Shown here piece by piece: positions 1 through 47,205 of a stretch of DNA of 47,205 bases. The position numbers and the translations under genes are program-made. The DNA comes from Paludibacteraceae bacterium (GTDB taxonomy: Bacteria > Bacteroidota > Bacteroidia > Bacteroidales > Paludibacteraceae): the NCBI GenBank assembly GCA_017444615.1, contig JAFSWF010000072.1, positions 1 to 47,205 on the forward strand, read 5' to 3'. The number at the start of each line of letters is the position of its first letter. The first letter of the stretch is position 1. Below the pieces are notes generated by a model. It saw only the letters and a program-made list of their open reading frames with translations, made no database searches and was not told where the DNA came from.

Positions 1-312
1 ACGAAGGTGCATCTCCACAAATCGCGGATGAAGCACACAATCGCCGTCAATAAAAATCAACCATTCGCAATGCGCTGCCATGATCGCTGCATTGAGGGCT
101 TTGTTCTTGCGCCAACCTTCATCCGCTTGGGTGAGGTGTTGGGTGGGCCAACGGAAGGAATACGAATCAATAAAAGCCTTCATCGCCGGATCTTCGCCAT
201 CCTCCGAGATGAGGACTTCAACATCCTGCTCTGTCTGTTGCTCCAAGCTTCGTAGCACCGCCTTCAGCGCGGCGATGTTCCGATAAACCGATATGATGAC
301 ACTGGCTTTCAT
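1..312 (-). CDS. Glycosyltransferase family 2, N-terminal part (cut by window edge)
   Basis: Not a complete gene: 104 codons are visible, from ATG at 312 to the window edge, in frame and without a stop. The start MKASVIISVYRN is the usual first strand of a GT-A glycosyltransferase. Residues 34-42 (LISEDGEDP) are the nucleotide-binding region, 67-77 (WRKNKALNAAI) the following helix, and 88-92 (IDGDC) the DxD-type metal and sugar-nucleotide motif. The ATG overlaps the TGA of the upstream family 9 glycosyltransferase (ATGA), so the two are translationally coupled. With the neighbouring DUF4254 and GT9 genes it most likely adds a sugar to the LPS core; the donor and acceptor cannot be told. Confidence 0.85.
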   Translation of the reverse strand, partial: MKASVIISVYRNIAALKAVLRSLEQQTEQDVEVLISEDGEDPAMKAFIDSYSFRWPTQHLTQADEGWRKNKALNAAIMAAHCEWLIFIDGDCVLHPRFVEMHLR

Positions 313-1253
313 GCGATTGAAATGCGTTGAACAATCTCTTCCGGCGAGATATCCATGCAGCGGTAGTCACCGAACGTACATTTTTTGTTCCCATAAATAG
401 AGCACGGACGGCAAGGCAAGTCCTTGCGTTGGATGCAATCGCTTTCGCGCTGTCCCATACCTACAAACCCAGCCCACGGATGCGTCGCACCCCACACAGA
501 AACAACCCTTGTTCCTACCAGCGAAGCCAAATGCATATTGGCGCTATCCATACTCAGCATCACCCGCAAACCACGCATCATCTCTAACTCTTCGCCCAGC
601 GAATAGCGACCGGCCACACTCTCTACATTCGGATAGTTCTTAGACCAGGCTTCTAATATCTCTTGCTCCTTTGAACCCGCTCCGAATAGTACGATTCGTT
701 CGCCTTGTTGGCTGAGCAACTCCACCACGCGCTCCATGCGTTCCAGCGGATACACTTTTCCTGTATGCGCCGCAAAAGGAGCAATGCCTATCCCTTTGCC
801 TGCAGTAGATAGAGGAACATGGGGAGTGTCTAGAATGAATCCTAGACGTTTAAAGGTATCACAATAACGTAATATGGTGTTTTTCAGCGGTTTACGGCTG
901 ATTTTATGCGTGAGTAAAAAGCGCGAAAAACGTCCTTTTTGTATCGTTTTGACGTTGGCTCCGCGAAGACGCATAGCCCATCGTATCACCATCGAACGCC
1001 ACACCCCATGCAGATCCGCCACGTAATCGTAAGTTCCCAAACCGGCTATCATCTCGCGAAGCGATTGTGTTTGGAGGTTCACACCGTGAAACCGAACATT
1101 CTTCGGCAGGCCGGCGAACAAATCCGCCATACGTTGCTGCGAAAGCATAGTTATCTCCAATTCAGGGTATTGCTCAGCCAGCGCACGTACGACCGGCACG
1201 ACCATCGCTACATCCCCTAACGCAGAAAACCGTATGACAAGAAGACGCTTCAT
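309..1253 (-). CDS. Glycosyltransferase family 9 (heptosyltransferase-like)
   Basis: A 314-residue GT-B protein of normal family length. The N-terminus (LLVIRFSALGDVAMVVPVVRAL) has the typical Rossmann start with the SALGD motif of ADP-heptose:LPS heptosyltransferases. The C-terminal domain has the nucleotide-sugar site region SMDSANMHLASLVG and WGATHPWAGF. Three Cys in a cluster near residues 275-285 (CIQRKDLPCRPC) plus later Cys are common in Bacteroidales members. It probably works at the inner membrane cytoplasmic face on the LPS core. It overlaps DUF4254 (upstream) and GT2 (downstream) by ATGA-type junctions, forming one LPS glycosyltransferase operon. Heptose as donor is inferred from family membership only. 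Confidence 0.9.
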   Translation of the reverse strand: MKRLLVIRFSALGDVAMVVPVVRALAEQYPELEITMLSQQRMADLFAGLPKNVRFHGVNLQTQSLREMIAGLGTYDYVADLHGVWRSMVIRWAMRLRGANVKTIQKGRFSRFLLTHKISRKPLKNTILRYCDTFKRLGFILDTPHVPLSTAGKGIGIAPFAAHTGKVYPLERMERVVELLSQQGERIVLFGAGSKEQEILEAWSKNYPNVESVAGRYSLGEELEMMRGLRVMLSMDSANMHLASLVGTRVVSVWGATHPWAGFVGMGQRESDCIQRKDLPCRPCSIYGNKKCTFGDYRCMDISPEEIVQRISIA

Positions 1254-1855
1254 TTCTTGCTATAAAGCACCGGATTGAGGGTGGGGTCGTTGTACATTTT
1301 CATCTGTTTGTACACCTTCATGATCCGCGCACCGGAGGCATAATCGTCTAACAATTGACCAATAGAAGTTGTCATATCGCCCAACTGTTCCCGCAAAACA
1401 GCCATTTTCGCTTCGCATTTAGCATGTTGCTCCGCCGACACGTCCGTACGATCCACTTGTTCCTGCATGTGCCATAACTTGACGTGCAGAATGCTCAGTC
1501 GGTCAATCGCCCAAGCAGGACTTTCGGTATTGATACGTGCATCGGGCTGCGGCTCAATGGCATGGAAGAGTTCCCAGAAATAACTGTCAATACGTTCCAC
1601 GAGGTCCGTGCGATCTTGATTACTTTGGTCAATACGACGCTTAATAGCCAGCGCTTCTACGGGGTCTATATGCGGGTCGCGAATAATATCCTCCAAATGC
1701 CACTGAACGGTGTCTATCCAGTTCTTGTGGTACAAATCATATTCAATCGTACCGGCAGGATAAGGATTAGGCATCGGAGCATCTACATGGTCCGTTTGAT
1801 GATAATCGCGCACCGCCTGCGAGAAAATAGTATTGCTTAATTCAACGAAATTCAT
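1250..1855 (-). CDS. DUF4254 family protein
   Basis: A 201-residue, mostly helical soluble protein. It begins MNFVELSNTIF and contains the pattern of charged helices and the motif SILHVKLWHMQEQ typical of DUF4254, a Bacteroidota family usually found beside LPS glycosyltransferases. I chose the ATG at 1855. An in-frame ATG lies three codons upstream at 1864, but the codons between (MVN) look like the TAAATGG-type repeat seen elsewhere. The open frame extends further to 1969 but there it runs through the Wzi-like gene. Its 3' end overlaps the GT9 start by four bases. The biochemical role is unknown. Confidence 0.85.
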   Translation of the reverse strand: MNFVELSNTIFSQAVRDYHQTDHVDAPMPNPYPAGTIEYDLYHKNWIDTVQWHLEDIIRDPHIDPVEALAIKRRIDQSNQDRTDLVERIDSYFWELFHAIEPQPDARINTESPAWAIDRLSILHVKLWHMQEQVDRTDVSAEQHAKCEAKMAVLREQLGDMTTSIGQLLDDYASGARIMKVYKQMKMYNDPTLNPVLYSKK

Positions 1856-1857
1856 AT

Positions 1858-3288
1858 TTACCATTGTTTGATAATTCCTTTTTTGCTGATAGTTACCATG
1901 GCACCGAAGGTGTTGCCGTACTGTGTACCGAAATCGCCGGACAGGCTGATGCCGAAATCCAAGCCCCACGCTTGTTCTACATGCTTCTTAACATCCAGCC
2001 GAATGGCGGTGTTTTCTGAATACGCAGGCGCTCTATAGCGACCGTAGTTCTGCGCAAAGCAGACCACCGCGCGGTATTGAAAACCGTAAATATCGCCTTT
2101 CACACCGGCGTAGTGTGCCCTAACGCGGTTATTGGTCAGCGAGAGTAACGGATTGCCGATAATATTGCCGTAATAACTCCAGCCTTGCTTATAAATGCTA
2201 TTGCCGTAATAACCATCCGCTCCACCATAGACCACGCCGTCCTTATCATGCCATGGACCTGCTTGGTCGGTGGTATGAATGAACTCATACGTAAACCCGC
2301 TGATGAACGGCCAGTGACTTTGGGTCATGTTAACGCCCCATAGACCGTCTTTCTGATTGCGGCCGTAACACATAAAATGAATAGGACCATCTTCGCTCAA
2401 GCATTGCCAATACGCCGTCACTTTCCACTCCTTACCTTTCGCCGTCAACGCTAATTGCTGCATGCCGATATGATTGCCTTGCGCATTGATCTGATCGTTG
2501 GCCATCGAACCGCCTGAGCGAACCAAGAAAGCATTCTTCCACGCCTTAAAATCATTGCCCAAATCGCCATATTCAGATGAATAACCGCCCCATTGCGCCA
2601 CGTGGTGGAACTCATAACTGACATTGACCGGCAGTTTGCCGCCGAATTGTCCTCCGATGAACTTATAGTGCAGCAAAGTACCTGTGACAACCTCGGAGTT
2701 GTCGCCTAACCAGCCATGCGTCAGTCCGCCTCGTACTTCCACGTACCCGAATAAACCCGGGATAGGAGTCCATCGGTCCAAACCAATAGAAATCCGAGGA
2801 ATAGGGTGGGCGTTGCCGGAAAAAAGCAAACTGCCCGAGGTCAATTGGTCATCTCCTGGGTTGGTTCGCCACGGATGAATACCGGCGGTGATATCCACTA
2901 TATACAACCGCACATGGGCGTATAGTTCGTTGAAAAATCCTGTCCCCCTAATCTCCGGCGAAGGAACAGAGCGCTGTGTACCACTAATCCGACCGGATAG
3001 CACTACGCCAAAATCATAATCGAACCATCGGTTAGGACGTGTGGCAGGTTTGATGATGCCCAACGATAGGTTTCCGCTATGCGGATGCGAGGCGATAGCG
3101 CCATCGGTGGTATGCCAAAGCAGCGATGGAGCTTGTTCGCCGCTGGAGAATAACCCGCTTACGCTGCCTACATAGAATAACGAATCGCGACGCGTGTCAG
3201 GCTCAGCCATCGGCAACGGCCACCATTCCCACGCGCCAACGGAGGCACTGCAGGCTAACAGCAATCCTATGAGCAATCGTTTAGTCAT
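1858..3288 (-). CDS. Capsule assembly Wzi-like outer-membrane protein
   Basis: 476 residues with a signal peptide (MTKRLLIGLLLACSASVGA, cleavage near residue 19) followed by many alternating aromatic and polar strands (for example GWSYYGNIIGNPLL), ending in an aromatic residue W as outer-membrane barrels do. The pattern matches the Wzi-type 18-strand barrel family that binds or anchors surface polysaccharide. The start overlaps the end of the Kelch lipoprotein by eight bases, and the stop is a few bases from the DUF4254 start, so all are in one transcription unit with LPS glycosyltransferases. A role in retaining capsule or LPS-linked polysaccharide is inferred from family and context. Confidence 0.8.
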   Translation of the reverse strand: MTKRLLIGLLLACSASVGAWEWWPLPMAEPDTRRDSLFYVGSVSGLFSSGEQAPSLLWHTTDGAIASHPHSGNLSLGIIKPATRPNRWFDYDFGVVLSGRISGTQRSVPSPEIRGTGFFNELYAHVRLYIVDITAGIHPWRTNPGDDQLTSGSLLFSGNAHPIPRISIGLDRWTPIPGLFGYVEVRGGLTHGWLGDNSEVVTGTLLHYKFIGGQFGGKLPVNVSYEFHHVAQWGGYSSEYGDLGNDFKAWKNAFLVRSGGSMANDQINAQGNHIGMQQLALTAKGKEWKVTAYWQCLSEDGPIHFMCYGRNQKDGLWGVNMTQSHWPFISGFTYEFIHTTDQAGPWHDKDGVVYGGADGYYGNSIYKQGWSYYGNIIGNPLLSLTNNRVRAHYAGVKGDIYGFQYRAVVCFAQNYGRYRAPAYSENTAIRLDVKKHVEQAWGLDFGISLSGDFGTQYGNTFGAMVTISKKGIIKQW

Positions 3289-4264
3289 CCACGCAGTAAA
3301 GGTTTGTCAGCGGTTGCCCATTCTCATCTTCGCCTAAACCGAAATAAACGCGACCGTCAATCGTAAAAGCAATACCGTTTTCCATGCGATGAGGCATGGT
3401 GCCACACATGGTCCATTCATCTTTGTCGGGCGAATAGCGCATGAACGTGTTCATCACTTCGCCACCGGTCATATCTCCCGCAAAATTCCTTCCGCCGAAA
3501 AGGTAAATATACTCATTATTATTCGCGCACGCTGCAAATTCCCGTCCTTTGCCCGGGATAGCTTTACGACCGGTCCACGTGTCAGTCGCCAAATCAACTT
3601 CGTACCAGTCCCGCAGACTGCCGTCGTTGCAATAACCTGTGCCGTAATACGCTCGTCCGCCATGCATCACTCCTTTGCCGCCAAAACGAATACGTGGACG
3701 CTTGGGATTGTCCGTCCGAGTGGTCCACCGGTTAGAATCAGGCGAATAAACGCACACATTGCGCGAATAGACATGTCCAAAGCCATAGAGCATGTATATC
3801 TGTCGGTCTTGAACCAGTCCTACGGCTGCCACCGACTGTTTGTTGGGATATGTAGCTAAAGCTGTCCACTGGGCTGTAGAGGGATCGTACGACCACCAGT
3901 CGCGCAGACATGCACTATCCCCATAGACGCCCGTTCCGGCATACCCCAAACCTGCGTATAGAATGCCGTCGCAAGCCACCAACGAAGCGTTCACGCGTTT
4001 CTTCAACGGCGTTGCGCCTAAGTTAGTCCACGTATCAGCTGCCGCGTCATATACCCATAAATCATTCAGGTACACATTGCCTTTCTCTCGACCGGCGAAC
4101 ACATAGGCCTTGCCGTCCAATACCGCCACGCAGGCACTCGCGCGTCCCTTACCCGGCAGAGAAGCACACTCCCGCACAGACACCGTGATCTCTGGTGTAG
4201 GTTGACAGGCACTTAGCGCCAGCAAGGCACCTATAAAAAGAATATTTCTAAATAATTTCGTCAT
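3281..4264 (-). CDS. Kelch-repeat lipoprotein
   Basis: 327 residues. A lipoprotein signal peptide ends in LSAC (Cys about residue 20). Six or so Kelch units follow, each with a run of small or hydrophobic residues, a GG or G pair, and a Tyr-Trp spacing (WVYDAAADTWTNLG, WSYDPSTAQWTALA, CVYSPDSNRWTTR, YEVDLATDTWTGR, MRYSPDKDEWTMCG). This predicts a beta-propeller on the periplasmic or outer face of a membrane. Similar proteins in Bacteroidota bind or process sialic acid (NanM type), but no catalytic residues could be assigned. It sits between lptB and the Wzi-like gene. The ATG lies inside an 8-bp tandem array (4259-4288). Confidence 0.8.
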   Translation of the reverse strand: MTKLFRNILFIGALLALSACQPTPEITVSVRECASLPGKGRASACVAVLDGKAYVFAGREKGNVYLNDLWVYDAAADTWTNLGATPLKKRVNASLVACDGILYAGLGYAGTGVYGDSACLRDWWSYDPSTAQWTALATYPNKQSVAAVGLVQDRQIYMLYGFGHVYSRNVCVYSPDSNRWTTRTDNPKRPRIRFGGKGVMHGGRAYYGTGYCNDGSLRDWYEVDLATDTWTGRKAIPGKGREFAACANNNEYIYLFGGRNFAGDMTGGEVMNTFMRYSPDKDEWTMCGTMPHRMENGIAFTIDGRVYFGLGEDENGQPLTNLYCVDD

Positions 4265-4288
4265 AACGTCATGCCGTCATGTCGTCAT
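4259..4288. repeat. Tandem array, period 8 bp (CGTCATNN)
   Basis: Three full units and one partial of CGTCAT plus two variable bases. It covers the start codon of the Kelch lipoprotein and fills most of the gap to lptB. The same word recurs at 22007-22040. Confidence 0.85.
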
Positions 4289-4296
4289 TACAACTC

Positions 4297-5043
4297 TTAA
4301 TTCTCCACCTTCGTCTTCCGTTTCAACTCAAAATCGCGACCGAGATAGTTCTGCCTAACTATGGGGTTAGCGGCCAGTTCTTCCGGTGTGCCGTGGAAAA
4401 GGATCTTACCCTCAAACAGCAGGTACGCGCGGTCAGTAATCATCAGCGTCTCATCCACGTTATGGTCGGTAATCAGAATGCCGATGTTCTTATCTTTGAG
4501 TCGCCATACAACGTCTTGAATCTCCTGCACGGCAATAGGGTCCACGCCTGCAAAAGGCTCGTCTAACATAACGAATTTCGGCTCTATCGCCAAACACCGC
4601 GCTATCTCTGTGCGCCTACGCTCACCGCCGCTCAAACGGTCGCCTAGGTTATGGCGCACATGCTCGAGGTTGAACTCTTTGATCAGTTGTTCCAGTTTCT
4701 CCGCCTGATACGCTTTGTCAAACTTCGTCAACTCCAATACCGAACGGATATTATCTTCTACGGACATCTTACGGAACACGCTCGCCTCTTGCGGCAGGTA
4801 ACCGATACCCATTTGTGCACGACGGTACATAGGCAAACCGGTGATGTCTTGGTCGTTAAGGAAAATCTTGCCTTTATTAGCCGCCACCAGACCGGTTGTC
4901 ATGTAGAACGTGGTTGTTTTGCCGGCTCCGTTTGGTCCTAACAAACCCACTATCTCGCCTTGTTCCAGTTCGATAGACACATCATCCACTACGGTCCTCT
5001 TCCCGTATTTCTTTACCAGATGTTCAGTTCTCAGCTTGTCCAT
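4297..5043 (-). CDS. lptB: LPS export ABC transporter ATP-binding protein LptB
   Basis: 248 residues, normal for LptB. Walker A is GPNGAGKTT (about residues 37-45), the signature is [13 protein letters not shown], Walker B runs into [13 protein letters not shown], and the switch His is in [10 protein letters not shown]. The C-terminus continues past the core to the FELKRK end typical of LptB. It powers extraction of LPS from the inner membrane with LptF, LptG and LptC, none of which is in this window. It follows xth and is separated from it by only an 8-bp-period tandem array. Confidence 0.93.
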
Positions 5044-5049
5044 ACAATA

Positions 5050-5087
5050 CTAGTTATCTAGTTTGCTAGTCATCTAGTCGACTAGTT
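5050..5087. repeat. Tandem array, period 8 bp (CTAGTNNN)
   Basis: Five copies of CTAGT at 5050, 5058, 5066, 5074 and 5082, each followed by three variable bases. The array fills the xth-lptB gap, and the last codons and TAG stop of xth lie in it. Confidence 0.88.
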
Positions 5088-5838
5088 CAACTTCCACTGG
5101 GCAATGGTCACTATGCACCGCGTCCGTTAAAATCTTTGCGTCCTTCAAACGTCCCCTTAGCGGTTCGCTCACCCAATGATAATCGATGCGCCAACCTACA
5201 TTGCGGGCACGTGCACCGGCACGCCAACTCCACCAACTATACCGTTCCGCACTTTGGTCAAACACGCGGAAGGAATCCACCATGCCGCTTGCCTCCCATC
5301 TATCCATCCATTCGCGTTCTTCCGGCAAGAAACCCGACACGCCTATTTGCCGTTCCGGATGATTGATGTCAATCGGCTTATGACAGATATTATAATCGCC
5401 GCAAACAATGACGTTTGGTCGCTCTTTGCGCAGATTCTCCACCCACGGCAACAAGTCCTCCAGAAAAGCCATCTTAAACTCCTGCCGCTCGCCACCGGTA
5501 GTGCCACTCGGTATATATGCATCCACGATAGTGATGTCCCCAAAATCTGCCCGCAACACACGTCCCTCACGGTCGTATTGCGCAATTCCCATTCCTACCA
5601 CCACCTGATCCGGCTCTTTTTTGGAGAAGATAGCCACGCCTGAGTAACCTTTCTTCTCTGCCGAGTGGATATAACTATGGTAGCCCAATTCTTGCAAGGC
5701 GAGCACATCTATTTGTTCGGGCTGCGCTTTGCTCTCTTGGATACAAAACACATCGGGCTGCTCCACTGACAACCAGTCGAGCAACCCTTTGTTTATCGCC
5801 GAACGAATACCGTTCAGATTATAACTGATAATTTTCAT
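5074..5838 (-). CDS. xth: Exodeoxyribonuclease III (AP endonuclease)
   Basis: 254 residues, normal for the ExoIII/AP endonuclease family. Motifs are in order: YNLNGIRSA at the start, the metal Glu in CIQESKAQ (about residue 34), the catalytic Tyr region (YSGVAIFSK), GDYNICH with the catalytic Asp and Asn, and the final [10 protein letters not shown] with the Asp-His pair. It repairs abasic sites in DNA in the cytoplasm. It lies between an M6 protease and lptB, a neighbourhood that says nothing about its role. The stop codon sits in an 8-bp tandem array and the upstream gap holds repeat cluster C1. Confidence 0.93.
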
Positions 5839-5843
5839 AACTC

Positions 5844-5933
5844 TTACAGCGGCTCTGCCGCGGTCTTACAGTGTAACGGTCTTACAGCCCTTTGGGCGGT
5901 CTTACAGTGTAACGGTCTTACAACGCAGTGGTC
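5844..5933 (+). repeat. Hairpin-core repeat cluster C1 (5 units)
   Basis: Five head-to-tail units beginning TTACA and ending GGTC: 5844-5865, 5866-5881, 5882-5901, 5902-5917, 5918-5933. Arms around the 2-3 nt loop are GCGGC/GCCGC, GT/AC, GCCC/GGGC, GT/AC and AC/GT, complementary in every unit although the bases differ. The last unit encodes the final four residues (TTAL) and the stop of the M6 protease. Confidence 0.92.
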
Positions 5934-7534
5934 ATACGACCATTGAGGTCGTATACAACTCCGTTTCGGATGATGAGTACTTGACCGTTATGAAGCACTT
6001 TCATCGTCTTCTCGCCCACACGCTCCACTATCTCCTCGATGCCTTGCGGCGCTTCGTATTTGAGTTCAATCGTGTCTCCGCCGCCGCAAACATCAAACGT
6101 GATAATACCATCCTCTAAGGCGATGTTCGTTACAGGGAATTTCTTCACGGTAGTAAACGTAGTTGAACCGGCAGGATAGAGGTCGGTGGCCGCTCCTTCG
6201 TACGTGTTGGAATTTTTCTTGGCCTCTAATATATCCACACCCATACTGCTCGAATAGTTGTTGACTGTGTTTTGAACCCATCGACTGGCATTGTAATTGA
6301 TTTTTGTAATCATCAATCCTTCGCCCGGCAGATAAGCATCCCAACCTTCCTGCTTGCGATTTTCCAAAAGGTAGTATTTCTTCGGATTAGGATTCAACAC
6401 ATCCTCTACATTCACACCGGAATCGGTTAACAGAACCGCTGCACGGCAATCCTCTAATGGCGGCATAATCACAGACGCTTCGGAATTAACCAGCGTCGGC
6501 GTAATCCAGCCCATGAACCATTTCTCGTAAGCGGAATAGTTAGGAGGCGTATTACCGTCATTATTATAAGGTCCGTAGTCCATAATGTCCCAATCGACCA
6601 TCGTTCGATGGGTGGCATTGTCGGTAGTAGCGTACAAATCCGGCAAACCCATTACGTGGCTGAACTCGTGGCAGAAAGTACCAATACCGTCACGACGGCT
6701 ACCGCTTGTGCCGGTTAACTCATTCAAACAGCAGTAGTGGTCAATGGTCTTGCCGTCCAAATCGAAGGCCATGTCGGAATAACTCAACTCCCATTGATGC
6801 GGCCAGATAGTATTAGCAGCGGCACCACTGGCCTCTCCGTAACCGGCATACAAAATAACCACCCAGTCAACCTTACCGTCTCCGTCAAAATCATACTGGC
6901 TGAAATCAGCACCGCAGGAGTCGTGTGCTAAGATACAAGCCTCTTTAACCAACTCATCCGGATGTTGGTCGTCTCCATTCGAATCGTTCTTGCCATAATA
7001 CGATAATTTCTGGCTAACCTTCACCGGGCCATAGACATCTATCTGCAAGTCGTATGCACCCCAACTCTGGTCGTAAAAGTACTTATGGATAGAACCGGTT
7101 GCACCATTATAGGTGTAGTTATCTCCCATCGCCCAGTCGGTCATTTGTGCGTTCGTGCTTTTGAAGGCTTTGTCCTTGTAACTAACCAGAATAACGGCGC
7201 CACGCGGAGAGAGTAACGGCGTTAAACCCGTCTCTTGTTTAGCGCGGCGAACCTGTGCGCGTTGCCTTTGCATTTCCCGCGCAGCGGCCACACGTGCCTC
7301 TCCCGCTTCTTGACGAGCGGCTTTGATTTCTGCCGGTATAGGGGTAAGCGTTTCTTCGTCTAACCAATTACCTTCTGCGTCGGTGATGTAATGAAAATGC
7401 TCATCACCATTCAAATAAACGGTTTTCTCTGTTCCGTCTGCCGCGGTGCGAACAAATGCGCCTCGCTTGGCTGGAACCGCCATCACGGATGTACTCACTA
7501 CAACCAATATGGCACTTAATAGTGTTTTTTTCAT
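5918..7534 (-). CDS. Secreted M6-family metalloprotease
   Basis: 538 residues. A signal peptide ends near residue 19 (SVMAVPA), then a propeptide (to about residue 100), then the M6 catalytic domain. The zinc motif HEFSHVMGLPD (His289, Glu290, His293, Asp299) fits HExxHxxGxxD. Upstream YDFDGDGKVD is a calcium-loop-like motif common in this family. The C-terminus has the NGQVLIIRNGVVYDLNGR tail that resembles Por-type (type 9) secretion tails of Bacteroidales. The last four residues TTAL come from a unit of repeat cluster C1 and lie beyond the normal tail end. A propeptide-only paralogue lies directly upstream. The substrate is unknown. Confidence 0.88.
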   Translation of the reverse strand: MKKTLLSAILVVVSTSVMAVPAKRGAFVRTAADGTEKTVYLNGDEHFHYITDAEGNWLDEETLTPIPAEIKAARQEAGEARVAAAREMQRQRAQVRRAKQETGLTPLLSPRGAVILVSYKDKAFKSTNAQMTDWAMGDNYTYNGATGSIHKYFYDQSWGAYDLQIDVYGPVKVSQKLSYYGKNDSNGDDQHPDELVKEACILAHDSCGADFSQYDFDGDGKVDWVVILYAGYGEASGAAANTIWPHQWELSYSDMAFDLDGKTIDHYCCLNELTGTSGSRRDGIGTFCHEFSHVMGLPDLYATTDNATHRTMVDWDIMDYGPYNNDGNTPPNYSAYEKWFMGWITPTLVNSEASVIMPPLEDCRAAVLLTDSGVNVEDVLNPNPKKYYLLENRKQEGWDAYLPGEGLMITKINYNASRWVQNTVNNYSSSMGVDILEAKKNSNTYEGAATDLYPAGSTTFTTVKKFPVTNIALEDGIITFDVCGGGDTIELKYEAPQGIEEIVERVGEKTMKVLHNGQVLIIRNGVVYDLNGRMTTAL

Positions 7535-7586
7535 GAAAAATAAATTGTTTTTTAGGTTAATTTCCTTTGAAAAATTTTCTTATTTC

Positions 7587-7664
7587 CTACAGCCCTTCGG
7601 GCGGTCTTACAGCGTCAGCGGTCTTACAGCGGCTTGCCGCGGTCCTACAGCCCTTTGGGCGGTC
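7587..7664 (+). repeat. Hairpin-core repeat cluster C2 (4 units)
   Basis: Units at 7587-7606, 7607-7623, 7624-7644 and 7645-7664, arms GCCC/GGGC, GC/GC, GCGGC/GCCGC and GCCC/GGGC. It makes up most of the gap between the propeptide-only gene (stop at 7670) and the M6 protease start (7534). Confidence 0.92.
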
Positions 7665-7669
7665 TTGTT

Positions 7670-8014
7670 TTACACATGCTTCTTCACCCCATGTTTCTCT
7701 AACCAACGTTTCTGACACTTACTGCGGTCTTCCACGTTCTTAGCCTTGCGCCATGAGGCAACCACGCTGCCGTCTTTCTTTTGTTTGGCATACTTGAGCC
7801 AACCTTTTTGTGTCTCTACGATCTGCCAACCGTCTTCCGTCATCGTCCAGTGTTTGCGCTCATCGCCGCGCAGATAGGTCCGTAACACATATCCGTTTGG
7901 CTGCTCACGCTCAATCAATCCCGGATATGCCGGCACTTTCGCTGGCCCTCCTTGAGCATTAACTCCAATACAAAATGTAGCGATCATTGCTACAATACAT
8001 AAAATTCGTTTCAT
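7670..8014 (-). CDS. Secreted propeptide-only homologue of M6 proteases
   Basis: 114 residues from the ATG at 8014, chosen because it starts a clean signal peptide (MKRILCIVAMIATFCIGVNAQ); an in-frame ATG at 8035 is possible. The mature part (VPAYPGL, then YLRGDERKHWTMTEDGWQIVE) matches the N-terminal propeptide of the three M6 proteases in this window (VPAYRGW, then VGDEFYHYWENKEGK) but stops before any catalytic domain. It could be an inhibitor or folding aid for the protease just downstream, or the remnant of a broken protease gene. There is no HExxH motif. I see no second half in the following DNA, which is occupied by repeats. Confidence 0.72.
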   Translation of the reverse strand: MKRILCIVAMIATFCIGVNAQGGPAKVPAYPGLIEREQPNGYVLRTYLRGDERKHWTMTEDGWQIVETQKGWLKYAKQKKDGSVVASWRKAKNVEDRSKCQKRWLEKHGVKKHV

Positions 8015-8062
8015 AAAATGTTGTGTGTGTTTCAATAAACTATTTTTGTGTGTTTAATTTTC

Positions 8063-8148
8063 TTACAGCGGCTTTGCCGCGGTCTTACAGCGAAGCGGTC
8101 TTGCAGTGCAACGGTCCTACAGCGTAGCGGTCAGTCAGCTCGCTGACT
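8063..8148 (+). repeat. Hairpin-core repeat cluster C3 (4 units plus palindrome)
   Basis: Units at 8063-8084, 8085-8100, 8101-8116 and 8117-8132, arms GCGGC/GCCGC, GC/GC, GT/AC and GC/GC. Directly after them AGTCAGC, two bases, GCTGACT (8133-8148) forms a perfect 7-bp stem that codes the last residues of MlaF. Confidence 0.92.
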
Positions 8149-8895
8149 ACTCTTAATCTTCTTAAACAGCTCACTCGCAAACACGAAATCGTTCAGCGCC
8201 TCGTTTTCGCTATGCATAATCTCATGCCGGCTGCCTTGCCATTCTTTCTTGCCGTTTTTCAAAAAGAGGATATTATCGCCTATCTCCATGATGGAGTTCA
8301 TATCGTGGCTGTTAACAATCGTACAGATATTATATTCCCGCGTAATATCTTGTATCAACGCATCAATCACCAGACTGGTCTTCGGGTCCAAACCGGAGTT
8401 TGGCTCGTCGCAGAACAGATATTTCGGTTCCAGCACTATCGCGCGAGCAATCGCCACACGTTTCTGTTGACCACCGCTGATCTCGCTGGGCATCAAGTCC
8501 CACACCCGTTCCGGCATCTCCACTCTTCGCAAACAAAACTCTGCCCGGGCACGCATCTCTGCCTCACTCTTCTTACTGAACATCTCCATCGGAAACAGCA
8601 CATTCTCCATTACCGTCATCGAGTCGAAGAGTGCGCTGCCTTGAAACAGCATTCCCACCTCGCGGTGCAACGCACGAATATCCTTACTGCGCATCTCCGC
8701 CAAATCCCTACCGTCATACAGAATCTGTCCGCTGTCCACTTCGTGCAGACCGATGAGACTTTTCATCAGTACGGTCTTGCCCGAACCGGATTGTCCGATG
8801 ATCATGTTCACTTCCCCGTCCCGCATCTCTGTACTCACATGATCCAGCACCACATTCCCCTCAAAACTCTTCACTATGTCCTTAACTTCTATCAT
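8131..8895 (-). CDS. mlaF: MlaF-type ABC transporter ATP-binding protein
   Basis: 254 residues. Walker A is GQSGSGKTVL (about residues 34-43), the Q-loop LFQGSALFDSMTV is typical of the Mla/MCE ATPases, the signature is ISGGQQKRVAIARA, and Walker B runs through YLFCDEPNSGLDP. The switch His is in VNSHDMNS. It energises phospholipid movement between inner and outer membrane with the permease MlaE, encoded upstream after an intervening four-helix-bundle gene. The C-terminal SQRAD falls in a palindrome beside repeat cluster C3. No mlaD (MCE) gene follows, which is unusual for this locus. Confidence 0.88.
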   Translation of the reverse strand: MIEVKDIVKSFEGNVVLDHVSTEMRDGEVNMIIGQSGSGKTVLMKSLIGLHEVDSGQILYDGRDLAEMRSKDIRALHREVGMLFQGSALFDSMTVMENVLFPMEMFSKKSEAEMRARAEFCLRRVEMPERVWDLMPSEISGGQQKRVAIARAIVLEPKYLFCDEPNSGLDPKTSLVIDALIQDITREYNICTIVNSHDMNSIMEIGDNILFLKNGKKEWQGSRHEIMHSENEALNDFVFASELFKKIKSSQRAD

Positions 8896-8903
8896 AATAA
8901 CTA

Positions 8904-9395
8904 CTATGTAGTTGACCGCTTCGCTGTAGGACCACTGGCGTTGTAGGATCGCTTCGCTGTAGGACCATTCGCTTCGCTTATTGTAGGATTTTTTCTCTTC
9001 TTCTCTCCGCTCGTCGGAGATGTCTCCCCTTGACGCGGGGCGCTCCCTTCTAATCGTTGCTTGAAGGCCATAATTTGTTGCTGTAACGTAAACGTCTGAT
9101 ATTCTAACTGTTTACTTGTCTCTTCGTCAATAAAGCCGATTTGTCCACAAATCGTTAGTTGTGTATGTAATTCAAAAATCGAGCCAATTGCAATACTTAG
9201 AAAATTTGCAAAGTCTTTTTGACTATTTCTTCCTGCGCCCTCTGCTATATTGGACGGAATGGAAACGGCAACTCGAGTCATTTGAGAAACGATACCGTAT
9301 TTTTCATTAGCAGGGAAAGAACTCGTAACTTCGTAAATTCTACGAGCGAGCTTGATTTCTTCTTGCCAAATATGTAAATTTTTATAATTGTGCAT
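8904..9395 (-). CDS. Four-helix-bundle (23S IVS-type) protein with repeat-derived tail
   Basis: 163 residues. Residues 1-118 are the complete family core: NYKNLHIWQEEIKLA, then the hallmark SIPSNIAEGAGR (residues 45-56), and FANFLSIAIGSIFEL. Such proteins are about 115-125 residues, so 119-163 is extra. This tail contains GPTAKRS twice, which is repeat cluster C4 read in frame, plus SPTSGEKKRKN, coded by two short inverted repeats (about 9003-9040). The family is known from 23S rRNA intervening sequences and as stand-alone genes; its function is unsettled. Its position between mlaE and mlaF interrupts a normally contiguous operon and suggests insertion. Confidence 0.88.
   Translation of the reverse strand: MHNYKNLHIWQEEIKLARRIYEVTSSFPANEKYGIVSQMTRVAVSIPSNIAEGAGRNSQKDFANFLSIAIGSIFELHTQLTICGQIGFIDEETSKQLEYQTFTLQQQIMAFKQRLEGSAPRQGETSPTSGEKKRKNPTISEANGPTAKRSYNASGPTAKRSTT
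8914..8986 (-). repeat. Hairpin-core repeat cluster C4 (4 units), within a CDS
   Basis: Units in the opposite orientation (GACC...TGTAG): 8914-8929, 8930-8946, 8947-8962 and a longer 8963-8986. Read as TTACA...GGTC, the arms are GC/GC, AC/GT, GC/GC, and a two-step variant. They encode the C-terminal tail of the four-helix-bundle protein. Confidence 0.9.
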
Positions 9396-9405
9396 CTTTT
9401 TTTTC

Positions 9406-9476
9406 TTACAGCAACGTTAGTTGCGGTCTTACAGCGTAGCGGTCCTACAGTGTAACGGTCTTACAGCGTAGCGGTC
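9406..9476 (+). repeat. Hairpin-core repeat cluster C5 (4 units)
   Basis: Units at 9406-9428, 9429-9444, 9445-9460 and 9461-9476, arms GCAAC/GTTGC, GC/GC, GT/AC and GC/GC. It fills the gap between mlaE and the four-helix-bundle gene. Confidence 0.92.
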
Positions 9477-9502
9477 ACTGTCAAAGTAACAACTTTGACA
9501 GT
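9477..9502. other. Perfect 11-bp hairpin over the mlaE stop codon
   Basis: ACTGTCAAAGT, a four-base loop, then its exact complement. It spans the stop codon and last residues (SKLLL) of MlaE and touches repeat cluster C5. No T-run follows on the minus strand, so it is not an ordinary terminator; it could stabilise the mRNA 3' end. Confidence 0.75.
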
Positions 9503-10218
9503 ATCAGGTCGAGGAACAAGATCATGATATTCGAGTTCACCACCGCATTAGTACTCGCCCGACCAACATCCAGCGCACCACCACGCACGTTATACCCGTA
9601 ATAACTCGCCATGCTCGTAATCACAAACGCAAACACCAAACTCTTGATGATCCCATACCACACGTAATAGGGGTTGAACGCGTACTGCACACCGATCAGA
9701 TAATCATGCACAGTGATAATATCCGTGAACGCACCTACCGCCCATCCGCCAACGAGCCCCACCGACGTTGAGATGATCACTAACATCGGCATCATCGTTA
9801 CAAACGCCAGTATCTTCGGCAAAATGAGATAGTTAGCACTATTCACACCCATAATCTCCATCGCATCAATCTGTTCGGTGATTCGCATTGTGCCTATCTC
9901 CGATGCGATGTTCGAGCCTACTTTGCCGGCCAAAATAAGACATAAGATAGTACTTGAAAACTCCAATAACAGCGTCTCCCGCGTCAATAAACCTACCGTG
10001 TAAGTAGGCAACAGCGGGTTCTCCGTATTCGTTTTCGCCTGAATGGTCAAAATCGCCCCGATAAAAACGGAGATAATCAGCACAATAGGCAAGGACTGCA
10101 ACCCTTGCTTCTCTAACTCACGACTGTATTGCCGCCAGAACATCCGCTGCCGATCCGGTAAACGTAGCACCTTCCCCATCAGCAGCACGTATTCTCCTAT
10201 ATGTTGAAATAATTGCAT
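9481..10218 (-). CDS. mlaE: MlaE-type ABC transporter permease
   Basis: 245 residues with an N-terminal amphipathic helix (LFQHIGEYVLLMG) and about five membrane helices, the normal MlaE layout. Family features include SLPIVLIISVFIGAILTIQ, ELAP-like region KVGSNIASEIGTMRITEQIDAMEIMGVN, and the final VNSNIMILFLDLILS. It is the inner-membrane permease for phospholipid transport to or from the outer membrane and works with MlaF. It is the first gene of this unit, behind a promoter at 10341-10372 and a leader containing a hairpin at 10240-10263. Confidence 0.9.
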   Translation of the reverse strand: MQLFQHIGEYVLLMGKVLRLPDRQRMFWRQYSRELEKQGLQSLPIVLIISVFIGAILTIQAKTNTENPLLPTYTVGLLTRETLLLEFSSTILCLILAGKVGSNIASEIGTMRITEQIDAMEIMGVNSANYLILPKILAFVTMMPMLVIISTSVGLVGGWAVGAFTDIITVHDYLIGVQYAFNPYYVWYGIIKSLVFAFVITSMASYYGYNVRGGALDVGRASTNAVVNSNIMILFLDLILSKLLL

Positions 10219-10239
10219 TTTTACTCAATAATTTAGGGT

Positions 10240-10263
10240 CCCCGAAAATTTTAATTTTTGGGG
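10240..10263 (-). promoter_or_regulatory. Leader hairpin 22 nt upstream of mlaE
   Basis: CCCC, then an AT-rich stem, then GGGG; 10 of 11 positions pair around a two-base loop. It lies in the predicted mlaE 5' leader, close to the start codon, where it could affect ribosome access. It could also act as a weak terminator for upstream readthrough. Confidence 0.55.
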
Positions 10264-10340
10264 AGAGCGGAGGCAATGGTCGCACCTACCAATTAACGGA
10301 GTGGTTTGGTTTTCTGCGAGCCATTTGCCGAACGCGACCG

Positions 10341-10372
10341 CAAAGTTACAAAAAATATTTTGTATATGCAAG
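10341..10372 (-). promoter_or_regulatory. Bacteroidota-type promoter for the mla unit
   Basis: On the minus strand: CTTGCATAT at the -33 position, exactly 20 nt, then TAACTTTG (plus-strand 10341-10348), matching TAnnTTTG. The predicted leader to mlaE is about 115 nt. The 279-bp gap (10219-10497) otherwise holds only the leader hairpin and the divergent promoter. Confidence 0.75.
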
Positions 10373-10438
10373 CAAGAAACACATTTTAGGACGTTTTTTT
10401 ATAAAAAACGCATTTTACAAAGAAACAAAGAACATTCT

Positions 10439-10470
10439 TTTGCATATTTCATAAAAATATACTATCTTTG
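10439..10470 (+). promoter_or_regulatory. Bacteroidota-type promoter for the interrupted secreted-protein gene
   Basis: TTTG at 10439-10442 followed by CATAT, 20 nt, then TATCTTTG at 10463-10470. This is a full match to the TTTG/TAnnTTTG consensus, about 28 nt before the ATG at 10498, so the interrupted gene appears still to have an intact promoter. Confidence 0.82.
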
Positions 10471-10497
10471 CACTCAATTTGGACAAGTAGGACTAAA

Positions 10498-11034
10498 ATG
10501 ACATTATTGCGAAGAAATACAATCGTCTTTTTTGGGTGTCTTTGGACACTTTTGGGAGTGGTTTTTGCACCCCTCCATGCGGAGCAAATAACTCATGATT
10601 TTACAAGCTATGGAAAGGACGGTTCGTTGATCTAAACCCTAACATCCACTACCGCCCAAACAGATTTGGTTCATTATACCTGCCATGGCAATGCAACCTT
10701 CACATCTTCAGGCAGTTCTACCGTCCTCCGCATGACAAGTTCCAATGACAGCCTCACCACCGACCAACCCATCGCCAATTGGACTCAAATTCAGTTAGAA
10801 TATTCTTCTGCCGCCCCGCTAACCGGCTCAGATATAGGCATTTATATCCGCGAACCCAATACCCCATGGCAAGAGGTTTCAGCCGGTGTACAATACCGCG
10901 ACTTTTCCATCCTCGCCACACTACCCGAAAAAGGCACTTTTTACCTCCTCCTCCGCAACAAAAAAGACGCCCCTTTAGACCTTCGCCAAATAATCTATTT
11001 CATCACCCCCTGCGACTGCTACCAACCCGAATAA
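10498..11034 (+). pseudogene. Secreted protein interrupted by an in-frame TAA
   Basis: From ATG at 10498 one frame runs to 11034, broken only by TAA at 10633-10635 (codon 46). The first part encodes a signal peptide (LWTLLGVVFAPLHA) and AEQITHDFTSYGKDGSLI; the part after the stop (TLTSTTAQTDLVHYTCHGNATF and on) continues the same beta-rich style, including GSDIGIYIREPNTPW. A Ser codon (TCA) changed to TAA would explain it. Full reading would give 178 residues. It ends CDCYQPE without the secretion tail of its neighbours, so it may be a fragment of a larger gene. Readthrough or sequencing error cannot be excluded. Confidence 0.7.
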
Positions 11035-11063
11035 GCACCCCAAGTCGAGCTATCACCCGCCCA

Positions 11064-11079
11064 GAGTCGAGACCGACTC
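11064..11079. other. Short hairpin downstream of the interrupted gene
   Basis: GAGTCG, four bases, CGACTC, about 30 bp after the stop at 11034. No T-run follows. It may be part of a weak 3' end signal. Confidence 0.4.
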
Positions 11080-11088
11080 GAACCCATC

Positions 11089-11133
11089 CCATAGGATACC
11101 CATATGATAACCATAGGATACCCATAGGATAAC
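11089..11133. repeat. Tandem array, period 11 bp (CCATAGGATAC)
   Basis: Four units at 11089, 11100, 11111 and 11122, with one or two changes between them. It lies in the 530-bp gene-free stretch 11035-11564, which otherwise holds an AT-rich near-palindrome at about 11162-11192, a promoter and the TTTACAAAAT sites. Confidence 0.88.
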
Positions 11134-11359
11134 AGCCCTTTTTGTGCATTTTTGTCCTATTTACTATATATATACGTAGTATATATATACTTTCTGCGCC
11201 CTTTCTTCCCCTTTTCTATCTATACTGCATATAGAAATTGTTTTTTGTGTTCTAAAGGGTTTATTTAGGTTTTTGTACAATTTTTCCTAAATAATTATGT
11301 ACTTTTATTAATATTCGGCTACACCTTTTTATTATTCGCGCGTGTAAGACCCTAAAAAA

Positions 11360-11391
11360 TTTGCACAATTCAAAGATTAATATTAATTTTG
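11360..11391 (+). promoter_or_regulatory. Bacteroidota-type promoter for the accessory island operon
   Basis: TTTG at 11360-11363, exactly 20 nt, TAATTTTG at 11384-11391. It points to the ORF6N gene at 11565 with a leader of about 165 nt that contains the TTTACAAAAT sites. The following genes to 19599 have gaps of 37 and 33 bp or overlap, so this may drive the whole island. Confidence 0.72.
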
Positions 11392-11422
11392 CACACCTTT
11401 TTGAGGAATAAGTGCCAACTTA

Positions 11423-11474
11423 AGTTTACAAAATCTTAAAAATAGTATATTTTGTAAACTACACTTTACAAAAT
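11423..11474. promoter_or_regulatory. Possible operator: three TTTACAAAAT sites
   Basis: AGTTTACAAAAT (11423-11434) and its exact inverse ATTTTGTAAACT (11449-11460) form a 12-bp inverted repeat with a 14-bp spacer. A third direct copy, CTTTACAAAAT, follows at about 11463-11473. Location just downstream of the promoter and upstream of ORF6N, a DNA-binding-type protein, suggests an operator for self-control. That link is inference; an mRNA hairpin is the alternative. Confidence 0.55.
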
Positions 11475-11564
11475 CGCCAAAAGTACGAAATTTTAAGATT
11501 ACCCCACACCCCAATAGCCCCAAAAGTATCCAAAAATAAGTTTACAGATTAAACAGGAAAAATT

Positions 11565-12178
11565 ATGAATGAGATTGTAAAATACGAGCAAGTCAAAGAT
11601 AGAGTTATTATTCTGCGTGGAGAACCGGTGTTGTTGGATGCAGATGTTGCTGCATTGTATGGTGTGGAAACTAGAGTGGTGAATCAGGCTGTCAAGAATA
11701 ATCCTGAAAAGTTTCCGAAGGGATACTTATTTAAATTGGATAAACAGGAGATTGCTAACTTGAGGTCAAAAATTTTGATTTCAAGTGCAGAAAGTGCTGC
11801 AAATGAGCAAGATGCAGACTTGAGGTCAAAAAAACGACCACAAGTTGGGGCGGTAATCGCTATGCACCCACCGCTTTTACGGAGCGAGGACTCTATATGT
11901 TGGCTACGATTCTGAAGAGTAAGCGAGCTACGCAAACAACGATAGCAATTATTGAGGCTTTCGTACAATTGCGTGAAATGGCACGTACGATGCAAGCTGC
12001 AACAAAGACGGAAGATCCTGAGGAGAAGAAGTCGCTAATGCAGAAAAGTGGGGAGTTAATTGGGAATATTATTGGATCACAATTTGAGACAGTAGGGACG
12101 GAAACGGAGATTGAATTCAACCTTGCTATGGTAAAAATCCGCCACAAGGTTATCCGTGGAAGCAAAGATGAGAAGTAA
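11565..12178 (+). pseudogene. ORF6N-domain protein, frameshifted in an A7 run
   Basis: The first frame (11565-11915) encodes an ORF6N domain: ILRGEPVLLDADVAALYGVETRVVNQAVKNNPEKFP, then NLRSK. After AAAAAAA at 11828-11834 it leaves the family pattern. The next frame then gives the expected continuation TTTSWGGNRYAPTAFTERGLYMLATIL and runs to 12178. One extra A would join them into a protein of about 204 residues. ORF6N domains occur in phage and mobile-element proteins thought to bind DNA. The region also carries a direct repeat of ACTTGAGGTCAAAA (about 11758 and 11818). It could be a pseudogene, phase-variable by A-tract slippage, programmed frameshifting, or an assembly error. Confidence 0.82.
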
Positions 12179-12215
12179 AGATAATAATTTTTGATAATAT
12201 TGGACAAACATATAT

Positions 12216-15200
12216 ATGAAATTGAAAGATATGATAAATAGGAATATACCCCTCTCTCGCCTCACCCTCATCACACTCCTCCTGCTGATGAGTATCGGCA
12301 ATGTGTGGGGGGCGGATGTAACTACTGAAAATGTATATAGTCCTGTGTATGTTGTTAAAACAGTTGCAACTAGTAATGCACTATCGTTGAGTATAAAAAA
12401 GGATTCTATAGTGGACGGAAACTATAGGTGCAGATTAGCAAATGGTATTACATTCACTTTAGATGTTAAGGATAATACCGGAAATGATATAAATTTCGAG
12501 GGCAATGATGGCTATATGGGTTTTTCGTGTTCAAAGGGAGAACATAGGCGCGTTTATGTGTCATGGACTGTCCCCAGTTATCACACAATAAAAGTAACAA
12601 AGATTTCTATAAAAGCAAGAAATAGTGGAACATTAGGTTCGGCAAATGTTGTGGTAGATGGTGCAGCAGATGGTAGTACAGGGACAAATGTGAGAAATAG
12701 TAGCAATGTAACAGTGGATGGTCCAACAAAAGAAGGCGGCTATGATAATAATGTACTTATTGATTTCTATAGAACGAATACATCTTGGGCTGTCTCAGGA
12801 ACTAACTATATTGCCGGAATTTACATTACGTATGAATTGACCTATAATGCCAATATCTTCGGCTTTGCAGCTACGGCAGTAAGAAATAATAGCGAATATG
12901 GGACAGTGTCGGCTACGGTTGCAAAAGACACAATTCAAGGTACCCCTGGGCAGTCAAGTGCTTCGACAACGGCTACTTATACCGCCACAGTGGCTAACGC
13001 TGCACAATATAAGTTCTTGGGTTGGTATTCGGATGAGGATTATACGGTTCAGGCAAGTACTGACAATCCATATACACCATCTCTTACAAACGAAACAGCA
13101 GGAAGTCGGCTAACACGTACATTGTACGCCAAATTCGGAGAGAAAGGAAAACCTACTATCACTTGCAATATTGCGAGTTCCTATGAAATCGAACATGCCG
13201 AAATTGACTTACAGACCTTATGGACTCGTGAAGGAACAGGTGTCGTTGAATATTCAATAAAATCGTTTACTCCCTCAGGAGAAAATAATGATGGAGCAAC
13301 AGAGCCAGCGCTTAGAGCTGGTCGTTATGTGTCCCTCGGACAGGCTGGAACTTTGAAACTTCAAATAAGTGTAGCCGCAGCGGGAGATTATAGCGCTACA
13401 ATAGATTCTGCCATTGTGATTATAAATAAGAAGACCCCTGTCTTTACGTGGGATGGGGATGAAGAGGAGAATGATACGTTTGAGTATTATTTTAATAGTG
13501 TGACGAATGATATTTTCTCGTCAACCGGTGAGGCGGATACCACTTACATTGTGAATGATAACGAATATTCGGCATTCTTAATGGGCGACTCCCTGATGGT
13601 ATTCAACGTGCGTGAGGACGCGCATATTACTATCTCGCAGCCCGAGACCTACAAATGGAACGCGCATGAGAAAACATACACCATCCGCCCCAAAAAAGAA
13701 AGCAACCATGTGCCGTTTACGATTACTTCGAGTAACATGGATACATATGAAGTAGAACTCACTGGAGAAGCAAAACGAGAAAGCGGAAAGGATTATACGT
13801 GTGGCGATGGAACATGGGCGGGAACTCGGCCTGAAGGATGTATCATTATTCATTTTGAAGGAATACCCGATACAATAAGTTTTAGGATTTCCAGTACGGC
13901 TTATCTCGGACAATATCCTGCAGAAGGAGACTATACCTTTCAGGTATATGAGAGTCCTACCAACGGAGATTGGGGAGAAGCTACGTGGACTATAGATAAT
14001 AGCAAAGGATTCTCAAGTTTATCTGATTCGGAGAAAAACATCAGTGTATCACTCTCACCTAATACTCGTTATGTGAAGTTGCGCTATAAAGGTTCCTGTT
14101 GGGCACATTTTTCAAACATCCATGTGGGCGAGAAAGAACAATTTGAGTCTGATCCGGTTGATTTGTTGGATTTTGGGTTGCAGGGACAGAATTATGGCGA
14201 GCAGATAAAGACATTTAATTTTAATCATGCGAATGCCGGGCGCGTAACGAATGTGCGTATAGTAGGTGCCGATGCTTGTAAGTATGATGTTACTCCGGCA
14301 GAGATCCCTGCTACAGGCCGCGACATCGCAAGTTCAATGACACTTCGTGTAAGTTTCGATAACATGAAGCCCGGCACCGATAGTACACGTAATGCAGACG
14401 TGCCCTATTTGGCAAAAATTGAAATTACCGATAATGCAGGACATCGAGATACGATTAATCTAAGTGGACGTCGTCATGGTAAGAGTTATCCGCAGTTTAC
14501 GTTCAACCCGAACCATGTGCCGTATTATTTTGGTACGACGATTCACACTCCGGTTGTTTCAACAAATACTGATGCTCCCATAACTATCTATAGCGAAACT
14601 CCTACAGTGGCAGATATAGTGGATGGCAAATTGGAGATTTATTCTGTAGAATCTGAAGCCACTATCCGAGTTAGCCAACCGGAGTGTGGTGATTTCCGAG
14701 CATACGAAGAAACGTTTAAATTTACTCCTCGTGCTATGCCGCCTTTGTCTGTGCCGTTTATGATGACGAGCACGATTGCAGAGGACGATGATATGGTGAC
14801 ATATGGAGCGGATTGTAGTTGGAATACCGATAATATCCGTTCGGGTTATAGTGATGCGGCAGCTGGTGCTTCCGGTCGTTATTGGGATAGCAGGAAGGAG
14901 TTTGTGATAATCTTTGGCGGTACACCGGATAAGTTGTCGTTTAAGGCGAAGAACACCTATTGTTCCATTAAGTGTCGTTGGAAAGTAGAACAATCGTTTG
15001 ATGGTTCGAATTGGTCAGAAGTGTTCTACAAATCGCAATCGTGCAAGGATTGGGTTACTTTCTCTGACATTCAGTTGGATCCGGGTGCACAATTCCTTCG
15101 TTTCCAATACGGAGGTAACTACACCGGTTACTTCAAAGATATCAATGTTACTGCGTTGGATGGAACCAAATATATGCTTACCCCTGAAGGCAAGTATCTT

Positions 15201-17753
15201 AGTCGTGGAGGTGAGTATGGTACGCAAGCGGTAGTAGGTGAGTTTGGTGTGCCGGTTCGCGTGACACGTTATACCAGCGACAATACAAACATCTACACGC
15301 GCGTTCAGTATATGGATAGCCGCGATTACCTCTTCTCGCTTGCCGCTGAAACAGACGACAAGATCTTCACCGATGCCGGAAGCAGAAACGGAAAAGATTG
15401 GATTCAAACGGTGTCGGATGGTAAGGTAAAAGTGCAAAATGCGCTGAACAGCAAATATGTCACCGTAGATGCCAATAACAAGGTGAAGTTAACTTCTACC
15501 GAAGGAGACGCTGTCGCGTGGGAGATAGAGGATTATACCATTCATCAATCACGTATAGATGCCAAGATAGACCGCGAAGCGGCTGCGGCTGCCTTGCCGG
15601 AGTTTGGTTCAGACATCAATACAATGGCCAAAGTATATGCCAAACTGCGTGCAGAACAGTTTGATTCGACTAACGTTTACTTACCGCCTAAAGCCGCGTT
15701 GGAGGTGAAAGGAGAGTATCGTACTGCCTCCGGTACAAATGCCATCTTTGATACGATCATCCATGATTTGGACACCGGTTTCTATTGCTTAACGGTTCAG
15801 GCCTTGTATCGTCCGGCTAAATCTCCGCGCGATTGGGAGAACCATGTGAACGGCATGGAGAGTCATCCGGCTTATATCTATGCGAACGATTTCAAACACC
15901 CGATTAAGTCGGTGTTTGATGCAACCGGTCGTATCGGACACGTTACAGGAGATACGCTCTGTCCCGATGGTTATTATCCAGCTGATCTGGCATCGGCAAC
16001 GACCGCTTTCAGTAACGCCGGCGCTTATCTGCATTACTTGTATGTCTATGTACACGCCGACGAAGGCGAAACAACCGGTACATTGAACTTTGGTATCAAG
16101 AACCCGTCGTATGTAGCCGGTTCGTGGTTAGCCTACAAGAACTTCACGCTGACGAAGATTGCTCGTAGAGAGTTTATTTTCGTTGGAGATAGTGGAGACG
16201 AGTGGAATGAACTGACAAACTGGGAGTATCAGGGTTCTACGCCGGGCGACACGCCGAATGAACACCATGCCGTAACGATTGATCACGACGTGAAGATTAC
16301 CGGTCAAGTGAAGGCATATCGAGTGAAGATCAATGATGGCGTCCATGTAACCATAGAATCGACAGGTGGTTTAACCGTTGGAGAAGGTGGAGTACGCGGC
16401 GCTTCAGCTGATAAACTGAAATTGAAAGCTTCCACTTCCGGCGCTACTATCGGTCAGACGGGTTATCTCCGTATCTCGCCGAATAGTGTTCAGCCGATGC
16501 CGAATGCGAGTGTGGAATTGTTTAGTATCGGTTATTATGATAAGAGCCAAACAGGTGATGATGCCGCTGCATGGCAATGTGTGGGTTCTCCATTAGCAGA
16601 TACAGATAAGGCTGCCAAATCGGTTTACACACAAAGTTGGATATATAGTTGGGTAGAATCAGAGGATGATTGGGTGAATGATCGCAAGAATTTAAAATTT
16701 AAACCCTTCACCGGATATATCACCACTCAATATAAGAATGCCGGAGGTACACTATTAACTTATGAGGGTCAATTAGTTTCCGGTCAAAGGGATACCACTA
16801 TTCAGTTAGCATACTCTGGTGATGGAAAAGGACATAATTTCTTGGCCAATAGTTACTCTGCTCCGATAGATATTTCTAAGTTTAAAGCCGGAGATTTTCA
16901 TCATGCGACTCCTACCATTTACATTCGCAATGCAGGAACGAAAGATGATTCAGATAATCAAATGGAAGGAAATTCAAGAGAAAGGGCAGCTGCTCCCGGA
17001 CAATATTTGGCTATTCCAATTTCCTCTGCAGCTGATTTGGCCTCGTCTTTCGATTATCCTGTAACAATCCCTTCGATGCAAGGTTTCTGGGTTGATGCAA
17101 CGGCGGCTGACGCTACTATTACCTTAAAGTATGATAGTTTAGTATGGTCTGCTAACTATGTGTCACATCCTAACAAACCGATGCGCGTGAGAAAGCAAGA
17201 TAGTACAGAAGAATCATCTTTGACAGGAACAATGCAAATTACATTGGAATCAGATGGATGGTATGATAATTTGTTTATGCTTGAGTCGGAGCGTTATGAG
17301 GCAGAATATGAACCGGGTAGCGATGCACTTAAAAAGGAAAGTGGTAGATTTAATGTCTTTACCGTTGTTGATCAAGACAAATTAAGCGTCGATGCTACGA
17401 ATAGCCTCATCGGAACGCAAATTGGCGTGCGCACAGGCGAAGAGACGGCTTATACGTTGACGTTTAGTCATGTGGAGAGCGAGGATGAGTTGGCGTTGTT
17501 GGATGTTGAGACCGAAGAGACGATTGTCATCTCCGAGGGCATGCAATACACTTTCTTCGCGGCGCCGAATAGTGAGATAACCGACCGGTTTGTGATTGTG
17601 GAACGCAATGATGCACCGCAAGTAGCGACAGGTGTAGAGCCTACCTCCGACTCCTCCCTAAAGGGAAGAGGGACGAAGTTCATCAAGGATAACCAGCTCT
17701 ATATCCTCAAGAACGGCGTGCTGTATGACTCGATGGGCAAGCGCGTGGAGTGA
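12216..17753 (+). CDS. Giant secreted multidomain protein
   Basis: 1845 residues. The N-terminus has a signal peptide (LSRLTLITLLLLMSIGNVWG, cleavage near residue 33). About residues 225-310 hold an InlB B-type repeat (YKFLGWYSDEDYTV to LYAKFG). Several beta-rich, Ig-like or discoidin-like segments follow (two similar blocks with FSNIHVGEKEQ near 630 and FKDINVTALDGT near 980). About residues 1320-1400 (DEWNELTNWEYQG, HHAVTIDHDVKI) resemble a beta-helix or G8-like start. The C-terminus, LYILKNGVLYDSMGKRVE, is the secretion-type tail shared with the M6 proteases. No enzyme motif was recognised; adhesion or surface binding is plausible but unproven. It sits between the ORF6N and nuclease genes. 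Confidence 0.82.
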   Translation: MKLKDMINRNIPLSRLTLITLLLLMSIGNVWGADVTTENVYSPVYVVKTVATSNALSLSIKKDSIVDGNYRCRLANGITFTLDVKDNTGNDINFEGNDGYMGFSCSKGEHRRVYVSWTVPSYHTIKVTKISIKARNSGTLGSANVVVDGAADGSTGTNVRNSSNVTVDGPTKEGGYDNNVLIDFYRTNTSWAVSGTNYIAGIYITYELTYNANIFGFAATAVRNNSEYGTVSATVAKDTIQGTPGQSSASTTATYTATVANAAQYKFLGWYSDEDYTVQASTDNPYTPSLTNETAGSRLTRTLYAKFGEKGKPTITCNIASSYEIEHAEIDLQTLWTREGTGVVEYSIKSFTPSGENNDGATEPALRAGRYVSLGQAGTLKLQISVAAAGDYSATIDSAIVIINKKTPVFTWDGDEEENDTFEYYFNSVTNDIFSSTGEADTTYIVNDNEYSAFLMGDSLMVFNVREDAHITISQPETYKWNAHEKTYTIRPKKESNHVPFTITSSNMDTYEVELTGEAKRESGKDYTCGDGTWAGTRPEGCIIIHFEGIPDTISFRISSTAYLGQYPAEGDYTFQVYESPTNGDWGEATWTIDNSKGFSSLSDSEKNISVSLSPNTRYVKLRYKGSCWAHFSNIHVGEKEQFESDPVDLLDFGLQGQNYGEQIKTFNFNHANAGRVTNVRIVGADACKYDVTPAEIPATGRDIASSMTLRVSFDNMKPGTDSTRNADVPYLAKIEITDNAGHRDTINLSGRRHGKSYPQFTFNPNHVPYYFGTTIHTPVVSTNTDAPITIYSETPTVADIVDGKLEIYSVESEATIRVSQPECGDFRAYEETFKFTPRAMPPLSVPFMMTSTIAEDDDMVTYGADCSWNTDNIRSGYSDAAAGASGRYWDSRKEFVIIFGGTPDKLSFKAKNTYCSIKCRWKVEQSFDGSNWSEVFYKSQSCKDWVTFSDIQLDPGAQFLRFQYGGNYTGYFKDINVTALDGTKYMLTPEGKYLSRGGEYGTQAVVGEFGVPVRVTRYTSDNTNIYTRVQYMDSRDYLFSLAAETDDKIFTDAGSRNGKDWIQTVSDGKVKVQNALNSKYVTVDANNKVKLTSTEGDAVAWEIEDYTIHQSRIDAKIDREAAAAALPEFGSDINTMAKVYAKLRAEQFDSTNVYLPPKAALEVKGEYRTASGTNAIFDTIIHDLDTGFYCLTVQALYRPAKSPRDWENHVNGMESHPAYIYANDFKHPIKSVFDATGRIGHVTGDTLCPDGYYPADLASATTAFSNAGAYLHYLYVYVHADEGETTGTLNFGIKNPSYVAGSWLAYKNFTLTKIARREFIFVGDSGDEWNELTNWEYQGSTPGDTPNEHHAVTIDHDVKITGQVKAYRVKINDGVHVTIESTGGLTVGEGGVRGASADKLKLKASTSGATIGQTGYLRISPNSVQPMPNASVELFSIGYYDKSQTGDDAAAWQCVGSPLADTDKAAKSVYTQSWIYSWVESEDDWVNDRKNLKFKPFTGYITTQYKNAGGTLLTYEGQLVSGQRDTTIQLAYSGDGKGHNFLANSYSAPIDISKFKAGDFHHATPTIYIRNAGTKDDSDNQMEGNSRERAAAPGQYLAIPISSAADLASSFDYPVTIPSMQGFWVDATAADATITLKYDSLVWSANYVSHPNKPMRVRKQDSTEESSLTGTMQITLESDGWYDNLFMLESERYEAEYEPGSDALKKESGRFNVFTVVDQDKLSVDATNSLIGTQIGVRTGEETAYTLTFSHVESEDELALLDVETEETIVISEGMQYTFFAAPNSEITDRFVIVERNDAPQVATGVEPTSDSSLKGRGTKFIKDNQLYILKNGVLYDSMGKRVE

Positions 17754-17786
17754 TGTCGGTCAAAAAATCCCCAAAATGGTTCAAAA

Positions 17787-18938
17787 ATGAGCAAACTGAT
17801 ACACATAGATTCGGAATATAAGCAGTGGATTCACGAGCTGAAGAGCCGCTATCGCCGTAGTCAGATAAAGGCTGCAGTCAAAGTCAATCATGAGATGTTG
17901 GCTTATTATTGGCAGTTGGGACGCGATATAGTTCAACTTCAGGCAGAGCAACGTTGGGGAAGCGGATTGATGCGCTCGTTGTCGCAGGATTTGAAGGAAG
18001 AATTGCCTGATGCAACGGGATTAACATTGTCCAATTTATACTACTGTAAAAAGTTCTATTTACTTTATAATGAGGATATTATAAAATTCCCGCAACTTGT
18101 GGGAAAATTAGAAACGACAGCTGACACTGAAATTGTCCCACAAGTTGTGGGAAAAAGTCAAGATACAAATTTGCCCCAAGTTGGGGCAAAAATTCAAACG
18201 CTACTATCCGCTGTGCCTTGGGGACATCATCGGTACATCATGGATAAGTGCGAGGGGAATACGGAAAAGGCGCTTTTCTATGTTCGTCAGACGGTTGAGA
18301 ACGGATGGAGTCGTTCAGTGTTGCTCAATTGGTTGGATTCCAATTTGTATGAACGTCAAGGTAAGGCGCTAACGAATTTCTCGGCCACACTACCGGAGGA
18401 GACCAGTGATTTGGCTCGCGAGATAACGAAAGATCCATATGATTTTGGGTTTGCGGGTATTACCGGTAAGTACAACGAGAAAACGATGAAGGCGGCATTG
18501 CTGACGAATATGACGCAGTTCTTGGTTGAGTTAGGAACAGGATTTGCGTATGTCGGCAGAGAGTATCGCCTCAAGATTGGTGAGACGGAGAACCTCATTG
18601 ATTTGCTCTTTTATAATCTCACGCTCCGTTGCTACGTGGCGATTGAGGTGAAGATTGGTGCATTTGATGCGCGAGATATTGGTCAGTTGGGCACGTACGT
18701 TACGGCTGTTAATCATATCTTACGCGATCCGGAGAAAGATAATCCCACAATAGGTTTGTTGGTGTGCAAGCGGAAGGATAACACCTTGGCTCAGTATGCA
18801 CTGGAGTCCAGTAGCCAACCTCTGGGTATTTCCGAATATGAGTTGCAGAAGTTGTATCCCACGAAGGTAGAGGGAACGATTCCTACGATCGCGGAGATTG
18901 AGAGTGTGGCGAATGACACAAAGGTCGAAGACAACTAA
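17787..18938 (+). CDS. DUF1016 (YhcG-type) PD-(D/E)xK nuclease
   Basis: 383 residues. Residues 1-100 are the DUF1016 N-terminal domain (IKAAVKVNHEMLAYYWQLGRDI, SNLYYCKKFY). Residues 100-135 are a linker built from three palindromic DNA units (FPQLVGK, VPQVVGK, LPQVGAK). Residues 136-345 are the C-terminal nuclease domain: SAVPWGHHRYIM, then YVGREYRL, Asp273 in LIDLLFY, and Glu287-Val-Lys289, matching the PD-(D/E)xK core. Family members are found in mobile and defence-type loci; the substrate is not established. It follows the giant secreted protein by 33 bp and overlaps the next gene, so the genes are co-transcribed. Confidence 0.88.
   Translation: MSKLIHIDSEYKQWIHELKSRYRRSQIKAAVKVNHEMLAYYWQLGRDIVQLQAEQRWGSGLMRSLSQDLKEELPDATGLTLSNLYYCKKFYLLYNEDIIKFPQLVGKLETTADTEIVPQVVGKSQDTNLPQVGAKIQTLLSAVPWGHHRYIMDKCEGNTEKALFYVRQTVENGWSRSVLLNWLDSNLYERQGKALTNFSATLPEETSDLAREITKDPYDFGFAGITGKYNEKTMKAALLTNMTQFLVELGTGFAYVGREYRLKIGETENLIDLLFYNLTLRCYVAIEVKIGAFDARDIGQLGTYVTAVNHILRDPEKDNPTIGLLVCKRKDNTLAQYALESSSQPLGISEYELQKLYPTKVEGTIPTIAEIESVANDTKVEDN
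18087..18189. repeat. Three palindromes inside the nuclease linker
   Basis: 18087-18105 (TTCCCGCAACTTGTGGGAA, one mismatch pair), 18136-18152 (TCCCACAAGTTGTGGGA, perfect) and 18171-18189 (TTGCCCCAAGTTGGGGCAA, perfect). The arms vary together. They are in frame and code PQ-V-G-K modules between the two domains of the DUF1016 protein. Confidence 0.85.
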
Positions 18939-19599
18939 AAATAAAATAGGTATTAGTTTGAAAAAAGGTATATATATATTATTGGGCGTGGTATGCCTAT
19001 GCGTGGCGTCTGTGAGTGCGGTGGAGTATGGCTCGCCGTACAGAGGCGCAGGACGTAATGGATACATCTATACCTCCACTTCCCACCGCATGCATCATTC
19101 CGGAGGCTCGATGGCTTCTATGCCGTCGATGTCTATGGGTTCGGTGAGCGGCTATGCGTCTATGGGTACGACGAGAGGCTATGCCTATGCAGGTGTCGCA
19201 AGTAGTTACTCTTCGTCCGCCGCTGCGGGCTCAGACGCTTTGATGCAGGTTCGTACTCTCACTACTTGCGCCAGTTCGCTGAGCGGAGGGGTGATGAGTT
19301 CGCAGACCTACAGCGGATTTGCCGGAGGAAGTGGACCGAGGAAAGGTAATGGATATCCTGGAATACCCGGATGTGATGAATGTGTTGATAAGAATGGAGA
19401 TGGTGTATGCGATATATGTGAAGCGGATGAATATGATGAATGCGATTGTGCAGACGAATCCAGCTACTGCTGGTGCCCATTAGAGTGTGATGGGAAGGTG
19501 ATGGTGTTTATGGCCCTTTTAGCCGCTGGTTACATGGCATGGAAAAAACGCAAGGCACAGACATCCCTCGCAGATGTCCATCCTACAGATGAGATATGA
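18913..19599 (+). CDS. Small secreted or anchored Met/Ser/Gly- and Cys-rich protein
   Basis: 228 residues from ATG at 18913, overlapping the nuclease stop by 26 bp; TTG starts at 18898 and 18958 are possible. A signal peptide ends at about residue 36 (LCVASVSA). A Met/Ser/Gly/Ala-rich stretch follows (MASMPSMSMGSVSGYASMG). DKNGDGVCD (159-167) looks like an EF-hand or dockerin calcium loop, inside a Cys cluster (CDEC, CDICE, CDCA, CWCPLEC). A single hydrophobic helix (197-210, MVFMALLAAGYMAW) and KKRKAQ close the protein, an arrangement like the anchor signals of sorted surface proteins. I recognise no named family. Confidence 0.72.
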   Translation: MTQRSKTTKNKIGISLKKGIYILLGVVCLCVASVSAVEYGSPYRGAGRNGYIYTSTSHRMHHSGGSMASMPSMSMGSVSGYASMGTTRGYAYAGVASSYSSSAAAGSDALMQVRTLTTCASSLSGGVMSSQTYSGFAGGSGPRKGNGYPGIPGCDECVDKNGDGVCDICEADEYDECDCADESSYCWCPLECDGKVMVFMALLAAGYMAWKKRKAQTSLADVHPTDEI

Positions 19600-19624
19600 A
19601 TTCCAATTCTCAGAAAGTGGCATT

Positions 19625-19646
19625 TTGTACTTTTTTGTACAATTTT
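19625..19646 (+). terminator. Weak terminator-like hairpin at the end of the island
   Basis: TTGTAC, six T, GTACAA, then TTTT, 26 bp after the stop at 19599 and before the convergent truA stop at 19645. The stem is only 6 bp, so the call is tentative. Confidence 0.4.
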
Positions 19647-20418
19647 AATGGGACACTACTGAGACAGGATATTGAATGTGGACGAGGGAGAGGCCTTCGG
19701 CGGGGGCAGAATGACCGGCACGTTGGCGGTCATGGGAGGCGATGATGTCCACGAACTGCGCTTCGGTAAGGCGTCCGCGGCCCACCTCAAAGAGCGTACC
19801 CACCACCGCACGAACCATATTGCGCAGAAAACGGTCTGCGGTAATGACGAAGATGGCTTCATCTTCGTTCTTTTGTATCCAGCGCGCTTCGGTGACCGTA
19901 CAGATGGTTGTCTTGACATCTGTATGTGCGCGGCAGAAAGAAGCGAAATCTTGTGTGCCGAGCAGATGTTGGGCGGCGATGTTCATCGCCTCGAAGTCCA
20001 AACCCTGAGCCACACGTGTGTGGGTATGGTACGTGAACGGATCCTTGCGCGTGGTAATACGGTAATAGTACGTGCGTGCGATGGCATCGAACCGCGCATG
20101 CGCATCCTCTTTCACCGGCGTGATGGAACGAATGGCGATGGAAGGAGGCAGGAGATTATTGAGTCGCGCGGCAAGGTTAGCCGGCAGGTTCTTGTCGAAA
20201 TCGAAATGCGCTACCATCGCTTCTGCGTGTACGCCTGCGTCTGTTCTACCGGCAAACGTTAGCGCCACCTGTTCGCGCAGAATAGTGGCGAAAGCAGACT
20301 CCATCGTCTCTTGCACCGTTATTCCGTTCGGCTGGCTCTGCGAACCGTGAAAAGAGGTACCATCATAGGCAAAAGAGATGAAGTATCTTTTTCTATTTAC
20401 CATTTGGTCATTTACCAT
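19645..20418 (-). CDS. truA: tRNA pseudouridine synthase A
   Basis: About 257 residues. FISFAYDGTSFHGSQSQPN begins the first half, and the catalytic Asp is in FAGRTDAGVHA (Asp60 from the first ATG). The closing motif FLRNMVRAVVGTLFEVGRG is the C-terminal TruA signature. The enzyme converts uridines 38-40 of the tRNA anticodon arm to pseudouridine. The first ATG (20418) follows directly after the TAA of the flippase, and the first residues MVNDQMVN come from a CATTTAC tandem array. The ATG at 20403 (MVNRKRYF) is an equally good start. Confidence 0.93.
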   Translation of the reverse strand: MVNDQMVNRKRYFISFAYDGTSFHGSQSQPNGITVQETMESAFATILREQVALTFAGRTDAGVHAEAMVAHFDFDKNLPANLAARLNNLLPPSIAIRSITPVKEDAHARFDAIARTYYYRITTRKDPFTYHTHTRVAQGLDFEAMNIAAQHLLGTQDFASFCRAHTDVKTTICTVTEARWIQKNEDEAIFVITADRFLRNMVRAVVGTLFEVGRGRLTEAQFVDIIASHDRQRAGHSAPAEGLSLVHIQYPVSVVSH

Positions 20419-20430
20419 TTACCATTTATT
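20393..20430. repeat. Tandem array, period 7-8 bp (CATTTAC)
   Basis: About five units at the flippase-truA junction. The stop of one gene (TAA) and the start of the next (ATG) both come from the repeated word, read on the minus strand as GTAAATG. The same word recurs at 32914-32947, 33118-33155 and, in the other orientation, 36292-36321. Confidence 0.85.
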
Positions 20431-21984
20431 GAGCCATTGGGCTATTTGTTGATTGATCTCTGGCGAAAGCTTCGCTTTGTAGGCGATGAGCGCGCCACCT
20501 CCTAAGAGGACGACTGAGCGCAAGATACTATCAATCCAGATATTGAGCGCAGGGAGGTATGTTTGCCAGAGGGCATTGAGGGCGAAGAGGCAAAGCAGCA
20601 ACGCGAGAATCGTCCACCAACTTCTATCTACGATACGAATGCGTGCCAGCGGTACAATCAAAGCAATAATCAGCACATAATAGATGCCGTAGGAAAGGAG
20701 GTTACTCAGCGCGGCGCCTTCCATTCCCATCCGCGGAATAAGGCTATTATTGAGGAATATAGCGCTGACGGTTAGAATGAGCGAAAGGAGCAGACTAAAC
20801 GCGTAATAGCGCGAGTAATTAAGGGCTGTGAGGCAAATAGCGAACGTAGCCATGATCAATTGGCTTATTCCCAGAATCAGAACCACTTGCTTCGCGGCGG
20901 CATAGATGTCGCCGTTGGGCAGAAGATAGAAGATAAGGTCTATGTTGCACCAAATAGCCAGTAAGATGAACCCTCCGATAAGCAGCAGATTGCGGGTCAC
21001 TTGGCGAATAAGGGTTGAGCATTCTTCGCGGTTTTGCTCCTTGATAGCACGTGCTAATTGAGGCGAAGCGATGGCTGTAACCGAGCGGTAAGGCACGCTC
21101 ACCAAAACCGCCATATACGTGGCGATGGCAAACACACCGGTTGAGTCCAAACCCATTTTAGCCGTTACAAAGAACGACGAGAGGGTTGGCGCCAGAACCG
21201 ACGTCAGCGCGGAGGCAATGAGGAAAGCGGTATAGAGAAAATAACGCTTAACAAGAGATGGGTTCTCCTTGAGGAACGTCCAATCGGGCTTGAGGCGAAT
21301 TGGTCGAAGCGAAAAAAAGTAACAGAGATTAATGAGCGATGCGATGGCGTAGTTGGCACAAAGACCGATAACAAAACCATCCAACGAAAGTACGCGGAAA
21401 GCGTACAACAAGTATAACACTAACAACCCCACGCGTACCACCAGTTCGCGTACCGCGCGAGGAACAACTATATGCATCAGCACATTGCAGGTACTCTCGC
21501 ATATCGCTTGATAGAGCATAAAGAACGCGAGCGGTAGCACGAAATAGTAGTACTCCACAAACAACGGCGATTTATCGCCAAACCATGCGCCTAATGGCAC
21601 CCGGCATGCCCAATAGACGGCCGCAAAGAGAATAAAGCCCACGAAGGGAACGACCATCGCCCAGAAGAAGAAACCGTGAGAGTCATCGGTAGATGACAGA
21701 CCGGCTGCGCCTGTAAGACCGCTTTCGCTGTAAGACCGCTTCGCTGTAGGACCGGCTGCGCCTGTAAGACTAAAATAGGGATAGAAACGGATGATGGAGG
21801 AGGAGGTTCCTAATTGTGCAAGGCCTACAAAGAGCGTAGCCGCGTCAATCAATACGCGCGCCAACCCGATTTCCTCTGCGGTGAGGAAACGGGTTAGCAC
21901 GAAGAACGTAGTGATCACACCTACGGCGATGCCGATATAGGTCACTATCGTACCACGAATCGATTGTTTAGCGATGACGCCCAC
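20419..21984 (-). CDS. Polysaccharide flippase (MATE/Wzx-like) with repeat insertion
   Basis: 521 residues with about 14 membrane helices and the start GVIAKQSIRGTIVTYIGI, typical of Bacteroidota Wzx or lipopolysaccharide biosynthesis flippases. The start codon is GTG at 21984, the only candidate fitting the family N-terminus. It likely moves lipid-linked sugars across the inner membrane. Residues 75-98, in the loop after the second helix (GAAGPTAKRSYSESGLTGAAG), are coded by repeat cluster C6, exactly 69 nt, so the frame is kept. It sits between the large FKBP and truA. Confidence 0.85.
   Translation of the reverse strand: MGVIAKQSIRGTIVTYIGIAVGVITTFFVLTRFLTAEEIGLARVLIDAATLFVGLAQLGTSSSIIRFYPYFSLTGAAGPTAKRSYSESGLTGAAGLSSTDDSHGFFFWAMVVPFVGFILFAAVYWACRVPLGAWFGDKSPLFVEYYYFVLPLAFFMLYQAICESTCNVLMHIVVPRAVRELVVRVGLLVLYLLYAFRVLSLDGFVIGLCANYAIASLINLCYFFSLRPIRLKPDWTFLKENPSLVKRYFLYTAFLIASALTSVLAPTLSSFFVTAKMGLDSTGVFAIATYMAVLVSVPYRSVTAIASPQLARAIKEQNREECSTLIRQVTRNLLLIGGFILLAIWCNIDLIFYLLPNGDIYAAAKQVVLILGISQLIMATFAICLTALNYSRYYAFSLLLSLILTVSAIFLNNSLIPRMGMEGAALSNLLSYGIYYVLIIALIVPLARIRIVDRSWWTILALLLCLFALNALWQTYLPALNIWIDSILRSVVLLGGGALIAYKAKLSPEINQQIAQWLNKW
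21699..21767 (-). repeat. Hairpin-core repeat cluster C6 (4 units), in-frame in flippase
   Basis: Units 21699-21716, 21717-21733, 21734-21749 and 21750-21767 (18+17+16+18 = 69 nt, 23 codons). Arms GGC/GCC, GC/GC, GC/GC and GGC/GCC. Individual units would shift the frame; the sum does not. Confidence 0.92.
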
Positions 21985-22006
21985 AAAATCATTTATGATT
22001 TTTTTT

Positions 22007-22040
22007 CGTCATGACGTCATGTCGTCATATCGTCATGACG
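22007..22040. repeat. Tandem array, period 8 bp (CGTCATNN)
   Basis: Four units plus CG at 22007, 22015, 22023 and 22031, in the gap between the large FKBP stop and the flippase start. Same word as at 4259-4288. Confidence 0.88.
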
Positions 22041-22044
22041 AAGG

Positions 22045-23274
22045 TTACTTAATTTCCAACAACTCCACCGTGAAGACGAGAGTAGCGTAGGGCGGAATAG
22101 ACGCGCCGGCTCCACGCTCGCCATAGCCCAAGTTATACGGGATATAGAGTTTGTATTTGGAACCTACCGGCATCAATTGCAGACCTTCCGTCCAACCTTT
22201 GATAACACCATTGAGCGGGAACTCAATCGGTTCGCCACGCGTATAACTGCTGTCGAATACCGTTCCATCAATCAGCGTGCCTTCATAATGAACGCGAACA
22301 GTAGATTCTGCGGTCGGTTTCTTTCCGTTACCTTGTTCAATAACCTCGTATTGGAGACCCGATTCGGTCACCTTCACTTCCTCGCGGAGTGCGTTTTCTG
22401 TAAGGAATTGCTCTCCGGCTTCTTTGCGAAGACTGGTGATGCTGGTCTCAACATACATAGCCGCCGTTTGCAGGTCAAATTGTTTGGTGTAGTTATAAAG
22501 ACCGTTCACAAAACCTTGTTTGATGATGTCAAAATTGGTTTCCAGTCCCGGTACGCCTAAGAGACCGACGGGTTCTTGTTCGCGAATCATACTACCGATA
22601 CTCTTGGCCGTCATCACTGCTTGAGGATTGTGTGCACCGGATTTGAGTCCTTTGTTGACGTTAGCAATAAACTCATCGTAATCCGCTTCTTCATCGGTGG
22701 AGAGAAGGCGCACTTTCTGCTGCATACCATTCAAGTAACCGAAGACGTAGTTGAGCGAATCGGAGAATGATTCGAGGGTTACTGTTTTGGCTTTGCGAGG
22801 ACATTTGCCTTTAATCACTTTGCCTGCCTCGCCATTCGAATACGATTGATAAGCCTGCATAAAGAACGCTTGTGCTTTCTCGTTAGAGATGACGGTTGTA
22901 TCCTCATACAGGGCATTCACAAAACCTTGGAAGAACAACTTCTGATTGATGGTCCAAGCAGGATTGTTCGCCAAACCATTCTTCTCGTAATCTTTGGCTA
23001 CGTTACCGAATTGTTGTCCGGCTGCAGCGATGTCGCTTAATTCTTCTTCTTGACCCAAATATGCCGCTTCCAGCGCATCTATAAACTCAGCGATGGCCTC
23101 GTCAGACGTGTCCGAGCGAAGGATTTGTGCACGAATTTGCATGCCGGTTATCAAACCGATAGTGTGATTGATGGAGTCGGTCTCGCTATTAAGCGTTACT
23201 TCATGTGCTTTGTACGTGTTGCCGCAAGAGATGAATGTGATTGCGGCTAACAAAAAGATAGTGATCTTTTTCAT
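22045..23274 (-). CDS. FKBP-type peptidyl-prolyl isomerase lipoprotein
   Basis: 409 residues. A lipoprotein signal ends in FISCGN (Cys about 17). Two diverged copies of a helical FKBP N-terminal-type segment follow ([20 protein letters not shown] and [20 protein letters not shown]), then the FKBP catalytic domain from about residue 300: [58 protein letters not shown]. It probably assists folding of exported proteins in the periplasm. The duplicated N-terminal segment is longer than the usual single dimerisation domain. It forms a pair with the shorter FKBP upstream. Confidence 0.9.
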
Positions 23275-23305
23275 AAAATCTTCGATTTTCTGGAGCTTCG
23301 GCTTC

Positions 23306-23336
23306 GTCGAGTTGCGTAAGCAAGCTTACACTCGAC
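23306..23336. other. Two-step hairpin between the FKBP genes
   Basis: GTCGAGT, three bases, GTAAGC, AA, GCTTAC, then ACTCGAC: two stacked stems of 6 and 7 bp. There is no T-run on the minus strand. It is in the 97-bp gap between the two FKBP genes. Confidence 0.6.
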
Positions 23337-23371
23337 TTGCACGAACCTTCATTTGTAAATTAAATTAAAAA

Positions 23372-23887
23372 TTATTCAATTCCTAATAGTTCAACGGTGA
23401 AGATAAGCGCTGCATAAGGCGGGATAGAAGCGCCTGCGCCACGTTCGCCGTAGGCGAGTTGGTAAGGGATGAAGAATTTGAACTTCGAACCTACCGACAT
23501 GAGTTGCAGACCTTCGGTCCACCCTTTGATGACGCCGTTGAGCGGGAAAGAGATAGACTCGCCTCGCTTATAACTGCTGTCAAAAATCGTGCCATCGATG
23601 AGCGTACCTTCATAATGCACTTTGACGGTGTCTGTGGCTTTGGGTTTCTGACCGATGGTGGCTTCAAGTACTTCATACTGGAGGCCGGAGGCGGTAGTCT
23701 TGACACCGGCACGTTTGGCGTTCTCAGCGAGGAATTTCTCGCCGGCTTCTTTGGCTTCAGTGGAGGCTTTAAGGACAAAGTCCACACCTGCTTTGAACTC
23801 CTCATAATTGAGTTCCTTTTCTCCGTACTGCATCAGGTATTGCGCGACGGATGTTCCGAGTTGGAATGATAAACTGTTTGTGTTCAT
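23372..23887 (-). CDS. FKBP-type peptidyl-prolyl isomerase
   Basis: 171 residues, no signal peptide. A short helical N-terminal part ([22 protein letters not shown]) is followed by the full FKBP domain with [39 protein letters not shown] and [16 protein letters not shown]. The domain is nearly identical in motif to the downstream 409-residue lipoprotein, so the two look like a duplication with different targeting. It is probably cytoplasmic. It follows ribE across the FKBP gap; no clear promoter was seen. Confidence 0.9.
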
Positions 23888-23929
23888 ATCTTGTTTTGTT
23901 GTTATAGTGATCTTAGGGTGACGTAAGCT

Positions 23930-23962
23930 TTATGTTATGCTTATGTTATGCTTATGTTATGC
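23930..23962. repeat. Tandem array, exact period 11 bp (TTATGTTATGC)
   Basis: Three identical units at 23930, 23941 and 23952. The last codons (Lys-Ala) and TAA stop of ribE lie in the third unit. Confidence 0.92.
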
Positions 23963-24598
23963 CTTTGACAGGTATTTGGCATAGGATGCGATGTATTTTC
24001 CGAGGATGTCAAACTCGATATTGACTACAGTGCCTACTTCGATGTATTTGAAGTTGGTGTTCTCGTGCGTATAAGGGATGATACATACGGAGACATGTCC
24101 CTTTTGGGTGCTTGTATCAGGGAGTGTGACGATGTCGGGTTCGCAGACGGTAAGGCTGACGCCGTTGATGGTGACAGAGCCTTTGTCCACGCAGAAATAG
24201 CCTCTTTCGACCATTTCGGGTGTGGAGTCGTACTCAAAGCGGTAGTACCAGCTGCCGTCTGTTTCGCGCGCCTCGATACAACGTGCCACTTGGTCCACAT
24301 GCCCCTGCACGATATGTCCGTCCAGACGGCCACCCATCAGCATTGAGCGCTCTACGTTGATCCAGTCGCCTTCGCGCAGCAGGTCAAGGTTGGTGAGCCG
24401 CAGGGTCTCCTGCATGGCGGTCACAGTATATAGGTCGCCTTCGATGCGCACGACGGTCAGGCACACACCGTTGTGCGCAATCGACTGATCGATGGAGAGG
24501 GGTTCTCCGAAGGGATTACGGAGTGTAAAATGTTTATTCGTTTGCTCGGTCTCAATCTTAACGACCTGAGCCATTGTTTCTACGATTCCTGAAAACAC
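23957..24598 (-). CDS. ribE: Riboflavin synthase
   Basis: 213 residues, the normal size. Two lumazine-binding beta-barrels: the first starts MFSGIVETMAQV with the substrate region SIAHNGVCLTVV; the second starts LMGGRLDGHIVQGHVD with GSVTINGVSLTV. It joins two 6,7-dimethyl-8-ribityllumazine molecules into riboflavin. No other rib gene is present, so it is unlinked from its pathway here. The C-terminus (AKYLSKA) runs into an 11-bp tandem array that provides the stop codon. Confidence 0.95.
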   Translation of the reverse strand: MFSGIVETMAQVVKIETEQTNKHFTLRNPFGEPLSIDQSIAHNGVCLTVVRIEGDLYTVTAMQETLRLTNLDLLREGDWINVERSMLMGGRLDGHIVQGHVDQVARCIEARETDGSWYYRFEYDSTPEMVERGYFCVDKGSVTINGVSLTVCEPDIVTLPDTSTQKGHVSVCIIPYTHENTNFKYIEVGTVVNIEFDILGKYIASYAKYLSKA

Positions 24599-24611
24599 GA
24601 TTTCAATGAAT

Positions 24612-24634
24612 AATTAAAAATTAATAATTAATAT
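24612..24634. repeat. AT-rich tandem array, period 7 bp (AATTAAT)
   Basis: About three units in the gap between the second flippase and ribE. Being AT-only it may partly be low complexity, so confidence is lower than for the other arrays. Confidence 0.6.
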
Positions 24635-24635
24635 T

Positions 24636-26069
24636 TTATTTTCGATGTAATATAGCGGATAAGGGAAAGTCCTTGCGGGTGAGGATAAAAAGGTATATTC
24701 CTATTAATAGCGTGCCTACGCCCATCAACCACCACATGTTGAGGTCGGTTGTTAGACGAATAGCATAGTAAACAGCTAACAGCCCCAACGTCAAAGCGGT
24801 ATAGGCGCCGATGAGTTTGAGGTCGTAAGGAATAGGAGCTTTGTGTTGACCGATGAAATAACTGAGCAGCATAATGACCAAATAACAAACCAAACTACTG
24901 CCGCAACTTGCCCAATATCCGATACGCGGTACGCCGATGATCTGCAGCACAAGGGTGATGACTAATCCAATAAGCGAGAAATACGCGCCCCACTTGGTCT
25001 CATCTGTTAGTTTATACCAAAACGAGAGGTTAAAATAAATGCCTTGGAAAACATATGTCCAAAGTACTACCGGCACAATCTTCAGTCCCTCCCAATAACT
25101 GCTCGCCACTATATAGCGGAAGATATCCAGATAGAAAATGACGCCAAGCAAAATGAGGTACGAGAAGATAATATAATACTTCATCGCATCGGCGTACGCT
25201 TCGACGGATTGACGGTCCTTATGTTTGGCAAAGACGAACGGTTCATAGGCATAACGGAAAGCCTGGGTGAACATCATCATCACCATCGCCACCTTGAAGC
25301 ACGCACCGTAGATACCCAATTGTGCTTGCGCATCGGTTCCTGTATAGAGGTAAGGGAAGAGAATACGGTCCAACGTTTGGTTCATGATACCCGCTACGCC
25401 AAGGATAAGCAGCGGCAAGGAGTATCGCAGCATTTCGCGCAGAATGTGCGCGTCAAAATGTCCACCCTTAGGCAGCGTGAAGGGTAATAGACACAGCGTC
25501 TGGATGGTAGTGGCTAAGATATTACTGAGGAAGACGTAAAAGACATCATTCTTACCCAAAATCACTAAAAAGAGGATGTTGAAGGCAATATTGAGAATGA
25601 CAAATAAGAGTTTGAGCGAAGCGAAGACAATCGGACGTTTTTGGTAACGCAGGTATGCAAACGGAATACAAGCGAAGGCGTCGATAGCCACCGTGGCGAA
25701 CATCATCTCAACAAACTCTGCATGGTCAGGATACCCCAACACATTTGCTATCGGCTGATGGAAAATAACCACTAATAGCGTGAATACCGCACTACTGCAT
25801 AGTAAGGTCAAAAAGGCCGTTTTATACACATTTTGGGCGTTATAATCCTCTCTGTTGGCAAAGCGGAAGAAACCCGTTTCCATGCCGTACGTGAGGATCA
25901 CCAACAAAAGTGCGGTCCACGCGTAGATATTGGTCACAATTCCATAATCCGCCGTACGTGCTAACGCGTATGTGTATAACGGAACAAGCAGGTAGTTGAG
26001 AAACTTACCTATTATCGAACTCAGTCCGTAGATGGCGGTGTCCTTCGCCAAGGATTTCAATTCACTCAT
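24636..26069 (-). CDS. Polysaccharide flippase / oligosaccharide exporter
   Basis: About 477 residues from ATG at 26069, which overlaps the rsmI stop (ATGA); a TTG lies three codons upstream. MSELKSLAKDTAIYGLSSIIGKFLNYLLVPLYT is the typical start of Bacteroidota Wzx-type transporters, followed by about 14 membrane helices. It is a second flippase, distinct from the one at 20419-21984 and without a repeat insertion. It presumably exports a lipid-linked glycan, but no glycosyltransferase genes are next to it. Confidence 0.87.
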   Translation of the reverse strand: MSELKSLAKDTAIYGLSSIIGKFLNYLLVPLYTYALARTADYGIVTNIYAWTALLLVILTYGMETGFFRFANREDYNAQNVYKTAFLTLLCSSAVFTLLVVIFHQPIANVLGYPDHAEFVEMMFATVAIDAFACIPFAYLRYQKRPIVFASLKLLFVILNIAFNILFLVILGKNDVFYVFLSNILATTIQTLCLLPFTLPKGGHFDAHILREMLRYSLPLLILGVAGIMNQTLDRILFPYLYTGTDAQAQLGIYGACFKVAMVMMMFTQAFRYAYEPFVFAKHKDRQSVEAYADAMKYYIIFSYLILLGVIFYLDIFRYIVASSYWEGLKIVPVVLWTYVFQGIYFNLSFWYKLTDETKWGAYFSLIGLVITLVLQIIGVPRIGYWASCGSSLVCYLVIMLLSYFIGQHKAPIPYDLKLIGAYTALTLGLLAVYYAIRLTTDLNMWWLMGVGTLLIGIYLFILTRKDFPLSAILHRK

Positions 26070-26776
26070 TCTTCGCAATTGTTAGAGTCTTTAAAGTCCT
26101 TAAAGTCCTTAGGGTCCTTTCCTTGAACAATCAATACTATTTCTCCCTTCGGAGGTGTTTGCATAAAATGCGCTATCAGTTCAGCTAATGTTCCTCGTAC
26201 CGTCTCTTCATGCACCTTGCTTATCTCGCGAGAGACAGACGCACGCCTTTCTTCGCTGCAGACTGCCGCTAATTGCTCTAAGGTCTTAACGAGCCGGAAG
26301 GGCGATTCGTAGATGATAAAGGTCTCATCTAATTGCGCCAAGTATTGCAGACGCGTCTGACGTCCTTTCTTCTGCGGCAGGAACCCTTCGAAATAGAAGT
26401 GGTTATTGGGCAAGCCTGAATTGACCAACGCCGGCACAAAAGCTGTAGCACCGGGTAAGGTCTGGATCTCTATTCCCGCTTCGGCTGCGGCTCTTACCAA
26501 GAAGAAACCCGGATCGCTGATGGCGGGCGTACCGGCATCAGAAATCAACGCAATATGTGCACCCGCTTTGAGTCGCTCCACAATGTCTGATGTTGTCTCG
26601 TGCTCATTGAACTTATGATGACTCTTGAGTGGCGTGTGGATATCAAAATGCTGAAGAAGCACGCCACTGGTGCGCGTATCTTCGGCAAGAATCAGATCGA
26701 CACTCTTGAGCACCTCGATGGCGCGAAATGTCATGTCTTGCAGGTTACCAACCGGTGTAGGAACGAGATAGAGCAT
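26066..26776 (-). CDS. rsmI: 16S rRNA (cytidine-1402-2'-O)-methyltransferase
   Basis: 236 residues. LYLVPTPVGNLQDMTFRAIEVL at the start, ILAEDTRTSG, and LISDAGTPAISDPG are the SAM-binding and RsmI signature motifs. The enzyme methylates the ribose of C1402 in the 16S decoding centre. The C-terminus, KDPKDFKDFKDSNN, is coded by a 9-bp tandem array and is extra to the family core. The start codon lies inside another array (ATTGGTN, 26775-26806). Confidence 0.94.
   Translation of the reverse strand: MLYLVPTPVGNLQDMTFRAIEVLKSVDLILAEDTRTSGVLLQHFDIHTPLKSHHKFNEHETTSDIVERLKAGAHIALISDAGTPAISDPGFFLVRAAAEAGIEIQTLPGATAFVPALVNSGLPNNHFYFEGFLPQKKGRQTRLQYLAQLDETFIIYESPFRLVKTLEQLAAVCSEERRASVSREISKVHEETVRGTLAELIAHFMQTPPKGEIVLIVQGKDPKDFKDFKDSNNCEE
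26084..26119. repeat. Tandem array, period 9 bp (AAAGTCCTT), within rsmI
   Basis: Four units at 26084, 26093, 26102 and 26111, in frame near the end of rsmI. They code the repeating Lys-Asp-Phe of the C-terminus. Confidence 0.88.
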
Positions 26777-26806
26777 TGGTTATTGGTAATTGGTTATTGG
26801 TGATTT
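26775..26806. repeat. Tandem array, period 7 bp (ATTGGTN)
   Basis: Four units at 26775, 26782, 26789 and 26796. The array makes up the entire gap between the coiled-coil gene and rsmI, including the stop of one and the start of the other. Confidence 0.9.
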
Positions 26807-27449
26807 ATCCGAAGCGACGATGCAGCGCAACGAGGAACTGCTGGTAGGAATTACTCTCGGTGTCCCACTCAAAATGCGAGTTTATGTACTGCAATGCTTC
26901 ATCGAAGGACGCTAATGCGTTCAGTTCGGTGAGGGTGCGTTGCATCAGTTCGGCATTTTGTGAAAACAGTTCGCGTTGGTAGAGGAACCGGTCGCCTAAC
27001 GAAATCGCTTGACGGATGTCTTCTACGGGTTTGCCATAGAGAGCTGCCTTCGGTGCCACCGGCTCTTCGGTAAAGAGATCCGGCTGAGGAGCGGGTGTCG
27101 GGGCTGGCTCGGGCGTTGGCGTTATCGCTGGTTCTTCCGGCGTTTCCGGCGTTTCCGGCGTTTCCGGCTCTTCCGGAGATTCTGGAGTTTCCGGAGATTC
27201 TGGGATTACCGATTCTTCTACATTTTCCAGTTCTTCGATGCGCGACAAGAGTTCATTGCGCTCGTTGCCAAGCGTTGCAATATGTTCCTCTAGCATGGAG
27301 CAATGTTCTTCCATGGAACTGAGGTGGTTCTCCAACACCAGTTTGAGGGTCTCCAACTCCTCTATCTTGGTTTGCTGGGCTTGAAGCTGTGCTTCCAATG
27401 CAGCCAAACGAGCCTCTAAGGATTTAAAATAGTTAATTACTTCTTGCAT
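26805..27449 (-). CDS. Coiled-coil protein with Pro/Glu/Thr spacer
   Basis: 214 residues. Residues 1-75 form a heptad coiled coil (LEARLAALEAQLQAQQTKIEELE). Residues 76-125 are a Pro/Glu/Thr-rich spacer (PETPETPEEPE). Residues 135-214 are a conserved-looking globular end (YGKPVEDIRQAISLGDRFLYQRELF, FEWDTESNSYQQFLVALHRRFG). I know similar C-terminal segments from unannotated Bacteroidales proteins. No signal peptide is visible. The 9-bp periodicity in the spacer DNA (about 27135-27200) follows from the amino acid repeat. Function unknown. Confidence 0.75.
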   Translation of the reverse strand: MQEVINYFKSLEARLAALEAQLQAQQTKIEELETLKLVLENHLSSMEEHCSMLEEHIATLGNERNELLSRIEELENVEESVIPESPETPESPEEPETPETPETPEEPAITPTPEPAPTPAPQPDLFTEEPVAPKAALYGKPVEDIRQAISLGDRFLYQRELFSQNAELMQRTLTELNALASFDEALQYINSHFEWDTESNSYQQFLVALHRRFG

Positions 27450-27463
27450 AAGACGATGTTATT

Positions 27464-29038
27464 TTAGCATGCTACTTTCTCCAACCATCTAACCATGCCA
27501 AGCATTACGCTCATCGAAACGATACAGATGGCGAAGAAGACAGCCCAGCAGTATTGAATCGGCCATGCGTTATACATCACCGGTCCTACCCATATGAAGA
27601 GGTTGCCGATGGCGGTAGCACCCAGCCATAAGCCTTGGCACAAACCTACCATGTGGCGTGGAGCTACTTTGCTGACAAAACTTAGACCCAACGGAGAGAT
27701 AAATAACTCGGCTACGGTGAGGAAGAAATAGGTTACTAATAGCACCCACGGGCCTTCTTTTGCCAGTCCTGCTGCTGATAATTGCTCTGCGTTCATAGCG
27801 CGGAATTCGGTTCCGGAAGGATAATTATTCACCATCGAAACGATGAGTAGGAACAAGTACGCGCAACCGGCAATCGCCATACCTAATGCAATCTTACGAG
27901 GCGTGGAGATTGATTTGCCTTTCTTGGCCAGCGAAGCAAAAAGCCACATTACTAGCGGTGTCAGTACAATCACGAAGAAGGGGTTCAACGCTTGCCAGAT
28001 CTCAGGTGCGATACTATCCGTGCGGATGAAATCACGTGCAAAGACGCTAAGCGATTGGCCATTCTGATGGAAGGAAAGCCAGAAGAATATAGCAATGCCT
28101 AATACCGCGAACAAAGCTGCCATGCGTTGTTTGATCTCCGTAGCCATGGCTTTCCGTTCTTCGGGTGTGTATTCCACTACTTGAGCAGCCTCTTTCTTGG
28201 CTGGCTGCGGGAAGATGTGTTTGGTAGCCAAGAAAATGCACAAAGAGAGCAACATGGCTGCCACTGAAGCGATGAACGAATAATGGATACCTTGGTTGAA
28301 AACGGTGATATAGTCTTGGCAGAAACTCAAATTATCTACGAAGTTATAGCCGGCCTGCATAGACACCTGAATCGTTTCTTGGAATTTCTGGGTTAATTGA
28401 CCATCCGCAATATACTGGTGTGCCAGCGAGGCCATATCGGAGTTGTAGATTAGATGATGCTTGTTCAGCCACCATTGACGAAGCAATGGTGCTACAAACG
28501 GTGCAATCAAACCACCGATATTAATGAAGACATAGAAAATCTGGAAACCCGAGTCGCGTTTCTCTTGGGCGATTTTGAGTGCCTCCGGACTTTCTTTCGC
28601 CGCTTCCGCCTCAAACTCATCATACATCTTACCTACGATAGCTTGTAGGTTGCCTTTAAACAAACCATTGCCGAAAGCAATAGCCAGCAGTGCTACACAT
28701 GTGAAGATTAGGATTGACCACCATTCGCTGCCTCCGTTCAAATCAGCAGAGAAAAGCGGCAATGCCAAACAGATATATCCCAGCGACATAATAATCAGTC
28801 CCCACTGAATGGTCTTGTTGTAGTTCTGCGTGCGGTCGGCAATAATACCTCCTACGAGACTCAGCACATAAATGCCGAAATAGAAAACGGCGTAGATAAT
28901 ACCGGCAGTAGAGTCGCTAAGACCGAACTTGCTGACCAGAAAGAGTAACAATACTGCATTCATAATGTAGTAGCCGAAACGCTCGCCCATATTAGCCAGC
29001 GCGGCGGGGATTAGACCCTTAGGATGAGATTTGAACAT
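27464..29038 (-). CDS. POT/PTR-family proton-coupled peptide transporter
   Basis: 524 residues with 12 or more membrane helices. The N-terminus NMGERFGYYIMNAVLLLFLV carries the ExxER-like peptide-transporter signature, and GGIIADRTQNYNKTIQWG is the PTR2 loop. The C-terminal half contains the conserved FFLTVAELFISPLGLSFVSKVAP. It imports di- and tripeptides with protons across the inner membrane, fitting an organism that secretes several proteases. It is flanked by ilvE upstream, with an 8-bp array between, and the coiled-coil gene downstream. Confidence 0.9.
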   Translation of the reverse strand: MFKSHPKGLIPAALANMGERFGYYIMNAVLLLFLVSKFGLSDSTAGIIYAVFYFGIYVLSLVGGIIADRTQNYNKTIQWGLIIMSLGYICLALPLFSADLNGGSEWWSILIFTCVALLAIAFGNGLFKGNLQAIVGKMYDEFEAEAAKESPEALKIAQEKRDSGFQIFYVFINIGGLIAPFVAPLLRQWWLNKHHLIYNSDMASLAHQYIADGQLTQKFQETIQVSMQAGYNFVDNLSFCQDYITVFNQGIHYSFIASVAAMLLSLCIFLATKHIFPQPAKKEAAQVVEYTPEERKAMATEIKQRMAALFAVLGIAIFFWLSFHQNGQSLSVFARDFIRTDSIAPEIWQALNPFFVIVLTPLVMWLFASLAKKGKSISTPRKIALGMAIAGCAYLFLLIVSMVNNYPSGTEFRAMNAEQLSAAGLAKEGPWVLLVTYFFLTVAELFISPLGLSFVSKVAPRHMVGLCQGLWLGATAIGNLFIWVGPVMYNAWPIQYCWAVFFAICIVSMSVMLGMVRWLEKVAC

Positions 29039-29065
29039 AAACTATAATTATTTAATGATTTTTTT

Positions 29066-29107
29066 CGTTATACCGTTATATCGTTATACCGTTATGGCGT
29101 TATATCG
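29066..29107. repeat. Tandem array, period 8 bp (CGTTATNN)
   Basis: Five units at 29066, 29074, 29082, 29090 and 29098, each CGTTAT plus two variable bases. It lies between ilvE and the peptide transporter and contains the ilvE stop codon. Confidence 0.9.
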
Positions 29108-30143
29108 AGAAGACTTCACACCAACCGTGTTTATCTTCTGCCCGACCGTATTGGATGTCTTGCAAAGCGCGGTAAAGTTCGGTCAATACAGGCCCCGGTT
29201 CAGCACCGAAAGAGTAGATTTTGTTTCGCTCGGAGTCGATCACTTGGTCGATAGGCGATATGACGCAAGCGGTTCCACAAGCAGCGGCTTCGCTCATCTG
29301 AGCCAACTCCTCCAAACGAATGCGACGCCGCGTTACTTTATAACCTCGTTCACGCGCTAACGTCATCAAACTATCATTCGTGATACTCGGCAATATAGCA
29401 CTACTTCGCGGTGTCAGGTACTCAATTTCTGAATTCTGATGGCTGATGGCTGACGGCTTTTTAATTCCGATAAAATTCGCGGCCGAGCATTCATCAATAT
29501 ATGTGTGATAGCGCGCGTCCAAAAAGATACAATCCATTCCCATGGCGTGAGCGGCTTCGGTCGCTCTAAAAGACGAAGCATAGTTACCGCCTACCTTGAA
29601 TTGACCGGTTCCGTAAGGGGCTGCACGATCCACATAGCGATTGACGATAAAAGTTGTGCAATGGAACTTCCCTGGATAATACGGACCAATAGGTGAAGGA
29701 ATGATGATGAACTCAAAATCATGCCCGGGGCCAACGCCTAAACGCGGAGTGGTACCAATCAGCAAGGGACGAAAATATAAAGTCGCACCGGTGCCATAAG
29801 GCGGAACAAAATCAATATTCTTCTTGAGCGCCAACCGAATTGCCCGTCCGAACAACTCTTCCGGAACCGCTTTCATAAATAATCCCTCCGCACTCTTCGC
29901 CATCCGTTTGGCATTATCGCGCCAACGGAAGATTCGAATCTTTCCATCCACCCCCCTAAACGCTTTCAACCCCTCAAACGCTTCCTGCCCGTATTGAAGA
30001 CAGGTGGCGGAGACGTGCAAATGCAGGTATTTATCCTGCGTTGCATAAGGTTCTTCCCATTTGCCGTCATGACACGCAGAACGAACAATATAGTCCGGTT
30101 CCGTGTAATGAAATCCCAATGTACTCCAATCAATATTTTTCAT
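29100..30143 (-). CDS. ilvE: Branched-chain amino acid aminotransferase
   Basis: 347 residues from ATG at 30143 (a TTG precedes it). Class IV aminotransferase fold with YGTGATLYFRPLLIG, the PLP lysine in GQFKVGGNYASS, and ECSAANFIGIK. It transfers the amino group for leucine, isoleucine and valine. Residues about 229-240 (SAISHQNSE) sit between FIGIK and YLTPRSSAIL, where relatives have only two or three residues; this piece is coded by a 7-bp tandem array. It overlaps the WbqC-like gene start-to-end by 14 bp. Confidence 0.93.
   Translation of the reverse strand: MKNIDWSTLGFHYTEPDYIVRSACHDGKWEEPYATQDKYLHLHVSATCLQYGQEAFEGLKAFRGVDGKIRIFRWRDNAKRMAKSAEGLFMKAVPEELFGRAIRLALKKNIDFVPPYGTGATLYFRPLLIGTTPRLGVGPGHDFEFIIIPSPIGPYYPGKFHCTTFIVNRYVDRAAPYGTGQFKVGGNYASSFRATEAAHAMGMDCIFLDARYHTYIDECSAANFIGIKKPSAISHQNSEIEYLTPRSSAILPSITNDSLMTLARERGYKVTRRRIRLEELAQMSEAAACGTACVISPIDQVIDSERNKIYSFGAEPGPVLTELYRALQDIQYGRAEDKHGWCEVFSI
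29429..29457. repeat. Tandem array, period 7 bp (CTGATGG), within ilvE
   Basis: CTGATGG at 29436 and 29443, CTGACGG at 29450, preceded by a related TCTGAATT. It encodes an insertion in the ilvE substrate-side loop. Confidence 0.8.
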
Positions 30144-30645
30144 CAAACAATGTGTCTACTATACTTATCTCCGTTTGCCACGGATGTTTATCTGTCCAAA
30201 TCTGTCTACTCCAATCGGAGGTTCGGGGCATTGGCTGTTGGCTGTTAGCCGTTGGCCTTTCTCTCTTCATCAGTGATACAAGCGTTGCGTTCAGTTCATC
30301 ATTCAGGTCCAACAACCATTTGTATTCCATTTCATAGAACGGTCGCAAATAATCGGCGAAGTACATGAAGTAAGGCGTGTGTTGGTAAGCCGATACGAGT
30401 GTTATCCAGTGTTGGTGTTGCCAGTGACTTTGGTAACTGATTTGTATGTCGCGTGTTAGTTGTTTATGCTCCACTTTGCCTACCGGAACCGTTAGACGAA
30501 CTAATTCTCCATTCGCGTCGCGGATGAGGGCTCGGTTACGAAAAGTCTGTTTCTCAAAACTCTCCATTTGCTCTATCGTAGCTCCTTCGCTCATCAGCGC
30601 TTCCAGATACGACCTCGGCGGCAAATATGCTGTAGGCAAAATCAT
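30130..30645 (-). CDS. WbqC-like family protein
   Basis: 171 residues. ILPTAYLPPRSYLEALM, RNRALIRDANGELVRLTVPVG, and WQHQHWITLVSAYQHTPYFMYFADYLRPFYE are characteristic of the WbqC-like family found beside surface polysaccharide genes. Family function is uncertain. Residues 130-138 (PTANSQQPM) are coded by a GTTGGCT-type 7-bp array. The ATG overlaps the lepB stop (ATGA), and the 3' end overlaps ilvE, so the four genes dapB, lepB, this gene and ilvE are one operon. Confidence 0.85.
   Translation of the reverse strand: MILPTAYLPPRSYLEALMSEGATIEQMESFEKQTFRNRALIRDANGELVRLTVPVGKVEHKQLTRDIQISYQSHWQHQHWITLVSAYQHTPYFMYFADYLRPFYEMEYKWLLDLNDELNATLVSLMKRERPTANSQQPMPRTSDWSRQIWTDKHPWQTEISIVDTLFDEKY
30231..30258. 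repeat. Tandem array, period 7 bp (TTGGCTG), within WbqC-like gene
   Basis: Four units at 30231, 30238, 30245 and 30252. It codes residues near 130-138 of the WbqC-like protein. Confidence 0.82.
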
Positions 30646-31973
30646 CGTCCTGTTGCTTTGCGTCCCAACCTATTCCAACGGATCTTATGATGGTCTTTAT
30701 CAATGCTCAACCATATAAACACAGGTCGGCCTACAATATGATCCTCCGGCACAAATCCCCAATACCGGCTATCCGCAGAGTTATGACGGTTGTCGCCCTG
30801 CATCCAGTAGTAATCCATCTGGAATTCATATTCCTCGCCAATCTTCATCGGCTTGAACTCGTACGCGTCGGCGATACGTTTATAGATCCAATAATTCTCT
30901 TCCGTAATCAGAATCTTATCGCCCTTCTTAGGAATATAAATCGGACCGTAGTTATCACGCGTCCAGTCGTTGTGTCCCAACGGGTACACATCGCCGCCTT
31001 GTGCCTCAGGTTCTACCATAATAGCCAGCACATGCGGATTCTTGTCCAACTCCGCTTTCATCGCTTGCGTCAAGGGGAAATGCCACGTGGAAGCGTCCAC
31101 TTGTGCGCGGTCTGCCACACTCACACCCAGTTTGTCCAAGTACTTACTACCAAAAATATGTCCGTCTGTTTGCACAAAATAATTAAATTGGAGTCCTTCG
31201 CGCTGCGGCTCGCGTTGCCCGTTCACATAGATGACATTATCCACGATTTGTAAGGAGTCTCCCGGTGTGCCTACGCAGCGTTTGACGTAATTCTCGCGAC
31301 GATCCACAGGTCGGGTGATGATCTCTCCGAAGATATCCTTGCGTGCTTTCACCCGCGCTTCACCGTAATAGTGGCAAAGACTATAGTAATCAGGATTTTG
31401 CATCTTTGCGCACACGGTATCTCCTGCAGGAAAATTGAAGACCACAATGTCTCCTTTTTGCGGAGAAGTCCAACCGGCGAGGCGTTTATACTCCCAGTGT
31501 GGATGGTCGAAATAACTCTTACCTCCTCCTAACCATTTAGGCATAGTGTGTTGTACCAGCGGCATCGAAAGAGGAGTCTGCGGAACACGTGCCCCGTACG
31601 CCATTTTGCTCACGTACAGAAAATCTCCCACGCGTAGCGTCTTTTCCAACGACGAAGAAGGAATCTGGTAGTTTTGGAAGATGTATAGGTTGATGAAATA
31701 TACAGCCACCAATGCAAACACGATTGCATCTACCCACGAACAGATGGTGTATAGGGTAGGCTTGGTGTCTTTGTACTTGCGCCACCAAGAATAATTGATG
31801 TATTTAGTGGTGAAGGCATCCACTATCAGCGGCAGCAAGGCCAGCCAACCAAGACTTTTCCAGTCGCCCCACGCTACCCAAATAACGAACGCAATGTATA
31901 ATGCGCTCCATATACCCGCGCGGATCCATCCTCCGCGAGGTGTCTCTTTGATTCTATCTTGAAAACTTCTCAT
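30642..31973 (-). CDS. lepB: Signal peptidase I
   Basis: 443 residues, long for the family but usual in Bacteroidota. Several N-terminal membrane helices (to about residue 100) precede the catalytic region. The nucleophile is Ser108 in QIPSSSLEKTL, and the general-base Lys is in RRENYVKRCVGTPGD. The C-terminus holds the conserved YYWMQGDNRHNSADSRYWGFVPEDHIVG. It cleaves signal peptides of exported proteins on the outer side of the inner membrane. The start overlaps the dapB stop and the stop overlaps the WbqC-like start. Confidence 0.95.
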   Translation of the reverse strand: MRSFQDRIKETPRGGWIRAGIWSALYIAFVIWVAWGDWKSLGWLALLPLIVDAFTTKYINYSWWRKYKDTKPTLYTICSWVDAIVFALVAVYFINLYIFQNYQIPSSSLEKTLRVGDFLYVSKMAYGARVPQTPLSMPLVQHTMPKWLGGGKSYFDHPHWEYKRLAGWTSPQKGDIVVFNFPAGDTVCAKMQNPDYYSLCHYYGEARVKARKDIFGEIITRPVDRRENYVKRCVGTPGDSLQIVDNVIYVNGQREPQREGLQFNYFVQTDGHIFGSKYLDKLGVSVADRAQVDASTWHFPLTQAMKAELDKNPHVLAIMVEPEAQGGDVYPLGHNDWTRDNYGPIYIPKKGDKILITEENYWIYKRIADAYEFKPMKIGEEYEFQMDYYWMQGDNRHNSADSRYWGFVPEDHIVGRPVFIWLSIDKDHHKIRWNRLGRKATGR

Positions 31974-32650
31974 ACTAATTCTTCTGCCGCCAGAACGGCA
32001 CCTAATGCAAACCCTCTCCTTCCTTTGGCGATGTGCGTAATTATAATCGTATCTTCCTCACTATCCCATTTCACTTCATGGGTTCCGGGCACTTCGCCCT
32101 CGCGAATAGAAGAAATAGGAAGCCTACCCCCATCCCCTCCCTGAAGAGAAGGGAGGATTTTTTCTATTTGTTCGGCGAGCGTTTTTGCGGTGCCAGAGGG
32201 TTTGTCGAGTTTATGAATATGGTGTATCTCCACAATGGAAGGTGTGTATTGCGGTTGCATGGCCATCGCTGCGGCCAATTGCCTATTCAGCGCAAAGAAT
32301 ATATTCACCCCTACGGAGAAATTGCTTTTCCAAACGAGCATGGTTTTTTGAGTACTCTTCTTAACGATCACCTTTCCACTTTCGACTTCTCTTAACTCTA
32401 AACTCTCATCTCTCAACTCTTCAACATTCCACCCTGTCGTTCCGCACACAACGGGCACGCCTTGCGCCCACGCGCGTAAAATATTATCCTTGGCAGTAAC
32501 AGGTGTAGTGAACTCGATCGCTATCTCTGCGCCGTTCAACTCAAACGGAGTGCCGACATCAATGCGCGCCACTATTTCGTGTCCGCGACTAAGGGCTATT
32601 TCTTCTATCATATGCCCCATTTTTCCGTATCCAATGATTGCTATCTTCAT
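31970..32650 (-). CDS. dapB: 4-hydroxy-tetrahydrodipicolinate reductase
   Basis: 226 residues from ATG at 32650; the open frame reaches 32692 but that would include the promoter. GYGKMGHMIEE is the NAD(P)-binding loop, and EIHHIHKLDKPSGTAKTLAE contains the catalytic His pair and Lys. The enzyme acts in lysine and diaminopimelate synthesis. Residues about 76-92 (EELRDESLELREVES), between TGW and VKKSTQKTMLVWKSNFSVG, are coded by a 7-bp tandem array and enlarge a loop beside the active site. First gene of the dapB-lepB-WbqC-ilvE operon. Confidence 0.94.
   Translation of the reverse strand: MKIAIIGYGKMGHMIEEIALSRGHEIVARIDVGTPFELNGAEIAIEFTTPVTAKDNILRAWAQGVPVVCGTTGWNVEELRDESLELREVESGKVIVKKSTQKTMLVWKSNFSVGVNIFFALNRQLAAAMAMQPQYTPSIVEIHHIHKLDKPSGTAKTLAEQIEKILPSLQGGDGGRLPISSIREGEVPGTHEVKWDSEEDTIIITHIAKGRRGFALGAVLAAEELV
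32387..32425. repeat. Tandem array, period 7 bp (AACTCTN), within dapB
   Basis: Units at 32394, 32401, 32408 and 32415 with a partial at each side. It encodes a charged loop insertion in dapB. Confidence 0.85.
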
Positions 32651-32669
32651 ATACCCTACAAAAAGCGTG

Positions 32670-32701
32670 CAAAGATACAAAAAAAAATGCACATATGCAA
32701 A
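32670..32701 (-). promoter_or_regulatory. Bacteroidota-type promoter for dapB operon
   Basis: On the minus strand: TTTGCATAT at -33 (TTTG at 32701-32698), exactly 20 nt, TATCTTTG (plus 32670-32677). The ATG of dapB is about 20 bp downstream of the -7 element, giving a very short leader. Confidence 0.85.
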
Positions 32702-32744
32702 TTTAATTGTAAAAATCTATCAATATAGGGAAAAAAGAATCGGA

Positions 32745-32939
32745 TTAACCCTGTTGGTCAACCAGCATTTGGCAATTCTTACAATCGAACGTAAGACGCA
32801 GCGTAGTACCATTCTTGAGACGCAAGAAAGACGGTTCCTTACCCTTAGGGTAAGGATTGGTCTTGCGGCAATGCCCGAGTTCAAACAGCAGGCAGTACTT
32901 GCAAGTCATCAAACTATTTACCATTGAGCCATTTACCAT
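32745..32939 (-). CDS. Detached Cys-rich C-terminal domain of U32 peptidase
   Basis: 64 residues, ATG at 32939 directly after the TAA of the U32 gene. From residue 11 it reads MTCKYCLLFELGHC, then KEPSFLRLKNGTTLRLTFDCKNCQMLV. This is the pattern of the Cys-rich segment at the very end of long Bacteroidota U32 peptidases. The first ten residues (MVNGSMVNSL) are repeat-coded. So a normally fused domain appears split off, with the connecting segment lost. Five Cys remain, able to bind a metal. It could be an expressed separate subunit or a remnant. Confidence 0.65.
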   Translation of the reverse strand: MVNGSMVNSLMTCKYCLLFELGHCRKTNPYPKGKEPSFLRLKNGTTLRLTFDCKNCQMLVDQQG

Positions 32940-32947
32940 TTACTCAT
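32914..32947. repeat. Tandem array, period 7 bp (CATTTAC) at the U32 split
   Basis: Two exact CATTTAC units (32930, 32937) and two degenerate ones. It spans the U32 stop and the start of the detached domain. Confidence 0.8.
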
Positions 32948-34451
32948 GTATTGTTTCTCTGCGCCATTGATTTAGCACACTAATAGGTATAAAATAGGGT
33001 GCACTGTCAATGCTAATCTCCCTTGCTATATAGGGCGTATCACCCAGTTTGGACAGCTGGGTACGAATCGTTTGCAGCGCTTTGTCGGGGTTCTTCGCCG
33101 GTTCGTGAGGATAAATCCATTTACCATTTACACATTTACCATTTACCATTTGGTAGCTCAGTTTGAAGCCCTCCTCAGTCTCGCGAAAGACGATATCCAC
33201 CGGAATACGGCGTTCGGAGTGCAAGGACCGAATAAATTCAACATCCAGATTGCGGTATAACGGTACGCCGCTATAACGGTTTTCCGGCACTTTGTTGATC
33301 TTCACCAACGAACCGTCCACACCATTCACGTTGAATCCTTCGCTTCCGATGGTTATCCCGTCTCCGTTATGTAAGACCACACCTGTGTGAAGACGTACAC
33401 GCAATGTATTCCCTTGTGTTTCAATTACTTCGCCGATATGTTCTCCTGTGGATTTAGGAGTGTTCCAATTGGCCATATGGGGTGTGCGTCCATGCAGAAA
33501 ATAGTCTGTTGCGCCTCTATGAAACGTCTTTTCGGGGTTAGGCGTAAAACTACGGCTGATAACTGAATGCTGACTACTGATGGCTGAAAGCTTCTCCCGA
33601 TAGTACGCGGTGATATTGGTCACGTAGTCCGCGTCTTTGAGTCTTCCTTCTATCTTGAACGTCGTCACACCGGCATCGATAAGTTCAGCGAGGTAGGCAC
33701 TGCGATCTAAATCCTGTAGAGACAATACGTAGCGCTGATGAATAGGTTTTCCTTGATCGTCCAACACTTCGTTTCCTTCGGCGTCAAGCACATCGTACGC
33801 CATGCGGCAGAACTGTGCACACGCCCCTCTGTTGGCACTACGATTAGCCAGCACTTCAGAGATGTAACAACGCCCTGAATAACTGACGCATAGTGCGCCA
33901 TGCACAAAAGCTTCCAGTTCGATGTCCGGCACTGCTTCATGGATGGCTCGTATCTCGTCAATGCTTAGTTCGCGCGCCAAAACAACGCGTTTAAACCCTA
34001 AATCACGAAGGTGTGCCACTTGTTCGGGTGTGCAGTTATCGCATTGTGTAGAGGCGTGCAAACGAATAGGCGGAAGGTCTAAATCAAGCAAATGCAGATC
34101 TTGAATAATCAACGCATCTACACCTATTTTATATAGTTCGTGCGCGAGCGCGAGGGCTTGCGGGTACTCCTCTTCGTGCAACAAGGTATTGAGCGTCACC
34201 AGTACTTGCACACCATAGAGGTGCGCCATTTGTACCACTTCAGCCAAATCCTCAATACTATTGCCTGCCGCTTGGCGCGCACCAAACAGCGGTGCACCTA
34301 TGTACACCGCATCCGCCCCGGCTTGTATGGCGGCTTTCGCTACTTCTTTATCGCGAGCCGGAGAGAGGAGGCTAAGCGGTACATTACTATTCCCGCGGTC
34401 ACACTCACGTTCATGGAGTGCTTCGTTCCATATTGAGGAATCTCTATGCAT
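32940..34451 (-). CDS. U32-family peptidase (collagenase-like), probably truncated
   Basis: 503 residues from the ATG at 34451. LLSPARDKEVAKAAIQAGADAVYIGA is the usual N-terminus, and EAFVHGALCVSYSGRCYIS matches the U32 signature. ANRGACAQFCRMAY adds further conserved Cys. Members of this family act in RNA modification or as peptidases; which applies here is not clear. The frame stops at ISVLNQWRRETIHE, before the Cys-rich end found in long relatives, which appears as the next small ORF. Residues 288-299 (SAISSQHSVISR) and 433-445 (MVNGKCVNGK) are coded by 7-bp arrays. No ATG, GTG or TTG lies between 34451 and the conserved start, forcing a 112-bp overlap upstream. Confidence 0.88.
   Translation of the reverse strand: MHRDSSIWNEALHERECDRGNSNVPLSLLSPARDKEVAKAAIQAGADAVYIGAPLFGARQAAGNSIEDLAEVVQMAHLYGVQVLVTLNTLLHEEEYPQALALAHELYKIGVDALIIQDLHLLDLDLPPIRLHASTQCDNCTPEQVAHLRDLGFKRVVLARELSIDEIRAIHEAVPDIELEAFVHGALCVSYSGRCYISEVLANRSANRGACAQFCRMAYDVLDAEGNEVLDDQGKPIHQRYVLSLQDLDRSAYLAELIDAGVTTFKIEGRLKDADYVTNITAYYREKLSAISSQHSVISRSFTPNPEKTFHRGATDYFLHGRTPHMANWNTPKSTGEHIGEVIETQGNTLRVRLHTGVVLHNGDGITIGSEGFNVNGVDGSLVKINKVPENRYSGVPLYRNLDVEFIRSLHSERRIPVDIVFRETEEGFKLSYQMVNGKCVNGKWIYPHEPAKNPDKALQTIRTQLSKLGDTPYIAREISIDSAPYFIPISVLNQWRRETIHE
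33118..33155. repeat. Tandem array, period 7 bp (CATTTAC), within U32 gene
   Basis: CATTTAC at 33118, 33125, 33133 and 33140 with one extra base, then a degenerate unit. It encodes MVNGKCVNGK. Confidence 0.87.
33556..33590. repeat. Tandem array, exact period 7 bp (CTGANNN), within U32 gene
   Basis: Five units at 33556, 33563, 33570, 33577 and 33584. It encodes SAISSQHSVISR between two conserved segments. Confidence 0.87.
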
Positions 34452-34945
34452 CCGTTACAATGGTCTATTACTTCTTGTTGTACGCCGAAAACCTCATGCC
34501 CGAATACAACCGCAATGCGGTTGTGATCGGCTTCGCCTGTTAGATCGTTTTGCTGAAGGATCGCTTCGCTGTTAGACCGCTTCGCTGTTAGACTTTCTGC
34601 CACGGCTTCAAGGGTCACGGAGTCGTGGGCTTGTTCGACGGCATATACGGTGTAGCCTTGCGCTTTGAGCGCCTGAACGGCATCTAATGTGTTCTCAACA
34701 TAGCGCCAAGTGACACTCTCTTCGGCGCCGAGGGCTGTCTTATGAATCTCAGCATTGGGGGGGCAGCAACAGATTCCGCAAAGCACAACTTCTTCAATAC
34801 ACATCGCATCAGCTGTGCGGAATACTGCCCCCACATTGTGCTGACTGCGTACGTTATCCAGTACTACCACCAGTGGCAACTTATCCGCTTTGCGGAAAGC
34901 TTCCACGCTTAGGCGATCCATTTCAGCAGTCGTTAACTTCTTCAT
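34340..34945 (-). CDS. TrmH/SpoU-family RNA methyltransferase with repeat insertion
   Basis: 201 residues. LVVVLDNVRSQHNVGAVFRTADA is motif 1, IAVVFGHEVFGV motif 2, and IEIPQYGTKHSMNVSVTAGIVMY motif 3, so all three knot motifs are present. It 2'-O-methylates an RNA, which one is not determined. Residues about 118-139 (LTAKRSNSEAILQQNDLTGEA), just before motif 2, are coded by repeat cluster C7, exactly 66 nt, so the frame is preserved. The C-terminus overlaps the U32 gene by 112 bp. Confidence 0.9.
   Translation of the reverse strand: MKKLTTAEMDRLSVEAFRKADKLPLVVVLDNVRSQHNVGAVFRTADAMCIEEVVLCGICCCPPNAEIHKTALGAEESVTWRYVENTLDAVQALKAQGYTVYAVEQAHDSVTLEAVAESLTAKRSNSEAILQQNDLTGEADHNRIAVVFGHEVFGVQQEVIDHCNGCIEIPQYGTKHSMNVSVTAGIVMYRLASSLRLAIKK
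34525..34590 (-). repeat. Hairpin-core repeat cluster C7 (4 units), in-frame in methyltransferase
   Basis: Units 34525-34542, 34543-34558, 34559-34574 and 34575-34590 (18+16+16+16 = 66 nt, 22 codons). Arms are GGC/GCC, a mismatched GC/AC, GC/GC and GC/GC. Immediately beside it ACAACCGC, three bases, GCGGTTGT (34506-34524) is an 8-bp perfect hairpin. Confidence 0.9.
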
Positions 34946-35334
34946 AGGGCAAAAGGAAGATTGACGTGTAGCACACGCGCATCGGTGTCGATGTCCAGAA
35001 TAAAATCTTCATGAAGCGGCAACATACGACCGTCAGTGAGGGTGGCTAAGGTGTTAATGGTCGATTCATCGATGGTGTCTATCTCGCCGATGACGCTCGT
35101 CTCTGCGTCGCGGATAGTATAACCAACGAGATCTTGCCAAGTGAGCGTATCATCGTCGCCCTCATTAAGGTCTGTGCGAAGCACAAAGCCTTCGAGACCA
35201 ATCAGTTCAGAGATGTTCTCCGAACGGTAAGGCACAAAAAGCCCGTCGCGAAGCACAAAGACAAACGGGGGCAAGTCTTTGTAGTGCGTGCGGCGAATGA
35301 TACCGATGGATATGAGGTCTTGAGCACTTATCAT
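34942..35334 (-). CDS. rimM: RimM-like 16S rRNA processing factor
   Basis: About 130 residues from ATG at 35334, which overlaps the stop of the upstream lipoprotein (ATGA). IGIIRRTHYKDLPPFVFVLRD is the start of the RimM domain, with the PRC-barrel part around LVGYTIRDAE, IGEIDTIDES, and MLPLHEDFILDIDTDARVLHVNLPFAL closing it. RimM helps mature the 30S subunit head. It is shorter than typical RimM (about 170) because the first domain is compact, so the assignment is good but not certain. The stop overlaps the methyltransferase start. Confidence 0.82.
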   Translation of the reverse strand: MISAQDLISIGIIRRTHYKDLPPFVFVLRDGLFVPYRSENISELIGLEGFVLRTDLNEGDDDTLTWQDLVGYTIRDAETSVIGEIDTIDESTINTLATLTDGRMLPLHEDFILDIDTDARVLHVNLPFAL

Positions 35335-35837
35335 TGGCGTTGAGTGACAGTTATTGTGCCTCCTGAAAAGAGCACATTCAGTTTGAGCATCGATTCGCGG
35401 GATATTCCTTTTCGCGGCGAAGCGATACCCGCTGCCAAATCGTATTCCTCCCCGCAATTAGGACAGATAGCAAATATACCATCTATCTCGCATGGACACT
35501 TCTGACCCCTTCCTGCGCAGTAAGGACATGCCAGATCGAAGGCTTCATATCCGTTCGTAGTAACGTAAGTTACTACTCCTCCGTAACCACATGCTTCGCC
35601 GCTTAATAGGGGCTTAACGGCAGTCGTTTTACCTTTACGGAAATAGCCTTGGGGAGTAACGATAACGTAATCCGTAAAGGACGATTCCTTGAAATCTGTA
35701 AACTCCAAATACGTATTCATCACCACGCGGACAGGATAAATAGGAACCGAGCGTCTAAAACCCGAGTCCTCGCATGCCGAGAGGCATAAGAGCACGGCAA
35801 TCAGCCAAACACTATTTAATCTCCTGAAACGCCGCAT
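35331..35837 (-). CDS. Lipoprotein with Cys-rich ribbon resembling a Rieske loop
   Basis: 168 residues. The lipoprotein signal ends LCLSACEDSG. The C-terminal half has CPYC, then CPCEIDG, then CPNCGEEYDLAAG. The order and the closing CPNCGxxYDL resemble a Rieske-type 2Fe-2S domain, but the two His ligands are absent, so an iron-sulfur cluster of that type is not expected; a zinc or structural site is possible. I do not recognise a named family. It lies between a small FKBP lipoprotein and rimM and overlaps both. Confidence 0.7.
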   Translation of the reverse strand: MRRFRRLNSVWLIAVLLCLSACEDSGFRRSVPIYPVRVVMNTYLEFTDFKESSFTDYVIVTPQGYFRKGKTTAVKPLLSGEACGYGGVVTYVTTNGYEAFDLACPYCAGRGQKCPCEIDGIFAICPNCGEEYDLAAGIASPRKGISRESMLKLNVLFSGGTITVTQRQ

Positions 35838-36337
35838 ATATGAATCGTATAAATGAGGGTGGAGTAGGGCGGTATATACGCCGTCGTACCTTCTGTTCCG
35901 TTTCCTTCCGCATTGTACGCATCGTTGGACGAAAACTTATCGTAGTCGTACCCCAAATAGCAAGGAATATACAACTCAATGTCACCGTTGTTATGAATTA
36001 AGTGACAACCTTCGGAAAAACCCGGAATACAACTACTCAATAGCAAACCGATGTTGTTTCCCTGATCTACTTGGTAGCCGTTAATCAGTTTGACGGTATA
36101 ATTGCACACAACTGTACTGGTTGAGTTCGGCCGTGCGTCTTGTGGGGTGGGGTCTGCAATAATCTTATACTGCAAGCCGGAAGAAGTCTCTTTGACGCCT
36201 TCTTGCTTCAGGTTATTGGTCAGCCAGATCTCGTTTTGCACTCTCCAGTCGGCCCAGTTATTCTGTTTGCAACCTCCTAAAACCAATAAGCAAATGGTAA
36301 ATGAATAAATGGTAAATGATTTTATTTTGCTATCCAT
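35816..36337 (-). CDS. FKBP-like lipoprotein, diverged
   Basis: 173 residues. A lipoprotein signal ends LLVLGGCKQN. ETSSGLQYKIIADPTP and the closing YIPPYSTLIYTIHI are FKBP-like, but the centre (VKLINGYQVDQGNN, GFSEGCHLI) lacks several usual active-site positions, so isomerase activity is doubtful. Third FKBP-type gene in the window. Residues 6-16 of the signal peptide (KSFTIYSFTIC) are coded by the TAAATGG-type array at 36292-36321. The start overlaps the stop of the EnvC-like gene by 16 bp. Confidence 0.82.
   Translation of the reverse strand: MDSKIKSFTIYSFTICLLVLGGCKQNNWADWRVQNEIWLTNNLKQEGVKETSSGLQYKIIADPTPQDARPNSTSTVVCNYTVKLINGYQVDQGNNIGLLLSSCIPGFSEGCHLIHNNGDIELYIPCYLGYDYDKFSSNDAYNAEGNGTEGTTAYIPPYSTLIYTIHICGVSGD
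36292..36321. repeat. Tandem array, period 7 bp (AAATGGT), within a signal peptide
   Basis: Four units (7+8+7+7 bp). Reverse complement of the CATTTAC-type word. It encodes part of the FKBP-like lipoprotein signal peptide. Confidence 0.82.
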
Positions 36338-37557
36338 AATTCGGGGTTTAAAATGTCTCTATCTTTGTATATTTGGAAATACAATTCTGTTTTCTGGTCT
36401 TGTTCGGCGTCGGTATAAATAGTACCGATGGCTTGTTTGGTATTCACTTTGTCGCCTTGTTTGACGTTTAGTTTGGCGAGGTTGGAATAGACCGTTCGGT
36501 AATTACCGTGTTGAATGATGACGGCATAAGTACCACCTACCATAAAGCAACTTGTCACTTCGCCTTGGTACACCGCGCGCGCTTTCGCACCGGAGGTTGT
36601 CTGGAGGTAAATACCTTTGTTGTCAATGGTCACGTGTTGGTAAAGCGGATGTTGCTGTTTACCGAAATGTCCGCTGATGAGACCTTTCTCAATCGGCCAT
36701 GGCAAACGTCCTTTGTTCGCCTCAAAACCTCCTGCAACCAGTTGTTGCTCTTTGGTCAGAGTGGTTTTGGAGGACGCCTGCTTGCGAACGATATCATCAA
36801 TCTTCTTATTCAACTCGTTCACTTTCTTCTGTTTCTGCTGAATCTGCTTATTCAAGTTTTTCTCTTTGGATTTAAGTTGATTCAACATGTTCTGCTGCTT
36901 GCGCTCATCGCGTTTGAGGTTGTCCTGTTCGCGTTTGCGGGAGGAGAGTACGTTCTGTTTATCTTTCTTGTTCTCTTTGAGCAGGTTATTCTGCACCTCT
37001 ATCTCCGCTTGCGTGTTCTCTATGCGTTGCACTTGTTGTTGACGATAGTGCGCGAACTCCTGTAAATAGCGCGCGCGGCGAGCTAATTGCTGAAAACTCT
37101 CACTGCTCAGCAGGAATAGTAGCGGTGATTGCTGCATGCGGGCATAATGGGTTTGCCGAACCATCTCTGCGTAATCGGCTTTGTAGATGTTCTGCACTTG
37201 TTGCAACGAGTCACGTGTACGGTTCAAACGCTTCATCTCTCCGTTGAGAGCCACTATCTCTCGGTCCAACGTACGGATGAGTTGCTTTTGGTTCTTGATG
37301 TTCTGCCCGATGAGTTGCAGTTTATTGAGCGTCGCACTCTCATCTTTCTTGGTCTGCTTTAGCATCTTATTGGTCTGCTCAATCTCTTGCTGCAGTTTCT
37401 TCTGCTCTTTCTGCAGATCCTTAACGCTATCAGCAGAGAAGACCGCTATCGCTGTTAGAATACAGACCGCTACGCTGACGGACCGTTTCACTGACAGACC
37501 GATTTTGTTAATCCATCTGTACTCTGTATTCTGTATTCTGTATTCTCTCAAAGCCAT
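36322..37557 (-). CDS. EnvC-like murein hydrolase activator (M23-type)
   Basis: 411 residues. Residues 1-42 give the signal peptide region; 43-285 are a long coiled coil (LQKEQKKLQQEIEQTNKMLKQ and KSKEKNLNKQIQQKQKKVNELNK); 295-411 are a LytM/M23 domain (RLPWPIEKGLISGHFGKQQHP to YFQIYKDRDILNPELWI). The usual HxxxD zinc ligands are replaced around YQHVTIDNKGIYL, so it is probably an activator of a cell-division amidase rather than an enzyme. The N-terminus REYRIQNTEYRW is coded by a 7-bp array, and the signal peptide core (SVSVAVCILTAIAV) by repeat cluster C8. Confidence 0.87.
   Translation of the reverse strand: MALREYRIQNTEYRWINKIGLSVKRSVSVAVCILTAIAVFSADSVKDLQKEQKKLQQEIEQTNKMLKQTKKDESATLNKLQLIGQNIKNQKQLIRTLDREIVALNGEMKRLNRTRDSLQQVQNIYKADYAEMVRQTHYARMQQSPLLFLLSSESFQQLARRARYLQEFAHYRQQQVQRIENTQAEIEVQNNLLKENKKDKQNVLSSRKREQDNLKRDERKQQNMLNQLKSKEKNLNKQIQQKQKKVNELNKKIDDIVRKQASSKTTLTKEQQLVAGGFEANKGRLPWPIEKGLISGHFGKQQHPLYQHVTIDNKGIYLQTTSGAKARAVYQGEVTSCFMVGGTYAVIIQHGNYRTVYSNLAKLNVKQGDKVNTKQAIGTIYTDAEQDQKTELYFQIYKDRDILNPELWIAK
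37441..37500 (-). repeat. Hairpin-core repeat cluster C8 (3 units) forming a signal peptide core
   Basis: Units at 37441-37457, 37465-37480 and 37481-37496, arms GC/GC, GC/GC and GT/AC. Read in frame they give the hydrophobic stretch of the EnvC-like protein's signal peptide. Confidence 0.85.
37517..37549. repeat. Tandem array, exact period 7 bp (CTGTATT)
   Basis: Four units at 37517, 37524, 37531 and 37538 plus a partial. It encodes residues 3-13 of the EnvC-like protein and reaches the DUF4292 stop codon. Confidence 0.9.
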
Positions 37558-38114
37558 TTGCTCACATCTACTTGTTGATACCGAATGAGGTTTTGGTTAG
37601 TCACGCGAACCGGCACGTCCAATTGGCGTGTGGCGGGGTATAACATCTGTAACTCCACGATGTCATCGCCGAACGTATAAACGAGCCGTGCTTGTTGTTC
37701 GCCTCCCGGCAGTTCAGCCGAACATAACTGCTGCAACACATCCCAGTTAAAGGTGGGCGTTAGTTTACGGTTCAGCTCCGCATAAGTAGTACGAACATAT
37801 TGTCCGTGCAGTTTATCAATACCGATGAGTTCAAACGGCGTAGCTTCGAGTCGCATGATCTCAATCCCAAAGAGCGGAGTGACGCTAATAACAAGCATGG
37901 AGTCGCGAACAACTTGCATAGACACATTGACAGCATACTTATCATTGTTAATCCGAGCCGTGGCGCGCGCACCTTGGATAAGACAAGTGTGCCAAGCCGG
38001 TTCTTCGGGTTCTTCAATAACTACCGGTGATTCTTGAACGGCTTTTTTCTGCACACCGCAACCGGTGAACAGGATTGCCAAAACCAAAAAGACTAAATAA
38101 TATGTTCGTTTCAT
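37548..38114 (-). CDS. DUF4292 lipoprotein
   Basis: 188 residues. A lipoprotein signal ends ILFTGCGVQ (Cys about 19). The mature part (ARINNDKYAVNVSMQVVRDSMLVISVTPLFGIEIMRLEATPFEL) is the beta-rich LolA/LolB-like fold pattern of DUF4292 in Bacteroidota. A role in envelope lipid or lipoprotein handling is possible but unproven. It lies between the TPR gene (ATGA overlap) and the EnvC-like gene (10-bp overlap), an order often seen in Bacteroidales. Confidence 0.85.
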   Translation of the reverse strand: MKRTYYLVFLVLAILFTGCGVQKKAVQESPVVIEEPEEPAWHTCLIQGARATARINNDKYAVNVSMQVVRDSMLVISVTPLFGIEIMRLEATPFELIGIDKLHGQYVRTTYAELNRKLTPTFNWDVLQQLCSAELPGGEQQARLVYTFGDDIVELQMLYPATRQLDVPVRVTNQNLIRYQQVDVSKWL

Positions 38115-39049
38115 TTTTTCTTGCTGTTTTCAATCAGTTGTATATGTCGCTCTATCTCTGCGCGGGTCTCGTCAGTGGTGTACCACAACGCCTTGCGTAA
38201 GTAAAAGAGCGCCAGTTCGTCTTGTCCCTGAAGGTGCATGATCCATCCGTACGTATCCAGATAAACCGGATTATTAGGTTGCTCACGAATGGTACGTTCA
38301 CTCATCTGTTCGGCTTTCTTCAAGTCTCCCTTGTGCGTAGCCATATAGTACGCATGATTATTGAGGATTAGTGACGGCAGATATTGTATGTTAGCGGGGT
38401 CTTGCGCTAAGTATTTTTCAATCTCCGCAGCGGCTTTCTTGGGCTTTTGCCACATGGAATAGATGCGATACCGATTGATGGCGCTATAACCGTCATAGCC
38501 TTTCAGGCGGTCGAGTTTATCTTGTGTCTGCAGGGCTTTTTTCCACTGACCGCTGCTAAAATACATGCGCCCTAACTGCTCCAATAAATCTTCATCGGAG
38601 GAGTTGAGTTTTTCTGCTTTCTCGAGCACAGCGAGCGCTTGACGGAACCCTTCTTCGGTACGTTGGTTGAGCAAAGCACGTGAGTACCGAAACCACTGGT
38701 CACGCGGGTCCGCTTCGAAGGCTCGCCGAAAGGCGTCCAACGCACGCTGCGACTGCCCTGCGCCCTCATAGAGTATTCCCAAGAAAGAGAGCGTCGTACC
38801 GTCTTGAGGGTTGAGCGCTTCGCAGAACTCCAGTAACACTAACGCATCGGTATAACGATCCTCGGTGATGGCTTGTTTAGCCGCGTACCAGTAATAACTA
38901 AACTGTTGCTGCCGCTCCACAGGCAAAGCCACCGGCTGAGGCTTCTTCGCCCAAGCAGGAGTACAAAGTACCAAGTACAGAAGACAGATTACTATGTAGT
39001 TAAATCTTCTCAATTCTTTCAATCGTTCAATCAATCGTCCAATCGTCAA
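38111..39049 (-). CDS. TPR-repeat protein, secreted or membrane-attached
   Basis: About 312 residues. No ATG fits: the longest frame begins at TTG 39049, inside a CAATCGT array, and other in-frame TTG codons follow (for example before KELRRFNY). A hydrophobic stretch (YIVICLLYLVLCTPAWA) acts as a signal peptide. About six TPR units follow (ALVLLEFCEALNPQDG, ALDAFRRAFEADPRDQ, ALAVLEKAEKLNSSDE, ALFYLRKALWYT). It likely serves as a protein-interaction scaffold at the envelope. It is translationally coupled to the DUF4292 gene and close to dut. Confidence 0.85.
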   Translation of the reverse strand: MTIGRLIERLKELRRFNYIVICLLYLVLCTPAWAKKPQPVALPVERQQQFSYYWYAAKQAITEDRYTDALVLLEFCEALNPQDGTTLSFLGILYEGAGQSQRALDAFRRAFEADPRDQWFRYSRALLNQRTEEGFRQALAVLEKAEKLNSSDEDLLEQLGRMYFSSGQWKKALQTQDKLDRLKGYDGYSAINRYRIYSMWQKPKKAAAEIEKYLAQDPANIQYLPSLILNNHAYYMATHKGDLKKAEQMSERTIREQPNNPVYLDTYGWIMHLQGQDELALFYLRKALWYTTDETRAEIERHIQLIENSKKK

Positions 39050-39056
39050 TCGGTCG
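39011..39056. repeat. Tandem array, period 7-8 bp (CAATCGT)
   Basis: About six irregular units. It contains the only available start codons (TTG) of the TPR gene and ends beside the dut stop. Confidence 0.8.
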
Positions 39057-39061
39057 AAAAC

Positions 39062-39496
39062 TTATTTTCGACCACTATGTCCAAACCCACCGGCACCGCG
39101 TTCCGTGTCGCTTAGTTCCGTCACTTCCACTATCACCGGCGTCTCATGCTTAGCAATGACCATCTGACAAATACGCTCACCGGGCTCGATGGTCTGCGCT
39201 TCGCCGCTGAGGTTGATGAGGATCACTCCCACCTCTCCGCGATAGTCGGCATCAATAGTGCCCGGAGTATTGAGTACGGTCAGACCACGTTTGAGCGTTA
39301 ATCCGCTTCGCGGACGAATCTGCGCTTCGTAACCGGCCGGTAACTCAATGAAAAGACCCGTAGGAATCAGTTTGCGCTCCAAGGGTTGCAGCGTAATAGG
39401 TGCATCGATATTACAGCGGATATCCATCCCTGCCGCTTGCTCACTCTCGTATTTCGGGAGTGGATTAGCGCTTTTGTTAATGATTTTCAGAACCAT
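39062..39496 (-). CDS. dut: dUTP diphosphatase
   Basis: 144 residues, normal for a trimeric dUTPase. The five motifs appear in order: [20 protein letters not shown] (PRSGL), [26 protein letters not shown], and [11 protein letters not shown] at the end. It removes dUTP and supplies dUMP for thymidylate synthesis. It sits between the lipid kinase, with a short GTTATGNC array in the gap, and the TPR gene. Confidence 0.95.
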
Positions 39497-39503
39497 ACTG
39501 TTT

Positions 39504-39519
39504 GTTATGTCGTTATGAC
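39504..39519. repeat. Short tandem array, period 8 bp (GTTATGNC)
   Basis: Two units, GTTATGTC and GTTATGAC, in the 27-bp gap between the lipid kinase and dut. Too short to be sure, but it resembles the longer 8-bp arrays. Confidence 0.6.
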
Positions 39520-39523
39520 AAGG

Positions 39524-40444
39524 TTAGAACCTTTTCTCGACGAGCACTTTCATCCCGTCAGGAACGATTTGTATATGTATATCTTTGTCCATCTCCACGG
39601 GGTCTCCGTCTAAGTGGAAAGGTGCTTTCTCTTCGCGGAAAAGCGTCACCTCTTTGGCGCGCAACGTGTCCATGAAATGGCTATCATCAATCGAACCCGT
39701 GAATAGACGCAACGCAAGGCTGGCACTGCCTAAGATAGCGTGACTGGACATCAGCATAATATCCATTTGTCCGTCTTGTACACTTGCTTTGGGGGCAATC
39801 ATCGCATCGTAACCCCACTGGTTCGCGTTAGCGAAGGTGATCAGAAAGGCTTTATGCGTCACATCCCATCCCTCACCCACCAAGTGATACGTTTGGGCTT
39901 GGTAGGAGAATGCCTCTTTGAGTACGTTTTGGACGTAAGTAACAAAACCGCGTTTATTGCTGCCCGCAAATTGGTCTGCTATCAAGGCATCAAAACCCGT
40001 GCCACATGTGCTGACAAACAACTTACCGTTCGCCAAACCGTAGTCCACGGCAATAGGCTCGGAGTGGTTGAGCATCTCGATGGCTTTTTGCGGACGAGTA
40101 GGGATGTTAAGATGCCGTGCAAAACCGTTCCCGCTACCCATCGGAATAATACCCAAAGCGGTAATCCTTTCACCTTTCACCTTTGACCTTTCCCCTTTCA
40201 CAATACCCCGTGCTACTTCGTTCACTGTGCCGTCTCCGCCTACTGCCACCACGGCGTCAAAACCCATTCGGGCGTATTGGTAGGCTAACTCCACCGCATG
40301 ACCTGCGTATTCGGTGAAGGTAATGTTGGGCAACCACTGCGAAGCGTCCAAGCTCTGCATAATGAGCTTGGGTAGTTTACGCTTCGCGTTCTGGGTCTCT
40401 TTGCTGCCCGAAATAGGGTTGATGATAAAAGCAATATTCTTCAT
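39524..40444 (-). CDS. Diacylglycerol/lipid kinase family protein
   Basis: 306 residues. IAFIINPISGSKETQNAKRK starts the catalytic domain, VVAVGGDGTVNEVARG (65-80) is the nucleotide-binding GGDGT motif, and LGIIPMGSGNGFARHL (97-112) follows. The C-terminal domain contains PFHLDGDPVEM. It phosphorylates a diacylglycerol-type or sphingoid lipid at the inner membrane. Between the two motifs, residues 82-93 (VKGERSKVKGER) are coded by a perfect 7-bp array and lengthen a loop that is normally short. One base separates it from the 1191-residue M6 protease upstream. Confidence 0.91.
   Translation of the reverse strand: MKNIAFIINPISGSKETQNAKRKLPKLIMQSLDASQWLPNITFTEYAGHAVELAYQYARMGFDAVVAVGGDGTVNEVARGIVKGERSKVKGERITALGIIPMGSGNGFARHLNIPTRPQKAIEMLNHSEPIAVDYGLANGKLFVSTCGTGFDALIADQFAGSNKRGFVTYVQNVLKEAFSYQAQTYHLVGEGWDVTHKAFLITFANANQWGYDAMIAPKASVQDGQMDIMLMSSHAILGSASLALRLFTGSIDDSHFMDTLRAKEVTLFREEKAPFHLDGDPVEMDKDIHIQIVPDGMKVLVEKRF
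40166..40200. repeat. Tandem array, exact period 7 bp (CCTTTCA), within lipid kinase
   Basis: Five units at 40166, 40173, 40180, 40187 and 40194 with changes at only two positions. It is in frame between the GGDGT and GSGNG motifs. Confidence 0.92.
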
Positions 40445-40445
40445 G

Positions 40446-43400
40446 TTATTTTACCAAATTGCCCGTAAGGGTGTAGGTCTTGCCTTCGCGAAGAATGAAG
40501 ATCTGACCATTCTTCAGCACCTTCATAGCATTGGCGTTGGCATTCGTTTCTTCTACCGCCGTCGTACCACAAGTAACTACAGAAGAGTAGTAAGTGGTAG
40601 AACCTCCGCCTGCAAAAATGCTTATAGCTGTAACGTATGCACGTTTAGAGGTCGTCGAAACTGTAATTTTATTTGTTTCAACAGCGGGCTCTGCTTCAAA
40701 CTCTAAACCGCTTGCCGGTGATTGTGTGCCTAAAGAAGTTGAGCCAGCCTCTACTTTGATATCTCCAGTATCGGAACCATATTGTGCAGCATTTACGATA
40801 ACTTTAGTTACCGATTGAGTACTACTCAAGGTTAGTGTGATGTAACCGGCATTGCTACTTGAACCCATTTTGAGACCACTTACATTAGCATACAATTTGC
40901 TACCTGCGTAAGAACTAATACCGGATTCTGTCTCTACTAAATACGAACGAATATTCGCTGAAGTTGTACGGTCATTATTATTATCTGTGGTTGTGGTTTT
41001 GAATGTTACATAGGCCACTTCACTTTCACCTTCTCCTTCTTCGCTCTTACTGTAGATCGCATAGTAATCTTGTGCTTTGCTAACCGTGAAGTCGCTTACC
41101 CAAGTTTGTGCTGTCGTATTATCAGCGGCCAGTTCTGCTGTCCACCAACCTACGAACGTGTATTCCTCGCAAGCAGGAGTTGGGTCAGCAGGCGTAACGG
41201 CACTCTCACCGGCATAGTATTGTGCGGACGACAGTTCCGTGCCGTTATTGAAGAACCGAACCGTGAATTGATCATCTTCCGCAAAGGTTGCACTAATAGT
41301 TACTGCTTTGGCAGGCATCGTGAAGGTACGAGTGTTGCCTTCCCCGCTCACTTCGATAGCAGTCTCTTCCGCGTCCTTAACGCTCAATGTCGCCAAATGG
41401 TAATGTTCTGCCGGCGTAGCCGTGATCGTGACGGTCTTGCCTGCTGCCGCTTCGTCTGCAGGGTTCGTCTCTAAACTACCATTCTCCGCCTCATTCACCG
41501 TAATGGCGTATTTCTCTGCCGGCGTACAAGAGGTGGTAAAATCCGAATACGAAGTGCCGCCGCCACTGATTTTGTAAAGTTGAACTGCATTCTGTCCTGA
41601 TGTATAACAAGCGAATCGAGGAGAACTGGAGTTCCAGCGAATCTTTCGGGACGCTGTGTTGACATTGGCAATGACGGCATCTCCACTTGAGAAAGAGACA
41701 TTCCAAGAACTATTAGCGGAAATAGTTGTTGATGTGCTCAAACTATTACCCGTGCTCCAATTCCAGTATTTGCCGTCACGCTCAAAGGCGAAACTTCCTG
41801 TTGCACTTCCTTCAACAACAACAAAGGAATAAACTCCGCTTGGAGTAGTTGTATATTCGCTTCCAATACCATAAACGGTTGAGGTGGTAGAGAATGAGGT
41901 TAACTCCATCTTGTCGGATTCATAAACTAAGATAACCTCGTCTCCCACTGCGATGGAAGTGGCTTTTTCTATAGTAGGTTCTCCACCTCCCTCTTCTTCG
42001 GTTGCAAACACGGCGTAGTACGTGGTGGCAGTGGCTTCATCGCCGGTCTTTACGATGGTAGGTGCAGTCGTCTCGCTGGTATAATTTTGACTTGCTGTCC
42101 AGCCGTAGAACACTTTGCCTTCGCAAGCTTCCGGTTCGGTGGCAGGCAAAACTAATCCGTTGGAAGTCTCGGTGGTTGTGAATTCTTCGCCCTGCGCCAT
42201 CCAAGTGATGGTCTGCGGAATCTCTTTGGCGACAGCCAAAATTTCTACATTGCCGGTAACGCTGGCAATAGCGAAAGCACCCGTACTCTCTTCATAGCTA
42301 AAGCCGGAACCCAAAGTCAATTCATCGTCACCCATATAAACCGCCCAACAATCCGCGTCAGAGAGGGTGTAACCGGCGTCAGGTGTAATGGTCAGATTCA
42401 GTGCAGCGTTTTTGTCCACTTGTCCGTCAGAAGGCACCGTACAATGCTCGCCGGAAAGCGAATATGTCCAATAATTCACTGCGCCACCGTTGTACTTAAA
42501 GGTGATATTATTGCCGCTTTTAGTGATTTGCGTCAACTCACAACCGGTGTAAGGCTTATAGGAAGTGACGCTCGTACGCGGGAAAGCGTCAGAGGCTTTA
42601 CCGTAGTTAGATGTTTTGCCATCCGCAGGAACGATCGTGAAACGAGGTTCGCCGGCTTCGTTGTTCGGCGCATTGCTTGTCCATGCCGAGGCATCGTATT
42701 TGACTTGCCATACAATCATACCGCTTCCCGGCAGACCGGCATCCCATCCGCTTTGCTGACGGTTCTCTATGTAATAAACCGTTCCGGTGTTAGTGTATGG
42801 TACCAGCGACGTGCCACCTGTAATCTGATAGGCATCATCATAACCGGTTGTCAGCGTTACATCCAATTGTGCATTCTTGGCAAGGAACTTAGGTGTTGCC
42901 CAACCCATAAAATACTTATCGTAGATAGAGTAGTTAGGCGGCGTCATCTCATCGTTGTTGTAACTACCTTGATCCATAATGGACCACTTACCAGGTGTCA
43001 CACCGTTGGTATTATTCGCTCCGTAATTAGTGTCATAGTAATCCGGCAAACCCAGCACGTGACTGAACTCATGACAAAGCGTTCCAATACCTGAAAGGCT
43101 TCCGCTATATTTTAATTCTGCTGAGCAGACATAGTTGTTAATCTTTTTACCATCAAAGGTAGGAAGGTTCATAGAGGTGATATATCCCTGCGAATTAGCA
43201 TTGACATAATAACCGCTTGTACCGTGTGTTTGTCCGAAATACAATGCAGAAATCAATTCCCAGTTATGCGGCCAGATTGTTTCCGGTGTACCTCCTGCTG
43301 CCTGTCCTTTGCCGGCATAGAAGAAATACACGATGTCCACATAGCCGTCGCCATCGGAATCGTATTGACTGAAATCGCAACCGGCATCATTGGCTGCGGT

Positions 43401-44021
43401 CACTGCGTCAATCACAAAGTCCGCAATGTATAAATCATTCTCTCCATCGTCCTCGGTATCATAAACGCCGTCCTCTCCGTAATCTTGTTCGCCGTAATAC
43501 GCCAAGTTGTTAGGCAATGTGACCGGCCCAAACACATCGAACGAAGGTACATAAGCGCCATTGGATTGAGCTTTGAAATAATCTACCGCCGAACCCGTGG
43601 CACCACCGGTACTATACCCCTCTTGATTGAGCATGTTGTCAAAAGCGGTGGCATTATTAGCAGCCTTGAAACTAACGTCTTGGAATTGTACCAAAATAAC
43701 CAGACCTTTGGGCGCAAAATTGCGTTCTCCAATGGCTTTGCGAGGACGTGAAGAATACAGTTTGCTGGCTTGACGTTTGGCTTTGAACGCAGCCGAAGAG
43801 GGAACGGCTTCGTCGCTGACTACAAACGTACCGTCTGCATTCAGACTAACGCGTTTCCCTTCCTTATTCTCCCAATAATGATAAAACTCATCGCCTACTT
43901 GGCGAACTTCGATGGTCGAACCATCCGTTTGGGTCTTAGTCTGCCAACCTCTATACGCCGGCACTGCCCATACACTTACAGTGCATACCAGCGCCACTAA
44001 GCTCAATAAAACTTTTTTCAT
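40446..44021 (-). CDS. Large secreted M6-family metalloprotease with repeat modules
   Basis: 1191 residues. Signal peptide MKKVLLSLVALVCTVSVWA; propeptide to about residue 105; M6 catalytic domain with HEFSHVLGLPD (His317, Glu318, His321, Asp327) and YDSDGDGYVD just before. After about residue 500 come modules of InlB/BACON-type style (YTLSDADCWAVY, KVFYGWTASQNYTS), a lectin-like block (VYSFVVVEGSATGSFAFERDGKYWNW), and another YAITVNEAENGSLETNP to YTFVGWWTAE block. The end is MKVLKNGQIFILREGKTYTLTGNLVK, a Por-type tail. It is probably surface-exposed and degrades host or dietary protein. Cotranscription with the second M6 gene (26-bp gap) is likely. Confidence 0.88.
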   Translation of the reverse strand: MKKVLLSLVALVCTVSVWAVPAYRGWQTKTQTDGSTIEVRQVGDEFYHYWENKEGKRVSLNADGTFVVSDEAVPSSAAFKAKRQASKLYSSRPRKAIGERNFAPKGLVILVQFQDVSFKAANNATAFDNMLNQEGYSTGGATGSAVDYFKAQSNGAYVPSFDVFGPVTLPNNLAYYGEQDYGEDGVYDTEDDGENDLYIADFVIDAVTAANDAGCDFSQYDSDGDGYVDIVYFFYAGKGQAAGGTPETIWPHNWELISALYFGQTHGTSGYYVNANSQGYITSMNLPTFDGKKINNYVCSAELKYSGSLSGIGTLCHEFSHVLGLPDYYDTNYGANNTNGVTPGKWSIMDQGSYNNDEMTPPNYSIYDKYFMGWATPKFLAKNAQLDVTLTTGYDDAYQITGGTSLVPYTNTGTVYYIENRQQSGWDAGLPGSGMIVWQVKYDASAWTSNAPNNEAGEPRFTIVPADGKTSNYGKASDAFPRTSVTSYKPYTGCELTQITKSGNNITFKYNGGAVNYWTYSLSGEHCTVPSDGQVDKNAALNLTITPDAGYTLSDADCWAVYMGDDELTLGSGFSYEESTGAFAIASVTGNVEILAVAKEIPQTITWMAQGEEFTTTETSNGLVLPATEPEACEGKVFYGWTASQNYTSETTAPTIVKTGDEATATTYYAVFATEEEGGGEPTIEKATSIAVGDEVILVYESDKMELTSFSTTSTVYGIGSEYTTTPSGVYSFVVVEGSATGSFAFERDGKYWNWSTGNSLSTSTTISANSSWNVSFSSGDAVIANVNTASRKIRWNSSSPRFACYTSGQNAVQLYKISGGGTSYSDFTTSCTPAEKYAITVNEAENGSLETNPADEAAAGKTVTITATPAEHYHLATLSVKDAEETAIEVSGEGNTRTFTMPAKAVTISATFAEDDQFTVRFFNNGTELSSAQYYAGESAVTPADPTPACEEYTFVGWWTAELAADNTTAQTWVSDFTVSKAQDYYAIYSKSEEGEGESEVAYVTFKTTTTDNNNDRTTSANIRSYLVETESGISSYAGSKLYANVSGLKMGSSSNAGYITLTLSSTQSVTKVIVNAAQYGSDTGDIKVEAGSTSLGTQSPASGLEFEAEPAVETNKITVSTTSKRAYVTAISIFAGGGSTTYYSSVVTCGTTAVEETNANANAMKVLKNGQIFILREGKTYTLTGNLVK

Positions 44022-44035
44022 GTTATCAAATTATT

Positions 44036-44063
44036 AATTATCAATTATCAATTATCAATTATC
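44036..44063. repeat. Tandem array, exact period 7 bp (AATTATC)
   Basis: Four identical units at 44036, 44043, 44050 and 44057 in the gap between the two M6 genes. The last residues (Asp-Asn) and TGA of the upstream protease lie in it. The same word recurs at 46324-46344. Confidence 0.92.
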
Positions 44064-46222
44064 TGCCCCATTATATTGTAGGTTTGCTCACCCACTTGAA
44101 TCCTCAATTCGCCTTCCTTCACAAACTTCTGTCCTCTTCCTTTTTGGAACCTATAGGCAGGTTCCTCTTCCAGTCCTTGTTCTTGAGGTTGCTCCAAACG
44201 CTCACAGTAAGCGCGGATCATGAACGTGTAATCCAGATTATAATCCTCCGCTAAGTCTTCCCACTTATCGCCATCCAAACTGACCCAACGTCCGTTCGCA
44301 TCGCCGGTATTGGCACTCACCATGGCAGGATTAGCATCGGTGCCTTCGCTCAAAATAACCCACAGGTTACGGGTCGGTTCAAAGAAAACCGTATCCGCCA
44401 ACGTGATGATATGAAAACTATCCCCTGCTGCCGGTTCTACCGTTTCGGTATAAATCTTATTGCTCGCCACCGGTGTCTCTCCGTCCGAATAGATATCTAT
44501 CGTAATCGGTTGGGTGTTATTGGTCTCTTTTTCGTAAACCGCCACTTTCGTCAGCGCGTTGTTGGTCTGCGTGTTTCCGGGTATCATAATACCCCAATAG
44601 AACTCCTTATGTCCTCTGCCTATTTGATGAGCCTGTTTCCCGTCATCATAGAACTGCCAATCTATCCACGCGGAGTCGATAGGGTGTGCACCGCCCATAT
44701 ATTCGAACGTCACCACACCATTGCTCTCTTCTACCTCCGTCACCGCCTTGCCTTCTACCGCTTCCCACGAGTCGCTTACTTGCGCCACGGTATAACGCGG
44801 ATTACCGGCTTCGTTATTAGGTGCGTTCCAACTCCACACTCTACTGTTATAATCCACACGCCAAACGACCATGCCGTGCCCGGGCAAGAACTTATCCCAT
44901 CCGCTTTGCTGACGGTTCTCCAAGTAATAATTCAACTGATTATTAGCCGTTGCGGTTTGTTGCTTACCCGATTGATTCACCTGATAGGCATTGTAATCGT
45001 CCGTTCCGTTGGCATACAGAGTGCCGTTAGACGGAGTGGAACCTAAATTAACCGGTTCTACCCAACCGAAGAAATATTTCTCCCACGGGTCATAGTTGGG
45101 CGGGCAATGCAGATTACCGTTATAGCAACCCGCGTCCATCACATTCCATGCACCCGGAGTGAGACCGTTCTGCTCGTTCTCACCATATTGCGTGTCGTAG
45201 AAATCCGGCAAACCCATTACGTGACCGAACTCATGACACAAGGTACCAATGCCGCATAATTTATTATAACCGTCTAACTCGGACGAACAGGCGTAGTTGT
45301 TAATCACTTTGCCGTCCATGATGAGCAAGTTATAATCCGACTGACTGTTGATATAATAATCGTCTCGACCATGCGTCTGACCTAAATACAGTGCCGAAAT
45401 CAACTCATAGTTATGCGGCCAGATGGTTTCCGGTGCACCTCCGTACGCCTCACCCTTTCCGGCATAAATGAAATACACGAAATCGACATATCCGTCTCCG
45501 TCGGAGTCATATTGACTGAAATCGCACCCCGCTTCTTCGGCCGCCAATATAGCATCAATCACAAAATCTGCCATATACATATCGGTCAAACCGTCATCAT
45601 CCGTTCGGTATAAACCATCTTCTCCTAAATCATGCTCGCCATAGTATTTCACATCGTGCGGCAGGGTTACAGGGCCGATTACATCAAACTGCGGACGGTA
45701 CGAACCGTTCGATTGGTCTGCAAAATACTGCGCTGCCGAACCGTAGTTCTCTCCCTCATGCGCGTTCGTTGTGCATTGACCTTCGGCGGCGTTGCACATA
45801 TTGTCAAACACGTCATTCGTGTGCGCCGCTTTCATCTCTGAGTCAGTAAAATTAACCAGTATAACGACCCCCTTTGGCGCTAAGTTAGGCGTTGTACCTA
45901 CGGCTTGCTTTGCACGCTTAATACCCTTAGATACCAACGCAGGCGCAACCCCGCGCAAATCGCGAGCGCGCGTACGACGATCCTCCCAAACGTCCTTTGT
46001 AGGAACCCTCTCCTCGCTTGGCACAAACGTTCCATCCGCTTGTTCCAGCATCAGCTTTCCATCTGCACTCTCCCAATAAGCGCACCACTCATCGCCTACC
46101 AGACGCACGTTCACTTCGCGGCCGTCCACCGTTTGCTTCGTCTGCCATCCGGGATATGCCGGCACTGCCCATAATCCCACGGCACACAGCATCAATACTA
46201 TACTAACAATAATCTTTTTCAT
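44048..46222 (-). CDS. Secreted M6-family metalloprotease
   Basis: 724 residues from ATG at 46222 (MKKIIVSIVLMLCAVGLWA, a clean signal peptide). An in-frame upstream start at 46234 is less likely. Propeptide to about residue 105; M6 domain with HEFGHVMGLPD (His330, Glu331, His334, Asp340) and the calcium-like YDSDGDGYVD. After about residue 510 a beta-rich domain follows (WIDWQFYDDGKQAHQIG to FMIRAYCERL). The tail ELRIQVGEQTYNIMGQIIDN is of the Por type, its last residues coded by a 7-bp array. The catalytic half is closely similar in motif to the 1191-residue neighbour, suggesting tandem duplication. Confidence 0.9.
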   Translation of the reverse strand: MKKIIVSIVLMLCAVGLWAVPAYPGWQTKQTVDGREVNVRLVGDEWCAYWESADGKLMLEQADGTFVPSEERVPTKDVWEDRRTRARDLRGVAPALVSKGIKRAKQAVGTTPNLAPKGVVILVNFTDSEMKAAHTNDVFDNMCNAAEGQCTTNAHEGENYGSAAQYFADQSNGSYRPQFDVIGPVTLPHDVKYYGEHDLGEDGLYRTDDDGLTDMYMADFVIDAILAAEEAGCDFSQYDSDGDGYVDFVYFIYAGKGEAYGGAPETIWPHNYELISALYLGQTHGRDDYYINSQSDYNLLIMDGKVINNYACSSELDGYNKLCGIGTLCHEFGHVMGLPDFYDTQYGENEQNGLTPGAWNVMDAGCYNGNLHCPPNYDPWEKYFFGWVEPVNLGSTPSNGTLYANGTDDYNAYQVNQSGKQQTATANNQLNYYLENRQQSGWDKFLPGHGMVVWRVDYNSRVWSWNAPNNEAGNPRYTVAQVSDSWEAVEGKAVTEVEESNGVVTFEYMGGAHPIDSAWIDWQFYDDGKQAHQIGRGHKEFYWGIMIPGNTQTNNALTKVAVYEKETNNTQPITIDIYSDGETPVASNKIYTETVEPAAGDSFHIITLADTVFFEPTRNLWVILSEGTDANPAMVSANTGDANGRWVSLDGDKWEDLAEDYNLDYTFMIRAYCERLEQPQEQGLEEEPAYRFQKGRGQKFVKEGELRIQVGEQTYNIMGQIIDN

Positions 46223-46245
46223 ATATTCTGTCAAGCAAAAACTCA

Positions 46246-46278
46246 GTGCCTGGGCTATTTTTCTTAGCCCAAAGGCAC
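46246..46278 (-). terminator. Terminator-like hairpin after mgtC
   Basis: GTGCCT-GGGCTA pairs with TAGCCC-AAAGGCAC (two-base bulge), loop of seven. On the minus strand it is followed by TTTTT, and on the plus strand by TTTTTT, so it may work both ways. It separates mgtC from the M6 protease genes. Confidence 0.7.
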
Positions 46279-46323
46279 GATTTTTTCAAAGGGGTTTTAT
46301 TTGTTTTTTTTTCTCTAAAAATC

Positions 46324-46344
46324 AATTGTCAATTATCAATTATT
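46324..46344. repeat. Tandem array, period 7 bp (AATTATC)
   Basis: Three units at 46324, 46331 and 46338 with single changes. The mgtC stop codon lies in it. Same word as 44036-44063. Confidence 0.85.
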
Positions 46345-46755
46345 CTCGTGTTTGAGGTGTTTAAAGAACAGATTAACCATCATCACAGCAATCGTTCCGA
46401 CTACCGCCTCGGCGTACATGCCATACCCGCACAAGCAACCTATCGCTGCGGCGCACCAAACGGTTGCCGCTGTCGTCAAACCCTTCACCGTATCGCCATC
46501 TTTGAAGATAATACCGGCGCCTAAAAAACCTATACCGGACACTACCTGCGCAATGATACGCGAGTTATCGCCACTTATCATCGTCGGCGACATCAGCACA
46601 TACAACGCACTACCGATGGCAATGAGCGAAATCGTTCGTGTTCCCACTACTTTGCCATGCAACTCACGTTCCATGCCTATCAGATATCCCAGCGCTGTGG
46701 CCAGTAGTATCTTGGTCAATAATCCCAACCAATCTGTCTGCAAAAAACTCTCCAT
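46336..46755 (-). CDS. mgtC: MgtC/SapB-family membrane protein
   Basis: 139 residues with four membrane helices: LLTKILLATALGYLIGMERELHGK (with the conserved GxERE), TRTISLIAIGSALYVLM, IAQVVSGIGFLGAGIIFKDG, and LTTAATVWCAAAIGCLCGYGMY. This is the short MgtC/SapB core without the C-terminal ACT-like domain of Salmonella MgtC. Such proteins are linked to magnesium limitation and membrane energetics, with the exact activity unsettled. It has its own promoter (46864-46895) and is followed by a terminator hairpin. Confidence 0.9.
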   Translation of the reverse strand: MESFLQTDWLGLLTKILLATALGYLIGMERELHGKVVGTRTISLIAIGSALYVLMSPTMISGDNSRIIAQVVSGIGFLGAGIIFKDGDTVKGLTTAATVWCAAAIGCLCGYGMYAEAVVGTIAVMMVNLFFKHLKHENN

Positions 46756-46825
46756 CTTTATCCTTTTATCGTTCTGTTTTTGGGCTTTCAGTCGTCAGCT
46801 ATCTGCCGTCAGAAAAAGCAGAAAG

Positions 46826-46846
46826 CTGAACGCTGAATGCTGAATA
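46826..46846. repeat. Tandem array, period 7 bp (CTGAANN)
   Basis: Units at 46826, 46833 and 46840 in the mgtC leader. The related word CTGANNN appears at 33556-33590 and 29436. Confidence 0.8.
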
Positions 46847-46863
46847 CTTTTTAATTTAGCGTG

Positions 46864-46895
46864 CAAAGGTACAACTTTTTTTTGACATATGCAAG
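46864..46895 (-). promoter_or_regulatory. Bacteroidota-type promoter for mgtC
   Basis: On the minus strand: CTTGCATAT at -33, exactly 20 nt, TACCTTTG (plus 46864-46871). The leader of about 100 nt contains the CTGAANN array. The 450-bp gene-free stretch 46756-47205 otherwise holds only the palindrome and array listed next. Confidence 0.75.
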
Positions 46896-46973
46896 ATTTT
46901 TATATTTTTTTATAAAAATAATCGTTCGAGGCAAGCCGAGATAAGACATAAATTTGCAATTTTCTTCTTTTTC

Positions 46974-46989
46974 CCGACATTAATGTCGG
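46974..46989. promoter_or_regulatory. Perfect 16-bp palindrome with extra half-site
   Basis: CCGACATTAATGTCGG. A third half-site, CCGACAT, lies about 25 bp further at about 47009. This has the form of a dimeric repressor site. It is about 80 bp upstream of the mgtC promoter; which gene it controls is unknown, as the gene to the right lies outside the window. Confidence 0.55.
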
Positions 46990-47079
46990 TCGTCTGCATT
47001 TTATCCGACATCTCCTTTCTAGGTGGTTACATTGGTTTTTCCCTGATTCCGCCACCCATCTTCCACCTTGTTCAATCGA

Positions 47080-47112
47080 ATGCTCATCGTATGCTCATCG
47101 TATGCTCATCGT
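47080..47112. repeat. Tandem array, exact period 11 bp (ATGCTCATCGT)
   Basis: Three identical units at 47080, 47091 and 47102, then a degenerate fourth, near the right edge in gene-free DNA. Confidence 0.92.
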
Positions 47113-47205
47113 TTGCTCCACCTGACGTCACTATGCTCACAAGCCAAGAATACCCCCAGAAAATCCGCCAATTTTGCCATCATAAACTATATTATATATT
47201 TATAT

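Follow-up and report, generated by a model that had tools for sequence, protein, structure and literature searches.

The short repeats described here appear to be REP-like non-autonomous mobile DNA elements that would spread by a folded single-stranded DNA route, with a RAYT-like Y1 protein as the candidate acting in trans; from the sequence evidence, the probability of this reading is put at roughly 45%. The window (the whole 47,205-nucleotide stretch of DNA that was analysed) contains 32 regular units, counted by hand, in eight clusters (C1–C8), and 31 of them have paired arms. An earlier sequence-only reading had arrived at about 32 units in eight clusters; the same count was obtained, with the clusters at the same positions, and the sole unit with a broken 2-bp arm is the one it had named (34543-34558). 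Unit 8963-8986 is irregular, yet its outer two bases pair. The units are 16–24 nt in size and arranged head to tail in arrays, with a 5′ word of TTACA, CTACA, TAACA, TTGCA, CTTCA, CGTCA or TGTCA and a 3′ word of GGTC, sometimes GATC. Heptamer spacers are present within the hairpin arrays.

Three of the eight clusters are intragenic; the other five are at gene ends or between them. C1 (5844..5933, + strand) consists of five hairpin units with TC preceding the first; the stop codon of an M6 peptidase gene (5918-7534, − strand) lies in its last unit, and the last GGTC is followed by a boundary palindrome, ATACGACC-attga-GGTCGTAT (5934-5954). C2 (7587..7664, +) has four units with TC before them, and C3 (8063..8132, +) likewise has four units preceded by TC; it lies where an ABC ATPase gene, which we take to be MlaF-like, has its 3′ end, with a palindrome read by eye as AGTCAGC-tc-GCTGACT. 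C4 (8914..8986, −) and C5 (9406..9476, +), of four units each and inverted relative to one another, are located after and before an S23 gene, respectively; the C4 palindrome (AACTAC-ata-GTAGTT) stands before the mlaF-like ATG, and that of C5 (ACTGTCAAAGT-aaca-ACTTTGACAGT) takes in the mlaE-like 3′ end. Two genes carry whole clusters in frame, as had been proposed: a MatE-like gene (20419-21984; 22.9 bits, slightly below the Pfam cut-off of 24.9) holds the four units of C6 (21699..21767, −), with the palindrome GTCATC-tacc-GATGAC one base past the last GGTC, and a SpoU/TrmH-type methylase gene (34340-34945) holds the four units of C7 (34525..34590, −; 66 bp), with ACAACCGC-att-GCGGTTGT in the codons that follow. 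In addition, a peptidase M23 gene (36322-37557), presumably EnvC-like, has C8 (37441..37496, −) in its N-terminal codons; this cluster combines three units with one TGTATTC heptamer (37458-37464).

Searches of the own genome gave 29 matches to TTACAN6-14GGTCTTACA against 0 for the reversed control, and 139 matches to TTACAN5-17GGTC against 51. When units were chosen by their flanking words alone, from 29 loci around the tandem matches and from the window rather than from the whole genome base by base, the arms paired in 74 of 77. The shuffled-arm comparison suggested by the sequence-only reading gave a mean of 28.2 and a maximum of 40 pairing units in 2000 shuffles; with GC/GC units removed, 34/37 paired, compared with a mean of 13.2 and a maximum of 21. 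Distinct arm pairs of at least 3 bp number 24. Among database records, with every locus placed by record title alone, 285/311 Bacteroidales units paired (shuffled maximum 149), compared with 17/165 matches from non-Bacteroidales records (16/65 in other genome records and 1/100 in viral ones); 13 of the 16 paired genome matches, and hence of the 17, belong to three other Bacteroidota (L107, L110 and L137). An earlier run of the same test, for which the sets were chosen by record title once the pairing list was known, gave 284/305 for Bacteroidales and 4/150 for the control; seven Bacteroidota loci (L069, L078, L097, L107, L110, L137 and L153) were in neither set. The reversed controls and the mostly unpaired matches in other organisms rule out chance or low complexity. 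Viral carriers were also ruled out: the flanking words recur in 40 viral-contig stretches, but their middles pair in only 1/50 (1/100 with the wider pattern), so these matches are attributable to chance.

Across the genus, 78 of 81 genomes contain the core, with 0–202 copies per genome and 55 exact copies in the own genome, and the same repeat family occurs, among the matches listed, in many separately assembled MAGs. The same gene sites carry units in some species and none in others; at the MlaF-like 3′ end, for example, array presence varies among congeners. At the TrmH site, compared in the best 30 of 79 genomes with a match and with arrays called by eye (22 present, 8 absent), G026 and G004 have a single-unit, 18-nt in-frame insertion and G000 and G103 have four units. 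Hairpin units and heptamer arrays alternate between species at this one coding site, the heptamers differ by locus and by species, and the linkers of the conserved unit differ between species. A single repeat family had previously been proposed; in this genus the hairpin units also show this heptamer alternation and form inverted arrays on both sides of some S23 genes.

TC precedes the first unit in 72 of 92 cases, as compared with 6.8% of 9120 other words; this count omits viral loci, 37 other-organism loci and those first units that have GGTC, GATC or AGTC before them. A boundary palindrome of at least 6 bp follows the last GGTC at 22 of 126 distinct array ends (from 196 arrays of at least two units), against 1/124 on the TTACA side and 1.35% at random sites; 46 of the 126 ends may continue as a degenerate unit, and without them the count is 21/80. 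The outer arm of the palindrome matches the gene flank of the same species, as though this flank had been copied anew in inverted form. At the TrmH site the palindrome is found in 11 of the 22 array-bearing genes and in 0/8 array-less genes, and when palindrome halves were swapped between species, 11 was reached in 0/2000 trials. The arrays could instead have inserted at a pre-existing hairpin, in line with some mlaE-like ends that are partly palindromic without hairpin units (G068); however, edge copying is preferred because the array-less TrmH genes show no palindrome. Taken as traces of fold-back copying, these edge features agree with the earlier suggestion of copying through a folded strand, and the edge palindromes make such copying directly testable.

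The loops indicate which strand may fold. In stems of 2–3 bp from own-genome and Bacteroidales units, the loops on the TTACA strand are GNA in 182/237 and GNNA in 52/59, of which only 16/59 are GNRA, and the reverse types TNC and TNNC number 0 and 0. According to the available text of PMC4686876, a GNA or GNNA loop on at least two G-C pairs gives an exceptionally stable DNA mini-hairpin. Because the loop type is that of these mini-hairpins, single-stranded DNA of the TTACA strand is the likely folded molecule, which supports and sharpens the notion that a folded strand is acted on by selection or serves in copying. The published description does not cover units with GT/AC and AC/GT arms, whose stems contain a single G-C pair; these make up 22 of the 74 paired units of the own genome. 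Standard energy models give the commonest unit only −0.6 kcal/mol as DNA, favour the complement strand for the GT/AC unit, and fold GTTA-loop and long-arm units equally well or better as RNA.

Movement and copying would take place via folded single-stranded DNA, with TC as the joining site and, at the gene edge, a degree of fold-back synthesis; since the GGTC end of every unit adds a new TC, further array growth would be possible. More weakly indicated is an HUH (Y1) transposase of a RAYT-like family, common in the genus, that might act in trans. Three Y1 proteins were scanned, and their best NCBIfam match was REP_Tyr_transpos (E 8e-11 to 1e-6; at best 42 bits against a curated cut-off of 80). 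The genus Y1 proteins have about 330–430 residues, an MPDH[IVL]H motif and a long C-terminal part. Genomes with more Y1 matches tend to have more cores (rho 0.41, 81 genomes; contrasts 0.43, 30 genomes, reached in 28/2000 permutations), and a Y1 homologue is found in 29/33 unit-rich and 8/20 unit-poor genomes. Four of the 33 unit-rich genomes gave no Y1 match; G004 (96% complete, 74 cores) and the own genome (76% complete) are among them. Units beside Y1 genes occur at 0.06 per flank, against a shuffled background of 0.08 (18 of 20 loci, L259 and L273 dropped), which rules out classical RAYT-REP pairs; the Y1–unit link is correlative. Reverse transcriptases, present by hand count in 8/33 unit-rich and 3/20 unit-poor genomes, do not track the units and were ruled out as the driver.

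A somewhat unlikely alternative, and the strongest, needs no dedicated enzyme: a host polymerase would stall at a hairpin, snap back, copy the gene end inverted, slip or switch template via short repeats, which would leave behind arrays of heptamers or hairpins, and rejoin at a 2-base match (GA on the copied strand). Consistent with this, boundary palindromes at the TrmH site follow heptamer arrays and hairpin arrays alike, heptamer spacers lie within hairpin arrays, the TC join corresponds to 2 nt shared with the other-strand start of the following unit, and partial inverted copies occur at mlaE-like edges. Slippage would not, however, be expected to give the prevailing GNA and GNNA loops, and a conserved unit at many loci within one genome, with linkers that vary by species, calls for a shared template or a mover.

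The S23 (23S rRNA intervening-sequence protein) gene of the window (8904..9395, −; PF05635, E 2e-35; TIGR02436) lies between the inverted arrays C4 and C5; its site is between two protein genes and not in a 23S rRNA helix. The ORF starts at an internal codon of its frame, and reading continues into C4. In the mlaE-like comparison (best 30 of 73 genomes with a match, ends read in 29), the genes that flank it here overlap directly at ATGA in 17/29 congeners. The own locus alone shows no shared 6-mers in its 100-nt flanks when the frame is read through C4, and inverted repeats flanking S23 genes were tested over the best-scoring 30 loci of the genus. There, own flank pairs share 9.17 6-mers against 3.06 for mismatched pairs (0/10000 permutations), compared with 2.53 against 2.67 for 137 other ORFs; in 29 further best-scoring loci elsewhere in the class the values are 10.76 and 3.29. 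Hairpin units around the same 30 genes face in opposite directions on the two sides (33:0 before, 18:3 after). An S23 gene with an inverted array on each side may represent a second type of element, built in the genus partly from the same repeats. In paper searches we found no earlier description of S23 genes associated with inverted short-repeat arrays, an association that here extends across the class.

Two further readings give S23 a central part. An S23-linked process in Bacteroidia, so far undescribed, might turn a DNA end back on itself at gene junctions, copy the flank inverted and then add tandem units, either hairpin units or heptamers specific to the locus, yielding hairpin units, heptamer arrays and S23 elements alike; we regard this as unlikely. 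That the units are ends or relics of S23 (IVS-like) elements spread by the S23 protein is quite unlikely, despite the locus-specific inverted repeats in genus and class, the unit orientation, and a correlation of core number with S23 number (rho 0.52, contrasts 0.44) at least as good as that with Y1. Six of the eight window clusters have no adjoining S23 gene, G003 and G036 hold units without an S23 match, hairpin units were detected before only 14 and after only 10 of the best-scoring 30 S23 genes, and S23 flanks in other families, viewed by eye in the 29 loci, carry different repeats. The fold of the protein, presumably, resembles Avd of diversity-generating retroelements, and we know of no catalytic motif in it.

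It is very unlikely that the units are intercistronic hairpins selected at the RNA level for mRNA stability, termination or translation coupling. Arrays do lie at gene ends, longer units fold well in RNA energy models, and at the mlaE-like site the corresponding units of two species differ but remain paired (by eye). Near non-S23 ORFs, GGTC is on the antisense strand 32:6, a count in which one array may figure twice via neighbouring ORFs, and the stop codons are therefore carried by the sense strand. Against this, the loop rules suit DNA, of the strand that usually lies opposite the mRNA, with GNNA loops mostly not GNRA; the in-frame clusters C6–C8 are oriented the reverse way; and no Rfam family matches in the window at gathering thresholds, which rules out a known RNA family. 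An assembly artefact or ordinary tandem duplication, conceivable for a 72-contig MAG, is hardly credible given the many separate MAGs, the covarying arms and the reversed control of 0.

If mobile, as the REP-like reading would have it, the units are very small mobile repeats in the genome of a gut bacterium, found between genes, in frame within genes and around S23 genes, a second, seemingly selfish family. Their 2-bp stems would make sense only with DNA as the folded molecule. They add codons to conserved proteins and may preserve natural evidence of how single-stranded DNA folds in living genomes.

Rickettsia palindromic elements, previously named as the closest concept, are also palindromic and lie in frame within protein genes, but are about 100–150 bp and single, whereas the units here are 16–24 bp and in arrays. 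REP/RAYT systems are closer, although two defining REP features fail. As far as the available text goes, TnpA-REP systems involve many-copy, short, clustered palindromic repeats and a single-strand hairpin logic (PMC2817692, PMC8266576, PMC3116915). The units likewise are palindromic with preserved pairing, clustered, high in copy number (0–202 cores) and mostly extragenic in the window (five of eight clusters), and RAYT-related Y1/HUH proteins occur in the genus. Unlike REPs, they have TTACA, CTACA, TAACA and variants instead of GT[AG]G at the hairpin 5′ foot, stems down to 2 bp in 16–24 nt, a head-to-tail arrangement rather than inverted pairs, in-frame copies inside genes, and Y1 genes that they do not flank. 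In REP/RAYT systems the single-stranded repeat is cut at a dinucleotide; for the units, the sequences show a join site at TC. The nearest published relative may be TnpA-REP subclass 2.6 of Bacteroidetes, compared by description only: the excerpted source gives a median of 179 residues, an NH[LIV]H motif, and flanking by atypical, weaker structures without GT[AG]G that have copies elsewhere in the genome (PMC6006769). The genus Y1 proteins, by that description, differ in length, in motif (MPDH[IVL]H) and in having no adjoining units. The arrays around S23 genes are inverted, unlike the same-strand subterminal hairpins of IS200/IS605 ends. In the S23 intervening sequences of 23S rRNA, as outlined in PMC4990558, the ORF also lies between inverted repeats; here these are heptamer or hairpin-unit arrays, and the site is between protein genes. 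Such intervening sequences are excised from RNA by RNase III. In Porphyromonas gingivalis, another Bacteroidales, the BrickBuilt MITE is of the IS5 type, is bounded by terminal inverted repeats and contains direct repeats of 23 nt, arrayed in tandem between genes, according to the portion available of PMC4596501. It shares the tandem short repeats between genes, but the 23-nt consensus given there has, by eye, no hairpin arms of the unit type. Cyanobacterial STRRs are short tandem heptamer repeats. The heptamer TAACTGA forms short intergenic tandem repeats, also in five Bacteroidetes, in the extract of PMC4679880 at hand. Short tandem heptamers occur here too; that system, as presented there, has one fixed heptamer, whereas those described here vary with locus and species and, at one site, stand in some species where others have hairpin units.

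The 32 units of the window fall into eight clusters (C1-C8), as the sequence-only reading had described, and pairing of the 2-bp hairpin arms is kept in 31 of them, the sole exception being the unit at 34543-34558. For the covariation test, units were chosen in the source genome (G000; 1.6 Mb in 72 contigs, 76% complete) by their flanking words alone, with pairing as no criterion, and the 3' dinucleotides were shuffled among units 2000 times. The arms paired in 74 of 77 units, against a shuffled mean of 28.2 and a maximum of 40, and the structural interpretation therefore survives the shuffled-arm comparison by which the sequence-only reading had proposed to judge it. Removal of the commonest type, GC/GC, left 34 of 37 units paired (shuffled maximum 21). 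Pairing was found in 285/311 units from records titled Bacteroidales (shuffled maximum 149), 16/65 from other genome records and 1/100 from viral contigs. Thirteen of these 16 came from loci of three other Bacteroidota (L107, L110, and L137), which seem to carry the repeat family, and a variant of the test in which neither set included seven of the loci yielded 284/305 for Bacteroidales versus 4/150 for the others. There are 24 distinct arm pairs of at least 3 bp. The repeat family is real and structure-conserving.

The tandem junction, where GGTC runs into the next TTACA, was present in 21 of 61 genomes, own genome included, and all of the many-copy genomes belong to the same genus; the matches listed from other families number one or two per genome and have unpaired middles. 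The linker-free core, AGCGNAGCGGTC, occurs in 78 of 81 genus genomes, the source genome among them, at 0 to 202 copies, where the reversed-pattern control gave 0-3 per strand. In a sample of 296 genomes from the phylum, 180 held a core match, with counts mostly close to those of the reversed-pattern control. Outside the genus, the count exceeded this control (given in parentheses) most clearly with 56 (1) in G302, 23 (0) in G330, and 11 (1) in G118, followed by 10 (0) in G319, 9 (0) in G207, and 7 (0) in G216. Five cores lie ∼172 bp apart at G302:C1:1220176-1220874, in a genome of another family. Arrays of GGTCTTACA hairpins were seen in L110 (a Flavobacteriales metagenome-assembled genome, MAG), L137 (a Flavobacterium), and L107 (a Saprospiraceae MAG), those of L110 being tandem. 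The linkers between hairpins vary from species to species, for example TGACA, TCAAA-GTAGAAA, and TAAAA-GATAAAA (GACC strand, judged by eye).

The dinucleotide TC directly precedes the first unit (one lacking a preceding GGTC, GATC, or AGTC) in 72 of 92 cases, compared with a background of 6.8% for 9120 other occurrences of [TC][TA]ACA at the same loci; each of clusters C1-C7 starts after TC. Because each unit ends in GGTC, its insertion would supply a fresh TC, and arrays may grow head to tail in this way. At one codon position of a SpoU/TrmH-type methylase gene, congeners have no array, heptamer arrays (7-bp tandem repeats) of differing sequence, a single unit of 18 nt (G026 and G004), or four units totaling 66 nt (G000 and G103). 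The 3' end of an mlaF-like gene likewise has hairpin arrays, heptamers, or neither, depending on the congener (by eye); this is one of two genes, which we take to be mlaE-like and mlaF-like, that flank the site of a 23S rRNA intervening-sequence protein gene (S23, PF05635). The variation at both genes represents between-species difference through gain or loss, and the repeat family is probably mobile. Across loci L214-L243, the TrmH site holds varied short-repeat cassettes at the one codon position, with edge palindromes accompanying both kinds.

Within the window, heptamers are repeated in tandem about 4-6 times at 33117-33151, 37516-37546, 40166-40201, and 44023-44063; the sequence differs from place to place, and the arrays sit within genes or fill an intergenic gap. 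One copy of TGTATTC, the heptamer of a neighboring array, is found at 37458-37464 inside a hairpin-unit array, and hairpin units and heptamers make up most of the coding sequence for the signal-like N-terminal segment of a peptidase M23 protein (gene 36322-37557). Tandem arrays of an 11-bp repeat, with 3-4 copies, occupy 11088-11133, 23930-23962, and 47075-47118.

Directly behind the last GGTC, 22 of 126 distinct array ends carry a perfect inverted repeat (arms ≥6 bp), compared with 1 of 124 on the TTACA side and 1.35% of random sites. For arms of at least 8 bp the figures are 13, 0, and 0.3%, respectively, and when ends possibly continuing as degenerate units were set aside, 21 of 80 array ends carried the palindrome (≥6 bp). 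At the TrmH site it occurs in 11 of 22 array-bearing genes versus none of eight array-less genes, and in 0.9% of 1590 windows elsewhere in these genes; it follows hairpin and heptamer arrays alike. When the array-side halves were exchanged between species, the number of palindromes averaged 3.8 and none of 2000 swaps reached 11 (raw counts, 30 related species). The array-side half is also the more variable (amino-acid difference of 0.71 versus 0.36). The outer arm thus appears to be the gene flank of the respective species copied in inverted orientation. Within the mlaE-like gene, it prolongs native codons in G000, and imperfectly so in G018, a congener. The edge palindromes may be read as fold-back synthesis.

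By hand count, the mlaE-like and mlaF-like genes overlap each other directly in 17 of the 29 congeners read. G000 has an S23 gene between them, with unit arrays on both sides, and in G018 an S23 gene with both arrays is also found behind the mlaE-like gene, the contig stopping beyond the second array. The two S23 proteins agree at 99 of 119 residues; among the others compared, the closest reaches 55%. Their upstream arrays match up by TGTAG/TGTAA words, and in three of four matching units both arms have changed with pairing kept, the first being irregular in G018 (by eye). G000 and G018 do not group as sisters in the mlaE tree, where intervening species lack the S23 element; its distribution must therefore reflect loss, transfer, or repeated insertion.

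The flanks of 30 S23 loci in the genus share a mean of 9.17 complementary 6-mers, compared with 3.06 for mismatched loci (0/10000 permutations), and 19 of the 30 share at least six; 137 other ORFs gave 2.53 versus 2.67. Elsewhere in the class, 29 S23 loci from other families gave a similar result (10.76 versus 3.29; 0/10000 permutations; at least six in 23/29). Of the 30 genus S23 genes, 14 had hairpin units detected upstream and 10 downstream, as compared with 9 and 13 of 89 other ORFs, and the GGTC strand is antisense before S23 genes (33:0) and sense after them (18:3). In many families of the class, S23 genes are bracketed by inverted arrays whose short repeats are particular to the locus (L354-L382), and S23 matches per genome reach 23 (G451). 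The S23 finding is an addition, partly separate from the hairpin-unit family.

Three-nucleotide loops on the TTACA strand (stems of 2-3 bp) are GNA in 182 of 237 units, a purine is the first base in all 237, and TNC does not occur; of 59 four-nucleotide loops, 52 are GNNA but only 16 are GNRA. PMC4686876 describes mini-hairpins with a GNA or GNNA loop and at least two G-C pairs as exceptionally stable in DNA, with a melting temperature of up to 78 °C for GCGAAGC; GT/AC and AC/GT units, with one G-C pair, fall outside this description. Under DNA parameters the TTACA strand was preferred over its complement in three of four units folded, the exception being GT/AC, and energies were small for short-stem units; under RNA parameters, GTTA-loop and long-arm units fold as well as or better than as DNA. 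From the loops rather than the energies, we infer that the folded molecule would be single-stranded DNA of the TTACA strand.

Candidate machinery is offered by HUH transposase-type (Y1) proteins that are about 330-430 residues in length and have a long C-terminal part, matched in 52 of the 81 genus genomes at up to nine per genome, fragments included. These RAYT-like proteins are expanded in the genus, with the C-terminal part conserved (L254-L272). For three members scanned, the best NCBIfam match was REP_Tyr_transpos (E 8e-11 to 1e-6, under the curated cut-off), and the Y1 profile has transposases as its top PDB matches (E about 0.005). Across the 81 genomes, the number of cores is correlated with that of Y1 matches at rho 0.41 and with that of S23 matches at rho 0.52; independent contrasts in 30 genomes gave 0.43 (reached by 28/2000 permutations) and 0.44 (21/2000), respectively. 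Against this candidacy, no units were found beside Y1 genes, and a Y1 match is absent from four unit-rich genomes, including G000 and G004. A literature search, which reached few subscription journals, returned no published description of the repeat family. According to PMC6006769, certain TnpA-REP subclasses whose C-terminal domain is large have no REP association, and one Bacteroidetes subclass has atypical flanking structures. Published RAYTs cut at CT next to the repeat (PMC8266576); the TC join seen here is similar, although the register is not the same. The repeat family is REP-like by behavior and lies outside REP by strict definition.
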